Assembly (NCBI GenBank): GCA_963576725.1
Contig: OY755241.1
Span: 2,852,001 to 2,916,000, forward strand
DNA: 64,000 nt
Reading direction: 5' to 3'
Origin: Azorinus chamasolen
Lineage: Eukaryota > Mollusca > Bivalvia > Cardiida > Solecurtidae
Below the pieces are notes generated by a model that did no database searches, was not told the origin of the DNA, and worked only from the letters and a program-made list of their open reading frames with translations. Below are positions 1 to 64,000 of the stretch, in pieces. Position 1 is the stretch's first letter. Each line of letters opens with the position of its first letter. The position numbers and the translations under genes are program-made.

Positions 1-960
1 CAGCTGTACGTAAAAAGTCATTTGACCTTGACCTTGGGCTTGCGGGCAGCATGGGCTGGGTGCATAATGAAAGTATGGATGGTGTTGAATGTGTATATGC
101 CATTCCATGCCAATAGCTTTAGCGGCTAGTGAGATATAAGATGATGAAAAAACTGTGACAACAAACTGCACTTAAAATTCCTTAGTCATTTGACCTTGAC
201 CTTGGGCTTGCGGGCACCATGGGCCGGGTGCGTAATGAAAGTATGGATGGTGTTGAATGTGTATATGCAATTCCATGCCAATAGCTATAGCAGTTAGTGA
301 GATATAAGACAATGAAAAAACTGTGACAACCAACTGCATGTAAAATTCCTAAGTCATTTGACCTTGGTCTTGGGCTTGTGGGCAGCATGGGTCAGGTGCG
401 TAATGAAAGTATGGATGGTATTTAATATGTATATGCAATTCCATGCAAATAGCTACAGTGATTTGGGAGATATAAGACTATGAAAAAACTGTGACAACCA
501 ACTGCACGTAAAATTCCGAAGTCATTTGACCTTGACTTTCAAAACAGGGCTTGCGGGCAGTAAGGGCTGGGTGTGCAATGAAAGTATGGATGGTGTTTAA
601 TGTCTATATGCAATTCCATGGCAATAGCTACAGTGGTTAGGGAGATATAAGACAACGAAAAAACTGTGACAAAAAACTGCACGTAAATGTGACAACCAAC
701 TGCACGTAAAATTTCCAAGTCATTTTACCTCGACCTTGGGTTTACGGGCAGCATGGGTTGGGTGCCAAATGATAGCAAAGACGGTAATTGATGTGTATGT
801 GAAGTTTCATGTGTATAAGTGTAGACATTATACTGACTTATAACACTTGAAAAACTGTGACATCCAACTGCACCTAAAAGCGTGACACACGGACAGACAG
901 ATGAACGGACATGTGCAAAACATAATGCCCCGTGACTATCGTCAACCGAGGCATAAAAAT
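1..960 (+). repeat. Compound dispersed repeat with 168-bp internal tandem units, left end outside the window
   Basis: Units begin AGTCATTTGACC at about 16, 184, 352, 520 and 718, so the period is 168 bp, then about 198 bp where a short stretch is repeated. The last part carries a string of GGACAGACAG-type motifs and ends in GAGGCATAAAAAT. Bivalve dispersed repeats commonly show this design (tandem body, CAGACAGA run, GGCATAAAA end). No reading frame runs through it. Confidence 0.75.
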
Positions 961-990
961 TACTGTTTGAATATTAGCAGAATATTTATA

Positions 991-3180
991 TAGTGAACCC
1001 TCATTATACCGGCATTTGTTACAATGGCACCCTCGTTATACCGGCAGTATGCATTGAAAGAAATTTACCTTTAAGTTTTTGAAACAACCACTGAATAACA
1101 AGAGGGCCAGAATGGCCCTGAAGCGCTCACCAGACAATCAGAGGAGAAGATATTCAAAGTTTTCACTATATGTTTCTGTTGAAAACTGGCTACCCCTGGG
1201 ACGGGGCCAATTTTGACCCCAGGGCCATAATTTATATAACTTTTGTAGAGGACCTGAACATGATGCTATGTGCAAAATATGAAAGCTGAGAACCACCCAG
1301 TTTCAGAGAAGAAGATTTTCAAAGATTTCAATATTTGTTTCTATTGAAAACTGCCCACCCCTGGGGCAGGGCCAATTTTGACCCCAGGGCCATAATTTAT
1401 ATAAATATGCAGCGGACCTGAACATGATGCTCTGTGCCAAATATGAAAGCTGAGAGCCTTCCAGTTTCAGAGGAAAAGATTTTCAAAGATTCCACAATTT
1501 GTTTCTATTGAAAACTGCTCAACCCCTGGGGCGGGCAAATTTTGACCCCAGGGACATAATTTATATCACTTGTGTAGAGGACCTGAACATGATGCTCTGT
1601 GCCAAATATGAAAGCTTAAAGAGCCTTCCAGCTTAAGAGGAGAAGGTTTTCAAAGATTTCACTATTTGTTTCTATTGAAAACTGCCCAACCCCTGGGGCG
1701 GGCCAATTTTGACCCCAGGGCCATAATTTATATAACTTTTGTAGAGGACCTAAACAAGATGATATGTGCCAAATATGAAAACTGAGAGCCTTCCAGTTTT
1801 AGAGAAGAAGATTTTCAAAGATTTCAATATTTGTTTCTATTGAAAACTGCCCAACCCCTGGGGCAGGGCCAATTTTGACCCCAGGGCCATAATTTATACA
1901 GCTTTTGTAGAGGACCTGAACATGATGCTTGGTGCCAGATATGAAAGCTAAGAGCCTTCCAGTTTCAGAGGAGAAGATTTTCAAAGATTTCACTATTTGT
2001 TTCTATTGAAAACTGCCCAACCCCTGGGGCGGGGCCAATTTTGACCCCAGGGCCATAATTTATATAACTTTTGTAGAGGACCTGAACATGATGCTCTGTG
2101 CCAGATATGAAAGCTGAGAGACTTCCAGTTTCAGAGAAGAAGATTTTCAAAGATTTCACTATTTGTTTCTATTGAAAACTGCCCAACCCCTGGGGCGGGT
2201 TTAATTTTGACCCCAGGGCCATAATTTATATAACTTTTGTAGAGGACCTGAACATGATGCTCTGTGCCAAATATGAAAGCTAAGAGCCTTCCAGTTTCAG
2301 TGGAGAAGATTTTCAAAGTTTTCACTATTTGCTTCTACTGAAAAATGCCCACCTCTGGGGTGGGGCCAATTTTAACCCCAGGGCCATAATTTATATAACT
2401 TTTGTAGAGGACCTGAGCATGATGCTATATGCCAAATATGAAAGCTGAGAACCTTCCAGTTTCAGAGAAGAAGATTTTCAAAGTTTTCACTATTTGTTTC
2501 TACTGAAAACTGCCCACCCCTGGGGCGGGGCCAATTTTGACCCCAGGGCCATAATTTATATAACTTTTGTAGAGGACCTGAACATGATGCTCTGTGCCAA
2601 ATATGAAAGCTGAGAGCCTTCCAGATTCAGAGGAGAAGATTTTCAAAGTTTTACTATATCTTTCTATTGAAATATTCCCACCCCTGGGGCCGGGCCAATT
2701 TTGACCCCAGGGGCATAATTTATATAACTTTTGTAGAGGACCTAAGGATGATGCTATGTGCCAAAGATGAAAGCTGAGAACCCTGTAGATTCAGAGGAGA
2801 AGATTTTTAAAGGTTCAAATTGTTGACGACGAACGACGCACGACACACGACGCACGACGCACGCCGACGGACGACGGACATCAGGCGATCACAAAAGCTC
2901 ACCCTGAGCACTTTGTGCTCTGGTGAGCTAAAAAGGTGCAATGCCAATAAGACAGGTGATTGCTTAATGCAGAACACAAGAAGTGCAAAAAGCTCCAAAG
3001 GGAGCGTTTTGCACTTCTTGTGTTCTGCATTAAGCATTCACCCCTTGGTACTAGTTTAAAACTGGTGCCATATGGTTCCGTTCAATATTATATATATTTA
3101 AACTGACATTATAACGGCAACCTCGTTATACCAGCACAATGTCTGGAAACAAACACCTCTGTTGTAATGAGGGTTCACTG
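991..3180. mobile_element. Family E (Tigger/pogo-like) MITE split by a nested repeat
   Basis: The ends are TAGTGAACCCTCATTA on the left and TAATGAGGGTTCACTG on the right, flanked by TA (989-990 and 3181-3182). The long hairpin at about 2955-3052 is the family E core (GCTTAATGCAGAACACAAGA and its complement). The middle holds a different repeat (1096-2934). The paralogous stretch at 5043-5100 lacks the whole element and supports the TA target. Confidence 0.7.
1096..2934 (+). repeat. AACAAGAGGGCC...GTGAGCTAAAAA dispersed element, full copy with 166-bp internal repeats
   Basis: It starts AACAAGAGGGCCAGAATGGC and ends in a short ACGACGCACGAC-type tract, then GGTGAGCTAAAAA. The body repeats a unit of about 166 bp roughly ten times; each unit holds CCCCTGGGGCGGGGCCAATT and GACCCCAGGGCCATAATT. 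Small ORFs of 64 codons recur every 166 bp but only reflect the repeat. Further copies lie at about 13831-14984 (+) and 60055-60896 (-). Confidence 0.8.
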
Positions 3181-3233
3181 TATACTACTGGCATAACAGA
3201 ATTTGAGAAACTGAAAAATCAGATCTATATTAA

Positions 3234-3473
3234 CCCTTCACTTGCTATTCACGTCAATATACGTATCTGTAAATAGTGAAGACCCAGATGAGACAGCTCC
3301 TGCAGGAGCTGTCTCATCAGGGTCTGCACTATTTACATGTTGATTGTGCAACCAGTGCACTCCAGCAGTGATTGCACAGCGAAATACTTGTACACAGTGA
3401 AGATATATGTAATTACAGAACAGGGCATGGGTAAAGAAGGAGAAATGTATTTTAAAATTCAGCAAGAGAAGGG
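3234..3473 (+). mobile_element. Family C TTAA-MITE, copy 1
   Basis: It is 240 bp, begins CCCTTCACTTGCT and ends AGCAAGAGAAGGG, with TTAA on both sides (3230-3233, 3474-3477). The centre is a long hairpin around GACAGCTCCTGCAGGAGCTGTC. The paralogous locus near 5115 has a single TTAA at this position and no element, which is a direct empty site. Confidence 0.9.
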
Positions 3474-3802
3474 TTAAATTTTATCCCTTTAGCAAATTCA
3501 GAGCAGATCCTGATCAGGCTCAATTATCTAAGAATGTTTAATCATTCATAAGCAATGCTATAATAACACATACAATCATCGTTCCTTTGCGTTGGTAACA
3601 TGTTGACCCTGTTGGAATGTTGAAAGTTGAACAGTCCATGATTGTAACTATAAAGTCCATTCAACTTGAAAAGTAAAACATTGCTAGAGGATATTGAAAG
3701 ACACTTGTCTTATAGCTCCTCAAGAGGATCCTGACTGATCTGGGTGACTGCGGCACAGTTTGTAAACACCAGTGCACTTGTATCCTGCATTCAAAAGGTT
3801 AA

Positions 3803-4038
3803 CCTTTCCTTCAAATAAAAACCTTTTCATGCATTTGCAAATAGAGTAGACCGAGATCAGATGGATCCTATAGGAGCCATCTTATCAGGGTCAGCTCTGT
3901 TTGCTTTGTACCCGATATAGCTCTGATTCTACAGTTTTTGCCATTATGCAAAAAGTTCCTTGAAAAGTTTCATTATAAAAATAATAAATATTCATGATGT
4001 CATTATTTCTTACATAATTATTGAACACTGGGAAAGGG
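3803..4038 (+). mobile_element. Family A TTAA-MITE
   Basis: The left end CCTTTCCTTCA follows TTAA (3799-3802) and the right end is GGGAAAGGG. The central hairpin has GATGGATCCTATAGGAGCCATC. The right half carries the subtype box CATGATGTCATTATTTCTTA. Confidence 0.8.
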
Positions 4039-4071
4039 TTTAAACAGTAATACAAACATGTAAATCATTTA

Positions 4072-4705
4072 CTAGTGTGATGTCAACATATGATTGCTAT
4101 GAGGGGCCTAGTAATAAACTGGAAATGCATTCAATTTTTCAAAACACAGTTTAACCCTTTCCCTCATATAAACACCTTTTAACACATTTGCAAACAGAGT
4201 AGACCCAGTACAGTAATTGTTACTTACATTCATCAGTTAAATTAAAGGCTTATTTTGACATTGGGAGAGGTTGTTTGAATGGTGATTTATCATAGAATCA
4301 AACAGTCTGTAGGTATTACAATAAATAATACATTTGTGACAAACATTTAATAATGTGGCAGACTGTTATTGGCCTTGAATATTTAAACCGAATTCATTTA
4401 CTTGGAGTGTCAACATCTGATTGCTATGAGGGCCAGGCCTAGTAATAAACAGGAAATGCATTCAAACAGAGTTGACCCTTACCCTCATATAAACGCCTTC
4501 TAGCACATTTGCTAACAGAGTAGACCCAGTACAGTAATTGTTACTTACGTTCATCAGGTAAAGGCATATTTTGACATTGGGAGAGGTTGTTTGAATGGTG
4601 ATTATATCATAGAATCAGACATCCTCTATGTAATAATGTAGAAACAATTCAATTTGTGAAAAAATTTAATTACGTGACAGACTGTAATTGGTCTTGAATA
4701 TTTTA
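4072..4705 (+). repeat. Tandem duplication of about 315 bp carrying truncated family A ends
   Basis: Two diverged copies (about 4072-4386 and 4387-4705) share GTCAACATNTGATTGCTATG, GTACAGTAATTGTTACTTAC and GACATTGGGAGAGGTTGTTT. Each holds the same family A left end cut off at AGAGTAGACCCAG, so the insertion and truncation came before the duplication. Confidence 0.75.
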
Positions 4706-4710
4706 ACCCT

Positions 4711-5042
4711 TCCTAATGGCCAAGAGCAGTGTGCGGCGCCAACGCTCGTCTGATTTGGTACTTGTCCAGCTAAATTAAAATTGAAAATGATAAAGGGCCA
4801 TTACTCCAAAATTTTGAAATCAAGAGTTATGGTTATTATGTAGGGGGCATTCCTCTCAATGAGTTCTACTAACCCATGAAGATTCATGTTGATACCTCTA
4901 ATATACTTTTCGAGTAATGAGCTACATTAAAGTTTTTGCACGCCGGCAACCACAATGATGACGACGATGACGACTATGACGACTGTAACAACCCAGTGAT
5001 CACAATAGCTCGACTTTTCTTCAAAACAGACGAGCTAATAAG
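4711..5042 (+). repeat. Dispersed repeat ending in GACGAGCTAATAAG
   Basis: CGCTCGTCTGATTTGG near the left end is partly inverted at the right end (AAACAGACGAGCTAATAAG). A GATGACGACGATGACGAC tract precedes the right end, the same architecture as the GTGAGCTAAAAA elements. No coding potential is seen. Confidence 0.5.
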
Positions 5043-5345
5043 AAAAAATTACTGTCTAAATATTAGCAGAATATTTATACTGGCATAACAGAAACTGAAA
5101 AATCATATCTATATTAAACTTTATCCCATTAGCAAGCAGAGCAGATCCTGATCAGGCTCAATGATCTAAGAATTTTAATAATTCATACACAATATTCTAT
5201 AATAACACATACAATTATCGTTCCTTTGCATTGGTAACATGTCCATCCTGTTGGAATGCTGAATGTTGAAAGTTGAACAGTCTGTGATTGTAACTATGAA
5301 CTCCATTCAACTTGAAAAGTAAAACATTGCTAGAGGATATTGATT
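5037..5345 (+). repeat. Diverged paralog of 955-3720 with empty insertion sites
   Basis: It aligns in order with 955-990, 3185-3230 and 3474-3700 (TATTAGCAGAATATTTATA, CTGGCATAACAGA, TTTATCCC, AACATTGCTAGAGGATATTG). It lacks the family E element and family C copy 1, so it preserves the sequence before both insertions. Confidence 0.85.
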
Positions 5346-5458
5346 GACAAATTGGACTACACAATTCTAATAATGTTCCTTTCCTCTAGTAAATGCTCCT
5401 TTTAGGTAGATTTATTCAAAGAGTCTGGGTCTAAAAATAGCCCATGGAGGAAAGGATT
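5345..5458 (-). mobile_element. Family B fragment (one half)
   Basis: It matches the family B half carrying CTCTAGTAAATGCTCCTTTT and ends AATAGCCCATGGAGGAAAGGATTAA. The hairpin and the other half are missing. Confidence 0.6.
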
Positions 5459-5688
5459 AATGCCATTAAAAAAGAGTAAACCAAGATCTGATGGCTCCTG
5501 TAGGAGCTGTCAGATCACAGTCTGTTCCGTTTTGCTAATGGAATAACATAGATCTGACAGTACAGCTTCTGCCATGGTCAAATTGTCCCCTTTTCCATGA
5601 TGCCATTATAAAATTCAGTTTATTAATCTTCAAACATTCATTATTTCTCATGAGAATATTCATGAGGAAAAGAGTTAAAGAGAACATA
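5459..5688 (+). mobile_element. Family A MITE, diverged
   Basis: The hairpin centre is GATGGCTCCTGTAGGAGCTGTC, followed by the family A right half (CTGCCATGGTCAAA, TTATTTCTCATGAGAATATT) and the end GAGGAAAAGAGTTAA. The left terminus is degraded. Confidence 0.65.
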
Positions 5689-5750
5689 AATGAATAATTA
5701 ATGGTGATGATAATTACAGCACAGAGAATAAAATGAAAGACACATGCTAT

Positions 5751-7114
5751 AGGCCATTCTTTGATACCACCATTACCCCAAACACAGTAGGCCATTCTTT
5801 GATACCACCATTACCCCAAACACAGTAGGCCATTCTTTGATACCACCATTACCCCAAACACAGTAGGCCATTCTTTGATACCACCATTACCCCAAACTCT
5901 ATAGGCCATTCTTTGATACCACCATTACCCCAAACTTTATAGGCCATTCTTTGATACCACCATTACCCCAAACTCTATAGGCCATTCTTTGATACCACCA
6001 TTACCCCAAACACAGTAGGCCATTCTTTGATACCACCATTACCCCAAACACAGTAGGCCATTCTTTGATCCACCATTACCCCAAACTCTATAGGCCATTC
6101 TTTGATACCACCATTACCCCAAACTCTATAGGCCATTCTTTGATACCACCATTACCCCAAACTCTATAGGCCATTCTTTGATACCACCATTACCCCAAAC
6201 TTTATAGGCCATTCTTTGATACCACCATTAACCCAAACTCTATAGGCCATTCTTTGATACCACCATTACCCCAAACTCTATAGGCCATTCTTTGATACCA
6301 CCATTACCCCAAACTCTATAGGCCATTCTTTGATACCACCATTACCCCAAACTCTATAGGCCATTCTTTGATACCACCATTACCCCAAACACAGTAGGCC
6401 ATTCTTTGATACCACCATTACCCCAAACTCTATAGGCCATTCTTTGATACCACCATTACCCCAAACTCTATAGGCCATTCTTTGATACCACCATTACCCC
6501 AAACTTTATAGGCCATTCTTTGATACCACCATTACCCCAAACTCTATAGGCCATTCTTTGATACCACCATTACCCCAAACTCTATAGGCCATTCTTTGAT
6601 ACCACCATTACCCCAAACTCTATAGGCCATTCTTTGATACCACCATTACCCCAAACTCTATAGGCCATTCTTTGATACCACCATTACCCCAAACTTTATA
6701 GGCCATTCTTTGATACCACCATTACCCCAAACACAGTAGGCCATTTTTTGATACCACCATTACCCCAAACTCTATAGGCCATTCTTTGATACCACCATTA
6801 CCCCAAACTTTATAGGCCATTCTTTGATACCACCATTACCCCAAACACAGTAGGCCATTCTTTGATACCACCATTACCCCAAACTTTATAGGCCATTCTT
6901 TGATACCACCATTACCCCAAACTTTATAGGCCATTCTTTGATACCACCATTACCCCAAACACAGTAGGCCATTCTTTGATACCACCATTACCCCAAACTC
7001 TATAGGCCATTCTTTGATACCACCATTACCCCAAACTTTATAGGCCATTCTTTGATACCACCATTACCCCAAACACAGTAGGCCATTCTTTGATACCACC
7101 ATTACCCCAAACAC
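5751..7114 (+). repeat. 38-bp satellite array, about 36 copies
   Basis: The unit reads AGGCCATTCTTTGATACCAC then CATTACCCCAAAC plus a variable tail. Nearly all sequence change is in the tail, which is ACAG, TCTA or TTTA; the rest is almost invariant, apart from a short deletion near 6067. The array starts about 60 bp after a family A element and ends at a family D element. 38 is not a multiple of three, so it is not coding. Confidence 0.95.
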
Positions 7115-7132
7115 TGAGCATTCGTGCAGGCT

Positions 7133-7600
7133 GAGGTCCAGATAAGATGCATTAACTAAAACATTTTTAAGAATAACTGCTTTATTTCTCCATCAAGCCC
7201 TATTTTGTGACCACTCTTTAGAATCACTTCGATACTTCTCATATATATATTGAGTCATTTCGAGACGATTCTAAAGAGTGGCCACAGTGTAGGGTTTAAT
7301 TGGTGGAGAAATGTTTAATTGGTGGAGAAATGACAATTTTAGTATTGGGTATGCACCCTTAACCCTTTCCTCCATAAAATGCCTTTCTACGCCTCTGTAA
7401 AAATCACCTGTTGAGAAACCATTGTGATAAATAGAGCATTTGCTCCTATAGGAGCAAATGCTCTATTTATCACAATGGTTTCAAACTACAAAATTCTAAA
7501 TTTTTCCTTTTCTCTAGTTAATGCTTCTTTTCGGTAGATTAATCCAAAGAGGTTGGATCTAAAAATAGCCTATGAGGGAAAGGGTTATCTGTAGCTCTGG
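7133..7600 (+). mobile_element. Family D hairpin element, split by a family B element
   Basis: It starts GAGGTCCAGATAAGATGC and contains the D hairpin (ACTCTTTAGAATC... against GATTCTAAAGAGTGG) plus GGTGGAGAAATG. Family B interrupts it at 7363-7583, and the D sequence TATCTGTAGCTCTGG resumes after that. A 20-bp stretch (TTTAATTGGTGGAGAAATG) is duplicated near 7296-7330. Confidence 0.7.
7363..7583 (-). mobile_element. Family B TTAA-MITE nested in family D
   Basis: The ends are CCCTTTCCTCCATA and CTATGAGGGAAAGGG; the left flank is TTAA (7359-7362) and the right flank is TTAT. The hairpin is near-perfect: AAACCATTGTGATAAATAGA, centre GCATTTGCTCCTATAGGAGC, then the complementary arm. Confidence 0.8.
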
Positions 7601-8017
7601 GATTTCTACCCTTTCTCTTGTTTATGCTGCCTTTATAAGAAGACTATGATGCAGACAGTATGTGTGACATTGATTAATGTTTGGAGAATTAGAACAATAT
7701 ATATTAGAATTTATTCGGATGGCTTTTTCTGCTGACGACCTCAGAATTTGTTAAAAATATCTAAATATTCTTATTTTAGGAATCTAGCAGACAACATTCT
7801 TCTCAGTGCATGATTTCTTTTGGCACTATAGGTACTAATGGAATCTTGGTACAGATCTTGCAATTGGAAGTATTCCACCTGATACACTCCATCAGTACAC
7901 AAAACAGCCATAACTCTTAACCCTTCCAAACTTGATTTTTTAAATGGAATATTCCAAGATTCAAACAGGTCTTACTGTAAATATTCAGGGATCTTTAATA
8001 AAGAAAAGTGTAATATG

Positions 8018-8210
8018 GCAAACAGTGCAGACCCTGATGAGAGGACTCCTCTAGAAGCCCTCTCAAATGGGTCTACACTGTTTGCAATGGACATTGGTGT
8101 CTTATCGCCCACACTGAAGAGATTAGTCCTTGGCCTGGCATCTGAAAATAAGTTGGATCCAGACAAGACTGCGAGTAACTCAGCATCTCATCAGGATCCA
8201 AGCTGTTAGT
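8018..8210 (+). repeat. Two solo hairpin cores without recognisable MITE ends
   Basis: At 8018-8092 GGCAAACAGTGCAGACCCTG opens a hairpin closed by GGGTCTACACTGTTTGC. At about 8150-8205 AGTTGGATCCAGACAAGACT pairs loosely with CATCAGGATCCAAGCTG. The second type recurs degraded near 15980, 22928, 29490, 41910 and 57570. The small ORFs spanning both strands here reflect the palindromes. Confidence 0.55.
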
Positions 8211-8330
8211 CACCCAGTAAACAGTTTCTCAAAACCTGAATAAATCATTGAAGTAATCAAAAATTGTAACAGAATTTAAGCAGACGTCATTTTCATAGTA
8301 TGCAAAGGGTTAACTTCATTTGTCAGTATA

Positions 8331-8420
8331 CAGAGGTCCAGATAAGAGATGTAAATTAAAACATTTTCAAGAATAATTTCTTTATTTTTCCGTCAAACTG
8401 AATGGTGACTGCCCACTCTT
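8331..8420 (+). mobile_element. Family D fragment
   Basis: AGAGGTCCAGATAAGAGATG, AATTAAAACATTTTCAAGAA and GACTGCCCACTCTTTAGAAT match the left half of D. The rest is missing. The 126-codon minus-strand ORF from 8736 runs into this fragment and is not supported as a gene. Confidence 0.6.
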
Positions 8421-8890
8421 TAGAATCGTCAGTTAAAAGATATCCAATTTGCCTACTGCAAAACTTGTAAACAATGTAGCCAATGGCTGCTATGATGTTT
8501 GATATGACTGGTTTCCCCATTATTCCATACACATACATGTACCAGTAGAGCTGAAGTTGGGAACCAGCTATTTCATGCGTGATTTTGAATCCTGGGGATT
8601 TATGAAGCTGGTATTCCCCCAATTGATATGGTGTGACCAACAGACACGCTTTGTAAACAAACAAAAGAAACTGTGATAATGGATAAGGGGTCCAAATGGG
8701 TCGTGACCGATAGTTGAATGCACTCAAAGGTGACAAAATGCCTGCTGTTGCCGATGGATAGCCATGAAAATTGCTTACTCGCTTAATACTTGTAGAACAC
8801 CAGGCCGCTTACGTCAGTGTATATATGCCATTTGGGATGAAATAGACTGGCCACGTTATGCAGGTGACCGCTTATACCAGGTGTAATATA

Positions 8891-10198
8891 CGAGGGGTGA
8901 TTGATAAGTCCGTGGCCTGAGGCAGGGAGCAGCAGTTTGACCTCAATATTTTCCTTTATTTTTCAACGTAGTCACCTAGCTTGCAAGCTTACACACTTTG
9001 TCCAACGGTGTTGGAGCATTTGAATACCTTTCCTGTAGAACGGGGCATCTTGGGCCTGAAGAAATGCTTCAACAGCTTGTTTGACGTCATCATCAGTGCA
9101 AAAATGGTGGCAGCTGAGTTCCGTTTTCATCTTGGGGAATAGCTACTGGTAATAGTCAGAGGGAGCTAAATTAGGGGAATACGGTGGATGCTCAACAATT
9201 TGGAAACCACATTCCTGAATGGCAGCCATGGCAACAGTGGACATGTGTGCTGGAGCATTGTCCTGATGGAAAAGCACACCTAATGACAGCTTGCCACACC
9301 TTGTCTCCTTGTTTTTTTCACGAAGCTGCCTCATGAGGTTAGTATAATACCTTCCGGTTATCAAGATAATCCACTAGCAACACACCTTTCACATCCCAGA
9401 AAACTGTGGCCATCACCTTCCCAGCGGCTGTTGTTGCCTTGGCTTTTTTCAGGGGTGGTGATCCTGGGTGTTTCCACTGTTTTGACTGTTGTTTTGTCTC
9501 GGGTTCGAAGTGGTGAACCCATGTTTCACCAACAGTTACAAACTGCTTGAGAAACTTCTCCTGATCCCACTCAAACATGACAAGGTTTTCCCTGGACACG
9601 TTGCACCGAACTCCTTTCTGGTCGAGACTCGGAAGTTTTGGGACCCATCTGGCAGAAACCTTTGTCATTTGCAAATCATTATGGATAATTGCATGGACTC
9701 GTTCCTTTGATATACCCAGCTCACAGTGTAGCAATGTACCGCTGTGTAATTCGCCAATCTGCCATAATCATATCATGGATTTTATTGATGGTGTCCTTTG
9801 AGGTGACAGTTGGTGGCCTGCCAGGACGTGGGTCATCTTCAAGACTCTCTCTACCGTGTTTAAATTCAGCGGTCCATTTTTTCACCATGCTATAACATGT
9901 GGCATGCTCCCCTAATGTAGCTACCATATGTCCTCACGAATCTCCTTAGGTGATAAGCCTTTGAGGCCAACTTCAACAGGTTTTGAATAATCGCGCCATG
10001 GCCAACGTTGTCCATTTGCTTAGAAGTACTCATAGTAAGTAGCTTTGAGAATCAAATTCTGGCAAACAACAGAGAGAAAAAAATCCTTCTGTCTCTGCAG
10101 AGTGATTATTATAACACCTTTTCTACATGGACATCAAATGGTATGTTTATAAGTGGTCTGTTTCTACCCAAGGCCATGGACTTATCAATCACCCCTCG
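8891..10198 (-). mobile_element. mariner element 1 (DD34D), about 1.31 kb, inactive
   Basis: Terminal inverted repeats begin CGAGGGGTGATTGATAAGTC (left) and end GACTTATCAATCACCCCTCG (right), flanked by TA on both sides (8889-8890, 10199-10200) as expected for Tc1/mariner. Total length matches an autonomous mariner. The only gene inside is the broken minus-strand transposase. Confidence 0.92.
9060..10033 (-). pseudogene. mariner transposase, multiply broken
   Basis: The product family cuts and pastes mariner DNA at TA sites, with an N-terminal paired helix-turn-helix DNA-binding region and a DDD catalytic domain. A plausible start is ATG at 10031-10033. Frame shifts split the sequence near 9928-10000, between 9721 and 9734, and between 9339 and 9364; an in-frame stop at about 9143 cuts the C-terminus just after the third Asp. 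Seen: GRPPTVTSKD linker, ARWVPKL (WVPHEL-like), HHFEPETKQQSKQW, HQDNAPAH, YSPNLAPSDY. The second and third Asp are 34 residues apart. The motif normally GDETW reads VGETW, so the first catalytic Asp is Gly. It cannot be active. Confidence 0.9.
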
Positions 10199-10431
10199 TA
10201 TAGCGTGTTTCATTGGGAGGGTCCTGTAGTTGCTGTTTACAGCAGTGTGGCTGCTGATACAAGGTGACCCATTCCCAGTGCAAAACAGCTAACAGTTTCT
10301 CAATTTTGGGAAAAAGATTCCCAATAGTAACTGAATTTTAATTAAAATGCTAAAAAATGCAAAATAAGTTATAATGGGAACAAAAATGCTTTCCAAATCA
10401 TTGAGTTTGAGCCAAAAATCCCAATAATTAA

Positions 10432-10680
10432 CCCTTTCCTCCATGAATATTCATGTAATACATACTGACCTCATGAATATTGATTAGATTAATTTGTTAT
10501 ACATGTAATAGCACATGGACACAAGAATATTTGACCATGGCAGAACTGTTGAATCATATCTATATTATATCATCAGCAAACAATGCAGGCTCTGATCAGA
10601 AGGCTCCTATAGGAGTTGTCTAATCTGGTTCTACTTTGTTTGCAAATGTGTAGAAAGGCGTATTTAGACATATAGCTGTG
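10432..10680 (-). mobile_element. Family A TTAA-MITE
   Basis: Left flank TTAA (10428-10431), then CCCTTTCCTCCATGAATATT. It contains TTTGACCATGGCAGAA and a decayed hairpin centred on GAAGGCTCCTATAGGAGTTG. The right end is degraded. Confidence 0.75.
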
Positions 10681-10730
10681 TTATGAATAACCTTTTCCAT
10701 GAAAGAAATAATGATGTCATAAATACTTAA

Positions 10731-10976
10731 CCCTTCTCTTGCTGAATTTTAAAATACATTTCTCCTTCTTTACCCATGCCCTGTTGTATAATTACATAAT
10801 TATATCTTCACTGTGTACAAGTAGTTCGCTGTGCAATCACTGCTGTGGAGTGCACTGGTTGCACAATCAACTTGTAAATAGTGCAGACCCTGATGAGACA
10901 GCTCCTGCAGGAACTGCCTCATCTGGGTCTTCACTATTTACAGGTAGGTATATTGACGTGAATAGCAAGCGAAGGG
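10731..10976 (-). mobile_element. Family C TTAA-MITE, copy 2
   Basis: It begins CCCTTCTCTTGCTG after TTAA and ends AATAGCAAGCGAAGGG, then ATAA (a changed TTAA). The hairpin centre is CTCCTGCAGGAACTGCCTC, with two arm changes. Confidence 0.88.
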
Positions 10977-10999
10977 ATAATACCTAAATTTCTGTTATG

Positions 11000-11129
11000 C
11001 CCAATCAGGTCTATATAATTTCAGAAGCAAACAGAGAAGACCCGGATGAGATGGCTCCTGTAGGAACCATTTTATCTGGGTCAATTCTGTTTGAAAATGC
11101 ATGAAAAGGCATTTATATGAAGGAAAGGG
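11000..11129 (-). mobile_element. Family A, truncated copy
   Basis: Only the hairpin (GATGGCTCCTGTAGGAACCA) and the GAAGGAAAGGGTTAA end remain. The outer half after the hairpin is missing. Confidence 0.65.
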
Positions 11130-11224
11130 TTAAATCATAATTCCAACTTTGTTGCAAGGGATAACAAATAATCTAGGCTTTGAGGCCATGAATGTATTTA
11201 TTCAACCAAAGTTTCAAAATGAGT

Positions 11225-11300
11225 TCAGGATAACAAACACTGGAGGCTCTTGATCATAGGAGCCCTCTTATCTGGGTCTATATGGTTTGCAAATAGCTTG
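11225..11300. repeat. Degraded hairpin core
   Basis: CTTGATCATAGGAGCCCTCT, TATCTGGGTCTATATGG and TTTGCAAATAG are remnants of the core. No ends are visible. Confidence 0.4.
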
Positions 11301-11592
11301 TTTCTCATTTCATGTGAGCAGCATGCATCTTTGTGTACTAAAGCGTTATTTTTTTCCCCAGAAACTGCCCGTGGTACATTATACCTTAATCAACAGTCCT
11401 CTTCCCTGGCAATGTTTTCCCCAATCTCTCAGGAGAAAATTATTGGGTGTGACAATAGCAGAGGCAGTCTACCATTCATAAAATAGCTGGAATTGTCATC
11501 GTACAGTAATTGCCAAGAGTAAATTTCTGCTAATTATATACAATTATTACTTGATGCAGTGACTTGATCCAATTAGATCCTGTTCAGCTTAA

Positions 11593-11830
11593 CCCTTTCC
11601 CTGTTCTGTGTTTATTCAAAATTTCAATACCTACTGAATATTCATTGCCAAAATAGTTATAATGAAATATGGAAGATGAAACATTGTAGCCATTTTAGAA
11701 AGTAAAGAAACAGATCTTTCAAATTCCATTGGCAAAGAGAGCAGACCCTGATAAGACATCTCCTATAGGAGCCGATCCGATCTGGGTCTACTCTGTTTGC
11801 AAAAGTGTGAATTTATATGAAGGATAAGGA
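11593..11830 (-). mobile_element. Family A (FGGAATATTC subtype) TTAA-MITE
   Basis: Flanked by TTAA (11589-11592, 11831-11834). It begins CCCTTTCCCTGTTCTGTG, contains ACCTACTGAATATTCATTG and AAAGTAAAGAAACAGATC, then a partly decayed hairpin (CATCTCCTATAGGAGCC). Confidence 0.85.
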
Positions 11831-11907
11831 TTAATGTCAACTTATAAAACAACTGTAATTCTTGAATCTAAATTTGTATAAAAATAACATCAAACCTTAA
11901 TGTAACT

Positions 11908-12086
11908 TAATAAATACACTTTTCTACACCTTGGCAAACAGTAAAACCAGATCAGAATAATGGCTCCTATACAGGAGCTGTCTGATCAGGGTCTGCTGTT
12001 TGCTTATGGTCCAATATAGATATGATTCTACAGTTTCTTCCTGGGCCAAAACTTCCGATGTCTATGTACTATTATAATAATAGTTA
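11908..12086 (+). mobile_element. Family A, both ends degraded
   Basis: TTGGCAAACAGTAAAACCAG leads into a hairpin with an enlarged loop (GGCTCCTATACAGGAGCTG), then TGCTTATGGTCCAATATAGA and CTATTATAATAATAGTTAAT. Confidence 0.6.
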
Positions 12087-12094
12087 ATCAAAGC

Positions 12095-12463
12095 GCTGAA
12101 ATCATTGAAAGACTGACTGAAAAGTAACCCCCCCAAACACACACACACACCCTGGCAGTCATGTTTTTTGAGATATCAACATCATTTTAGAAATTTTGGC
12201 ACAGTTTTATCAGAGGACTACTTCTGTCAAGTATCATTCAAATCTGACCCCTCGGTTTGGAAAATATTTCTTAAGATTTTTCTTTTTGTTGCCATGGCAA
12301 CCAGAGTTCTTTATGGATCAGGAATCTTTTAGCAATTCTGATAGAGCTTCATACCAAGATAATTTATCTGGACTTTGGTTACATTCTGTGGTTTGAGAGG
12401 AGATGTTGTTTAAAGCAATTGCCGACGAACAGGTGGACAGACAGACGGATGGATGGACTGACC
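12095..12463 (+). repeat. Dispersed repeat hosting the hAT-like insertion
   Basis: It includes a short CA run (12142-12155), TTTTTGAGATATCAACATCA, TTGTTGCCATGGCAACCAGA and a GGACAGACAGACGGATGGAT tract. It resumes at 13604 as CCCTTGGAAACATGGGTGAT. The segment 12456-12463 is duplicated at 13596-13603 by the insertion. Confidence 0.6.
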
Positions 12464-12530
12464 CACTGGCACTTGATCGAAAAAGACTATAGTTTATTTA
12501 TAGCAACTAGTACATTAATACATTACAATC

Positions 12531-12651
12531 ATGGTGCGGCAACAGATTCTCCCCCTGTTCCGTTCTGGCGGAAATTTCCGATATAAAACGCAGATCAGCG
12601 CAAAATCTACTCAGCGGTCGGGAAGGAAAGACATTTATCTCTGTAGAAACG
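12531..12651 (+). other. Exon-like ORF with splice donor in the left arm of the foldback
   Basis: ATG at 12531 opens 40 codons beginning MVRQQILPLF and ending IYLCRNG, followed at once by a consensus donor GGTAAGT (GT at 12652). The inverted arm carries the same arrangement on the minus strand (13537 to 13417). Both copies remain open, yet about 8 of 41 residues differ, so the evidence for protein selection is weak. It may be a captured first exon or a chance ORF in the arm. I do not recognise the peptide. Confidence 0.3.
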
Positions 12652-13416
12652 GTAAGTTCTTGTCCATAAACAAGCCTCTATCGAAAATATTTGATAATAT
12701 TTGGATAGTGTTGAAAATGGTGTTTGATTTTGTCGCCGTTTTCATTCCTTGTCAACTTCCGGTTTGAGCGACCTTCAACTGTCTCGGTTGAAACGGGAGT
12801 TTTCAATGGACAAATCAGAAAGGTGTGTCAAGCGTTGTTGTTCCTGCGGCTTGTCACATATTTGTCTTTAAAATGCAAATCTTGGCAATAAGGCCACAAT
12901 CTTGTGGTTACTGGTCATTATGATGATGCTAGTGATGGATGATGATGCAATTGGGCCATGTCCTTCAGAATGTTTTGGGAACAGATATTTTGTTATTGGA
13001 TGAAGTTTCAATGTTATCAAAGAAAGACGCGCTCATGACGTCATTTGGTGATGTCATGACATTTTAAGTAACAAACCATGATGCTGGATCAACACTGTTC
13101 TCTTTCATTTTTTGGCTGAATGCATGTAACAAAAATGTGACGTGTATTTTGACATGACAATTTTTGAAAAAGGCCCTTAGTGGTCAAACTCAGAGTTATT
13201 CAAGTATTTATGTTTACATGTAGCACTTCGAGCAGACAGTCGAAATAACCGGGTCATTGTCAACCAATCAAATGGCTCGTAACATTTTCTCGGGGTCAGA
13301 GGAGATCACAGGAAATTAACACGGAATGAAAGTCCTGACAAATCAACTCCGTCAATTTCTCCCTGAAATATCATCAAATAGCTTCGATAGAGGTTTGTTA
13401 ATGGACAAGAACTTAC

Positions 13417-13537
13417 CGTTTCTACAGAGATAAATGTCTTTTCTTCCCGGCCGCTGAGTAGATTTCGTGTTGATTTGCGTTTTATATCGGAAATTTACGC
13501 CGGTACAAAACAATGGGTGAATCGGCTGCCGCACCAT
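13417..13537 (-). other. Inverted copy of the exon-like ORF with donor
   Basis: It begins MVRQPIHPLF and ends IYLCRNG, then GGTAAGTTC on the minus strand (GT at 13416-13415). It is the partner of 12531-12651. Differences include L7H, R11C and S29P relative to that copy. Confidence 0.3.
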
Positions 13538-13830
13538 GTATATGATATAACTATTATATTACACAACTATAGTCTGTTTCTATCAAGTGCCAGTGGACTG
13601 ACCCCCTTGGAAACATGGGTGATAGTTGAGATGATACTAAGAAAATAAAAATATGTTTTTCTATTCAACTGTAAATTACCACATCAGCATGACAACTGCA
13701 AAGCATTTCATGCCACAATTTGCCATAAAGTTGCACAGAAAAAGTAGTATGCAATGTAAACACTAAAGTTACTAGCCCTTTCAGTAGAACCTGTCTTAAT
13801 AGACCATAATTTATTGAACACAGGAGTTTT

Positions 13831-14984
13831 AACAAGAGGGCCAGAATGGCCCTGAAGCGCTCACCAGACAATCAGAGGAGAAGATTTTCAAAGTTTTAAC
13901 TATATGTTTCTATAGAAAACTAGCCTGCCCCTGGGGCTGGGCTAATTTTGACCCAAGAGGCACAATTTATATAACTTTTGTAGAGAACTGGACATGGTGC
14001 TATGTGCCAAATATGAAAGCTGTAAACCTTCCAGTTTCAGAGAAAAAGATTTTCAAAGTTTTCACTATATCGCAGGCATATCGCAGTACAGGAGCAGATC
14101 GACAGTTCCGCTTCAAATAGTAGCTAAGTGGTATTTTGCTGTACTGAAAATATGCGATTAGGCAATGGATCCGCCTATGGTGTAGTAATACACAACAAGA
14201 GGCCATTGTGATAAATAGAACGTTTGCTCCATAGGAGTAAATGCTCTATTTATCACAATGGTTTCAAATCTACACAATTCTGAAATTTTCCAAGAGGTAG
14301 GATCTGTAAATAGCCTATGAGTGAATGGGTTAAAAACAGTGTGAACAAACAGACACTAATTCTGAAGCAGACACCTTTATAGAGTTTTGACCAGGAACTT
14401 GCCCTCCCCAGTGATTACGTAACACAGATGGAGTATCTGCAGTCCTTCTATAGCTCAGAGGAACCTTTATAGTGTAAAAGTAAAATTTAAAGTATAACCA
14501 ACAGGGCAGGGCCAATTTTAACCTCAGCACTATGATATTAACCAATGTCAATATAACCTCAGAACTATGATATTAACCAATGTCAATAAGGTATACTAAG
14601 TAAATCTATACACCAAATATCTAAGCTCTGTGACATGTAGTTTTTGACAAGAAGATTTTTGAAGTTTTCCCCATGCCTAACCTAAGTGAGCCCAGCATTC
14701 TGCTACTTGTACAGAAAACAACAGTCAGCTAGAGAAAAATGGCCACCCCTGGGACTGTGGTGGGGCCAATTTTGACTCCAGAGACATAATTTATATAACT
14801 TTTGTAGAGGACCTATAGGTGATGCTATGTGCCAAAGATGAAAGCTGAGAACCCTGTAGATTCAGAGGAGAAGACTTTTAAAGGTTCAAATTGTTGACGA
14901 CGCACGACAAACGCCGACAGACAACAGACATCAGGTGATCACAAAAGCTCACCCTGAGCACTTTGTGCTCTGGTGAGCTAAAAA
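13831..14984 (+). repeat. AACAAGAGGGCC...GTGAGCTAAAAA element, second copy, rearranged
   Basis: It starts AACAAGAGGGCCAGAATGGC and ends CTCTGGTGAGCTAAAAATG. Only two or three of the 166-bp units remain. The middle holds unrelated sequence, including a family B fragment (14203-14332) and two short direct repeats of AACCTCAGNACTATGATATT near 14520 and 14557. Confidence 0.7.
14203..14332 (-). mobile_element. Family B fragment
   Basis: The hairpin AGGCCATTGTGATAAATAGA...TCTATTTATCACAATGG and the end CTATGAGTGAATGGGTTAA are present. The outer part on the left is missing. Confidence 0.7.
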
Positions 14985-15058
14985 TGTTAAATCGGGTCTG
15001 GGTCTAAACTGGGTCTAAACAGGTCTTGCATACAATGTACTTGTTTTCCACACTTTAA

Positions 15059-15277
15059 CCCATTTGCTCCCAGTGGATTCTTCCATGCTTATATATTGGA
15101 TTAGTCTATCTTTTATCTAAGGGATGTCTGGTCTAAATTTTCATTTTTGTTTTGTTTTATATTGAATTTCCTATCAGCAAACAGTGTAGACTCTGATCAG
15201 ATGCCGCATTATGCGGCGTCTGATCAGTCTACACTGTTTGCCTATGTCCCATATATGGGATCGTGGGAGCAAATGGA
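15059..15277 (+). mobile_element. Family H TTAA-MITE with an unusual hairpin centre
   Basis: It begins CCCATTTGCTCCCAG and ends TGGGAGCAAATGG, with TTAA at 15055-15058 and 15278-15281. The hairpin uses the same outer arms as family A (GCAAACAGTGTAGACTCTGA) but its centre is GATGCCGCATTATGCGGCGTC instead of the GCTCC palindrome. It is the only copy seen here. Confidence 0.8.
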
Positions 15278-15344
15278 TTAACAGCTACCATATTATTTCT
15301 GATAAATGTCACATCTCTAATGAACGTAATTTTTTTTAAAGGAG

Positions 15345-15462
15345 CTTCTTGTATTTTGACCACAGTAGGTTACTTAATGCAGAATGAAAGACATGCATTA
15401 AGCTCATGGGGAAGCTTTCTGCATTGCTTTCAATCTGCATTAAGCTATCACCTGTATTTTGT
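15345..15462. mobile_element. Family E core fragment
   Basis: GGTTACTTAATGCAGAATGA pairs with TCAATCTGCATTAAGCTATC around AAGCTCATGGGGAAGCTT. The outer ends are degraded. Confidence 0.6.
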
Positions 15463-15485
15463 AAGACCTATATTTATTTGTTTAA

Positions 15486-15727
15486 CCCTTTACTCCATAC
15501 ATATGCCTTTCTACGCCTTTGCAAACAGAGCAGACTCAGATCAGATGGCTCCTGTAGGAGCCATCTGATCTGAGTCTGCTCTGTTTGCTTATGAAAACAA
15601 TACAGATATGGTTGTACAGTTTCTGGCATTGCCAACATTTTCAGTGTTCACCTGCCAGCGTAAAAAAATAAAAAATAATATTCATAACATCATTATTTCT
15701 TACATGAATATTCATGGAGTAAAGTGT
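15486..15727 (+). mobile_element. Family A TTAA-MITE with a perfect hairpin
   Basis: It begins CCCTTTACTCCATAC after TTAA and ends GGAGTAAAGTG. The hairpin arms are perfectly complementary over about 31 nt on each side of TGTA. They include a private change: GACTCAGATC in the left arm is matched by GATCTGAGTC in the right, where most copies have GACCCAGATC. Confidence 0.85.
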
Positions 15728-16115
15728 TATTGGCTGCGGCCACCCTTTGACAGAAATTCCAAATGACCATGAATTACTGCGAGAATAGTTTTTAGATTTA
15801 CACTCCAGAACAATAATTACAGCTGCAATATTTTTCACTGTGCTCACTAAGTCTCACTAATGCCCCAGAACTCGGTAATATTTGATGTGCTGTTAACATT
15901 ATGTAGGTCTGCTGCAATTCTAAAACTATGTTTTTCTTCCATATCTTTTAAACAACAAAATTATTAATGTCAGAGTGATACAGTTTGGACCCTGATGAGG
16001 TGCTAAGTTACTATGCATCTCATCTGTTTGCAAAGGTTATTTATTATAAATACTAACAACCTAAGCAATAGCAGCTGGAAAAAGACATATCTGTTTAGAG
16101 GAACAGTTGCTTATA

Positions 16116-17413
16116 CGAGGGTCATGCAAAAAGTTCTGTCATTGGGTTCAGATTTCTTAAGTGATACGTGTAATTAAAAAATATTTTTATTACAAACCTT
16201 CGAAGTATTCCCCCTTTGTAACCTTTTTACCCAGTCTCGAGAAGCGAAAAAATAGTCTTTTTTAGGAATCTGTTGGAGACACTGATAGATAGCGCTGCCA
16301 GACATTTTTTTATTCAGGCTAGGAAATAAGAAAAAAGTCACAGGGTCTCATGTCAGGTGAATAAGGTGGATGGTTTACAACTTTGACATTTTCAGAAGCC
16401 AGAAAAGACTTAACAGCCTCGCACTTGTGAGAGGAGGCATTATCATGTATAAGATGGACACCTGCCCATCCTTTGCATGGACGTTTCTTATTGTAAAAAT
16501 CTTTGACTTTCTTTAGTACAGAGTTCTTGTAGAATTGTCCAGTGACTGTACGACCAGATGGGCAAGGCACTTGAACGACTGGCCCACTTGAATTAAAGAA
16601 TATTGCGTACAACATCTTTTTTGAACTTATGGTTCTCTTGGCAATACATGGACGTTTCTGATCTTTTCGCTTCCATTGCTTATTATCAGTCCTTCTCTGT
16701 GGCTCAAACATGTGCACCCAGGTTTCGTCACCTGTAAGCAAGTTAGAAATAACCCGACTATCACAACCTTTGTATGTTTTCAAAAGTTCCCGGGCACATT
16801 TAAGGCGTTGTTTCTTTTGTTCGTCAGTGAGCAAATGAGGTACCCACCTAGCGCAAACCTTTCTCAGGTCCAAACGCTTTTTCAGAATTGTTTACACACT
16901 GCCTTCTGATATGCCAGTACAACTAGCTATATCTTTCACAGACAATCGCACATCCTGCTCGACCACAACCTTTACAGCAGCGATGTTTGCCTTACTAACA
17001 GAGGTTTTAGGTCTACCAGGACGGGTGTCATCTTCAACAGATAATTTCCCAGCTTTAAAAGCCTTGACCCACCTAAAAACTGTGCGTATTGAAATGGCAT
17101 TAGGTCCATATATACCACACAATTCTTCAAATATCTGCTTTGAATCTATATCAAGCCTAATGCGACATTTGATATAGCTACGAATTTCAGCCTTTTTGTC
17201 CATTTTACATTGAGACACGTAAATTGGTCAGTGTATATGACTGCATGTATTTCAATTTGAAAAAACTCTGTCATTTGTAAAGCAATTTGCACGGAATAAA
17301 TGGATATCGTTAGATAGTGAACACACTATTCAGGTGCAGTGAAGCGTTTTAAAATATACATGGTTTAAAACTACGGAAACCCGTTAGTGACAGAACTTTT
17401 TGCAGGACCCTCG
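16116..17413 (-). mobile_element. mariner element 2 (DD34D), about 1.30 kb, almost intact
   Basis: The inverted ends start CGAGGGTCATGCAAAAAGTT (left) and finish AACTTTTTGCAGGACCCTCG (right), flanked by TA at 16114-16115 and 17414-17415. The sequence differs clearly from element 1, so it belongs to a separate mariner lineage. Confidence 0.93.
16180..17218 (-). pseudogene. mariner transposase with one stop codon and one frameshift
   Basis: It reads from ATG at 17218 on the minus strand. N-terminal helix-turn-helix region: FRWVKAFKAGKLSVEDD, then GRPKTSVSK. A TAA at 16892-16894 interrupts the frame after about 108 codons, and the same frame then continues through ARWVPHLLTDEQ, TGDETWVHMFEP (first Asp present), LIHDNASSH (second) and YSPDMRPCDFF (third). 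The spacing from second to third Asp is 34 residues. Just after the third Asp, a run of six T (five would keep frame) shifts the frame. The shifted frame continues as about 45 plausible residues, including a GSAIYQCLQQ motif. All catalytic residues survive, so it died recently compared with element 1. Confidence 0.92.
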
Positions 17414-17415
17414 TA

Positions 17416-17659
17416 TCAGAATGTTTTACACAGCCATTTTACACTTGCCTAAAACCTTGCTTGTTGGTTATTATAGTTATAGTTTTAGTTAGTGACCTGA
17501 GTGTACTTTTTATGTGTTTGTAAAAATTACTAAAACCCGGACTTTATTACCGAGAAACAAAGTAAATAATTGCCCCCAAAACAACATGTGCTATATTCTT
17601 ATTAATAGCACTCCTTATTTTATTCATTGTTAGTTTGTTTATAAAGCTTCTCCTTGGTT
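17416..17659. other. No feature recognised
   Basis: AT-rich sequence between mariner 2 and a family A element. No ORF, hairpin core or repeat unit was recognised. Confidence 0.5.
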
Positions 17660-17881
17660 TGTTTATTTTCTAAATTTCAATATCTATTAAATATTCATGA
17701 ACAAAATCGCTATAATAAAATATGGAAGGTCACCAGGAACAATATAGCCATTTTAGAAAGTAATAAAGAAACAGATCTATCAAATTCCATTAGCCTGGTC
17801 AGTCGCCTCCTATATGAGCCATCTGACCTGGGTCTACTCTGTTTGCAAATGTGTGAAAAAGCGTTAATATGAAGGAATGGG
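17660..17881 (-). mobile_element. Family A, hairpin partly deleted
   Basis: AATATCTATTAAATATTCAT, TATGGAAGGTCACC and AAAGAAACAGATCTATC identify the subtype. The left hairpin arm is shortened (CATTAGCCTGGTCAGTCGCC). It ends GAAGGAATGGGTTAA. Confidence 0.7.
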
Positions 17882-17934
17882 TTAAGTAAGTCAGTATATT
17901 ATCAAAGATGGAGAGTTTATTATGGAAGATATGG

Positions 17935-18566
17935 TATCTATTGTAATGAGGAGAATATAGTAATTAGCCTAATAAGGAGAATATGGTAAATTATCCTAAT
18001 AAGGGAAACAAATCATGGCAATTATCCTAATTAGGAGAATATATTGTTAACAAGATGTGTTTGTGAAACACTATGCCCCCTCATATATTTGACCTCTGAC
18101 CTTGAAGGATGACCTTGACCTTGACATGTCACCCCTCAAAATGTGCAGCCTCATGAGATACACAAGCATGCCAAATATCAAGTCTCTATCTCTACTGGTC
18201 CAAAAGTTATGGCCAATGTTAAAGTTGGCGATTTGACCCATATATTTGACCTCTGACCTTGAAGGATGACCTTGACCTTGACACGGCACCCCTCAAAATG
18301 TGCGGCTTTATGAGATACATATGTATGCCAAATATCAAGTCTCTATCTATACTGGCTCAAAAGTTATGACCAATGTTAAAGTTGCTGACAAACAAACAGA
18401 CAAACAGACAGACAGGGCAAAAACAATATGCCCCCGACTATCGTCAATGGGGGCATAAAAATTCCTAATAGAGAGAATGCATGTGGTAAAATTATCCTAA
18501 TAGGGAGAACATGTTTATTACGTAATTATCTTAATAAGGAGGATATGGTAATCATCCTAATAGGGA
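17935..18566. repeat. Degenerate minisatellite (about 22-25 bp), interrupted by a dispersed element
   Basis: Motifs of the form TATCCTAATAAGGAGAATATGG recur at 17935-18045 and again at 18463-18560. The dispersed element 18046-18462 lies between the two parts. Confidence 0.6.
18046..18462 (+). repeat. Dispersed element ATGCCCCC...GGGGGCATAAAA with two internal units
   Basis: It starts AACAAGATGTGTTTGTGAAA and ends TCGTCAATGGGGGCATAAAA. Two 160-bp units start with CATATATTTGACCTCTGACC (about 18079 and 18239). CAAACAGACAGACAGGGC precedes the end. Its architecture matches the 1-960 element. Confidence 0.8.
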
Positions 18567-18567
18567 G

Positions 18568-18792
18568 CTGAGGTCCAGATAAGATGCATAAATTAAAACA
18601 TTTTCAGGAATAAAGATGCATAAATTAAAACATTTTCAGGAATAATTTGTCTATTTCTCCACCAAACCCTATGGTTTGATCACTCTTTAGAATCGTCTCT
18701 TTGAGACAATTCTAAAAAGTTGTCACAATGTAGGGTTTGGTGGAGAAATGATGAATTTAGTATCTGGGTATGTAGTGTTATCTGTAGCTTTG
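18568..18792 (+). mobile_element. Family D hairpin element
   Basis: It starts GAGGTCCAGATAAGATGC and has a duplicated segment (AAGATGCATAAATTAAAACA twice). The hairpin pairs CACTCTTTAGAATCGTCTC with GAGACAATTCTAAAAAGTTG. It ends near TTATCTGTAGCTTTG. Confidence 0.7.
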
Positions 18793-18942
18793 CACACCAA
18801 AGCAGAGAGAAGAGCGAGCATGTTAAAATTAGGATCAATACGGTATATGTATGCTAATGTAGCCAATGGCACAAACGTATGCGATTGTTTTCTTGAAGTG
18901 ACTGTGGGAAACAACAATTATCCTAGAGTGCAAAGTGTTTAA

Positions 18943-19135
18943 CCCTATCAATGCTGTCAGAATATATACTCAAAGGAAATGGCCTGTCTGTGTTTAACTA
19001 TAGTGTCCATTCAGTATGAAAGGCTTCAATTTGCTGGTGGAATCTGAATGATGAACAGTGTAGCTCCTGATCAGAGGGCTCCTCTAGGTAAGCTCTCGGA
19101 TCTGGGTCTACACTGATTGTAAATGATAAATCATT
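18943..19135 (-). mobile_element. Family G TTAA-MITE, diverged
   Basis: It begins CCCTATCAATGCTGTCAG after TTAA. It contains GTCCATTCAGTATGAAAGG and a core AACAGTGTAGCTCCTGATCA...TCTGGGTCTACACTG. The right end is unclear. Confidence 0.55.
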
Positions 19136-19144
19136 ATGTCCATT

Positions 19145-19383
19145 CAAAGATAAATGCGTTTTAACGCATTTGCAAACAAAGTACTAAGACCCAGATCAGG
19201 TGACTCCTAGACGTGCCGTCTGATCAGGGTCTGTGCTGTTTGTTAATGGAATTCGATAGATGTGTTTCTTTTATTGTCTAAAATGGGTGCAATGTTCCAC
19301 CTTCCATTTTTCATGATAACTATTTTGTCCATGAATATTCAGTAGCTACTGAATTTTGGAATAAACATAGAACAGGGAAAGGG
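19145..19383 (+). mobile_element. Family A TTAA-MITE
   Basis: TTTTAACGCATTTGCAAACA leads into a decayed hairpin (GACTCCTAGACGTGCCGTC), then TTCCACCTTCCATTTTTCAT, TGAATATTCAGTAGCTACTG and the end GAACAGGGAAAGGGTTAA. The left terminus is degraded. Confidence 0.75.
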
Positions 19384-19573
19384 TTAATGTTTGCAAAACA
19401 ATAGTTGAATTCCAGTGAAATTAGCCCAACAATACATTAGAGAATGAATGGTACCTGAGAGACTCATGCTAGTTCCCATGAGAACAATCGCCTAACAGTT
19501 TTATGTAAGTTGGTTAGTTGGTTGGTTGGTTTTTGCCAGTTTACAGTTTTTTTCTGCATCCTCATTTACCTCA

Positions 19574-19704
19574 TCGTTTGATTGGTCAGATTTGAGTTCT
19601 GAAGCTTTTGATTGGTCAGATTTGAGCCAGAGGCTCAAATCTGACCAATCAAAAACTTGAGAACAAACTCAGACTGAACTAAAAGTTTTATAAGCATGGA
19701 CCCA
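19574..19704 (+). mobile_element. Family F palindromic element
   Basis: GATTGGTCAGATTTGAGCC, AGAG, then the complement make a short-loop hairpin with a direct duplicate upstream. It ends CTCAGACTGAACTAAAAG, TTTTATAAGCATGGACCC. The outer left end is absent. Confidence 0.7.
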
Positions 19705-19970
19705 GTTGTAGAGGAGAACATCCCCTTCCTCCTCTCATGTATGCCTGTGTATAATGAAACAATTAGCAATGTTTCAAGCACCGCACAGCTCCCAGGTAAA
19801 ACCACCAACCTACTGTAAGTCACTTGGAAGACTACCTCACATGAACAATTCAAAGTGGCCAACCATGATTCTAACATACCATGGTGAGGGGCTAATTGAT
19901 GTCAAGTCAATAACTATCAGAAATGAAATATTTAAACAGGGGAAACAGAGCCACAGGTAAATGTGTGTAC

Positions 19971-20027
19971 TCAAATATTAAAATCGCCATTTCTCCACCA
20001 AACCCCATGTTATGACTACTACAAAGG
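19971..20027 (-). mobile_element. Family D fragment
   Basis: GCCATTTCTCCACCAAACCC and ATGTTATGACTACT match the family D end. The hairpin is lost at the junction with the repeat beginning near 20030. Confidence 0.5.
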
Positions 20028-20029
20028 AG

Positions 20030-21052
20030 CCATCTTCTTGACCTAAGGGAACAATATTATAGTGGATCATGAGCATTGGTTCTGGAGAACAAGATTTTCA
20101 AAGAGTTAGAATATAGATTTTATCAAGACAATCATTCTGACCAATGAAGATTGGGCTAAAACAATGTGACTTCTAGAATGAGTTTTCTAAGATTTGATCT
20201 AGTGATCTACTTTTTGATCCCACCCGACCATGATCAAACTCAATCTTGATATCATCAAGACAACATTCTGAGTAGGTTTGAGGAAGATTGGGCTAAAAAT
20301 GTGATCACTGGAGTGTTAACAAGATTTTTCTATATGACATAGTGACCTACTTTTTGGACCCACTTAACCCACTTTCAAACTCGTCCAAGATTCTATCAAG
20401 ACAATCATTCTGACTAAGTTTCATGAAAACTGGATTAATAATGTAACCTCTAGCGTGTTCACAAGGTTTTCTTTCCATTTGACCTAAAGACCTAGTTTTT
20501 TTACCCACGTGACCCACTTTCAAACTTGTCCAAGATTTTATCAAGACAATCATTCTGACTAAGTTTCATGAAGATTGAACATAAATGTGACTTCCAGGAT
20601 GTTCACAAGGTTTTTCTACTATTTGACCTAGTTTTTGACCCCATGTGACCCACTTTCAAACGCATCTAAGATTCTATCAAGACAATCATTCCGACTATGT
20701 TTCATGAAGATTGGACAAAAAAATGAGACCTAGAGTGTTCACAAGGAACTCGTCCGAGATTTTATCTGGACAATCATTCTGACAAAGTTTCAGGAAGAAT
20801 GGGCTGAAAATGTGACCTCTAAATTGTTCACAAGGTTATATGTCCTAGTGAACTAGTTTTTTACCCCACATAACCCACTTTCGAACTCGTCCAAGATTTT
20901 ATCGAGACAGTCATTCTGATACAGTTTCATGAAGATTGGACTTAAAAATTGTGACCACTGGTGTTCACAAGCAAATTGTTGACGTCAGATGTCAGACATT
21001 CAAGTCTCCCAAAAGCTCATCCTGAGCTATGCTTAGGTGAGCTAAAAATTAA
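20030..21052 (+). repeat. Dispersed element of about 125-bp internal tandem units ending GGTGAGCTAAAAA
   Basis: Units repeat TGACCTAGTNACCTA, GACCCACTTTCAAACTCGTC, AAGATTTTATCAAGACAATC and GTTTCATGAAGATTGG about seven to eight times with heavy divergence. It ends GCTCATCCTGAGC then TTAGGTGAGCTAAAAA, very like the end of the AGGGCC elements. ORFs inside are repeat artefacts. Confidence 0.75.
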
Positions 21053-21058
21053 TCTTAT

Positions 21059-21112
21059 GAATATTCATGCTGTAATTATTTCTTACATGAATATTCATGG
21101 AGTAAAATGTTA
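21059..21112 (+). mobile_element. Family A right-end fragment
   Basis: It reads ATGAATATTCATGCTGTAAT, TATTTCTTACATGAATATTC and ends GGAGTAAAATGTTAA. The hairpin is absent. Confidence 0.6.
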
Positions 21113-21164
21113 AACAAATCCCTGAGTATTCACGGTAAGCTGGACCAGTTGGAATTTTAGTCCA

Positions 21165-21326
21165 TTTGAAAAGTAGCATTTCCCTCATATAAACGTCTTT
21201 TCACGCATTTGCAAACAGAGTAGACCCAGATCAGATGGCCCCCAGACAATGTTCCACCTTCCACATTTCTTTGTACCTATTTTGTTAATGAATACTCTTT
21301 GTTCTAAATACAGAACAGGGAAAGAG
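21165..21326 (+). mobile_element. Family A with the right hairpin arm deleted
   Basis: TTCCCTCATATAAACGTC and the left arm run to CAGATCAGATGGCC, then jump to CAGACAATGTTCCACCTTCC. One breakpoint falls at the hairpin centre. It ends GAACAGGGAAAGAGTTAA. Confidence 0.75.
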
Positions 21327-21354
21327 TTAATCACCTTCATAGCCATCGACTTAA

Positions 21355-21602
21355 CCATTTCCCCGGTGTTGCATATTCATGTAAGAAATAATGACATCAT
21401 GAATATTAATCAGATCATTATTTTGTATAAAGGCATGTGATCATAGGGCATTTTGGCTCAGACAGAAACTATAGAATCTATATTATATAATAAGGAAACA
21501 GAGCAAACCCTGATCAGACAGCTCCTAAGGCTATAGAGGCCATCTGATATGGGTCTACTCTGTTTGCAAATGTGTGAAAAGGCGTTTATATGAGGGAAAG
21601 GG
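21355..21602 (-). mobile_element. Family A TTAA-MITE
   Basis: TTAA at 21351-21354 and 21603-21606. The hairpin centre has an expanded loop (GCTCCTAAGGCTATAGAGGC). It ends ATATGAGGGAAAGGG. Confidence 0.8.
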
Positions 21603-21923
21603 TTAATCAAAAACATTGTTCCTACTAGACACATTAATGTGGAATTCATGCACATTTCAAAAAAGGTAATGCATTTCCTTTCATCATAGTGTAATGTACT
21701 GTTTGTTTGTTAAAATGCAAAATTCTGCAATAAATTTGATGCATTTTGTAAACAAACTTCCATTGTACGCATTGGCTTAAATGTTATGCACTATTCAGTG
21801 GGGTGAAAACCAAGATCTGTGATATAAATATTCATAATAATATTGTTATATTACGTATTCTGGTGATTGCAGGTAATTACAGGGTCCTTTAAATGTAACA
21901 GCATAGTGCGGTACTAAACTTAA

Positions 21924-22137
21924 CCCATTCAATCATAGGCTATTTTTAGACCCAACCTCTTTGAATTAACCTACACAAAAAGGAGCATTTACTAGAAAAT
22001 AAGGTATGGTAACTTTTAGAATTGTGCAGTTTTGAAACCATGGTGATAAATAGAGCAGATGTTCTTTTCAGCACAATGTTTTCAAAAATTGACTTAATTT
22101 GACAGAGGTGTTAAAGGTGTCAATATGAGGGAATGGG
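21924..22137 (+). mobile_element. Family B TTAA-MITE with a decayed hairpin
   Basis: It begins CCCATTCAATCATAGGC after TTAA and ends TATGAGGGAATGGG before TTAA. The left hairpin arm is present (ACCATGGTGATAAATAGAGC) but the right arm is largely gone. Confidence 0.75.
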
Positions 22138-22140
22138 TTA

Positions 22141-22200
22141 AGATGGTAGCCAGAATTTTGTGACTCTTTAGAATCGTCTCTTGCTGGTCAAAACAGTCTT
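22141..22200. mobile_element. Family D hairpin fragment
   Basis: TTTGTGACTCTTTAGAATCG is half of the D hairpin. No ends are seen. Confidence 0.35.
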
Positions 22201-22215
22201 TGATAGAGATCTTAA

Positions 22216-22457
22216 CCCTTTTCTTGCTGAATTTTAAAATACATTTCTCCTTCTTTACCCATGCCCTGTTGTATAATTACATATATCTTCACTGTGTACA
22301 AGTATTTCGCTGTGCAATCACTGCTGTGGAGTGCACTGGTTGCACAATCAACTTGTAAATAGTGCAGACCCTGATGAGACAGCTCCTGCAGGAGCTGTCT
22401 CATCTGGGTCTTCACTATTTACAGGTAGGTATATTGACATGAACAGCAAGCGAAGGG
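22216..22457 (-). mobile_element. Family C TTAA-MITE, copy 3
   Basis: Complete, TTAA on both sides (22212-22215, 22458-22461). The ends are CCCTTTTCTTGCTG and AGCAAGCGAAGGG. Both strands carry ORFs of about 70 codons because of the palindrome; the same ORFs recur in other C copies and are not genes. Confidence 0.92.
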
Positions 22458-22479
22458 TTAAAACTCTTTCAGCCCTTAA

Positions 22480-22656
22480 CCCATTCCTCCATATGCTATT
22501 TTTAGACCCAACCTCTTTGAATGAATCTACCCAAAAGGAGCATTAACTAGAGAAAAGAAAAATGTTAAGAATTATGTAGTATTGACACCATTGTGACAAC
22601 CTTTAGAGCAATTTGCTCCTATGAGGCGTAGAAAGGCATATTTATGGAGGAAAGGG
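22480..22656 (+). mobile_element. Family B TTAA-MITE, internally deleted
   Basis: It begins CCCATTCCTCCATATGC. One hairpin arm is lost (ATTTGCTCCTATGAGGCG). Its right TTAA (22657-22660) is shared with the next element. Confidence 0.75.
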
Positions 22657-22660
22657 TTAA

Positions 22661-22895
22661 CCCTTTACTCCATTCTACACTTTGCAAACAGAGTTAGACC
22701 CAAATCAGACAGCTCCAATTAAAGCCGTCTGATCAGGGTCTGCTCTGTTTGCTTATGATATCTTATATATAGATATGATTCTACAGTTTCTGCCATGGCC
22801 AAAAAGTCACATGTCCATGAGCTATTATAACAAATTAATCTAATTAATATTCTTGACATCATCATTTCTTACATGAATATTCATGGAGTAAAGAG
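22661..22895 (+). mobile_element. Family A TTAA-MITE abutting family B
   Basis: It begins CCCTTTACTCCATTC. The hairpin loop is changed (ACAGCTCCAATTAAAGCCGT). It ends CATGGAGTAAAGAG then TTTAA. Confidence 0.82.
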
Positions 22896-22925
22896 TTTAA
22901 GTAATTGGTGATTTACATTTGCAAA

Positions 22926-23150
22926 CAGTTTGGATCCAGATGAAATATCAAGTAACTCAGTCTGACACTCTGATATTTTAACCTTTTACTACACTTCTTT
23001 GTAAACAGAGTAGACCCAGATCTGTAGGAGCCGTCTGATCAGGGTCTGCTCTGTTTGCTAATATGATATAATATAGACACATGATTCTACAGTTTCCCCG
23101 ATGGCCAAAATTTACTGTGTCCATGTGCTATTATAACAACTGATCTAAAT
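22926..23150 (+). mobile_element. Solo core remnant, then family A lacking half of the left arm
   Basis: At 22926 ACAGTTTGGATCCAGATGAA is a solo core of the second type. From 22982 CCTTTTACTACACTTC leads to AGACCCAGATC joined directly to TGTAGGAGCCGTCTGATCAG, so the inner left arm is deleted up to the hairpin centre. Confidence 0.7.
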
Positions 23151-23152
23151 AA

Positions 23153-23394
23153 CCCTTTCCCTGTTCTATATTTAGGCCATTTTTCAGTATCTACTGAATA
23201 TTCATTAACAAAATAGTTATAAAGAAATATGGAAGGTGGAACATTGTAACTATTTCAGAAAGTAAAGAAACAGATCTTTCAAATTCCACTAGCAAACAGA
23301 GCAGACCCTGATCAGATGGCTCCTCTAGGAGCCGTCTGATCTGGGTCTACTCTGTTTGCAAATGCGTGAAAATGTGTTTATATGAGGGAAAGGG
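23153..23394 (-). mobile_element. Family A TTAA-MITE
   Basis: It begins CCCTTTCCCTGTTCTATA, includes TATGGAAGGTGGAACATTGT and a hairpin centred on GATGGCTCCTCTAGGAGCCGTC. Its right TTAA (23395-23398) is shared with family C copy 4. Confidence 0.87.
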
Positions 23395-23398
23395 TTAA

Positions 23399-23641
23399 CC
23401 CTTCGCTTGCTATTCACGTCAATATACCTACCTGTAAATAGTGAAGACCCAGATGAGACAGCTCCTGCAGGAGCTGTCTCATCAGGGTCTGCACTATTTA
23501 CAAGTTGACTGTGCAACCAGTGCACTCCACAGCAGTGATTGCACAGTGAAATACTTGTACACAGTGAAGATATAATGTAATTATACAACAGGGCATGGGT
23601 AAAGAAGGAGAAATGTATTTTAAAATTCAGCAAGCGAAGGG
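23399..23641 (+). mobile_element. Family C TTAA-MITE, copy 4
   Basis: Complete: CCCTTCGCTTGCTATTCACG to CAGCAAGCGAAGGG, TTAA on both sides. The hairpin retains the typical arm mismatch (CCCAGATG left, CATCAGGG right). Confidence 0.93.
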
Positions 23642-23790
23642 TTAATATTGATAATGTCATTATTTCTTACATGGATATTCATGGAGTATTATAAGGGTTA
23701 AATAATTAATGAAACACAATGGCTTTGAAGTGACTATAAGTCTCTACTTGCAACATGTTTTAAAAGTGCCTAACAATTACATAAGTTAGT

Positions 23791-23920
23791 TTATTTTGTA
23801 TCACAGGGGCATTTTTCGATATAAGTTCAAATTGACAATCTTCATAATAATGATCGAACATAACATATACCAAGTTTTATTATATTATTTTATGCGTTCA
23901 TTGTAGGGACTTCCTCTTTA
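23791..23920 (+). mobile_element. Fragment of the TGTAGGGAC MITE (family I)
   Basis: GTATCACAGGGGCATTTTTC, GATATAAGTTCAAATTG and CATTGTAGGGACTTCCTCTT match the right part of the complete copy at 61494-61995. Confidence 0.7.
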
Positions 23921-24086
23921 ACAAATTTGGTAGAGTGTCATCTAAGCAACATTTCTGCAAAAGAAATTTGAAATCAGCTTTCAATATGGGTTTCCCAATT
24001 GACATTCCTGCAAAATTATATTCAAATCTGGCTGATGGTTCCAGGAGAAAATTCTTCAGAGTTTCATTAAAGTCGTATAAGTTTTA

Positions 24087-24215
24087 ACCCTTTCCTTCAT
24101 ATAAATGCCTTTTGTCACCTATCTCCAAGACCGATATTTATACTAAATTTAGCGTCCGGTTAAGAGAGGTTTTACTGTAGTATAAATATCGATCTTGGAG
24201 ACAGAATGGCAGGCT
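24087..24215. mobile_element. Chimeric family A end joined to a family E fragment
   Basis: CCCTTTCCTTCATATAAATG (family A left end) runs directly into GTCACCTATCTCCAAGACCG and GGTTAAGAGAGGTTTTACTG (family E right part). An inverted E piece follows (ATCGATCTTGGAGACAG). Confidence 0.5.
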
Positions 24216-24310
24216 CAATGCAGGGCGCATAACTTCTTCTCTACTATAATTCCAGTTTAGAGGGATTTTACTGTACTATTTTACAGAGCAAGAGATGAAT
24301 ACTACAAACC

Positions 24311-24480
24311 CCTTTATGTTGTGACCTCTCTTTAGAATCGTCTCCAAGAGACAATTCTAAAGCGTGATCAAGACATAGAGTTTGATCATACTTTATTATA
24401 TCATGAGCAAATAGAGCAGACCCTGATTAGACAGCACCTACTCCATTTGTAAAGTTGCATCTATGGAGTAATGCGTTATA
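24311..24480. mobile_element. Family D hairpin plus truncated family A
   Basis: TTGTGACCTCTCTTTAGAAT...GACAATTCTAAAGCGTGATC is the D hairpin. From 24395 ATGAGCAAATAGAGCAGACC and CTACTCCATTTG are a family A core with most of one arm missing. Confidence 0.5.
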
Positions 24481-24551
24481 AAAATAGATAGACAATGAAA
24501 ACCATTTTTTTGTTAATCCAGCCTGATTTAATGAGATAATGATGAAATCTG

Positions 24552-24712
24552 CCAATTTGTCACTCTAAAAATGAAACTATTATACAACAAATACCACATC
24601 TTACCAAATTTTCACTCTTAAAATGAAACTATTATACAACAAATACCATATCTTAATGAATTTGTCACTCTAAAAATGAAACTAGTATACAACAATAATA
24701 CCATATTCTTAC
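24552..24712 (-). repeat. Three tandem copies (about 58 bp) of intron sequence next to a splice donor
   Basis: On the plus strand TTGTCACTCTAAAAATGAAA then ATACAACAAATACCATATCT recurs three times. The copy next to the candidate exon contains its donor (CTTACC at 24708-24713). The first copy also ends CTTACC, giving a decoy donor; the middle copy has lost the GT (CTTAAT). Confidence 0.7.
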
Positions 24713-24832
24713 CGAATCTTCTTTGTCATGAACAGGGTGCTCCTCTCGTAGATGGACCCGGAAAGGCCGAGTCCTGGATTTATACCTGGCCATCGGCATC
24801 AAGTCGGTAATTACGATGATTGCATCCTTGCT
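24713..24832 (-). CDS. Candidate internal coding exon, 40 codons, protein not recognised
   Basis: On the minus strand TTTCTATTTTCAG precedes the exon and GTAAGAATATGG follows it, a good acceptor and a near-consensus donor. The 120-bp interval is open in phase 0 at both ends. It starts SKDAIIVITDLM, continues PMARYKSRTRPFRVHLREE and ends VHDKEDS. The run is rich in charged residues, higher in GC than its surroundings and free of the local repeats. No partner exon was found in the window, so the gene must use introns reaching beyond it, or this is an isolated relic. I do not recognise the family. Confidence 0.5.
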
Positions 24833-24943
24833 CTGAAAATAGAAACTCCACTGATTAAAACCAGCATACTTGTAAAACTCAATTAGATATTCAGCAATCA
24901 ACGCCTGTTGTAACACTGAAAATGCTTTCGGTCCATCATTTAA

Positions 24944-25166
24944 CCCTTTCCCTGTTCAATATTCATGTAAACATGTATGACATCTGATGAATATTTATTA
25001 GCTGCATTTGCTTTGACATACCCCGGTATGCTGTAGAATCAGATCTATATCATGTCAATAGCAATTTACAGAGCAGACCCTGATCAGACGGCTCCTATAG
25101 GAGCCATCTGATCTGGGTCACCTCTGTTTGTAAATGCATGAAATAGCGTTTATATGAAGGAAAGTG
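24944..25166 (-). mobile_element. Family A TTAA-MITE
   Basis: TTAA at 24940-24943 and 25167-25170. It begins CCCTTTCCCTGTTCAATA, has a hairpin GACGGCTCCTATAGGAGCCATC and ends GAAGGAAAGTG. Confidence 0.85.
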
Positions 25167-25170
25167 TTAA

Positions 25171-25412
25171 CCCTTTCCCTCATATAAATGTGTTTTCACG
25201 CATCTGCAAACAGAGTAGACCCAGATCAAACGGCTCCTAGAGGAGCCGTCTGATCAGGGTCTACTCTGTTTGCTAATAGAATTTCAAAGCTCTGTGTCTT
25301 TACTTTCTAAAATGGCTACAATATTCCAATTTGCATATTTCGTTATAACTATTTTGTCCATGAATATTCAGTAGGTATTGAAATTTGAAATAAACATAGA
25401 ACAGGGAAAGTG
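25171..25412 (+). mobile_element. Family A TTAA-MITE abutting the previous copy
   Basis: It shares TTAA 25167-25170 with the upstream element. It begins CCCTTTCCCTCATATAAATG, with hairpin centre CGGCTCCTAGAGGAGCCG, and ends ACATAGAACAGGGAAAGTG before TTAA. Confidence 0.88.
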
Positions 25413-25471
25413 TTAAACATTTACAAAATGATTGTATCCAGATAAGCTACACTGTAGCTCTAGACAACTGT

Positions 25472-26116
25472 GTAGACTCTGAGCTCCTCTCTAAGCTCCT
25501 CTCTGAGCTCCTCTCTGAGCTCCTCTCTGAGCTCCTCTCTAAGCTCCTCTCTGAGCTCCTCTCTAAGTTCCTCTCTGAGCTCCTCTCTAAGCTCCTCTCT
25601 GAGCTCCTCTCTAAGCTCCTCTCTGAGCTCCTCTCTAAGCTCCTCTCTGAGCTCCTCTCTAAGCTCCTCTCTGAGCTCCTCTCTAAGCTCCTCTCTAAGC
25701 TCCTCTCTGAGCTCCTCTCTGAGCTCCTCTCTGAGCTCCTCTCTGAGCTCCTCTCTAAGTTCCTCTCTGAGCTCCTCTCTGAGCTCCTCTCTGAGCTCCT
25801 CTCTAAGTTCCTCTCTGAGCTCCTCTCTAAGCTCCTCTCTGAGCTCCTCTCTAAGTTCCTCTCTGAGCTCCTCTCTAAGTTCCTCTCTGAGCTCCTCTCT
25901 GAGCTCCTCTCTAAGCTCCTCTCTGAGCTCCTCTCTAAGCTCCTCTCTGAGCTCCTCTCTAAGCTCCTCTCTGAGCTCCTCTCTAAGCTCCTCTCTGAGC
26001 TCCTCTCTAAGCTCCTCTCTGAGCTCCTCTCTAAGCTCCTCTCTGAGCTCCTCTCTAAGCTCCTCTAGCTCCTCTCTAAGCTCCTCTAGCTCCTCTCTGA
26101 GCTCCTCTCTAAGCAT
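25472..26116 (-). repeat. 12-bp minisatellite (GAGCTCCTCTCT), about 53 units, open on the minus strand
   Basis: Units are GAGCTCCTCTCT, AAGCTCCTCTCT and AAGTTCCTCTCT, often alternating as a 24-bp pair. Two 6-bp shorter units lie near 26070-26095. The minus strand has a 218-codon ORF from ATG at 26114-26116 made of (REEL)n with a short VYTVV tail. All variants are synonymous in that frame, and also in the plus frame reading (SSSL)n. The flanks (TGTAGACTCTGAGCTCCT left, GACCTACTCTTTTGGCAAAT right) look like the two arms of a hairpin core, so the array probably expanded from GCTCCT. A real protein is unlikely. Confidence 0.85.
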
Positions 26117-26294
26117 CCCTGTGACCTACTCTTTTGGCAAATGCCTGTACACTCATTTTTCCACATTGAAACGGACACTATAGGTTTTCTCAAATTTGTT
26201 TCAAAAGCTAATCAAAATATCAAATGTTTTGGATATTGATGCAGCAATTTGTGTTTCTAAGTTTGCAGAAAGTTTAATCCTAATTTAAACTGTA

Positions 26295-26460
26295 TAGATA
26301 CACCATACCTTTGCAAATATAGTAAACTCAGAAAAGATGGTCCTGTAGAAGCTGTCTTATCAAGGTCTGCTCTGTTTGCTTTTAGAAATAACATGGTTAA
26401 TCTGATTCTACAGTCTGTCATTGCCCAAAATTCCTGTGTTCACTATAAAAAATCATCTAA
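26295..26460 (+). mobile_element. Family A, degraded
   Basis: ACCTTTGCAAATATAGTAAA, GATGGTCCTGTAGAAGCTGTC and GTCTGCTCTGTTTGCTTTTA are core remnants. The left end is lost. Confidence 0.55.
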
Positions 26461-26464
26461 TTAA

Positions 26465-26706
26465 CCCTTTCCCTCATATCAATGTGTTTTCACACATTTG
26501 CAAACAGAGTAGACCCAGATTAGATGGCTCCTATAGGAGCTGTCTAATCAGCATTTGCTCTGTTTGCTAATGGACTTTGATAGATCTGTGTCTTTACTTT
26601 CTAAAATGGGTACAATGTTCCATCTTCCATATTTCATTATTACTATTTTGTCTAGGAATATTCAGTAGGTATTTAAATTTGGACTAAACATGGAACAGGG
26701 AAAGGG
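26465..26706 (+). mobile_element. Family A TTAA-MITE with paired arm change
   Basis: Complete between TTAA 26461-26464 and 26707-26710, from CCCTTTCCCTCATATCAATG to GGAACAGGGAAAGGG. The arms read GATTAGA and TCTAATC where the consensus has GATCAGA and TCTGATC, a compensated change. Confidence 0.9.
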
Positions 26707-26763
26707 TTAATACTATTAATTGTAATTGTTTCTTTCATGAAAAATCACGGAGTAAATGGTCAA

Positions 26764-26974
26764 CCCATTCTCTCATAGGCTATTTTGGGCCCAACCTCTT
26801 CTGAACAAATCTACTGAAGAGGAACATTTACTAGAAAATGGAAAACTTTAGAATTGTGTAGCTTTGGAACCATTGCGATAGAGCATTTGCTCCTTATAAA
26901 GGAGCTTTAATGCTCTGTTAATCGCAACCAGGTTTCAAAAAGGGACTTCTACAGAGGCGTCAAAATGGGGTAAA
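26764..26974 (+). mobile_element. Family B, diverged
   Basis: It begins ACCCATTCTCTCATAGGC and has a hairpin with an enlarged loop (GAGCATTTGCTCCTTATAAA...). The right end GTCAAAATGGGGTAAA is degraded. Confidence 0.65.
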
Positions 26975-27307
26975 AAAATTACTGCATGTTTTCCATGGCA
27001 TTTAAGCCATTTATACTGCATGTAGGGCTAACCCTGTGCAGATTTTATCTGATTTTCTTGGTGGGTGCCCATGATTCTTGAACGGTGCCAACACTTTGGA
27101 TGTCCTGACAGGTCTATTTGGCAGATTGGCAGACCGTACAAGTACAAGTTTTGGGATATGGCATGTGTTCTTGCTTATCTTTGCTTTGTTCATCTGAAAG
27201 TCACTTTAATATAACACCGCATTCATGAGCATTGCATGCTGTTGCTAAGTGACCTGTTATATGTGCAAAACACTTATTTACCATGTAGTTATTACCTCCC
27301 AAGTTAA

Positions 27308-27662
27308 CCCTTTCCTTCATATAAACATGTTTACGCATTTGCAAACAGAGTAGATCCAGATCAGACGGCTACATAGGAGCCCTCTGATCAGCATCTAGAT
27401 CTATTCTGTTTGCTTATGGTATCTTATGTCATGCTTATGATGTCATTATTTCTAAAATGAATAGTAACCCTTTCCCTGTTCTATATATATTCCAAATTTC
27501 AATACCTACTGACTATTCATGGACAAAATTGTTATATTGAAAAATGGAAGGTGGAACATTGTAGCCATGCTAGAAAGTAAAGAAATAGATCTATTGAATT
27601 CCATTAGCAAAATTCCATATTCCAAAATTAATGTGTGAAAACGCATTTATATGAAGGAAAGG
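27308..27662. mobile_element. Two family A copies, both internally deleted
   Basis: 27308-27466 (+): CCCTTTCCTTCATATAAACA, hairpin GACGGCTACATAGGAGCCCTC, most of the right half missing. 27469-27662 (-): CCCTTTCCCTGTTCTATA to GAAGGAAAGGG, with the whole hairpin core deleted between CCATTAGCAAA and TGTGTGAAAACGC. Confidence 0.72.
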
Positions 27663-27811
27663 GTTAACCACTGAAAGAGTTAATAATGTCGAGTACAAAT
27701 TCACTCATTTTCATTCGTAATGACAGTTTCCCATGCTTGTCAAGCTAACTATAACATCTATTTACTAAATAATACAATTAATTAGGCAATCTGCACCAAG
27801 AATTACAAAAT

Positions 27812-28041
27812 ACATTCCTTCATATTGACATATTTAGACTCCTCTATAAAAGTTACTTTTTGAAACCAATATGATAAATAGAGCATAAATTGTTCCATAT
27901 ATAGGAGCAAATGCTCTATTTATCACAATGGTTTCAAAACTACACAATTCTAAAATGTTCCTTTTCTCTAGTAAACGCTCCTTTTCAGTAGATTTATTCA
28001 AAGAGTTAGGGTCTAAAAATAGCCTATCGAGGGAATGGATT
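27812..28041 (-). mobile_element. Family B MITE
   Basis: It begins TTCCTTCATATTGACATATT, has hairpin arms ACCAATATGATAAATAGAGC and GCTCTATTTATCACAATGG, and ends CCTATCGAGGGAATGGATTAA. Confidence 0.75.
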
Positions 28042-28196
28042 AAAGAAGGTGATACAATAGTGTTGCGCTAAGCTGTCTAGCAGTAAGTCAAGCACTGACT
28101 GGAATTACCAATAATCTGGCTTATCTGTTACCAAGGTACCAAAAATAGAGCTCTACCAGTATGAGCTGAACTGTTTTTATAGGTTTAGCAATTTAA

Positions 28197-28382
28197 CCCT
28201 TTCCCTCATATAAACGTGTGATCACTTGGTCTGCTCTGTTTGCTTATGGAATTGGGTAGACCTATTTCTTTAGTTTCTAAAATGACTACAATGTTCCACC
28301 TTACGTTTTTAATTATAACTATTTTGTCCATGAATATTCAGTAGGTATCAAAATTTGGAATAAACATAGAACAGGGAAAGGG
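28197..28382 (+). mobile_element. Family A lacking the left hairpin arm
   Basis: CCCTTTCCCTCATATAAACG joins directly to TGTGATCACTTGGTCTGCTC, so the left arm and loop are gone. The right part is complete to GAACAGGGAAAGGG. TTAA at 28193-28196 and 28383-28386. Confidence 0.82.
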
Positions 28383-28386
28383 TTAA

Positions 28387-28572
28387 CCCTTAATGTGGGG
28401 CAATCAAGTATTACAAGACCTTTGCAAACAGTGTAATCTGGATCAAAGGGCTCCTGAAAGAGCCCTTTGATCAGGGTCTGCATTGTGTAAATGTGTCATA
28501 ACAATAATTGTTCTTCTGTGATAATTTGAATTTGGATATATTATTTTTCATTAATATTCAGTAGATTAAAGG
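28387..28572 (+). mobile_element. Family G element with a distinct compensated hairpin
   Basis: It shares TTAA 28383-28386 with the previous copy. The hairpin reads GATCAAAGGGCTCC, TGAA, AGAGCCCTTTGATC, so the inner arms differ from other copies yet still pair. The right end is degraded. Confidence 0.6.
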
Positions 28573-29033
28573 TTCAACTTTTACTTCATGTATATAAATA
28601 TGCCTTTTTTTTTTTTCAAACAGTGTAGACTCAGATCACACACAATTTCTGTCTGACCAGTGTCTACTTTGTTTGCTTTTTTGAATAGATAAGATTCTAT
28701 GTTATTTTGTTTGCTTTTTTTAATAGATCAGATTCTATGTTATTTGTTTGCTTTTTTAAAAGTTCAGATTCTATGTAATGTGTTTGCTTTTTTGAATAGC
28801 TCAGATTCTATATTATTTGTTTGCTTTTTTGAATAGCTCAGATTCTATGTTATTTGTTTGCTTTTTTGAATAGATCAGATTCTATATTATTTGTTTGCTT
28901 TTTTTGAATAGCTCAGATTCTATGTTATTTGTTTGTTTTCTGAATAGCTCAGATTCTATGTTATTTGTTTGCTTTTTTGAATAGCTCAGATTCTATGTTA
29001 TTTGTTAGCTTGTTTCTGATATGGTAAAGGATT
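28573..29033 (+). repeat. Core-derived satellite of about 36 bp, nine or so copies
   Basis: A degraded core (AAACAGTGTAGACTCAGATC...TGTCTACTTTGTTTGC) continues into repeats of TTTGCTTTTTTGAATAGCTC then AGATTCTATGTTATTTG. The unit is the sequence normally found once just right of a family A core. It ends ATGGTAAAGGATTAA. Confidence 0.85.
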
Positions 29034-29269
29034 AAATTAAGTAATCTGTAGAAAACAATGTCCAATTCCAGTTTAAAAAATGTCTAAATAATCTTCAGTA
29101 TATATTTTTCTCTGGTCATACTCATAAAGTGCAAAATGGCAAGTACCTTGGTGTCTTCTTTGTGCAATGTTTATAACAAATTTGAATTTAAAACCATGTT
29201 ATCAGAATGGTTCTGGAACATCATTTTAAAATGCGTCAGCATGAGGGAATGGGTAAAGAAGCCACCTGC

Positions 29270-29356
29270 CTTAAAAGGTCTGAATCTCTAGGAGCCATCT
29301 GATCTGGGTCTAGTCTGTTTGCAAATGCGTGAAAACACATTTATATGAGGGAAAGG
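29270..29356 (-). mobile_element. Family A half copy
   Basis: It starts at the hairpin centre (CTCTAGGAGCCATCTGATC) and runs to ATATGAGGGAAAGGGTTAA. The other half is missing. Confidence 0.65.
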
Positions 29357-29679
29357 GTTAAAGGTTTGAATCATTTTTTACTACATGTCCGGTTTAGAGA
29401 TATTTCAATGTACATTGTACAATATAGTTCAATGTAAGAAATAATTGGTATGTTGTGTGCTTAGATAAATGTGTTCTTACGGTCATAAACAGTTTGGAGC
29501 CACATGTGAGGTCACCTGATTAAGATCCAAACCGTTGAACATTAGATTTAGGAAATAGACAAACTAGTTAATGTGAAATGTCAGTTATTACAAATTTCGA
29601 CTAGAGGAATTATTTGCTTAACATGCTAAAGGTATTTGGATGTCTTGATTTTGTGTATCGTGTTTGATTCGTGACGCGA

Positions 29680-29775
29680 ATATGATTTTATGCCCTTGCT
29701 CATATAACTGCATGTATACGATGTACGTTTGTATAAGTCTTCAATAAAAATCTGTTCTGTTCTGTTCTGTATATT
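29680..29775 (+). mobile_element. LINE-like 3' end with (TTCTG)n tail
   Basis: TTCAATAAAAATCTGTTCTGTTCTG has an AATAAA-like signal followed by a pentanucleotide tail. CR1/RTE-type LINEs in molluscs often end in short tandem tails. Nothing of the coding region is present. Confidence 0.45.
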
Positions 29776-29904
29776 TCTTTGAATAATGCTCACAATTCTC
29801 TCTAAATATACTGCAATAAATAAGGAATATTTAATAGGAAAGCTCTCAAGTATTACAGTAAATATCACTAACCCGAAACAGTTTTAGCAAAGATGAATTG
29901 AGAA

Positions 29905-30020
29905 CTCACTTTTGTTTGACGGGTAGCTGCTTACTGCAGGGTGACAGTCATACAGAAAACTCTTAGATGAGCATGACTTTCACCCTACATAAAGCTTCCA
30001 GTTGTCCTAAAGACCGATAA
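29905..30020. mobile_element. Family E core fragment
   Basis: GGTAGCTGCTTACTGCAGGG pairs with CACCCTACATAAAGCTTCC. The TA-flanked ends are missing. Confidence 0.5.
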
Positions 30021-30039
30021 TAATATCTATTTGAGCGTT

Positions 30040-30507
30040 TGGAATAGCGATGTTGTACTGTATATATACACATCTCTGCTTTTGATAAAATCAGATTGGT
30101 GAGTGAGTGAGTGAGTGAGTGAGTTGGGTTTTACGGCACTGCGACACTAAATAGGTCATATAGTGCCAATGACGAAAACTATGATGAAATTATGAAAATC
30201 AATAAAATCAAATCAGATTGGTATGTGTCGCTCCACTGAAAATATAGACAGACGGTTTTGAGAACATTCCATTAAGACAGACAGAAAGTGTCCTGTACAT
30301 GTATATGAAAATTGTATTGAATATGAGATCCATACCTTTATAAAATGTACTATTCATAATGATCTTCGAAATCCCTTATTTGAATCGGCAAAATACATTA
30401 ATACTGCTTTTAACAATTTGGAGTCAATAGACCAATTTACATTTCTGTTTGTATCAGAGAAACTAGAACTTTTGTATGTCCCGGTGACAATTAGAAGCTC
30501 TAGGTAG
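30040..30507 (+). pseudogene. LINE reverse transcriptase C-terminus (ORF2 remnant)
   Basis: From TGT at 30289 a 72-codon frame runs to TAG at 30505-30507. It contains NCIEYEIHTFIKCTIHNDLR, which fits the Cys-containing C-terminal region of mollusc CR1/Jockey-type LINEs. Upstream of 30289 the match (DGFENIPLRQ) continues in another frame, so there is a frameshift, and stops occur further upstream. A 109-bp insertion (30101-30209) interrupts it. The polymerase catalytic motifs are not in this fragment. Confidence 0.6.
30101..30209 (+). mobile_element. Short retroelement (SINE-like) with exact 13-bp target duplication
   Basis: It begins with (GAGT)n, then TGGGTTTTACGGCACTGCGA and AAATAGGTCATATAGTGCCA, and ends AAAATCAATAAAATC. 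AAATCAGATTGGT occurs immediately on both sides (30088-30100 and 30210-30222). Variable-length duplications with an A-rich end are typical of LINE-driven insertion. No Pol III boxes were clear. Confidence 0.75.
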
Positions 30508-30614
30508 AAATCTACCAGAGTGGTCTTATTTTATAAGTTTCAGATTTAGATCTAGATATAAATATACTGAGCTCCGACTGAAACTGGAATATTCTATTAT
30601 GAGATTCACCTCTA

Positions 30615-30690
30615 ACCCCCCCCCCCCCCCTCCCCCCCCCCCCCCTTCTTTTGGTTTTTATTGCATTTTCTGGACTTTTTTTTTTTTATT
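30615..30690. repeat. Poly-C tract followed by T-rich tract
   Basis: A C run broken by single T, then a T run. It has no ORF and may be collapsed or error-prone in assembly. Confidence 0.8.
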
Positions 30691-30747
30691 TTTTCCCGAC
30701 AATGTGTACGCAGTTGTGTTTTTGTGTACAGGTAGCTACGCGCCTGA

Positions 30748-30906
30748 CAGGTGTTTTTGGCCATGGCAGAAACTGTAGAATCTGATCTGCATTATTTCAT
30801 AAGCAAACAGAGCAGACCCTGAACAGATAGTTCCTACAGGAGTCATCTGATCTGGGTCTACTCAGTGTTTGCTAAGTTGTAAAAAGGCATACTTATGGGG
30901 TAACGG
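30748..30906 (-). mobile_element. Family A, one end truncated
   Basis: GGCCATGGCAGAAACTGTAG, hairpin ATAGTTCCTACAGGAGTC, end GGGTAACGGG. Its TTAA (30908-30911) is shared with the next family B copy. Confidence 0.72.
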
Positions 30907-30911
30907 GTTAA

Positions 30912-31126
30912 CCCATTACCTCATAGGCTATTCTTAGATACAACCACTTTGAATAAATCTACCGAAAAGGAGCATTAACTAGAGAAAAGGAAACTTTTAG
31001 AATTTTGTAGTTTGAAACCATTGTGATAAATAGAGCATTTACTCCTATAGGAGCAAATGCTCCGTTTTTCACAATGGTTTCACAAAGTGACTTTTACAGA
31101 GTCGTCAAAAGTCGTCAATATGAGGT
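30912..31126 (+). mobile_element. Family B TTAA-MITE
   Basis: CCCATTACCTCATAGGC to TCAATATGAGGTCAG. The hairpin is near-perfect (CCATTGTGATAAATAGAGCA, centre GCTCCTATAGGAGC). Confidence 0.82.
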
Positions 31127-31658
31127 CAGAGTTCACATATAAACATTATAAACTCTTTGACCAGATTGTTCCAAAACCCTGCATGTGACTTTTGTATTTC
31201 CACTTGAAAACTGAAAAAAAATTAGTGGAAGCTGACCTACATGCATTGTTCCATTTCTAGTCAGTTCAGCTGGATTGAAAGAAAAAAAGTGAGAGTACTT
31301 CATTACATTCTCGTATTTTGTTTGTTGCAACATCACCATAATATATATTAACCATAGTATTGCAAATTGAAAACTAAAAACAAAAAGACAGATGACCCAT
31401 TCTGATCTGGATCTACACTGTTCACAAGTGCCAATTCACACTCATTCCTCCCACATTCAAAGGTTATTTCTACATGATGATACCAGATGTGAAATCTAAG
31501 ATACAATTTTATAGGTTTATCCTACAATAAAATACTTCATGAGAAAATAACAGATTTAACTTTTTCCACACAAGGTATTAACTGTAGCCTGAAAAATGGT
31601 TGTCTGCTATATGTACCATTTCCAAAATAAACCCTATACGCCATAAATACACCTTTAA

Positions 31659-31903
31659 CCCTTTCCTTCATATAAACGTCTTTTCACGCATTTGCAAACA
31701 GAGTAGACCCAGATCAGACGGCTCCTATAGGAACCGTCTGATCAGGGTCTGCTCTGTTTGTTAATGGAATTTGATAGATCTGTTTCTTTACTTTCTAAAA
31801 TGGCTGTAAGATTCCACCTTCCATATTTCATTATTACTATTTTGTCCTAGAATATTCAATAGGTATTGAAATTTGGAATAAACATAGAACTCGGAAAGAT
31901 CGA
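31659..31903 (+). mobile_element. Family A TTAA-MITE, near consensus
   Basis: CCCTTTCCTTCATATAAACG, arms CAAACAGAGTAGACCCAGAT and ATCAGGGTCTGCTCTGTTTG around GACGGCTCCTATAGGAACCGTC, then AGATCTGTTTCTTTACTTTC and the TGAAATTTGGAATAAACATA end, slightly degraded. Good reference for the family: the arms pair except for one conserved mismatch in CCCAGATC/GATCAGGG. Confidence 0.9.
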
Positions 31904-31904
31904 G

Positions 31905-32075
31905 TTATTTTAGGCCTTTGAAAACAGAGTAGACCTAGATCAGACAGCTCCTACAAGTCGTCTGATCAGATAGGATCCCCTGTGTTTGCTTATGGAAACG
32001 TATACATGTATCTAAATATAAGGTTTCCGCCATGTCACATAGTAAAATTTAATCTAACCAATATCTGTGATGTTC
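31905..32075 (+). mobile_element. Family A, truncated
   Basis: GAAAACAGAGTAGACCTAGA, a short hairpin (GACAGCTCCTACAAGTCGTC), then a right half cut after AATCTAACCAATATC. Confidence 0.6.
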
Positions 32076-32588
32076 TTGGTGGGAGGGAGGGAATGGGGAT
32101 GAATGGGGATGATAGAGAAAAGGATCAGTAGCCTTGTGGACTAACGAGAAGGAGCAGATGAGGAATTAATAGACAAATGAATTAATGAACAAAAGAACAA
32201 AAGACAAAGGCACAAATAATGAATGAACAAACAAATAACCGAACGAATGAATAAATGAATGAGCAAAATTGCATGCAAAAATCATTTGACGCCAATAATC
32301 AGAGACAATGTAATAGTCAAAGGGAGATAATAGATTTCTTCAGAGTTAGAGGCTCCTTGCAAGGATGTTGTGACTGGCTGACTGGATATAGTACTTCTGT
32401 AGATGATTGGATGGGAAGAATCGGTTTATGGGTGAATAAAGCATTTGTCACACAGACAGATAGATGACTGGATGGAAGAATGGGTTTATGGATGAATAAA
32501 GTATAATTATGTATTTGTCAAATTGTCACAGATAGATAGAACATTTGAAAGCTGAATGGATATATGTACATATATCACTGCTTAATCA

Positions 32589-33012
32589 GAGGTCCCGATA
32601 AGATGTGTAAATTAAAACATTTTCAAGAATAAAAACTTTTTCATTTCTCCACCAAACCCTTTGGTGTGACCACTTTTTAGAATTTTCTTGAAGAGATGAT
32701 TATAAAGAGTGGACTTAACCCATTCCCTCATATTGACGACTTTTGACAACTCTGTAAAAGTCACTTTGTGAAACCATTGTGATAAATAGAGCATTTGCTC
32801 CTATAGGAGCAAATGATCTATTTATCACAATGATTTCAAACTACAAAATTCTAAGTTTCCTTTTCTCTAGTTAATGCTCCTTTTCGGTAGATTTATTCAA
32901 AGAGGTTGTATCTAAAAATAGCCTATGAGGTAATGGGTTTAATAATAACAAAGGATTTGGTGGAGAAAGGATGATTTTAGTACTTGAGTACATGGCTTTA
33001 TCTGTTGCATTG
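32589..33012 (+). mobile_element. Family D split by family B
   Basis: GAGGTCCCGATAAGATGTGT to AAAGAGTGGAC, then a B element (32719-32937), then GGATTTGGTGGAGAAAGGAT and CTTTATCTGTTGC. The insertion is a clear chronology marker: D before B. Confidence 0.75.
32719..32937 (-). mobile_element. Family B TTAA-MITE nested in D
   Basis: CCCATTCCCTCATATTGACG to AGCCTATGAGGTAATGGG; TTAA at 32715-32718 and TTTAA on the right. Hairpin centre GCTCCTATAGGAGC. Confidence 0.87.
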
Positions 33013-33224
33013 ATTGATGGTTGAATAAATTGATAGAAAATCAATAACTGTGTGGCAGAATGGATGGATGGAAGAATAATTATATGCATGGTTAGATGAA
33101 TGGACATATATGAATATAGATCAAAGTTTAGTCTGAGGTAAGGATAGATGGATAGAAGGATGCATCTATGGATGGTTGAATGACTGTTTTATTGTATGAA
33201 TGTGTAGACTGGTGGATAAATGGA

Positions 33225-33440
33225 TGGATGAACTTATGGATATATCAATAGATGAATGAATGAATGAATGAATGAATGAATGAATGAATGAATGAATGGA
33301 TGGATGGATGGATGGATGGATGGATGGATGGATGGATGGATGGATGGATGGATGGATGGATGGATGGATGGATGGATGGATGGATGGATGGATGGCAGGG
33401 TGCATGGATGGATGGATGGATGAATAAATGAATGCATGAA
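33225..33440. repeat. (ATGA)n then (ATGG)n microsatellite
   Basis: A run of GAATGAATGAATGA changes to GGATGGATGGATGG near 33299. Minus-strand ORFs of (SIHP)n type in three frames come from the tetranucleotide and are not genes. Scattered GGATGG units extend back to 33060. Confidence 0.95.
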
Positions 33441-33465
33441 TGAACAACTTTGTAAAACAGCAACT

Positions 33466-33606
33466 GATAAATCATCATTTCTCTACCAAACCCTATGTTG
33501 TGACCACTCTTTGAGACGATTCTAAAGAGTGGTCACAACATAAGGTTTAGTGGAGGAATAACAAGTTATTCTTGAAATGTTTTAATTTACCCATCTTATC
33601 TGGTCC
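33466..33606 (-). mobile_element. Family D hairpin element
   Basis: CATTTCTCTACCAAACCCTA, hairpin CACTCTTTGAGACGATTCTA...GAGTGGTCACAACATAAGG, end CATCTTATCTGGTCCCCTG. The inner part of one arm is shortened. Confidence 0.75.
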
Positions 33607-33652
33607 CCTGTAAAACAATAAATACTGGAAAGAATTTGTTACCAACAGTTAA

Positions 33653-33893
33653 CCCTTCACTTGCTATTCGCGTCAATATACCTACTTGTAAATAGTGAAG
33701 ACCCAGATGAGACAGCTCCTGCAGGAGCTGTCTCATCAGGGTCTGCACTATTTACAAGTTGATTGTGCAACCAGTGCACTCCACAGCAGTGATTTCACAG
33801 CGAAATACTTGATCACAGTGAAGATTATGTAATTATACAACAGGGCATGGGTAAAGAAGGAGAAATGTATTTTAAAATTCAGCAAGCGAAGGG
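33653..33893 (+). mobile_element. Family C TTAA-MITE, copy 5
   Basis: CCCTTCACTTGCTATTCGCG to CAGCAAGCGAAGGG, TTAA at 33649-33652 and 33894-33897. The right TTAA is shared with the next element. Confidence 0.93.
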
Positions 33894-33897
33894 TTAA

Positions 33898-34112
33898 GCA
33901 TTTACCTCATAGATGTTTTTTATGCCTTTGCAAACAGAGATCCAGATCAGACAGCTCTTGTCAAGGACCTTTCTGCTTGGACTGTTTGCTTATGAAATAT
34001 TATACAGATCTGATCCTACATTGCTATCATGGTTGAAACATCCTATCCATGGCCATATACGAGTACATGTAAATCATGTCATTATTTCTAATATGAATAT
34101 TCATCAGTAAGA
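33898..34112 (+). mobile_element. Family A, diverged, abutting family C
   Basis: GCATTTACCTCATAGATG, hairpin degraded (ACAGCTCTTGTCAAGGACC), right half CATGTCATTATTTCTAATAT and an AGTAAGAGTTA end. Confidence 0.68.
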
Positions 34113-34116
34113 GTTA

Positions 34117-34487
34117 GCCCTTTCTTCCATATATATATTATGTTATGTTTAGTACAAGTCAACACAGCCTGGTTATAATTAGTGTTAATGTAAATACTTT
34201 ATCACTTGTACCTCATATCACATATTTATACATGTGATGAGTGTAAAAATAAAATCTAAATCTAAATCCATGAATATTCATGATAGAAACAGATACATCA
34301 TGAATATTAATTATATTATTTTCTATAATAGCACAATGGACAAACACAATTTTGGCCATGGCAGAAACTAAATTATATCTATATTAGTTCCTAAGCAAAC
34401 AGAGCAGACCCTGATCAGACAGCTCCTATAAAAGCTGTCTGATCTGGGTCTACTCTGTTTGCAAACGCATATTTATGGAGGAAAGGG
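34117..34487 (-). mobile_element. Family A interrupted by a LINE 3' end
   Basis: CCCTTTCTTCCATATA, then foreign sequence, then CATGAATATTCATGATAGAA, GGCCATGGCAGAAACT, hairpin ACAGCTCCTATAAAAGCTGT and GGAGGAAAGGG before TTAA. Confidence 0.78.
34135..34268 (+). mobile_element. LINE 3' end with (ATCTAA)n tail inside family A
   Basis: It ends GTGTAAAAATAAAATCTAAA followed by ATCTAAATC repeats, an AATAAA-like signal plus hexanucleotide tail. Its start is truncated, as is usual for LINE copies. Confidence 0.55.
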
Positions 34488-34576
34488 TTAAACAGCTCTG
34501 AATGCAAGAAACAAGTGTACTGGCATTTGTAAACAAGGCAGACTCAGATAAGAGGGAATCTCTCACAAAAATTTAA

Positions 34577-34812
34577 CGCTTTGCTTTATATACATGCCGT
34601 TTCACACCTTTGCAAAAAGATTAGACCCAAATAGGACGGCACCTGAAGGAACCATCTTATCAGGGTCTGCTCGAGATCTGTTTGTCTAGTATGACATCAT
34701 ACAAATCTGATCCTAAAGTTTTTATCAAAGCAAAAAATTCGCTTAAAAGTTATTCTGCTTATAAATATGCATGATCATTGATGATTTTTGTTGAATATAG
34801 AACAGGGAAAAA
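34577..34812 (+). mobile_element. Family A, diverged
   Basis: After TTAA it reads CGCTTTGCTTTATATACATG, hairpin GACGGCACCTGAAGGAACCATC, and ends AATATAGAACAGGGAAAAAG. Confidence 0.7.
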
Positions 34813-34848
34813 GCAAGACTTTCATATATATTGAGTGTATTAAAGATA

Positions 34849-35290
34849 CAGTAAAACCTCTCTTAACCCATTACCTCATAGGCTATTTTTAGATACAAGT
34901 AACAACCTGTTTGAATAAATCTACCAAAAAGGAGCATTAACTAGAGAAAGGAAAATTTTTAGAATTTTGTAGTTTGAAACCATTGTGATAAATAGAGCAT
35001 TTGCTCCTCTAGGAGCAAATGCTCTATTTATCACAGTGGTTTCACAAGATAACTTTTACAGAGTCGTCAAAAGTCGCCAATATGAGGGAAAGAGTTAACC
35101 TGAATTTTAAAGAATAAAAGAAGTCTTTTTAGACAGACGGCTCCTCAATGCAGGGTGAAAGTCATGCAGAGTCTGAAGGCTCTTTAGAGAGCTTTCTACA
35201 TGACTTTCAACCTGCATTAAGTTGCCACCTGTCTGAATGACCGACACTGATATTAATTTTGATGTCCTGTTTGGAGGTGTTTTACTGTAA
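34849..35290. mobile_element. Family E split by family B
   Basis: It begins ACAGTAAAACCTCTC and ends GGAGGTGTTTTACTGTA. The E hairpin pairs AATGCAGGGTGAAAGTCATG with CATGACTTTCAACCTGCATT. Family B sits in its TTAA at 34863-34866. Confidence 0.78.
34867..35094 (+). mobile_element. Family B TTAA-MITE nested in E
   Basis: CCCATTACCTCATAGGC to CAATATGAGGGAAAGAG, TTAA on both sides (34863-34866, 35095-35098). Hairpin centre GCATTTGCTCCTCTAGGAGC. Confidence 0.9.
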
Positions 35291-35316
35291 GCACTGCTGG
35301 ACCAGTTGAAGGATAA

Positions 35317-35517
35317 CCCTTTCCTTCATATATATATGCATTTTCAGAGTACCTGCAACCGTCCAATCAGGGTCTGCTCTGTTTGTTAATGGAATTTGAA
35401 AGATCTGTTTCTTTACTTTCTAAAATGGCTACAATTTTCCACCTTCGACATTTCAATATAACTATTTTGTCCATGAAATTTGGAATAACCATAGAACAGA
35501 GAAAGGGTTAAAGTAAA
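35317..35517 (+). mobile_element. Family A with left arm deleted
   Basis: CCCTTTCCTTCATATATATA, then the right arm only (CCGTCCAATCAGGGTCTGCT), right half complete to AACAGAGAAAGGG. Confidence 0.78.
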
Positions 35518-35549
35518 TGATTGGGGTGTACAATGAAACAATCCTTTAC

Positions 35550-35768
35550 CTGCCAAAGAAATATGCCTGTTCACGCCTTTGAAAACAGACTAGACCCAGA
35601 TCAGATGGCTTCTGCATGAGCTGTCTGATTAGAGTCTGCTGTTATTGTTAATGGAATGATGCTACAGTTTAAATGCCAATGTCAGAAAACATATATCATT
35701 AAGTTCCATTAATAAATAGCCATGTCATTATTTCTTACATGAATACTCATGACATATTAATAAAAGGA
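35550..35768 (+). mobile_element. Family A MITE
   Basis: TATGCCTGTTCACGCCTTTG, hairpin GATGGCTTCTGCATGAGCTGTC, right half GTCATTATTTCTTACATG; its TTAA (35769-35772) is shared with the next copy. Confidence 0.68.
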
Positions 35769-35772
35769 TTAA

Positions 35773-36145
35773 CACTTTGCTTCATACATACATACTTGCT
35801 AACAGAGTAAGCCCAGGGTCTGAGATGGTTATCAAGCTTTTGATTGGTCAGATTTGAGTTCTCAAGCTTTTGATTGGTCAGATTTGAGCCAGAGGCTCAA
35901 ATCTGACCAATCAAAAACTTGAGAACGAACTCAGACTCAACTAAAGGTTTTATAAGCATGGACCCAGATCAGATGACTCCTACAGGAGCTGTCTGATCAG
36001 GGTCAGCTCTGTTTGCTTATGATATAATATAGATGTGAGTCCAGTTCCCATGTTGTCCATGTGCTATTAGAAATCTATATGAAAATAAACTAATTAATAT
36101 TCAAGACGTTATTATTTCTTACATGAATATTCATGAAGTAAATGG
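35773..36145 (+). mobile_element. Family A interrupted by family F in its left arm
   Basis: CACTTTGCTTCATACATAC, AACAGAGTAAGCCCAGGGTC, then F, then AGATCAGATGACTCCTACAG and a complete right half ending CATGAAGTAAATGG before TTAA. Confidence 0.75.
35832..35965 (+). mobile_element. Family F element inside a family A arm
   Basis: TCAAGCTTTTGATTGGTCAG twice, hairpin around GAGCCAGAGGCTC, then CTCAGACTCAACTAAAGG and TATAAGCATGGACCC. The last GACCC merges with the A core GACCCAGATCAG. Confidence 0.75.
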
Positions 36146-36149
36146 TTAA

Positions 36150-37050
36150 AATAACTGTACAAAGATAAGTGATAGAAATATGACATGTACAAACATACCT
36201 GAGGCTTGACACCCACAGAAGATAATATATACAAACTACTGCAAAACAGAAGTTATCAGCCACACTTCTAAAAATCTGTTACTTTCCTCAACATTACCAC
36301 TAACGATTTATCTGGTTTATTCAGACACATCTTACGTTATCCCAAACTGATGCTTGAAATCTTTTTCGTCTGCTTGTTGCAAGTTACCCGGATTAGAGCG
36401 ATAATCCGCCTTAAAACACCTGCCCGATAAACCTCTCAACTTCCAATCAATTCAAGAAGCTACTTTTACAAATTCGAAGGAAACTGCGTGGCCAGCTGCC
36501 AAGCAAGACCGACCTGAATGAAGTTTCTTTTTCCAATCATCGGCCCATCCTTTGAAGTCAGAAAGCACTAACAGATAAACATGCATCTCTCGTGAGGTCG
36601 TGTCTGATAATTTAAAAAGTTTATCACTCAAGAAAAGAGGGAAATGTAAAAAAGTTTACCTTGTATTTGACCCGTTCAGACTAGGTGTGAGATATATTAT
36701 TATTCCAATACAGTAAAAGAATCTACTTTATCCGTAACATTGGAGTGGCATTGACCCAAACAAGTTCACGCAACCTGTTTCAATTAGGATGGCACGGTCT
36801 ATTTTTAGCACCAACGGGAGGTTCGGGTTTCGTACATAAACGGATGAGAGCAATTATTCGGGAAGTTAACTAAATATTCCAGTTTGCCCAGAGGTATGGT
36901 TTATCGATTATAATCGAACACGCAATTTACGATGTTGTAAGATTACGTTGAGAGAAGATATCCATCTTTCGAAAATAGGCACACACCCTCGCTGTGAGAG
37001 TGGAGTCGCCAAATCGCTACAGAGGCAGGCGGTAGGAATTTCCGGTGTTA
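36150..37050 (-). other. Low-repeat island; possible promoter or non-coding first exon
   Basis: The longest stretch in the window without any recognised repeat family. On the minus strand GTCAAGCCTCAGGTATGTTT (near 36200) contains a CAG|GTATGT donor, and the sequence upstream has mixed GC. No ORF longer than about 40 codons is supported. It could be upstream sequence of a minus-strand gene such as that of the exon at 24713, but nothing links them directly. Confidence 0.25.
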
Positions 37051-37054
37051 TATT

Positions 37055-37488
37055 TACCCCTCTACTGCCTATGCCTTCGCAAATAGAGTAGACCCAGATC
37101 AGACGGCCCATGTAGGAGCCGTCTGTTCTGGGTTTGCTCTGTTTGCTAACGGTATGATAAAGATCTGATTCTACAGCTTCTGCCGTAGCCAAACTTTCCC
37201 GTTATAAAATGCATCTAATAGATATTCGTGTTACTATTTCTTATATGAATATTCCCTCATATAGACGTGATTTCACGCATTTGCAAACAGAGTAGACCCA
37301 GATCAGACGGCTCCTAGAGGAGCCGTCTGATCAGGGTCTGCTCTGTTTGCTTACAGAATTCGATAGATCTGTTTCTTTACTTTCTAAAATGTCTACAATG
37401 TTCCACCTTCCATAATTCTTCATAACTATTTTGTTAATGAATATTCAATAGGTATTGAAATTTGGCCTAAATACCGAACAGGGAAAGG
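37055..37488 (+). mobile_element. Two adjacent family A copies
   Basis: 37055-37250: TATGCCTTCGCAAATAGAGT, hairpin ACGGCCCATGTAGGAGCCGT, right half to TATATGAATATT. 37251-37488: TTCCCTCATATAGACGTG, hairpin GACGGCTCCTAGAGGAGCCGTC with clean arms, TTCCACCTTCCATAATTC, end CGAACAGGGAAAGGTTTAA. Confidence 0.8.
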
Positions 37489-37724
37489 TTTAAACATGAC
37501 CCATGTAACGTCATCTATATAGGCAGTTTTCCGACCAGTTTAGACCAGTAGGCTGCCGTCAGTCGCTCATGAATGCGTACCAGCTTATTCACCGCCGCTA
37601 TATATAAGCATGTACCTGACGAATATTGATACAAAAATGATAACACTAAGCTTTTTTTATTAGATGATTTGTATTATAATGATCTAAACAGACGCATATT
37701 TATGTATTGAACATAGAAGTCTTA

Positions 37725-37850
37725 TAAATTCGCGTGGTTGCTAAATGCAGGTGGTAGCTTAATAGGAGCTTTCTGTATCACCCTTATCCTGCATTAAGCT
37801 ACCAACTGTTCTAGAAACCCAAATATAACGGCCGCTTAAAACAAGTTCTA
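37725..37850. mobile_element. Family E core, loop shortened
   Basis: AATGCAGGTGGTAGCTTAAT, AGGAGCTTTCTGTATCACCC and CTGCATTAAGCTACCAACTG. Part of one arm is missing. A family A core remnant follows at 37890-37975. Confidence 0.55.
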
Positions 37851-38158
37851 CAAGCATAAACCAAGTATCTTGGGGGAAAGGCAGACTCACTATATTTCAG
37901 ACAGACCTTGATCAGACGGCTCGCAAAGGAGCCGTCTAATGTTTGTCTGCTCTGTTCGCAAACTTATGCGTCAAAACTATGTTGTTGTTTGTATTGTTCT
38001 TGGATATTACAGCAAACCCATCTAAACCGAAAGTCAAAATTAGTATCAAAACTGTTTTTAGACAGGTGACAGCTTAATGAAAGAGTTATAGTCACAATAT
38101 GTGGGTCTAAACTGCATATATCCGAAATGCTATATAGCATCAACGAGTTTTCCTGACA

Positions 38159-38244
38159 CCCCCCCCCCCCTCTTCTCTCTCTATTTCTGACTCGTTGTCT
38201 CTGCCTCTGTTTGTCTGTCTTTCTATCCGACTGTCTACCTGTCC

Positions 38245-38287
<43 letters not shown>

Positions 38288-38580
38288 GCTGACTGTTTCT
38301 ATGTGTGTCTCTCTATGTGTGTGTGTGTCTCCCTTTTTTCTCTGTCCTCTCTCCCTTCCTCTTTCACTTTCTATCTATTATCAACACTACCACCCACCCA
38401 CCACAACCACACACGTACACACACACAGAAAACACACATCCACGCGCGCTTACGTACGCACATACAGACATACATCACAACCACCTTAAGCACACAACTA
38501 CTCTGCAAACACGTACGCACACACACACGAACGCGTACGCATACACACCACCCCTTCACACACAGCACAAGAATCCACGA
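38159..38580 (+). repeat. Microsatellite cluster: poly-C, (CT)n, (CA)-rich
   Basis: A C run at 38159, (CT)n at about 38246-38285, GTGTGTGTGT near 38320, then ACACAC-rich sequence to 38550. Overlapping ORFs in all frames are low complexity. Confidence 0.9.
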
Positions 38581-38857
38581 AAATACTTATTTACGTATTG
38601 AAATGAGCCAGACACAAAGTGTCAGTACTGTTGATGCATGCATTTACATGGCACACGGGAAAACGTGATGATACGCGCATAAAACTTCCGATAGGCCCAT
38701 GAATTCGCTGTTCGAATCACGACTGGAACTAAACAAATAATGATAATCCTAACGCTATTATTTCATGAATAGCAATTTGAGCATTTATTACGTCATTTGT
38801 AGGAAGTTACCAAATTTGGTGGCCCTGAAACAAGTGAAGTTGTGTCATGGTGGACAG

Positions 38858-38966
38858 TGTAGAATCATTTTTAAAAACAGACAGAGTATATCCTGATCAG
38901 AGAGCCCCCACAGGAGATGACTGACCTGTGTCTACTTTGCGGGCGTACATGAAGTAAAGCAGTTAA
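38858..38966 (-). mobile_element. Family A, degraded
   Basis: AAAAACAGACAGAGTATATC, GAGAGCCCCCACAGGAGATG and ATGAAGTAAAGCAGTTAAC are remnants of the hairpin and right end. Confidence 0.5.
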
Positions 38967-38999
38967 CATGGTACTAAGGGAACATTTCTCCGTTGTCCG

Positions 39000-39490
39000 T
39001 ATGGCTATCCGTCCGTCCGTCCGCTCACACGAATTGATGGTTATGTGACACTGAGAACAAGATATATTTTGTCTTTCTTTTTATGTGACTAAATTTTCAT
39101 TTTATGCAACTACATGTATTTTGAACAAAAGAATATCCCCCGTGAGAACGTCCGTCCGTCCTTTTGTCTACTGTCTGCCTGCACGCCTTTCTCATGCATG
39201 CATGCCTGTCTGTCCATTTGTCTGCATGTCTGCCTGCACGCCTTTCTCATGCATGCATGCCTGTCTGTCCATTTATCTGCATGTCTGCCTGCACGCCTTT
39301 CTCATGCATGCATGCCTGTCTGTCCATTTGTCTACCAGTCTGCCTGCACGCCTTTCTCATGCATGCATGCCTGTCTGTCCATTTGTATGCATGCCTGTAT
39401 CTGTCTGTATATATGTCTGTCTGTCCGTCCGTCCGTTAGTTTGTCTGCCTGCCTGTCTGCATATATGTCCGTCTGTGTATGTGTGTCTTT
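39000..39490 (+). repeat. CTGT/CCGT-rich tract with four 55-bp tandem units
   Basis: Units start GTCTGCCTGCACGCC at 39173, 39228, 39283 and 39338 and contain CTCATGCATGCATGCCTGTC. Flanks are (CCGT)n and (CTGT)n. The Cys-rich ORFs in three frames arise because 55 is not a multiple of three; no gene. Confidence 0.9.
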
Positions 39491-39654
39491 CACGTCTGTA
39501 TTTTTTTTTTTATGTTTTTTCGCCATATTTTCAGCAGGCGACACGCATGCCTTTGTAGAAATGAAATGTGCAATTTCAGTCGATTTCGTATGATTCTCTG
39601 TTCTGAAGATGGCATTGATGAATATCCACATAATTCACTAAAACATAATGACAT

Positions 39655-39850
39655 CAGGAATATAAATATATACGTTTTGTCCATGAATATTAAGTAGGTA
39701 TTGAAATATGGAATGCATATGGAACAGGGAAATGGTTAAATGTGTTACCATGCAGTAATAGGTTAATCTTTTGAGTGTAAGACACGCATGTACAGTCGTT
39801 TGCAAACAGTGTAAACCCAGATCAGATGGCACTTAGAGGAGGGACCAGGT
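39655..39850 (+). mobile_element. Family A right end and a degraded core
   Basis: GTCCATGAATATTAAGTAGG to GGAACAGGGAAATGGTTAA, then at 39795 TTTGCAAACAGTGTAAACCC with GATGGCACTTAGAGGAGGGA. Confidence 0.55.
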
Positions 39851-39937
39851 CTGCACTGTCCTCTGGCAGCGTTAAGCCTTTCGTTCTGATTGGACTCAAT
39901 AGTTAAACACTGATTGGCTTATCCAGTATAAAAGGGT

Positions 39938-40140
39938 CAAACCATTCCTTCATATGCTATTTTAGATCTAACCTCTTTGAATAATTTTACCGAAAAGGAG
40001 CATTTACTAGAGAAAAGGAATATTTTAGAATTGTGAAGTTTTGAAACCATTGTGAGAAATAGAGCATTTGCTCCTATGGAGCAAATGCTCTATTTATCAC
40101 AATGGTTTCAAAAAATTGCCTTATATAGGCGTAGAAGGTT
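39938..40140 (+). mobile_element. Family B MITE, TTAA lost
   Basis: ACCATTCCTTCATATGC, ACCGAAAAGGAGCATTTACT, hairpin AGAGCATTTGCTCCTATGGA, GCAAATGCTC. The right end is degraded. Confidence 0.72.
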
Positions 40141-40211
40141 ACACTTGTAAGGAAGATAACCTTGTCCAAAGTAAGAATACCAGCTTTTATTAGTTATCTG
40201 CCCATTGAGCG

Positions 40212-40443
40212 CATTCTAATCCTAACGCTTGTTTCACACATTTGCAGAGATGGCCGGGATCAGAAAGGGCCATCTGATCAGGTTCTGCTCTACTTACTTT
40301 ATTAACTTATAAATAGATATAACACAACAGTTTTCTTCCAATACGAAATTATCATATGGACATATGTTATAAAAAACCCAACATGTAATAAATAAGCATG
40401 ATGTCATTATTTCTTACATGAATATTCAGTAGGGAAAAGGCTT
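40212..40443 (+). mobile_element. Family A, diverged
   Basis: CGCTTGTTTCACACATTTGC, shortened hairpin (GATCAGAAAGGGCCATCTGA), right half GATGTCATTATTTCTTACAT and an AGGGAAAAGGCTTTAA end. Confidence 0.62.
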
Positions 40444-40449
40444 TAATAT

Positions 40450-40720
40450 TACACTCAATCAATCAACTTTTTATTTATTACAACTGCAAAACCTCCTAAA
40501 CAAAACATAACGAAAAGTGTGGACATAAACTTATAAATCATATTTTGATAGTAAATGGAATTATATATTTTTGGTTTTGCATCGTTCGAAAAAAATATAA
40601 AGGAGAATATGTATCGAACCCTTACTATGTTAAACATGTCAAAACGGGTGAAAAGTTGTTGTTTTTTTTGTTTTTTTGTTGTTGTTTTTAATTTATTTTT
40701 TGTGTGAAAGGTTGTTGAGA
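40450..40720 (-). mobile_element. LINE-like 3' end with (TTGA)n tail
   Basis: On the minus strand it ends GTAATAAATAAAAAGTTGAT then TGATTGA, an A-rich signal with a tetranucleotide tail. A 60-codon ORF beginning MFNIVRVRYI precedes it; whether that is the last part of a LINE ORF is uncertain. Confidence 0.35.
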
Positions 40721-40839
40721 TTCTAAAATTACATTTTGAATGCAGTTAAAATGTTGCCTTTTCGAAAAACATCTTCTTTCTGGATCCCCGCCCCTTCTGG
40801 ATCCGCGCATATAACATTGTCTGCACAACCCTCATCCTA

Positions 40840-40932
40840 CGCTATGTGAACAGCTATACTATAGTATTTGGCATATTACATGCTATGTGAACAACTATAC
40901 TATACTATTTGGCACATCACATGCTAAATAGC
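40840..40932 (+). repeat. Short tandem duplication (about 46 bp)
   Basis: GCTATGTGAACAGCTATACT and ATTTGGCATATTACAT recur once with small changes. The stretch from 40720 to 41150 otherwise holds nothing recognised. Confidence 0.55.
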
Positions 40933-41159
40933 GTAGAAGTACACACTGTAAACTTCTGCCACACAATAGTATTTACAAAATAAGTGTAACCAAATGTATG
41001 TTCCAAGTTGCCCTAGCTCCTTGCTCTTCTGGGTTGTTTGTCTTCGCCGTGTTAAATGTAAAACATTTAGTATAAAGAAACAAAAATAACTGACACCCCC
41101 TTCCCGAACCACCACCACCGCCATCCATTTGAATTAATTATATTGGCCGTTTCTGTTTC

Positions 41160-41765
41160 ATTTGTTGAAATAACCCCATGGTGTGAACCCTGGTTGAATA
41201 AAGAATTTGTCTGTCTGTTTGCACGACCTCCGGCCCACTGTTTGCACTAACCCCCCCCCCCCAACTGTTTGCACGAACTCCATCCAACTGTTTGCGTGAC
41301 GTCCGCCATACTGTTTATACGACCCCCTTCCCACTGTTTGCATGACTACATCCCTAATGTTGGCATCGCTCCATCCACTGTTTGCACGACCCCCCCCCCC
41401 CCCGGCACAGACACACAGTGTGCACGACCTCCATCCCACTGTTAACACGGCCTCCGCCATACTGTTTGCACCCCCACTATTTGCATGGCTCCATCCACTG
41501 TTTGCCCGACCTCCATCCCACTGTTTGCACGACCCCATCCCACTGTTTGCATGACTCAGTCCCCACTGAAAGTCCGACCCCTATCCCAATCGTTTGCACA
41601 ACTTCACCCCATTGTTTGCATCACACCATCTACTGTTTGCACGACCCCATCACGCTGTTTGCACGACACCCCCCCCCACACACATTGTTTGCACGAAACA
41701 CCCTTCATACACACACACACATCACCACCACCGTTTTAACGACCCCTCATACCACTGTTTGCCAT
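41160..41765 (+). repeat. LINE-like tail followed by a degenerate CTGTTTGCACGACC minisatellite
   Basis: GGTTGAATAAAGAATTTGTC with TGTCTG is a LINE-type 3' tail (to about 41218). From 41219 a unit of about 22 bp, CCACTGTTTGCACGACCCCA, recurs some 20 times with variable C runs. ORFs on both strands here are low-complexity artefacts. Confidence 0.75.
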
Positions 41766-41904
41766 TTGCCACTTGGAAATATAAATCATTGCAAATCATG
41801 CAATATTTAATTCTTTGAAAGCAAAGTATTTTTTATCAGCCAGAATTTTCAATTGCTTCAATCCTTCAAATGAAATTTCTCTCATTGTTTTGCAAATAGT
41901 CAAT

Positions 41905-41960
41905 GTGTCAAACAGTTTGGATCATGATGAGACACCGCCTAATGTGGATCCAAACTGCTT
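41905..41960 (+). repeat. Solo hairpin core, second type
   Basis: AACAGTTTGGATCATGATGA...TGGATCCAAACTGCTTG. The same design occurs near 8150, 15980, 22926, 29490 and 57570. Confidence 0.5.
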
Positions 41961-42001
41961 GTATGTGTCACGCTAACAACTCTTGGCACGGACCTGTAAC
42001 T

Positions 42002-42197
42002 ACAGTAGAACGAAACATGTCTTAAGCGGCTATCAAAAAGAGGTCTAATTATGGCTTTGTAATACATGTGGTAGCTTAATGCAGGCCAAAATAGGAGCTT
42101 TCTGTATTATTTTTGCCCTGTATAAAGCAACCACTTTCTTAATAAGACTACTATGTTCAATACATGACTGACCGCTGAAGAGAGGTTGTATTGTACC
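42002..42197. mobile_element. Family E element, diverged
   Basis: ACAGTAGAACGAAACATGTC, GTGGTAGCTTAATGCAGGCC, ATAGGAGCTTTCTG, GAGAGGTTGTATTGTA. Confidence 0.65.
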
Positions 42198-42224
42198 TGT
42201 GCAAGCAGCTCGGACCCAGATCAG

Positions 42225-42567
42225 ACGCATATGTTTTGTTTACCTTGACAGAAACAATATGACTCACATCTATATTATTCCATAAGCAAACAGTGCAGAC
42301 CCTGGTCAGAAGGCTCCTACATGAACAGTCTGGGCCCATGCTTATAAAACGTTTAGTTGAGTCTGAGTTCGTTCTCAAGTTTTTGATTGGTCAGATTTGA
42401 GCCTTTGGCTCAAATCTGACCAATCAAACGCTTGAGAACTCAAATCTGACCAATCAAAAGCTTGAGAACGAAACTCAGACTCAACTAAAAGCTTTATAAG
42501 CATGGACCCTGATCTGGGTCTACTGTGTTTGTAAAGGCGTGAAACGGCCATTATATGAGGGAAAGAG
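42225..42567 (-). mobile_element. Family A with complete family F in its hairpin
   Basis: ATTATTCCATAAGCAAACAG, GCAGACCCTGGTCAGAAGGC up to AACAGTC, then F, then GATCTGGGTCTACTGTG and ATATGAGGGAAAGAGTTAA. Confidence 0.75.
42332..42509. mobile_element. Family F, most complete copy
   Basis: GGGCCCATGCTTATAAAAC at one end and GCTTTATAAGCATGGACCC at the other. The hairpin is GATTGGTCAGATTTGAGCC, TTT, and its complement, with one extra direct copy on the right. Confidence 0.82.
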
Positions 42568-42622
42568 TTAAGGAAGAAAATAACGTTTAGCCTGCGAGGA
42601 GTTTACCATGTTTGCCTCTTAA

Positions 42623-42858
42623 CCCTTTCCTTCATATAAACGTGCTTCACGCATTTGCAAACAGAGTAGACCCAGATCAGACGGTTCCTTTACGAGCCAT
42701 CTGATCAGGGTCTGCTCTGTTTGCTAAGGGAATTTGAAAATATCCGTTTCTTTACTTTCTAAAAGGGCTACACTGTTTCACCTTCCATATTTCGTTATAA
42801 CTAGTTTGTCCTTGAATAGTCAAGTAGGTATTGAAAATTTAATTAAACATAGAACATT
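42623..42858 (+). mobile_element. Family A TTAA-MITE, right end degraded
   Basis: CCCTTTCCTTCATATAAACG, hairpin GACGGTTCCTTTACGAGCCATC, TTTCACCTTCCATATTTC, AACATAGAACATTTTTAA. Confidence 0.8.
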
Positions 42859-42861
42859 TTT

Positions 42862-43082
42862 AATATTTGTCTCAGAAATAATGACACCATGAACATTTAC
42901 AATGAAATACAGACAAGTGAATTTTTGGTATTGGTAGAAACTGTAGAGTAAGATCTATTATAATTCATAAGCACACAGAACAGACTCGGTCATTCAGATC
43001 ACACGGCTACAGACCCTGATCAGCCATCTGATTTGGATCTACTCTATTTGCAAATGCGTGAAAAAGCGTTTGTATGAAGGAA
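42862..43082 (-). mobile_element. Family A, diverged, with core duplicated
   Basis: GAAATAATGACACCATGAAC, two partial cores (GACTCGGTCATTCAGATCAC and CAGACCCTGATCAGCC), end GTATGAAGGAAAC. Confidence 0.6.
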
Positions 43083-43086
43083 ACTA

Positions 43087-43385
43087 CAATAAAACCTCTC
43101 TATAACGGCCAACTACATCAAATAGTTTGTGTTAAATGCATGTGGCTGCTTTAAACAAGGTGAAAGTAAAACAGAACGCTCCTGTAGGAGCGTTCTGTAT
43201 AACTTTCACCTTGCTTTAAGCAGCCACCTGCCCTAAATACCAATACAATTTAGTGGTCGTTATAGAGAGGTTTTACTGTACAGTAAAACTTCTCCATACC
43301 GACCACTTAATTGTATTAATTGCCCTAAATACCAATTAATTAATACAATTTAGTGGTCGTTATAGAGAGGTTTTACTGTACAGTA
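43087..43385. mobile_element. Family E element and an adjoining second E end
   Basis: ACAATAAAACCTCTCTATAA to GAGAGGTTTTACTGTA (about 43085-43280), hairpin centre GAACGCTCCTGTAGGAGCGTTC. A second, core-less piece (ACAGTAAAACTTCTCCATAC to GAGAGGTTTTACTGTA) follows directly to 43380. A truncated family A core is at 43425-43520. Confidence 0.78.
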
Positions 43386-43593
43386 AACCCGGCAGGTGGC
43401 TGTTAAACCTGGCAGGGACGCCTGTTTCGCCTTTTGTAAACAGAGTAGACCCAGATCAGACCGCTCATGCAGGACCCGTCTGATCCCGGTATGAAGTGTT
43501 TGCTTATGAAATAGAACAGCTATTACATGTATTATATAGTGTATGCCATGTTCAGAAAATCCTGTGTTCATAATTATATAATTGTAACAACGT

Positions 43594-43790
43594 TAAATTT
43601 CGCACCGACATTACATGTCGCACTTGGCGTTATGTGTCGCAAGGCTGACGCTTTAAATGTCGGAACGAACGCCAAATGTCGCAAAATATCCTGCCTTTAT
43701 ATGTCGCATCTGTAACGCCAAATGTCACAACAAATTGTACTGCCTGTATCTATCGCAGCATCAACGCTAAATGTCCTTTAAAAGCACTCT
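43594..43790 (+). repeat. Degenerate CGCCAAATGTCGCA tract
   Basis: AAATGTCGCA-like words (ACATGTCGCAC, ATGTGTCGCA, AAATGTCGCAA, ATATGTCGCAT) recur at uneven spacing. It borders the GC-rich element that follows. Confidence 0.55.
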
Positions 43791-43934
43791 TTTGCAGCAT
43801 CACTTTCTAGTTTAAGCTCCTGACGTATCCCGAACAGTGATCCAGGGTTTATCGGGATGAACCAGGTACGACCATAAAGTCCCATTCTTAATGTGTCGGT
43901 TTGAGATGCCGGTGTATCCCGGCGTACAACCGTA

Positions 43935-44723
43935 AAGCCCTGTTCCCACTGTCACGGTTCTGGTCCCGGTACCCCACGGTACCTCCCGGCGAAGAAATAC
44001 CCGGCATTCCGGGATGATACTGGAAATATTTTAAAAATAAATGTACATTCCCATATTCCCGACGTTGCCTCGGTGTACCCCCGATTTAGAAGCAGGATCT
44101 TCAAGTTTGACCCCGGACTATCCCGGTTAGTCTCCGGTTTGGCACGGTGTATTTACGGTGTAGGGCCGGCGTGTTTCCCGGTTGAACACGATACAACCCG
44201 ATGTGATCCCCGGTCGTCACCGGCAGTGCCGCCGTGGCCGCCGGTATCATCCCGTCATATCCCGGTTGTGCGCCGGTGACGGGCGGGCGTTACTCGGGTA
44301 TAAACGGGGGTTGACCGGCAGACAAACCGGCTTATACCTTGCCAGTCCCTAACTCAACCGGTACAAAACGGGTCTATACCGTCGTATACCGGAGCTATAC
44401 CGGCCAAATGCCGGGTTTCACCACAGGTCTATCGTGGATGAGGTACTCGCCAACACCCGGATTACTAGGGACTATCACGGTAGAGCCAGGGTAGAGACCC
44501 GGACCTGCACCGGAATATTCCGACGCTGTCCCGGATTAAGCCGGTTTTGGATATCTTTCCCTGTGACTCTCGGTTGTATTAAACATTTTAAAACATCCGG
44601 GCCTGTCTGCCGGATCAAGCCGGATCAACAGGGTTCATCCAGGATCTTCTTGGATGTTAATGGTGCCGCCAGGGATGTACTCCCGGTTTGACACAGTTTC
44701 CCCAGGACCACACATCCGGGACG

Positions 44724-44754
<31 letters not shown>

Positions 44755-44781
44755 CAATCCGGGACAGTGGGAACAGGGCTT
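43935..44781. mobile_element. GC-rich CCGG-repeat element with perfect inverted ends
   Basis: AAGCCCTGTTCCCACTGTC on the left is exactly inverted on the right (GACAGTGGGAACAGGGCTT). The interior is dense in CCGG, CCCGG and CCGGT words and CpG, in sharp contrast with the AT-rich surroundings, and ends in a G run of about 28. No clear target duplication was found, so the class is open. Plus-strand ORFs across it show no family motif. Confidence 0.65.
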
Positions 44782-44844
44782 GTTTATCATAACCCATGTA
44801 CACCTCCTGCAGGAGTCGTCTGGTCAGGGTCTAAAGTAACAAAA

Positions 44845-44985
44845 CCAACTCGATATCTAGAGTAAAAACTCGATATTGCGAACACTCTTCTAGGTGCTTT
44901 CTGCATGACTTTCACCATGCATGAAGCAGTCAAATAGACAGAAATTCCTTGCTAAAAGTTCGTAGTATCGAGTTTTTACTGTGTT
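44845..44985. mobile_element. Family E variant with TCGATAT ends
   Basis: AGTAAAAACTCGATATTGCG at the left and GTAGTATCGAGTTTTTACTG at the right; the E core words GTGCTTTCTGCATGACTTTC and CATGCATGAAGCAG lie between. Confidence 0.6.
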
Positions 44986-45089
44986 TTATTTCATCAGCAA
45001 ACAGAGCAGACCCTAGCGACCGACTGATTTTGGCCTGCTTTGCTTGTACAGGCGTGAAAAGGCATGTCCCGAGACCGTAAACAGAGCCC

Positions 45090-45385
45090 AGGCGCGGATT
45101 GAGATGGGGCGGAGCCAGCGTACGCCCCCTAAACTTGCCCGAACAAACGTAGCTTAGTACTAACAGTTTAGATCTAGATCTACTGAAATCAATAAAACAA
45201 TTATTTAATCTGAGGTTTTTTTTATTTTCCCTCACCCAATTAAGCTCTTTTTCAACATGTATTACAAACACACTATTTAGTTATGTCATCAAACATAAAA
45301 ATCTACGCCCCCTCCAACCCCCCCCCCCCCCCATTCTACCACCCACCCCCAATATCTGAAATCCTGGATCCGCACCTGCAGCCCT
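45090..45385. mobile_element. Possible hAT-like MITE
   Basis: CAGGCGCGGATTGAGAT and ATCCTGGATCCGCACCTG are imperfect inverted ends beginning CAGG. No exact 8-bp duplication was seen. GTACGCCCCCTAAAC and ACGCCCCCTCC face each other inside. The 113-codon minus ORF from 45271 overlaps it and is not supported. Confidence 0.4.
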
Positions 45386-45585
45386 AGGGTAAACTCGTAT
45401 TTCATATGCTAAGGGTCGTATGTAGAAGTATGTGAAGCGAGTCGGTTTTGATTAAGTTTTATCAATTTTAATAAGTTTAGACTGTTCGATACAGAACGAA
45501 TTACATCATTGCAATATCAAGTACATGTAGAATGAAATTTTCAAAAGTTCTTTTTTTTGTGTTTATCACTTCAAAATTCAACTTT

Positions 45586-45969
45586 TCATGGCTTTATGAC
45601 ATCTGCAGTTTTCACAACTTTAACTGCCAAAAGTAAAATTATTTTCATATATAAAGATCCTGTGGTATGTGAGATTTCAAATGACACACTGTCAATCCAG
45701 ACACTTTTGTTCAAATTGGTGTCTTGTTGCAACAGAAGTCCGACATAAGGTCGTCTGATTCTGAAACCACCTGCCATTCCTGTACTATTTACGAAGTCCG
45801 ATATATGGTCGCCGGATTCTGATTTAAATGCCCTTTTGTCTGACCTTCTTTTTCTTGTTTTGTCCACTAAAATACATACAAAATTATCAATGAGGATAGG
45901 CCATTTTCGTTCTATTAGGTACTTTGTCTTCAGCGTTCCCGCAATCCCTGCCATTTCTGTCTTCTTCAT
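45586..45969 (-). CDS. Hypothetical protein, 127 aa, uncertain gene
   Basis: ATG at 45967-45969 opens a single frame of 127 codons to TGA. It begins MKKTEMAGIAG, has a basic patch (KTRKRRSDKR), a stretch GGFRIRRPYVGLLLQQ and a hydrophobic segment near the end (MKIILLLAVKVV), then VIKP. No signal peptide and no family motif recognised. It is one of the few long ORFs outside repeats. The 40-odd bases upstream reach the target site of the foldback at 46013. A TTTTGTATGTATTTTAG word inside could be a splice acceptor, in which case only part is coding. Confidence 0.35.
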   Translation of the reverse strand: MKKTEMAGIAGTLKTKYLIERKWPILIDNFVCILVDKTRKRRSDKRAFKSESGDHISDFVNSTGMAGGFRIRRPYVGLLLQQDTNLNKSVWIDSVSFEISHTTGSLYMKIILLLAVKVVKTADVIKP

Positions 45970-46012
45970 CTTTGTGTTTCGGCAAATCTACGTTTTAGAC
46001 TGCGCCCAGTAA

Positions 46013-46489
46013 CGGTATGACTGAAATACGAAATGGAAACAAAGTACGAAATGGAACGAAATGGAATCTAAACATACGAAATGGAAACACAGATTTTTAA
46101 CTAGATGTTTTTTGGGGAAAGTGAATTGATGTACATATACCTAATATAAATACAGACTCTTGTACAAAATTTCAGCGAGCAAATGTGAAAAATAAAGATT
46201 TTACAACGATTTATATATTCACGCATTAACAGCCTGAACTGAAATGGAATCTGAACATACGAAATGGAAACACAGATTTTTAACTAGATGTTTTATGGAG
46301 AAAATGAATTAATGTACGTATACCTAATATAAATACAGACTCTTGTACAAAATTTCAAAAAGAAAATATGAAAAATAAGGATTTTACAACGATTTATATA
46401 TTCCACGCATTAACAGCCTGTCCTGAAATGGAATATGAACATACGAAATGGAACCACATCTTCAAAGAGATGCATTTAATCAACAATGC

Positions 46490-46570
<81 letters not shown>

Positions 46571-48947
46571 TGCTAAACAGTATTATTAACATATGCATTA
46601 AATTTGGGATAAATTGATCATAAAATAAACATTTTATAGCGATTTACATATCCCCATATGTGGATCAGGCTAAGGGAACCTCATGAAATGGAATCCGAAC
46701 ATACGAAATGGAAACACAGTTTTTTTACTAGACATTTTTTGCAAAAATGAAATCATGTATGTGTACCTAATATAAATACAGACTTGTGTACAAAAATTCA
46801 GCCAGAAATTGTCAAAAATAAAGATTTTACAACGATTAATATAGTTCATGCATGAACAGCCAGAATTGAAAATGAACCTGAACATACGAAATGGAACCAT
46901 ATTTTCAAAGAGGGGCGATATATCAACACTATTCATTCACAAATGCATGCTTAACTTTATTTTAGACATTTGCATTACGTTTGGGATAGTTTGAATGAAA
47001 AATAAATTGTTTTTATAGCGATTTACATACTCCCATATTGGGATCAGGCTAAAGGAATCTCATGAAATGGAATCCAAGCATACGGAATGGAAACACAGTC
47101 GTTCAATTAAGTAAACGTGTATCTGCAAAACTGGATTCATGTAAGTATACCTAATATAAATAATTCTTGTATAAAAATGAGATCGGAAATAGGAGAATTA
47201 AAAATTTGACAGCGATTTTATATATACCACGAATTAAGAGCCAGGCCTAACATGGAATCTGAACATACGAAATGGAACCATATTTTCAAATAGAGGTATT
47301 ATATCGACAATCTTCATTTATGTATGGATGCTAAACGTGTTTTAGACATATTTATCAAATGTGGCATATATTGCTTAATAAATAATGATTTTGTAGCGAT
47401 TTACATATCTCCATAGTGCATCAGGCTAAAGGATCCTCCTGAAATGGAATATGAACATACGAAAGAAAATGGAACTATAGTTTTAAAAGCAAATGTATTT
47501 TTGGAAAATAATAATTTACTATACCTACATCTAACACTTGTATATAGACTTGTGTACAAATCTATATTCGGAAAGGGTGAATAATAAAGGTTTTGCAACA
47601 AATGGTTTATCCCCTAGGCTAAGGGTCAATCGTGAAATGAAATTCCGAATGACACTAATCAGCTCCCGTATATAACAGCAGGTGTTTGACGGTGGGGGGC
47701 AGTTAAAGGATTATTAGCATGGCGGTGTATGTTTATTGTGAACAATTACACCTGGACAGACCCCATGTATCTTTGTTATATGCTATTTCATAATAAATAT
47801 TAATTGGAATGGGTCTAATAAATGTATATGTCTATATCTAGATCCAGTATGCAAACACTGAATTGTTTTTGAACTTCCCATGTTAAAAAAATGCAATTCT
47901 CTTATTTCATCAATTACAATTCGGCATGCTAAGAATATCACTTAGAGAAGTTTGTCACATAATTAATACTGTCACATTAGAATCGTTTATTTTAATCATG
48001 TTTGGCACAACTGATAGAGTGACATTAATCACCAACAGCTTTGATTGGGATATAGGTGTGAAGAAATTTAACGTTGCGCGTGGCTCAGTCCTAATCAGTT
48101 AAAAGTGATAGTTGTCAAATCTGTGTTTCCATTCGTATGTTTAGATTATATTTCAGGAGGATCCTTTAGCCTGATGCCCATATAGGGATATGTAAATCGC
48201 TATAAAATCATTATTTTTTAATTTATATATCCCAAAAGTTATGCAGGTGACCAAAATAATGTTAAGCATGCATATATAAATTAATATTGTTGATTAAAAT
48301 ACCTCTCTTTGAAGATATGGTTCCATTTCGTATGTTCAGATTCCATTTCAGTTCAGGCTGTTATAATGCGTGGAATATATAAATCGCTGTAAAATCTCTA
48401 TTTTTCACAAATTCTTGCTGAAATTTTGTACAAGAGTCTGTATTTATATTAGGTATACGTACATCAATTCACTTTTACCCAAAACATCTAGTTAAAAATC
48501 TGTGTTTCCATTTCGTATGTTTAGATTATATTTCAGGAGGGTCCTTTAGCCTGATGCCCATATAGGGATATGTAAATCGCTATAAAATCATTATTTTTTA
48601 ATTTATATATCCCAAAAGTTATGCAGGTGACCAAAATAATGTTAAGCATGCATATATAAATAAATATTGTTGATTAAATGCCTCTCTTTGAAGATATGGT
48701 TCCATTTCGTATGTTCAGATTCCATTTCAATTCAGGTTGTTAATGCGTGGAATATATAAATCGCTGTAAAATCTCTATTTTTCACATTTTCTTTCTGAAA
48801 TTTTGTACAAGAGTCTGTATTTATATTAGGTATACGTACATCAATTCACTTTCCCCAAAAAACATCTAGTTAAAAATCTGTGTTTCCATTTCGTATGTTT
48901 AGATTCCATTTCGTACTTTGATTCCATTTCGTATTTTAGTCATACCC
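46013..48947. mobile_element. Large foldback element (2.9 kb) with TACGAAATGG repeats
   Basis: Ends are CGGTATGACTGAAATACGAA and TTCGTATTTTAGTCATACCC, flanked by an 8-bp duplication CCCAGTAA (46005-46012, 48948-48955). Each arm is about 1 kb or more, built of 180-400-bp units containing GGAATCTGAACATACGAAAT and CTAATATAAATACAGACTC. The word ACGAAATGGAA recurs through the left arm and TTCCATTTCGT through the right. The central 0.5 kb (47600-48110) has no recognised gene. No transposase is encoded. Confidence 0.8.
46490..46567. repeat. (TA)n microsatellite in the foldback left arm
   Basis: About 37 TA units. It is absent from the equivalent place in the other units. Confidence 0.97.
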
Positions 48948-48955
48948 CCCAGTAA

Positions 48956-49040
48956 TGACCTCCCTTGTATAGCTCTCCTCTAGTGGGCGTAGATTGTTTA
49001 CAAATGGCGGGACTGGTTGTCAACTAAATTAACTTCACAG
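48956..49040 (+). promoter_or_regulatory. Candidate divergent promoter and non-coding first exon
   Basis: The sequence next to the foldback target includes CACAAATGGCGGGAC-like TACAAATGGCGGGAC, resembling a YY1 site (AAATGGCGG), and ends TTAACTTCACAG|GTAAAACTC, a good splice donor (GT at 49041). Before the foldback inserted, this lay about 45 bp upstream of the minus-strand ORF at 45969. ATG GCG GGA opens only seven codons. Inference from motifs only. Confidence 0.35.
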
Positions 49041-49216
49041 GTAAAACTCATTAGATTGTTTTAATAGAAATGTTTCTAGCTCCGAGTAATTATCTACATC
49101 ATTATTAAAATGAGAGAGTGGTAATGAACTATATGATAACTACCGTTAACACTCATTAGATGTCTACTGTGAAATGCGATTCTGCTTGATTGAGTGCATT
49201 GAATGTTAAATCTTAA

Positions 49217-49458
49217 CCCTTCTCTTGCTGAATTTTAAAACATATTTCTCCTTCTTTACCCATGGCCTGTTGTATAATTACATATATCTTCACTGTGTAC
49301 AAGTGTATCGCTGTGCAATCACTGCCGTGGAGTGCACTGGTTGCACAATCAACTTGTAAATAGTGCAGACCCTGATGAGACAGCTCCTGCAGGAGCTGTC
49401 TCATCTGGGTCTTCACTATTTACAGGTATGTATATTGACGTGAATAGCAAGCGAAGGG
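49217..49458 (-). mobile_element. Family C TTAA-MITE, copy 6
   Basis: CCCTTCTCTTGCTG to AGCAAGCGAAGGG, TTAA at 49213-49216 and 49459-49462; the latter is shared with the next element. Confidence 0.93.
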
Positions 49459-49462
49459 TTAA

Positions 49463-49650
49463 CGGACGTCATGAATATTCATGTGAAAAATAATAACAGT
49501 TGATATATTGGTGCATGTGCACAGGAAACTGTAGATTCATATCTATATTATTGCATAAGTAAAGAGAGCAAACCATGACCAGACGGTTCATACAGGAGCT
49601 GTCTATCTGGGTCTACTCTGGGTCTGCAAAGGTGTAGAAAGGAGTAAAGG
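49463..49650 (-). mobile_element. Family A, abutting family C
   Basis: CGGACGTCATGAATATTCAT, hairpin GACGGTTCATACAGGAGCTGTC, end GGAGTAAAGG before TTAA. A core remnant without partner arm is at 49700-49745. Confidence 0.72.
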
Positions 49651-50071
49651 TTAATTACTGTAGATGAATTTGGCCATGTAGAGCCAGGTCTATATTACTC
49701 CATAAGCAAACAGAGAAGATTTCAGGTTTGGTCTGTTTGTAAACACAGGGGTAAGACACGTTTGAGTCTGTATATGTACATGTATATAGAAAGAAGAGAT
49801 CCGACTTCAAAAGAACCAAATTACCCACATATCTACTTTAAACCCATTGCACTGCAAGAAATGCACCGATTTCGATCAGATAAAAAGCTATTCTGTAAGC
49901 AAAGAGATGATTTTATTCGAATGTACAAAGATTTTCCCAGTCAAATTAGGGATAAACTTAACATGGCACGTTTTAATATCAGAAACATGTAAAACATGGC
50001 CAAAATTCGTTAGTCTGACACGACCTCATCCCTGAATGTGAACCGCTGACAGCCTTGAAACAATTACTTAT

Positions 50072-50275
50072 ACAGTAAACCTCTATAACGGCCGCTAAAT
50101 TACATCAAATATTTTGTGTTAAAGGCAGGTGGCAGCTTAAAGCAAGGGGAAGTAAAACAGAACGCTCCTATAGGAGCGTTCTGTTTTACTTTCCCCTTGC
50201 TTTAAGCAGCCATCTGCCCTAAATACCAACTAATTAAAGCAATTTAGTGGCCGTTATAGAGAGATTTTACTGTAC
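50072..50275. mobile_element. Family E element, near-perfect hairpin
   Basis: ACAGTAAACCTCTATAACGG to GAGAGATTTTACTGTA. Arms pair over more than 40 nt around GAACGCTCCTATAGGAGCGTTC, with AAAGCAAGGGGAAGTAAAAC matched by GTTTTACTTTCCCCTTGCTT. Confidence 0.88.
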
Positions 50276-50454
50276 GTCAAACACAATAAAATTTGGCATT
50301 CATATCAGCAATATATTCAATGAAAAGAACTTTCTTACAGCGATCTTACACGAAAACGTGGTTTTACCGTCCTGTACACAGGCTGTAGTATCAGAACTAT
50401 AATTATACATGTAATTCTATAACGAGGGCTTGGTGCAAAACTATTCTAACTCCT

Positions 50455-50530
50455 TCACTTTGTGAAACAGGAAACAGAGCAGACCCTCCTACAGAAGCTG
50501 TCTGATTTGAGTCTACTCTGTTTGCAACTT
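50455..50530 (-). repeat. Degraded family A core
   Basis: GGAAACAGAGCAGACCCTCC, TACAGAAGCTGTCTGATTTG, TCTACTCTGTTTGC. Inner left arm missing. Confidence 0.5.
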
Positions 50531-50605
50531 TAGGCGAGAACACTGTTATGTTTGTTTTTGTTTGTAAACAAATCCAACACAAAGTTAAAAAATCCTCAGT
50601 TTGTT

Positions 50606-50843
50606 ATTTCCTTCATATCAGTGCCTTTTCACACCTTTGCAAACAAAGTAGACCCAGATTAAATGACTTCTGTAGGAGCCATCTGATCAAGGTCTGCTCT
50701 GTTTGCTTATGATATAATATAGATCTGATTATAGTTTCTACTTGAGCCAGAATATCCTGTGTTCATTATGCTTTTATAAAAAAATAGATAATTAATATTC
50801 ACGTCATCATTATTTGTTACATGAATATGAAACTGGGAAAGGG
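50606..50843 (+). mobile_element. Family A MITE, abutting family C
   Basis: TTCCTTCATATCAGTGCC, hairpin AAATGACTTCTGTAGGAGCC, end GAAACTGGGAAAGGG. TTAA 50844-50847 is shared with family C copy 7. Confidence 0.78.
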
Positions 50844-50847
50844 TTAA

Positions 50848-51089
50848 CCCTTCGCTTGCTATTCACGTCAATATACCTACCTGTAAATAGTGAAGACCCA
50901 GATGAGACAGCTCCTGCAGGAGCTGTCTCATCTGGGTCTGCACTATTTACAAGTTGATTGTACAACCAGTGCACTCCACAGCAGTGATTGCACAGCGAAA
51001 TACTTGTACACAGTGAAGATATATGTAATTATACAACAAGGCATGGGTAAAGAAGGAGACATGTATTTTAAAATTCAGCAAGCGAAGGG
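50848..51089 (+). mobile_element. Family C TTAA-MITE, copy 7, with fully matched hairpin
   Basis: Complete with TTAA on both sides. The arms read GACCCAGATGAG and CTCATCTGGGTC, so the mismatch present in most C copies (CATCAGGG) has been repaired towards the left arm. Confidence 0.94.
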
Positions 51090-51154
51090 TTAAATATAAA
51101 TGTAAGACTCCGTCCACTTTGACTATTGGTTATACAATACACTCAAGATGTTAA

Positions 51155-51611
51155 CTATTTACTCCATGAATATTCATGTAAGAAATAATGGCATCATGAA
51201 TATTAATTTGATTTATTATTATAATAGCACATGGACACGGGAATATTTGGCCATGCCAGAAACTGGAATCATATTTATACTATTCCATAAGCAAACAGAG
51301 CAGACCCTTATCAGATGGCTCCTATAAGAGTTGTCTGATCTGGGTCTACTTTGTTTGCAAAGATGTAGAAAGGTGTATTTTTGAAGTAAAGGGTTAAACA
51401 TTTCCCTGATCAATATTAATGTATGAAATGATGACATCATGAATATTTATTAGCTGAATTGTTTTAATGTAACATTTTCAAGGGAATGTTTGGCTTCAGC
51501 AAAATTGTAGAATCAGATCTATATCATGTTATAAGCAAACAGAGCAGACCAGTTAAGACAGCTCCTTCAGGAGTCATCTGATCTGGGTCTACTAGCTGAT
51601 TTGCAATGGTG
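51155..51611 (-). mobile_element. Two consecutive family A copies
   Basis: 51155-51393: CTATTTACTCCATGAATATT, TGGCCATGCCAGAAACT, hairpin GATGGCTCCTATAAGAGTTGTC, end AGTAAAGGGTTAA. About 51397-51611: ATTTCCCTGATCAATATT, hairpin ACAGCTCCTTCAGGAGTC, degraded right end. Confidence 0.75.
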
Positions 51612-51624
51612 TGATGTCATTTAT

Positions 51625-53310
51625 AAGCAAACACAGCATACCATGGTCAGATGGCTCCTACAGAAGTCATCTGATGCGGGTAATGTTGTATTATGTTACA
51701 CTATTGTCCTGTACAGGGCACAAGTAATGCTGTATTATGTTACACTATTGTCCTGTACAGGGCACAAGTAATGCTGTATCATGTTACAGTATTGTCCTGT
51801 ACAGGGCATAAGTATAATGCTGTATTATGTTACACTATTGTCCTGTACAGGGCACAAGTAATGTTGTATTATGTTACACTATTGTCCTGAACAGGGCACT
51901 GTCACAAATAATGCTGTATTATGTTACACTATTGTCCTGTACAGGATACAAGCAATGTTGTATCATGTTACACTATTGTCCTGTACAGGGCACAAGTAAT
52001 GTTGTATTATGTTACACTATTGTCCTGTACAGGGCACAAGTAATGCTGTATTATGTTACACTATTTTCCTGTACAGGACACAAGCAATGCTGTATCATGT
52101 TACACTATTGTCCTGTACAGGGCACAAGTAATGCTGTATTATGTTACACTATTTTCCTGTACAGGACACAAGCAATGCTGTATCACGTTACACTATTGTC
52201 CTGTACAGGGCACAAGTAATGCTGTATCATGTTACACTATTGTCCTGTACAGGGCATAAGTATAATGCTGTATTATGTTACACTATTTTCCTGTACAGGG
52301 CACAAGTAATGTTGTATTATGTTACATCAAGTAATGTTGTATCATGTTACACTATTGTCCTGTACAGGGCACAAGTAATGCTGTATTATGTTACACTATT
52401 TTCCTGTACAGGACACAAGCAATGCTGTATCATGTTACACTATTGTCCTGTACAGGGCACAAGTAATGCTGTATCATGTTACACTATTGTCCTGTACAGG
52501 GCATAAGTATAATGCTGTATTATGTTACACTATTTTCCTGTACAGGGCACAAGTAATGTTGTATTATGTTACATCAAGTAATGCTGTATCATGTTACACT
52601 ATTGTCCTGTACAGGGCATAAGTATAATGCTGTATTATGTTACACTATTTTCCTGTACAGGACACAAGCAATGCTGTATCATGTTACACTATTGTCCTGT
52701 ACAGGGCACAAGTAATGCTGTATTATGTTACACTATTGTCCTGTACAGGACACAAGCAATGCTGTATCATGTTACACTATTGTCCTGTACAGGGCACAAG
52801 TAATGCTGTATCATGTTACACTATTGTCCTGTACAGGGCATAAGTATAATGCTGTATTATGTTACACTATTTTCCTGTACAGGGCACAAGTAATGTTGTA
52901 TTATGTTACATCAAGTAATGTTGTATCATGTTACACTATTGTCCTGTACAGGGCACAAGTAATGTTGTATTATGTTACACTATTGTCCTGTACAGGGCAC
53001 AAGTAATATTGTATCATGTTACACTATGTCCTGTACAGGGCACAAGTAATGTTGTATTATGTTACACTATGTCCTGTACAAGGCACAAGTAATGTTGTAT
53101 CATGTTACACTATGTCCTGTACAGGGCACAAGTAATGCTGTATTATGTTACACTATGTCCTGTACAGGGCACAGGTAATGTTGTATTATGTTACACTATT
53201 GTCCTGTACAGGGCACAGGTAATGTTGTATTATGTTACACTATTGTCCTGTACAGTGCACAAGTAATGCTGTATTATGTTACACTATTGTCCTGTACAGG
53301 GTACAACTGA
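51625..53310 (+). repeat. 44-bp satellite starting at a hairpin core, about 36 copies
   Basis: A core (AAGCAAACACAGCATACC...AGATGGCTCCTACAGAAGTC) leads straight into the array at about 51690. The unit is GTAATGCTGTATTATGTTAC, ACTATTGTCCTGTACAGGGC, ACAA. Variants include GGATAC/GGACAC, a 46-47-bp form with ATAAGTATAATG, and a short unit lacking the CCTGTACAGG part (TTACATCAAGTAATG). A block of several variants recurs at about 250-bp spacing, suggesting higher-order units. 44 is not a multiple of three and the repeated ORFs are artefacts. Confidence 0.93.
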
Positions 53311-53344
53311 CAAGTAATACTGTCAAAGCAAAACATAATCTCTT

Positions 53345-53430
53345 GGAAATTTTACATTGTAAAATTTAAGTTAATAAATATTCATGATGTCATCATTTTT
53401 ACATGAATGTTGCACAATTAAAGGACACAG
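53345..53430 (+). mobile_element. Family A right-end remnant after the satellite
   Basis: AATAAATATTCATGATGTCA and CATTTTTACATGAATGTTGC match the family A right half, so the satellite probably lies inside a former A copy. A degraded core follows at 53620-53690. Confidence 0.5.
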
Positions 53431-53957
53431 GTAATGTTGTATCATGCCCCAAAGAGAGCACATTAATTGGAAGTCTATGGAGATTACGGGTCCACATGCA
53501 TAATTAAACCATGCAGCAGTTTCTTGTATTGATTGGGACAAGTAAGGCATTTAGTGTTCAGTGTTTGTTTTCTATCTACATCTGAGTTTTGTGCTTAGTA
53601 TTTGTATCCTAATAGGGATAGAGACAAACAATGTAGCTCCAGATCAGAAACAGATCAGAGGGAGCCATCTGGTCAGGCTTTGCAGTGCTTGTTTCATAAA
53701 TTAATTTAGCAAACACATTTTTACAGAACACCCCCACCCCTACCTCCAACACCCCTGATGAAAATTAGATTGCATGTTCCGGTGAAAAAAGTCCTGGAAT
53801 TTCCATGGAATTCCATGGAATTTAAGAGGCTGGATGAATTTGGACTAAGTTTCCAGCCTAGAAAATTCTACTCTACTGATTCAAAATGTATATGTTTGGA
53901 CATGTTTACTTAGAGACATTAATTATTTTGTTAAACTCTTCACATACTTATTCTCTA

Positions 53958-54106
53958 TCACCTGAAGTCCAGTAAATTTAAACATTTTCAAGAATAGCTC
54001 CTTTATTTCTCCACCAAACCCTATATTGTGACGACTTATAGATCACAGTATAGGGTTTGCGGAGAAAGGACAATTTTAGTATGTTGGTACACACCTTTAT
54101 CTGTAG
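53958..54106 (+). mobile_element. Family D, hairpin shortened
   Basis: CACCTGAAGTCCAGTAAATT, TTTCTCCACCAAACCCTATA, CAGTATAGGGTTTGCGGAG, CTTTATCTGTAGCTCTATTC. Confidence 0.68.
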
Positions 54107-54385
54107 CTCTATTCACTAAACATGCTTGAAGTTCACATCTTGGCCCTGTACATGTGAGATATGAGTGTACATGTACTGGCATAATTGTTCCTGCAGGACC
54201 CGCTCATATCAGGATCTTCACAGTATGTCATTCCAAATCCTCTAGCAAATCTAATCCACTTTGAATATATATATTCATGATTTAAAGGATGAATTGTATA
54301 CATTGGAATGCATAATTATTATGTCCTCTTGAAAAAGTTTGAAAAGTTGGGAAATAGTTAAATGTTTAACCCTTTCCTTCATTAA

Positions 54386-54591
54386 CCCTTCCCTTGCTGA
54401 ATTTTAAAATGCATTTCTCCTTCTTTACCCATGCCCTGTTGTATAATAACAAATATCTTCACTGTGTACAAGTATTTCACTGTGCAATCATTGCTGTGGA
54501 GTGCACTGGTTGCACAATCCTGCAGGAGCTGTCTCATCTGGGTCTTCTCTATTTACAGGTAGGTATATTGACGTGAATAGCAAGCGAAGGG
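54386..54591 (-). mobile_element. Family C copy 8 lacking one hairpin arm
   Basis: CCCTTCCCTTGCTG to AGCAAGCGAAGGG, TTAA on both sides. GTTGCACAATC joins directly to CTGCAGGAGCTGTCTC, so about 37 bp (the left arm) are deleted with one breakpoint at the hairpin centre. Confidence 0.9.
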
Positions 54592-54595
54592 TTAA

Positions 54596-54820
54596 TATTC
54601 ATGCAAGAAATATGTACATCATGAATATTAAATTGTTGATTTTTATAATGACAAAAGGAGCAACTATGAATTCTTGGCAATGGCAGAAACTGTAGATTTA
54701 TATCACTGCATTTAAGCAAACAGATCTTACCCTGATCAGACGGCTCCCATTATTAAAGACTAAGGAACCATCTGATCTGGGTGTACTCTGGTTGAAAATG
54801 TGTTTCTATAAGGGAAATGA
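54596..54820 (-). mobile_element. Family A MITE between shared TTAA sites
   Basis: TATTCATGCAAGAAATATGT, hairpin expanded by ATTATTAAAGACTAAG, end AAGGGAAATGA. It shares TTAA with family C (54592-54595) and family G (54821-54824). Confidence 0.75.
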
Positions 54821-54824
54821 TTAA

Positions 54825-54994
54825 CCCTTTCAATGTCCTTTGCAAACAGTGCAGACTCATGTGAGAGGAGCCCTCTCATCCGGGTCTGCACTGTTTGTTA
54901 TGTTACACTTTTTGAAAAACCCCTAAATATTCATCATAAGCTTAACCTGTTTGAATTTTGGAATAGTCCATTTGAAAATTCAGTGATGTAAGGG
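54825..54994 (+). mobile_element. Family G TTAA-MITE
   Basis: CCCTTTCAATGTCCTTTGC, hairpin TGTGAGAGGAGCCCTCTCAT, TAGTCCATTTGAAAATTCAG, end TGATGTAAGGG before TTAA (54995-54998). Confidence 0.75.
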
Positions 54995-55119
54995 TTAAGA
55001 TACACAATTCTTCATTTTTTTCTGAAAAAATATTGGTTTTGAGTGTCAATTAGTTTAGATCCGGATATAACCATTTTGCTCATGAATAATTAGTAGGTAG
55101 AAAATTGGAATTATCTTAA

Positions 55120-55361
55120 CCATTCGCTTGCTATTCACGTCAATATACCTACCTGTAAATAGTGAAGACCCAGATGAGACAGCTCCTGCAGGAGCTGTCT
55201 CATCAGGGTCTGCACTATTTACAAGTTGATTGTGCAACCAGTGCACTCCACAGCAGTGATTGCATAGCGAAATACTTGTACACAGTGAAGATATATGTAA
55301 TTATACAACAGGGCATGGCCAAAGAAGGAGAAATGTATTTTAAAATTCAGCAAGAGAAGGG
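55120..55361 (+). mobile_element. Family C TTAA-MITE, copy 9
   Basis: CCATTCGCTTGCTATTCACG to CAGCAAGAGAAGGG, TTAA at 55116-55119 and 55362-55365. Hairpin with the usual mismatch. Confidence 0.93.
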
Positions 55362-55365
55362 TTAA

Positions 55366-55890
55366 ACATATATAGAACTGGGAAACATTATCTCTGTCAT
55401 ATATAAGTACAGTACATGCCTGTAGCAATGTACGTGGACCAGGTAATGTGAACCTGACTGTACACCTGCAAAGCATCTTTTCCCCCTAATTAAATTGCTA
55501 GTTGTCTTCACGACCATGTATAATTGATAAGTTATTGTTTCCAATAACCCTGACTTTAATTGCCAGGACCCTATCTGTGATATTTTATGCATGCTTGTTA
55601 TGGTGACCATACAGTTGTATGGGACTGCATTTGTGCATAATTTTGTATAAGGATATATCAGCTGTTGTACTATTCATGCAAGGATATGCTGTGGTCTAGC
55701 TGTAGGCAATTATTTCAGTGAAAAGCAATACAGATTTGTACGTATGCATGTAGTGATTTTACATACTGATTCGTTAGATTAACTTTTTACTTCGACAACA
55801 ATCATGCAATAGATAATGATTTTATAATATTGGTTGACTGAATTTTTGTAACTTCGTTATGGCATTCACCAAGGCAATTTTTGGCCCTAG
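55366..55890. other. No gene or repeat recognised
   Basis: AT-rich stretch. An 82-codon minus ORF (55610 to 55362) ends inside family C and has no supporting features. Confidence 0.4.
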
Positions 55891-55894
55891 CAAC

Positions 55895-56025
55895 ACTTGT
55901 AGAGTCAGATCTGTATCAATTAATTCTAAGCAAATAATTATAAGCAAGCAGAGTAGGCCCTGATTGGACGGCTCTTACAGGAGCTGTTACATCTGGGTCT
56001 ACTCTATTTGCAAATGCATAAAAAT
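55895..56025 (-). mobile_element. Family A, both ends truncated
   Basis: GTAGAGTCAGATCTGTATCA, GTAGGCCCTGATTGGACGGC, GGGTCTACTCTATTTGC. Confidence 0.6.
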
Positions 56026-56033
56026 ATATATCA

Positions 56034-56214
56034 GAGCGACAGATATAAAGGTATGTACCCAAATACTACAATCATCATTTCTCCACCAAACCCTATGAAT
56101 GTGGAAGAGACAGTTCTAAAAAGTGGTTACAGTATATAGGTCTGGTGGAGAAATAAAGGAGTTATATATATTGTTGAAAATGTTTAAATTAATGAATCTT
56201 ATCTGGACCTCTGG
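56034..56214 (-). mobile_element. Family D hairpin element
   Basis: TTTCTCCACCAAACCCTATG, GAAGAGACAGTTCTAAAAAG, GTCTGGTGGAGAAATAA, end TGAATCTTATCTGGACCTCT. Confidence 0.72.
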
Positions 56215-56289
56215 TAATTATATGGAGTAAAGGGTTAACTCTTGTCTTGCGACATCTTGTTGTCTGCAATCTTTATTATCTGTTATATA

Positions 56290-56494
56290 CAGTAAAACCT
56301 CGCTAATGCGACCACTTAATAAACAGCCACTGGCGCCATTTAAAGCAGGTGGTTGCTTAATGCAGGACGAAAGTTATGCAGAAAGCTCCTATAGGAGCTT
56401 TCTGCATAACTTCCGTCCTGCATTAAGCTACCACCTGCCTCTGTCACCCAGAATTATGCCCCTTTTTGGTGGTCGCATTAGCGGGGTTTTACTG
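56290..56494. mobile_element. Family E, complete with TA flanks
   Basis: CAGTAAAACCTCGCTAATGC to GCATTAGCGGGGTTTTACTG, TA at 56288-56289 and 56495-56496. Arms pair over about 43 nt around GAAAGCTCCTATAGGAGCTTTC. Confidence 0.92.
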
Positions 56495-56529
56495 TATTTC
56501 ATAATGTTTTATGTTAATTCTTCCATTTC

Positions 56530-56880
56530 TTTAACTTATATAGACATAATGAATATTCACTGAACATCATGAAAATTAATTTGAATAGTTTTTACTATGG
56601 CACATTGACACCGGAATCTTTGGCCATAATAATAGAATCATATCTATATTATTTCATAAGCAAACAGAGCAGACCCTGATCAAACAGCTCCTATAGGAGC
56701 CATCTGATCTGGGTCTACTCTGTTTGCAAAGGTATAGAAAGTCATATTTATGGACTATCTTTCCTTCATACAAATGCTTTTTAAATTTATACAAACAGAG
56801 TAGACCCAGATGAGATGGCTCACCTAGGAGACATGTCTGATCAGTGTAGATCTGCTCTGTTTGTTTATTACATACATGTA
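56530..56880. mobile_element. Two family A copies, head to head and truncated
   Basis: 56530-56755 (-): AACATCATGAAAATTAATTT, hairpin ACAGCTCCTATAGGAGCC, ATTTATGGA. 56762-56875 (+): TTTCCTTCATACAAATGC, hairpin GATGGCTCACCTAGGAGAC, cut after CTGCTCTGTTTG. Confidence 0.68.
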
Positions 56881-56881
56881 A

Positions 56882-57139
56882 CCCTTTCCTTATAATATTC
56901 TATATATATTCCAAATTTCAATACCTACTGAATATTTATAGACAAAAATAATTATGATGAAATATGGAAGGTGGAACGTACATTGTCGCCATTTTAGAAA
57001 TTAGAGAAACAGATCTGTCAAGTTCAATTCGCAAACAGAGCAGACCCTGATCGGATGGCTCCTCAAGGAGCTGTCTGGTCTAGGTCTAGCTACTCTGTTC
57101 CCAAAGGCGTATAGAAAGGTGTATTTATGTAGTAAAGAG
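56882..57139 (-). mobile_element. Family A MITE
   Basis: CCCTTTCCTTATAATATTC, ATGGAAGGTGGAACGTACAT, hairpin GATGGCTCCTCAAGGAGCTGTC, end GTAGTAAAGAG before TTAA. Confidence 0.78.
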
Positions 57140-57144
57140 TTAAA

Positions 57145-57640
57145 AGGAGTACAGGGCTAACTAGCTGATTTGATGTATATGGCAGAAACTGTAGAATCAG
57201 ATTATTTTTAATTCATATGTGAATAGAGTAGTCCCTGATTAGATCGATGGTTAAAAATTCCTACAAGTTAAGGCATTTAAAAGGTGCATATATGTAGTAC
57301 ATGAATAGTAGTAAACATGTATGTATAAACCTATGTACATGTATGCATTTACATATGGTGGAAAAGTGCATTTACCGGTACATGTCTGAGGCATGGCTTT
57401 GTGATACAATTTTTCACGCAATTCATCACTATTCAGGTAGATCATCATGCAAGTTCTATATTCAATTATTGTTAGTTTAAAGGTCAAGGTAACTGCATGT
57501 GTCACAAATTGACACAAATTTATTTTTATATTTTCTTTTTGATAATAATCATCAGATATTGCCCATTAGTCTGGATCCTGATGAAACACTTGAGTGACTT
57601 TGCGTGTCACTTGATCCATAGAGGATCTGTTGCGAGTTGT
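57145..57640. other. Mostly unrecognised stretch
   Basis: It holds a degraded A core (57185-57260) and a solo core of the second type (57570-57615: AGTCTGGATCCTGATGAAAC). Several ATGTACATGTATG-like words near 57330. An 88-codon minus ORF (57517 to 57251) has no supporting motif. Confidence 0.4.
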
Positions 57641-57647
57641 CTTTTAA

Positions 57648-57894
57648 CCATTCTCTTGCTGAATTTTAATAAAATACATTTCTCCTTCTTTATACCCATG
57701 TCCTGTTGTATGATTACATATATCTTTACTGTGTACATGTATTTTGCTGTGCAATCACTGCTGTGGAGTGCACTGGTTGCACAATCAACTTGTAAATAGT
57801 GCAGACCCTTATGAGACAGCTCCTGCAGGAGCTGTCTCATCTGGGTCTTCACTATTTACAGGTAGGTATATTGACGTGAATAGCTAGCGAAGGG
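57648..57894 (-). mobile_element. Family C TTAA-MITE, copy 10
   Basis: CCATTCTCTTGCTG to AGCTAGCGAAGGG, TTAA on both sides. It carries two small insertions (TAATAAAATAC, TTATACCC) relative to other copies. Confidence 0.9.
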
Positions 57895-57959
57895 TTAAGA
57901 TATCACATGTTCCTAAACAAGCCTTAGAAACAACTTATAATTCATTTTTTAACCCTTTT

Positions 57960-58480
57960 TATAGCTATGTGATCATGATCTACCCTGTTTGCTTATAAAC
58001 AGTTAATAAAGATTCATTTGCTAAGGATAATGTAATACTAGCACATAAAACAAGCATAAACTGCATGTATGACGTACCACAAACCATTCCCTTTTTCTAA
58101 TTCCATATCTTAACTTACAAATAAGGTAAACACTAATCAAAACTACAGCTGTATGATCTGGGTCTACTCTTTTTGCTCAATTACAGTTTATAGAGATTCA
58201 TTAAGTAATGTAATTAGCGTGCACCTTATAAAAGTAAACATGATTGTAGATCACAAGGAGGAGATTCATTTTGTTTATTTCAAAAAGGGTAGACCCAAAT
58301 CAAATTTAAAGCTATATGATCTGACTCTACCCTGTTTGCTTAGTGACAGTTAATGCATGTTCATTAGCTTTAGGATAATGTAATACTAGCACATATTGTA
58401 TATAAATTAAACATACATTGTGACCACAAATTAAACCGTTCTCTTTTTCTAATTCCGTATCTTTAAAATTAACTAACAAT
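57960..58480 (+). repeat. Three degenerate tandem units (about 160-185 bp)
   Basis: CTATGTGATCATGATCTACC, TGTATGATCTGGGTCTACTC and TATATGATCTGACTCTACCC start units at about 57963, 58147 and 58310. Each continues with CAGTTAAT.AA.ATTCATT and GATAATGTAATACTAGCACA. The unit includes part of a hairpin core arm. Confidence 0.6.
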
Positions 58481-58756
58481 CAACTGGTGTGTAGACTCAA
58501 ATCAGATTATAGGAAATAATTATGGATATTGTACAATATACAAATACAAATATTTTATTCATCATAAACCAATGTATTTGGCATTCAGCCATCAAAAACA
58601 TCTAATTATATTATAATAATATTATATGATTGATAAAAAAGCATACTGAAACACTTTTTCTATATTTTTATAACCATGGGGCAGTTGTCCAAGTTGGCAA
58701 TCGTCTGTAGGGCAATCATTCTATGGGGCAAGCATCCTATGGGGCAATCATCCGTA

Positions 58757-59166
58757 CCCTGTTGAATATACATGTAAGATATGTTGACATCATGAATATT
58801 TATTAGCTGAACTTTTGTAATGGCATATACATATACATGTATGTGTAAACAGGCTTTGTTTCGGCATTAGTAGAAACTGTAGAATCAGATCTGTATTATT
58901 CTATAAGCAAAAAGAGTAGACCCTGATCAGATATGGCTCCTGCAAAAGCTCTGTAATTACCTGAAAATGTGTTAAATTGAAGGAAAGGTCTAACCCTTTA
59001 CACTTTTACTCATAGATATACCTTTTAATGCTTTTGCAAACAGAGTAGACCCAGCTCAGACAACTTTTATAGGAGCTTTCTGATCATAATCTGCTCTGTT
59101 TGCTTTTGGAATTACATTGTATATACATGTAGACCATGAGATTCTTCAGTTTCTGCCATAGTCAGG
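58757..59166. mobile_element. Two family A copies, the second split by family C
   Basis: 58757-58989 (-): ATACATGTAAGATATGTTGA, hairpin GGCTCCTGCAAAAGC, end GAAGGAAAGGTC. 58994-59167 (+): CCCTTTACACTTTTACTC, hairpin ACAACTTTTATAGGAGCT, TTTCTGCCATAGTCAGGAT, where family C copy 11 is inserted; A resumes at 59422 as TTGTTTTGTTCATGTGCCAT. Confidence 0.72.
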
Positions 59167-59171
59167 ATTAA

Positions 59172-59417
59172 CCCTTCGCTTTCTGTTCCCGTCAATATAC
59201 CTGTATACCTGTAAATAGTGAAGACCCAGATGAGACAGCTCCTGCAGGAGCTGTCTCATCTGGGTCTGCACTATTTACAAGTTGATTGTGCAACCAGTGC
59301 ACTCCACAGCAGTGATTGCACAGCGATATACTTGTACACAGTGAAGATATATGTAATTATACAACAGGGCATGGGTAAAGAAGGAGAAATGTATTTTAGA
59401 ATTCAGCAAGAGAAGGG
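59172..59417 (+). mobile_element. Family C TTAA-MITE, copy 11, nested in family A
   Basis: CCCTTCGCTTTCTGTTCCCG to CAGCAAGAGAAGGG, TTAA at 59168-59171 and 59418-59421. Its hairpin is fully matched (GACCCAGATGAG / CTCATCTGGGTC), like copy 7. Confidence 0.93.
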
Positions 59418-59499
59418 TTAATTGTTTTGTTCATGTGCCATTATAACAATTAAGCTAATTAATGTTAATACATACATAATTTTAACAAGAATATTCATG

Positions 59500-59725
59500 A
59501 ATATTTATGTAAGAAAGAAATTTAAGACATCGTGAAAATTACCTGAATTCTAATAATGGCGTATGAAAATGGGAATTTTTTACCGTAGCAAAAATTTACA
59601 CAATCAGATCTATATTATTCCATAAGTAAACAGAGCAGACCTTGATCAGACAACCCCTATACTGGTCTGGGTGTACTCCTATTTGCAAAGGCATAAAATG
59701 AAGTACATATCGAGTAAATGGTTAG
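59500..59725 (-). mobile_element. Family A, diverged
   Basis: TATTTATGTAAGAAAGAAAT, TATTCCATAAGTAAACAGAG, CAGACAACCCCTATACTGGTC, end GAGTAAATGGTTAG. Confidence 0.62.
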
Positions 59726-59761
59726 AATTTAGGTTAAAATACCAATTAACTAAGACTTTGT

Positions 59762-60006
59762 GCAGTAATCCCCCTCTAAACCTGAATTGTAGTAGAGGAG
59801 AATTTAGATACTTTCAGGCAGATGGTTGCTTAATGCAGGGTGAAAGTCATGCAAAAAGCTCCTTTAGGAGCTTTTTGCATGACTTTCACTCTACATTAAG
59901 CTGCCACCTGTCTCCAAGACCTGCATTAACCCTGCATTAAGCTGCCACCTGTCTCCAAGACAGATATTCATACTAGATTTAATGTCTGGTTTAGAGAGGT
60001 TTTACT
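59762..60006. mobile_element. Family E with internal 40-bp duplication
   Basis: GCAGTAATCCCCCTCTAAAC to GAGAGGTTTTACTGTA. Hairpin centre AAAAGCTCCTTTAGGAGCTTTT; AAGCTGCCACCTGTCTCCAA occurs twice. Confidence 0.78.
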
Positions 60007-60054
60007 GTATATTAATATCAGAATCCAAACTGTTTGACATTCTGTTTTTGTTTG

Positions 60055-60896
60055 TTAGCTCACCAGAGCACTTTTGTGCTCTGTGAGGGTGAGCTTTTGT
60101 GATCGCTTGATGTCCGTCGCACATCGGCGTTCAGTGTGCGGCATGCTTTGTCAGGCATCAACAATTTGAACTTTTAAAAATCTTCTCCTCTGAATCTACA
60201 GGGTTCTCAGCTTTCATCTTTGGTACGTAAGCATCATCTGTAGGTCCTCTACAAAAGTTATATAAACTATGCCCCTTGTGTCAAAATTGGCCCGCCCCAG
60301 GGGTGCCTTGCTTTCTATACAAAACAATTATAGTAAAACTTTGAAAATCTTCTCCTCTGAAACTGGAAGGTTATCAGCTTTCATGTTTAGCACATAGCAT
60401 CATGTTTGGGTCCTCTACAAAAATTATATAAATTATGCCCCTGGGGTCAAAATTTGCCACACCCCAGGGTTGGTCAGTTTTGAATAGAAACATATAGTGA
60501 AAACTTTGAAAATCTTCTCCTGTAACTGGAAGGTTCTCAGCTTTTATATTTGGCACATAGCATCATGTTCAGGTGCTCTACAAAACGTGTATGAATTATG
60601 CCCCTGGGGTCAAAATTGGCCTCGCCCCAGAGGTGGCCAGTTTTCTATAGAAACATATCTAGTGAAAACTTTGAAAATCTTCTCCTCTGTAACTGGAAGG
60701 TTCTCAGCTTTCACATTTGGCACATGGCATCATGTTTAAGTCCTCTACAAAAGTTGTATAAATTATGTCCCTGGGGTCATAATTGGCCCTGCCCCAGGGC
60801 CGGCTAGTTTTCTATAGAAAGATATAGTGAAAACTTTGAAAATCTTCTCCTCTGCTTGTCTGGTGAGCGATGTCAGGGCCATTCTTGCCCTCTTGT
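60055..60896 (-). repeat. AACAAGAGGGCC...GTGAGCTAAAAA element, inverted copy
   Basis: It begins TTAGCTCACCAGAGCACTTT and ends CATTCTTGCCCTCTTGTT. Three to four internal units with ATTATGCCCCTGGGGTCAAA at about 165-bp spacing. Shorter than the copy at 1096. Confidence 0.8.
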
Positions 60897-60962
60897 TTTT
60901 GATAAGGTATGGAAGAAAACTGTACTGAGAGTTGAGGTTTGTTTTTTCTTTTATTGTTTTAG

Positions 60963-61097
60963 GTTGCCAGTGGTAGTTCAGGGTGTATGAGATGACGGTG
61001 ATGGACAGAAAGGTTTTAACATTACAGTGGGCCTTTAACAAAGCAGTAGCTCTGTTGTTAATAACAGTCTGTCCAAACTGCCTGGCAGGAAACATAG
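60963..61097 (+). CDS. Candidate first coding exon with signal peptide
   Basis: TTTTTCTTTTATTGTTTTAG is a strong acceptor at 60961-60962, and GTAAAATC at 61098 is a donor. Inside, ATG at 60992 opens 35 codons plus one base: MTVMDRKVLTLQWAFNK then AVALLLITVCPNCLAGNI. The basic start, hydrophobic core and CLAG end look like a secretory signal peptide with cleavage near AG|N. The first 29 bp would be 5' untranslated. The rest of the gene should lie to the right; no second exon was recognised before 64000. A family A element starts 23 bp past the donor. Protein not recognised. Confidence 0.45.
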
Positions 61098-61120
61098 GTA
61101 AAATCAGGATATAATTATAA

Positions 61121-61377
61121 CCCTTTCCCTGTTCTGTATGTAGTCCAAATATCAGTACCAACTGAATATTCATGGACAAAATAGTTATAATGAAATATAG
61201 ACAGTTGAATATTGTACCCATTTTAGAAACAAAAGAAACAGATCTATCAAATTACATAAGCAAACAGAGCAGATCCTGGTCAGATGGTTCCTCTAGGAGC
61301 CATTTGATTTGGGTCCTCTCTGTTTGCAAAATGCATGAAAATTAAGCATTTACATGTATATTTATATGAAGAAAAGG
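61121..61377 (-). mobile_element. Family A MITE next to the candidate exon
   Basis: CCCTTTCCCTGTTCTGTA, AACTGAATATTCATGGACAA, hairpin GATGGTTCCTCTAGGAGCCATT, end TATGAAGAAAAGGG before TTAA. Confidence 0.82.
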
Positions 61378-61493
61378 GTTAATAAACATTTATGACTGTG
61401 AGGATTTATAACTTGACGTGAATATTTATTAATTTTTATAATATTACATTTTCGGGTGATTTTTTGCCTTGATAAAAATGTATACATGTAATT

Positions 61494-61995
61494 AAAGGGA
61501 ATGTCCCTACATCTGACGCGTTTCATAAACACTTAAAATATACAAAACTCATTTGTTTATATGCTGAAAAGTAGTATATCGCAAAAAGACCCATCCAATT
61601 ACCGTTTATAATGACAAAACATCCATGTGTTTGATATCGCCGATCCCGGTTTTACTCCCCGATGTTTCAGTTTTATTCGGGTTGGGTTTTAGTTTCGTAA
61701 CTGTTCGCCATATTCGCGATTCTCCGATCACTTCCGAGAAAGGTATTACGTAAACAATTTAGGGATCGGTTGATCATCGGCAAAACGCGGAAGAATTTAA
61801 CGGAAAAGGCCGATAATATTGTGTTGTAGAACAAAAATTATCAGTATTGATGAAATCGGTTTATTTGTATCACAGGGGCATTTTTCGATATAAGTTCAAA
61901 TTGGGAACCTTCATAATAATGATAGAGCATAACAAATACCAAGTTTTATGATATTATTGAAAATGTGCGATCATTGTAGGGACCTCCTCTTTAAA
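61494..61995. mobile_element. Family I MITE, about 0.5 kb
   Basis: TTAAAGGGAATGTCCCTACA on the left and TGTAGGGACCTCCTCTTTAA on the right are imperfect inverted ends. The interior is less AT-rich (CGATCCCGGTTTTACTCCCC) and has no ORF. A fragment is at 23791-23920. Confidence 0.75.
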
Positions 61996-61999
61996 TCTA

Positions 62000-62340
62000 T
62001 ATAAACTAAAGAAACGGGTCTATTAGATTCCATAAGAAAACAGAGCAGACCCTGATCAAATGGCTCCTGGGAGTCATGGATCTACTCTGTTTGCAAAGGC
62101 CTGCATGAATAAGCATTTATATCAGGGAAAGGGTTAACAATTTATCTCATCAATATTCATGTAAGAAAATTGAATACATGAATACTACTTCATTTAAGTT
62201 TTACAATGGGATACAATTAAGGTTTTCTTAAGCAAACAGAGCAGACCTTAATCAGAAGACTGCTAATGAGGAGTCAGGTGGGGGTCTATTCTATTTTGTA
62301 ATGGTGTCAACATAATTCTCTATCAGGTAAAGGATTTAAA
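62000..62340 (-). mobile_element. Two family A copies
   Basis: 62000-62133: AGAAAACAGAGCAGACCCTG, shortened hairpin (AAATGGCTCCTGGGAGTCAT), end ATCAGGGAAAGGG. 62138-62335: ATTTATCTCATCAATATT, decayed hairpin, end ATCAGGTAAAGG. Confidence 0.68.
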
Positions 62341-62344
62341 GAAA

Positions 62345-62818
62345 TAAATAATGACGTCATGAATATAAAATAATTAAATTAATTTGTTATAATAGCACTT
62401 AGACACATGAATTTTTGGTCATGGCAGCAACTGTAAAAAAAGTAAAATACCTAGTTATAGTCTACTTTCAGTCCGAATGACCGCTCAGCCGACTGTACAT
62501 TTACTCCCCTGGTCATTGAGTCATTGGCCTACAATATTGAGCACTGCTAACATATGGCGCAATCATGCAGCCGCAGTACCGGCGTGACCCTCACAGGTAC
62601 CCATTTTAACCCCTGGGTGGAGAGGATGTGCGGGTGGGAGACACGGAAAAGTGTCTCTGAAATTTCTGGGAGGGACCGGGATTTGAACCCCGGACCTCCG
62701 GACTGATAGTCAAGCGCGTTACCACTAGACCACCGCCACCTGGAGAATAAGATCTATATTATTTTATAAGCAAACAGAGCAGATCCTATAGGAGCCATAT
62801 TTATGGAGTATAGAGTTA
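62345..62818 (-). mobile_element. Family A split by a tRNA-derived SINE
   Basis: AATAATGACGTCATGAATAT and GTCATGGCAGCAACTGTA, then the SINE, then AATAAGATCTATATTATTTT, AGAGCAGATCCTATAGGAGC and GGAGTATAGAGTTAA. One hairpin arm is deleted. Confidence 0.75.
62437..62744 (-). mobile_element. tRNA-derived SINE, full length about 0.3 kb
   Basis: On the minus strand it begins CCAGGTGGCGGTGG, with an A box TGGTCTAGTGG (within 62715-62732) and B box GGTTCAAATCC (62679-62689), the internal Pol III promoter. The body includes GGGGTTAAAATGGGTACCTG and the T-rich end TATTTTACTTTTTTT. The tRNA-like head and conserved body suggest a mollusc SINE of the Meta/V type (inference). It has no protein and depends on a LINE. 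Confidence 0.82.
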
Positions 62819-62926
62819 ACAGTGTAGATGATAATAGGAGATGCTGCATTTCATCTTCATAAAAATATTTGCTATTTTTTTTCATTGGAAAATCTTTATA
62901 TTCATTTATAATTTGATGAAATATAG

Positions 62927-63156
62927 ACATAAATACTTGAATTGCTCTGATCTAATATTTCGACCACTAAGGGCCTTTTTCAAAGATTAACATGTCAAAA
63001 TACACGTCACATTTTCGTTACATGCATTCAGCCATAAAATATCTCTTTGATTGTATGGCTGAATGCATGTGACAAAAATGTATTTTGACATGATAATCTT
63101 TGAAAAAGGCCCTTAGTGGTCGAAATATTAGATCAGAACAATTCAAGTATTTATGT
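62927..63156. repeat. Perfect-type palindrome with about 100-bp arms
   Basis: ACATAAATACTTGAATTG...GGCTTTTTC-type left arm (to 63036) is inverted at 63054-63156 (GAAAAAGGCCCTTAGTGGTC, GATCAGAACAATTCAAGTAT). Loop about 17 bp. One arm also occurs alone at 13113-13213 inside the hAT-like foldback. The ends suggest a MITE; its target duplication is not clear. Confidence 0.8.
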
Positions 63157-63264
63157 ATAATATTATATTAATTCCCTATTTTGGAATATTTTCTTCATTG
63201 GGAAATATAGACAATTAACCTTATATAGAGACGCCTTTTCACACATCTGGTCAGTGTCAGCTTT

Positions 63265-63488
63265 TGAACCTTTTCCCTCATATAAATGACTTTTCATGCA
63301 TATGCAAACAGAGAAGACCCTGATCAGATGGCTCCTGTAGGAGCCATCTGATCAGGGTCTGCTCTGTTTGCTTATGAAATTATAGTCAGACTTTCAATTT
63401 AATCTCTACTAATTCCTGTGTACATATACCATTATACAAAATAAATATTCATGACATTATTATTTTTTACATAAATATTGAACAGGGA
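63265..63488 (+). mobile_element. Family A with a fully symmetric hairpin
   Basis: CCTTTTCCCTCATATAAATG, arms AGACCCTGATCAGATGGCTC and GAGCCATCTGATCAGGGTCT match exactly, here both with the CCTGATC form, end ATTGAACAGGGAAAAAG. Confidence 0.8.
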
Positions 63489-63625
63489 AAAAGTGAATTG
63501 CTAAGAACTCAAAGTTTACATACAACCATGAATCCATTCTTAATTCACTTTTTGAATGTTGATTTTTCAAACTGAACTGGCCCATCAGTGTCTCGCTATA
63601 GAGTCGGTTCAGTATAAAAGACTTA

Positions 63626-63823
63626 AACCTTTCCATGTTTTATATTATGAAAATGAAAGGTGGAACATTATAGCCATTTGAGAAAATAAAGGAACAGATA
63701 TTTCAAATTCCACAAGCAAACAGAGCGGGCTCTAATCAGACGGTTCCTAATCGAGCCGTGTGAATCTGGGTCTTAGACTCTGTTTTGCAAATGTGTGAAA
63801 ACACGTTTATATGAAGGAAAGGG
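63626..63823 (-). mobile_element. Family A, abutting family B
   Basis: AACCTTTCCATGTTTTATA, AATGAAAGGTGGAACATTAT, hairpin GACGGTTCCTAATCGAGCCGTG, end GAAGGAAAGGG; TTAA 63824-63827 shared. Confidence 0.78.
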
Positions 63824-63827
63824 TTAA

Positions 63828-64000
63828 CCCATTCCCTCATAGGCTATTTTTAGATCCAGCCTCTTTGAATAAATCTAAGTTAAAAAAAAAAGCATATAAA
63901 TGTACTAGAGAAAAGGAAAATTTAAGAGTTGTGTAGTTTTGAAACTACTGTGATATATAGAGCATTTGCTCCTAAGGAGCAAATGCTCTATTTAACACAG
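63828..64000 (+). mobile_element. Family B, cut by the window edge
   Basis: CCCATTCCCTCATAGGC, hairpin GAGCATTTGCTCCTAAGGAG, CAAATGCTCTATTTAACAC. The right part lies outside. Confidence 0.85.

What the first reader, a model, noticed from the sequence alone, without database searches (positions are those of the whole stretch)
3234..63488. One hairpin core shared by MITE families with unrelated ends, with compensated arm changes
Families A, C, G and H (TTAA) share outer arms of the type AAACAGNGNAGACCC...GGGTCTNCNCTGTTT. A, B, C and the TA-flanked family E share the centre GCTCC-N4-GGAGC. Arms change together: GATTAGA/TCTAATC at 26520, TCAAAGGGC/GCCCTTTGA at 28445, GACTCAGATC/GATCTGAGTC at 15535, GCCGC/GCGGC at 15200, AACGCTCC/GGAGCGTT at 43170 and 50165. 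Most copies keep one arm mismatch (CCCAGATC against GATCAGGG), but C copies at 50848 and 59172 and the A copies at 15486 and 63265 are fully matched. This fits arm-to-arm gene conversion or template switching within palindromes, or selection for the RNA/DNA hairpin. A stem of 30-45 bp with a 4-nt loop would also be a possible small-RNA precursor.
Basis: partly seen in the sequence, partly recalled or inferred. Interest (0 to 1): 0.78.

Follow-up and report, generated by a model that had tools for sequence, protein, structure and literature searches.

The report
Hairpin core shared by MITE families
Very many small mobile-element copies in this genome carry related hairpins at a set distance from one end, and paired changes on the two sides of the hairpin are commoner than chance, which makes them a natural test of how DNA hairpins stay matched.

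Summary
A homologous hairpin of about 68 bp occurs in TTAA-flanked MITEs with different ends. A profile finds 84 cores in the window and 177 in 200 kb sampled elsewhere; the reversed-sequence control has none at that threshold. The core starts exactly 35 nt inside one TTAA end in 63 of 101 copies with a recognised end, although the leaders are mostly unrelated. Between five subfamily consensi, arm differences are compensated at 14 positions and uncompensated at 2. Genome-wide, at one base pair of the B hairpin, 39,315 copies are unchanged, 617 changed on one side, 21 on both; 17 of those 21 are complementary, of all three kinds, against about 0.85 expected. G-U mismatches are not preferred to A-C. 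This favours DNA-level arm-to-arm copying over selection on RNA pairing. Against simple copying: an A.A mismatch persists with one polarity in the A, C, G, T and R consensi, and local B and C samples show almost no matched changes. Only one pair was tested genome-wide. The closest published case is CMITE of corals. Small RNAs were not testable.

The parts
50848..51089 (+). C-family element, full length 242 bp: leader 50848-50882 (35 nt), hairpin core 50883-50950, trailer to TTAA at 51090; A.A site matched
3269..3336 (+). C core
10874..10941 (-). C core
22355..22422 (-). C core
23434..23501 (+). C core
33688..33755 (+). C core
49356..49423 (-). C core
55155..55222 (+). C core
57792..57859 (-). 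C core
59211..59278 (+). C core, A.A site matched
15521..15588 (+). A core, fully matched (leader CCCTTTACTCC...)
63304..63371 (+). A core, matched at the A.A site, one mismatch at pair 11
23292..23359 (-). A core (leader CCCTTTCCC...)
25064..25131 (-). A core
25206..25273 (+). A core
26500..26567 (+). A core with paired GATTAGA/TCTAATC change
31694..31761 (+). A core
34395..34462 (-). A core
37079..37146 (+). A core
37283..37350 (+). A core
42657..42724 (+). A core
56660..56727 (-). A core
8018..8085. G-type (GAGGG) core, degenerate; orientation unsure (read +, - by arm score)
28424..28490 (+). core with TCAAAGGGC/GCCCTTTGA arms
15176..15244 (.). V-type core (GCCGC/GCGGC)
7415..7482 (+). B hairpin, in a TTAA element with an A-like leader
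34975..35044 (-). B hairpin
43138..43231 (.). E2 hairpin (AACGCTCC/GGAGCGTT)
56345..56438 (.). E1-like hairpin
59828..59901 (.). E1-like hairpin

Best explanation
These are non-autonomous TTAA-target DNA elements (piggyBac type by target site and CCC end motif) that carry one old hairpin module at a fixed place, most often starting 35 bp inside one end, while their ends and fillers have been replaced. Shown: homology of the core, its preferred spacing, the different leaders, and the excess of matched arm changes. Inferred: the arms are kept complementary by a DNA-level process, replication template switching or hairpin correction within a copy, that copies one arm's mutation into the other; it acts rarely per copy (17 matched pairs against 617 one-sided at the one B pair tested) but adds up along lineages and makes families whose arms differ together. 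Inferred: the module is kept because it helps the element transpose, sitting just beyond a 35-bp end as long as the minimal piggyBac left end. The A.A mismatch of constant polarity may be part of what is kept.
For: Homology and abundance: 299 cores at E<1e-3 in window plus L002-L033, best reversed-control E 0.013. Spacing: 63 of 101 copies with a recognised end have a 35-nt leader (A 28 of 54, C 24 of 26, R 5 of 5, G 3 of 7, T 2 of 8, V 1 of 1), and 19 of 21 pairs of leader consensi are no more alike than shuffled. Module exchange: B has an A-like leader with another hairpin about 50 nt from the end. Arms; non-CpG matched doubles in A 30 at the true partner against 3-9 at 12 shifted partners, in T 18 against 0-7. 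Genome-wide B pair: 39,315 unchanged, 617 one-sided, 21 two-sided of which 17 complementary (C/G 9, G/C 6, T/A 2); expected about 2.4 two-sided and 0.85 complementary; P about 2e-5 for 17 of 21 from the one-sided spectrum alone. The nine matched C/G copies differ outside the hairpin by 0.223 among themselves and 0.203 from the rest; among the four most enriched bases shown none is in more than 3 of the 9. At the C-family A.A site, when the right A has changed with the rest exact, it is T in 48 of the first 53 loci listed. No G-U excess. Template switching as a maker of compensatory changes: PMC8794818 (abstract and opening text seen), PMC8604942 (search listing only).
Against: The A.A mismatch survives in 133 of 166 gapless-arm cores, and the arm asymmetry to which it belongs agrees with the end side in 86 of 92 copies; a homogenising process should erase it. 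The second C mismatch was corrected in 0 of 59 C copies. Local samples show little in situ correction: B 82 one-sided and 0 matched in 26 copies; C 35 one-sided and 0 matched in 59 copies, many chosen by an exact inner core. G is inconclusive (9 against 0-9). Only one base pair was tested genome-wide; a second did not complete. The 48-of-53 excess could be one C sub-lineage that differs only there; flank trees cannot exclude it (16 changes against 17.5 shuffled). 38 of 101 copies do not have exactly 35 nt, and T and G scatter. No autonomous transposase with these ends was found among the few loci read.
Confidence: 0.58

Rival explanations
1. Selection keeps the hairpin as an RNA (small-RNA precursor or structured transcript); compensatory mutations arise singly and are selected in source copies.
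For: Eight cores fold at -38.7 to -64.7 kcal/mol with z -7.8 to -16.6; covariation with conserved internal mismatches looks precursor-like.
Against: One-sided G.U and A.C mismatches are about equal (113 and 124 in A; 49 and 47 in T); compensated family differences are mostly transversions; matched changes occur in scattered inserted copies that are unlikely to be under selection (inference). No Rfam family reaches its gathering score in the window. Palindromes fold by construction.
Confidence: 0.12
2. Matched arm changes are only inherited sub-lineages: a few master elements with both arms different were amplified, and arms of inserted copies decay independently.
For: E1 variants at four pairs are present in both arms in 7-9 of 25 copies; local B and C samples show no matched changes.
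Against: 17 of 21 two-sided B changes are complementary, in three different kinds at one pair; the nine C/G copies show no common base outside the hairpin. Two-sided masters would themselves need an explanation, since one-sided masters should be commoner.
Confidence: 0.27
3. The core spreads by recombination or conversion between MITE families rather than by descent with constraint.
For: Leader and hairpin occur in new combinations (A-like leader with the B hairpin); the core is very common, about 0.9 per kb in the sample.
Against: Families keep distinct core sequences; the preferred offset is fixed, which independent insertion of a core would not give.
Confidence: 0.35
4. Chance palindromes with CpG-driven parallel mutation; no real compensation.
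For: CpG pairs in A do mutate in parallel.
Against: The excess remains after CpG pairs are removed, and the B pair tested is not in a CpG of the consensus.
Confidence: 0.02

Closest known systems
CMITE families of Acropora corals (PMC2872659; abstract and sections 10, 11 and 15 read, other passages by term search)
   Same: TTAA target, CC[C/T]T-type ends, several families with different terminal repeats sharing a conserved internal region (75 bases there, about 68 here), piggyBac relationship, origin of the internal region unknown.
   Different: CMITEs are about 100 bp with 13-14 bp ends, about 1600 copies; C elements here are 242 bp and the core lies 35 nt from one end and most often 139 nt from the other. 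A term search of that text found no 'hairpin', 'palindrom' or 'secondary structure'. The CMITE sequence was not at hand, so homology is untested.
piggyBac and piggyBat transposon ends (PMC11707139, passages by term search)
   Same: A 35-bp minimal left end (LE35) in piggyBac; end motifs next to palindromic sites bound by the transposase C-terminal domain. TTAA target.
   Different: Those palindromes are short (14 and 19 bp) and lie within the end; here the hairpin is 68 bp and starts after 35 bp. Equal length may be coincidence.
Template-switch homogenisation of inverted repeats (PMC8794818 abstract and opening; PMC8604942 and PMC7202029 search listing only)
   Same: One-step compensatory changes and arm homogenisation in imperfect palindromes.
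   Different: Described there for RNA genes, yeast coding sequence and E. coli; here for a mobile element with many thousand copies, with direct counts of one-sided and two-sided changes at one pair.
Foldback and palindromic MITEs
   Same: Long inverted repeats, short non-coding elements.
   Different: The hairpin here is internal and off-centre, not the terminal repeat. Recalled class, no call.

Membership tests
MITE of the piggyBac/TTAA superfamily | TTAA target duplication and CC[C/T]T-type ends | tested here: met
   Leaders start CCC... after TTAA and trailers end ...GGG before TTAA; commonest 12-mers after TTAA starting CC[C/T] are CCCTTCGCTTGC and CCCTTTCCCTGT, 20 each. Not met in every copy: an end was recognised in 101 of 166
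MITE of the piggyBac/TTAA superfamily | Short, non-coding, high copy | tested here: met
   C element 242 columns in 59 copies; about 55,000 C cores allowing 3 mismatches (the pattern also matches its own reverse strand, so the two counts are largely the same copies)
MITE of the piggyBac/TTAA superfamily | Mobilised by an identified autonomous partner with the same ends | tested here: inconclusive
   110 PF13843 matches scored in the genome; four loci and three second copies read, no matching ends found
CMITE | Internal region more conserved between families than the terminal repeats | tested here: met
   Core shared while 19 of 21 leader pairs are no more alike than shuffled
CMITE | Sequence homology of the internal region to coral CMITE | not testable with these tools
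   No coral sequence held; the sections read give no core sequence
miRNA or small-RNA precursor | Processed small RNAs from the stem | not testable with these tools
   No small-RNA reads; no Rfam match at gathering score in the window

The most novel reading that the evidence does not exclude
The hairpin is a portable cis-acting transposition module: it keeps a 35-bp distance from the end and a constant-polarity A.A mismatch while neighbouring pairs covary, moves between elements with different ends, and is kept matched by a hairpin-copying process from which the mismatch is somehow spared.
Probability: 0.2. Interest if true: 0.75.

Novelty: new variant of a known kind. Interest (0 to 1): 0.52.

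Why it matters
Families with tens of thousands of near-identical hairpins are a natural counting experiment for template switching: one-sided, complementary and non-complementary two-sided changes can be counted at every pair in one genome. The preferred offset with exchangeable ends also turns the CMITE puzzle (why is the inside more conserved than the ends?) into a testable spacing rule for TTAA elements.

Tried and rejected
Looked for the core in viral contigs with four patterns: no match. One pattern in genome contigs gave one contig end in a Spirochaeta MAG, read as host DNA. Two protein searches on open frames through the core found P0002 and P0003, then 16 further proteins on other contigs, organisms not named; several of these match mainly through a string before the core. 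Looked for the autonomous piggyBac: 110 domain matches, but the seven loci read did not show its ends. Considered F elements as part of the system: they sit in or next to cores but have their own sequence. Considered the A-to-T change at the C A.A site as proof of conversion; downgraded because a sub-lineage differing only there cannot be excluded. Divergence of core against flanks within C and A (C core 0.020, leader 0.039, trailer 0.038; A core 0.062, leader 0.107, trailer 0.260) is biased by finding copies through the core, so I do not build on it. The first shifted-partner test left out the wrong asymmetric column and kept CpG pairs; one search replaces it. Paper searches for this kind of element (listings) showed me no paper on this hairpin in molluscs; they cover only the held open-access library. 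Passages of two bivalve genome papers were seen (PMC10294476; PMC8905726); neither passage set describes it.
Full report
What the window is. It is G000:C7:2852001-2916000 of a 1.72-Gb assembly in 137 contigs. A bivalve is my inference, not shown.

Observation. A nucleotide profile built from 24 cores finds 299 cores at E<1e-3 in the window plus L002-L033; the same sequences reversed give nothing below 0.013. The window holds 84 and the twenty evenly placed 10-kb stretches L010-L029 hold 177, about 0.9 per kb; extrapolated, about 1.5 million in the genome (inference from five contigs). The C core pattern with up to 3 mismatches counts 55,097 forward and 55,048 reverse; a typical copy also matches on its other strand with 2 mismatches, so this is about 55,000 copies.

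Anatomy. 166 of the 299 cores have gapless arms by my score cut; the other 133 were not used in arm tests. They fall into A (89), T (28), C (26), G (15), R (5) and V (3); A and G are old and mixed, and V is a loose group. A TTAA end (TTAACCCT, at most one mismatch, within 70 nt) was recognised upstream in 101. The core starts exactly 35 nt inside it in 63: A 28 of 54, C 24 of 26, R 5 of 5, G 3 of 7, T 2 of 8, V 1 of 1. Where several candidate ends tied, the script took the one nearest 38 nt. Of 21 pairs of leader consensi, 19 are no more alike than shuffled beyond the first six bases; the exceptions are two A leaders (18 of 29, p 0.0005) and A against C (14 of 29, p 0.02). The V, T, G and second A consensi rest on 1, 2, 3 and 4 copies, and a third A group of 6 was left out of that comparison. 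On the other side A and C both most often have 139 nt to the far TTAA (14 and 12 copies), with unrelated sequence (41 of 127 identical, 35 expected, p 0.12), but G, T and R differ, so only the 5' spacing is general. B has an A-like leader and then a different hairpin about 50 nt from the end: leaders and hairpins look exchangeable. Eight of nine E2 copies shown have a variant of CAGTAAAACCTCTCTATAACGGCC on at least one side (by eye), another element type.

The A.A mismatch. CCCAGATC against GATCAGGG is an A.A mismatch kept in 133 of 166 cores. The arm asymmetry, of which it is the main part, agrees with the end side in 86 of 92 copies where both can be read and disagrees in 6. Copies without a recognised end were oriented by their arms. 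It is in the consensi of A, C, G, T and R although pairs around it have changed.

Arms change together. On 25 window cores (21 distinct), 12 of 31 pairs changed on both sides, covariation 0.244 against 0.123 shuffled and at most 0.038 slid. Between five consensi, compensated differences occur at 14 positions and uncompensated at 2; 38 of 62 pairwise compensated differences are transversions (not independent). Within A, non-CpG complementary double changes number 30 at the true partner and 3-9 at partners shifted by 1-6; in T 18 against 0-7; in R 5 against 0 (5 copies); in C 1 against 0-1; in G 9 against 0-9, so G is inconclusive. In other hairpins: D 9 against 0-3 (9 copies), E2 4 against 0-2 (12 copies), E1 56 against 3-12 (25 copies, much of it shared by 7-9 copies), B 0 and F 0. 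CpG pairs must be left out because both arms mutate there independently.

In situ or inherited. In 26 local B copies there were 82 one-sided and no matched changes; in 59 C copies 35 one-sided and no matched. Scaled for their youth these samples are too small to exclude a low rate. Genome-wide the answer is sharper. For one A-T pair of the B hairpin with the other 32 bases exact, 39,315 loci are unchanged, 617 changed on one side (298 plus 319) and 21 on both. Independence predicts about 2.4 double changes and 0.85 complementary ones, using the one-sided spectrum C 22, G 38, T 40 that I counted by eye from the 100 rows listed. Observed: 17 complementary (C/G 9, G/C 6, T/A 2) and 4 not. From the spectrum alone P is about 2e-5. 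15 of the 17 are G-C pairs where 60 in 100 one-sided changes are to G or C, a weak hint of GC bias. I fetched 20 of the 21 loci; 15 entered an alignment with 14 other B copies, the rest lacked a flank signature I asked for. The nine C/G copies differ outside the hairpin by 0.223 on average and by 0.203 from the rest, with no diagnostic base among the four best shown. For G/C only 3 copies could be compared, and 2 of them share one base seen in 3 of 26 others. This argues against a recent sub-lineage, not against an old one. It is one pair only; a second was asked for and not answered.

At the C A.A site, copies with left A and right not A, rest exact, number 1671 forward and 1653 reverse. The first 100 rows are 53 loci: T 48, C 3, G 2 (T loci appear on both strands). 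T restores the match. In 59 C copies, 21 with T, T copies are scattered on flank trees about as randomly as shuffled labels (16 changes, shuffled mean 17.5), but the family is star-like, so a master differing only at this base is not excluded; 20 of 20 comparators not selected at this site had A. One flank base is in 7 of 21 T copies and 3 of 38 others.

RNA or DNA. Eight cores fold strongly, as palindromes must. One-sided mismatches show no preference for G.U over A.C (113 and 124 in A, 49 and 47 in T, 27 and 26 in G, 4 and 8 in C, 5 and 2 in R). That speaks against selection for RNA pairing; it does not exclude small RNAs, which were not tested.

Relatives. L001, the end of a contig in a Spirochaeta MAG, carries a V-like core. 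The MAG name ends in P3, and passages of PMC6461927 list a Spirochaeta-like MAG P3 from the clam Phacoides pectinatus; the strain name itself is not in that text, so the link is my inference. Reading the core as protein gives strings such as ANSADPDQTAPTGAV; 17 proteins including P0003, on contigs up to 3.7 Mb, match P0003 at E<=0.1. They share NDPKFSD...ANSAD or close variants and only some span both arms. So core-like sequence occurs in other assemblies, organisms not named.

Known comparison. CMITE of corals (PMC2872659) is the same puzzle: different ends, one conserved inside, TTAA, piggyBac. Homology is untested. The 35-nt leader equals piggyBac LE35 (PMC11707139, passages), which suggests that the core begins just beyond the transposase footprint; this is inference. 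Template switching as a source of one-step compensatory change is described elsewhere (PMC8794818, abstract).

Verdict. The hairpin module, its preferred offset and the excess of matched arm changes are real. DNA-level arm copying is the best account of the matched changes, with sub-lineage history as a serious partner; the conserved A.A mismatch and the reason why the module is kept remain open.

Noticed in passing
window 35858-35926, 42371-42439; L016:491, L013:1165: A palindromic element (F, GTTCTCAAGCTTTTGATTGGTCAGATTTGAGCC) with flanks ATGCTTATAAA lies in or next to GGGTCC/GGACCC of hairpin cores in several of the seven copies seen, as if it targets the core or arose from it.
   Followed up: partly
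window 16319-17227 and 9339-9767, - strand: Open frames that look like mariner/Tc1-type transposases (by eye; no family search run).
   Followed up: no
window 25400-26183: Long tandem array of a 12-base-like unit, open in several frames (LREE, LLSE, LSSS).
   Followed up: no
L001:1-110: V-like hairpin core at the end of a Spirochaeta MAG contig, probably clam host DNA joined to the bacterial contig.
   Followed up: partly
L030/L034, L031/L035, L032/L036: piggyBac-domain genes lie in near-identical duplicated stretches (3.4 to 4.1 kb aligned, 98.7-100% identical), with MITE ends between the two domain pieces in L032.
   Followed up: partly
window 7192-7300, 33467-33569; L010:7398, L019:508: A longer hairpin family (D, CCACCAAACCCTATGTTGTGACCACTCTTTAGAATCGTCTC) with matched double changes 9 at the true partner against 0-3 at shifted ones in 9 copies.
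   Followed up: partly
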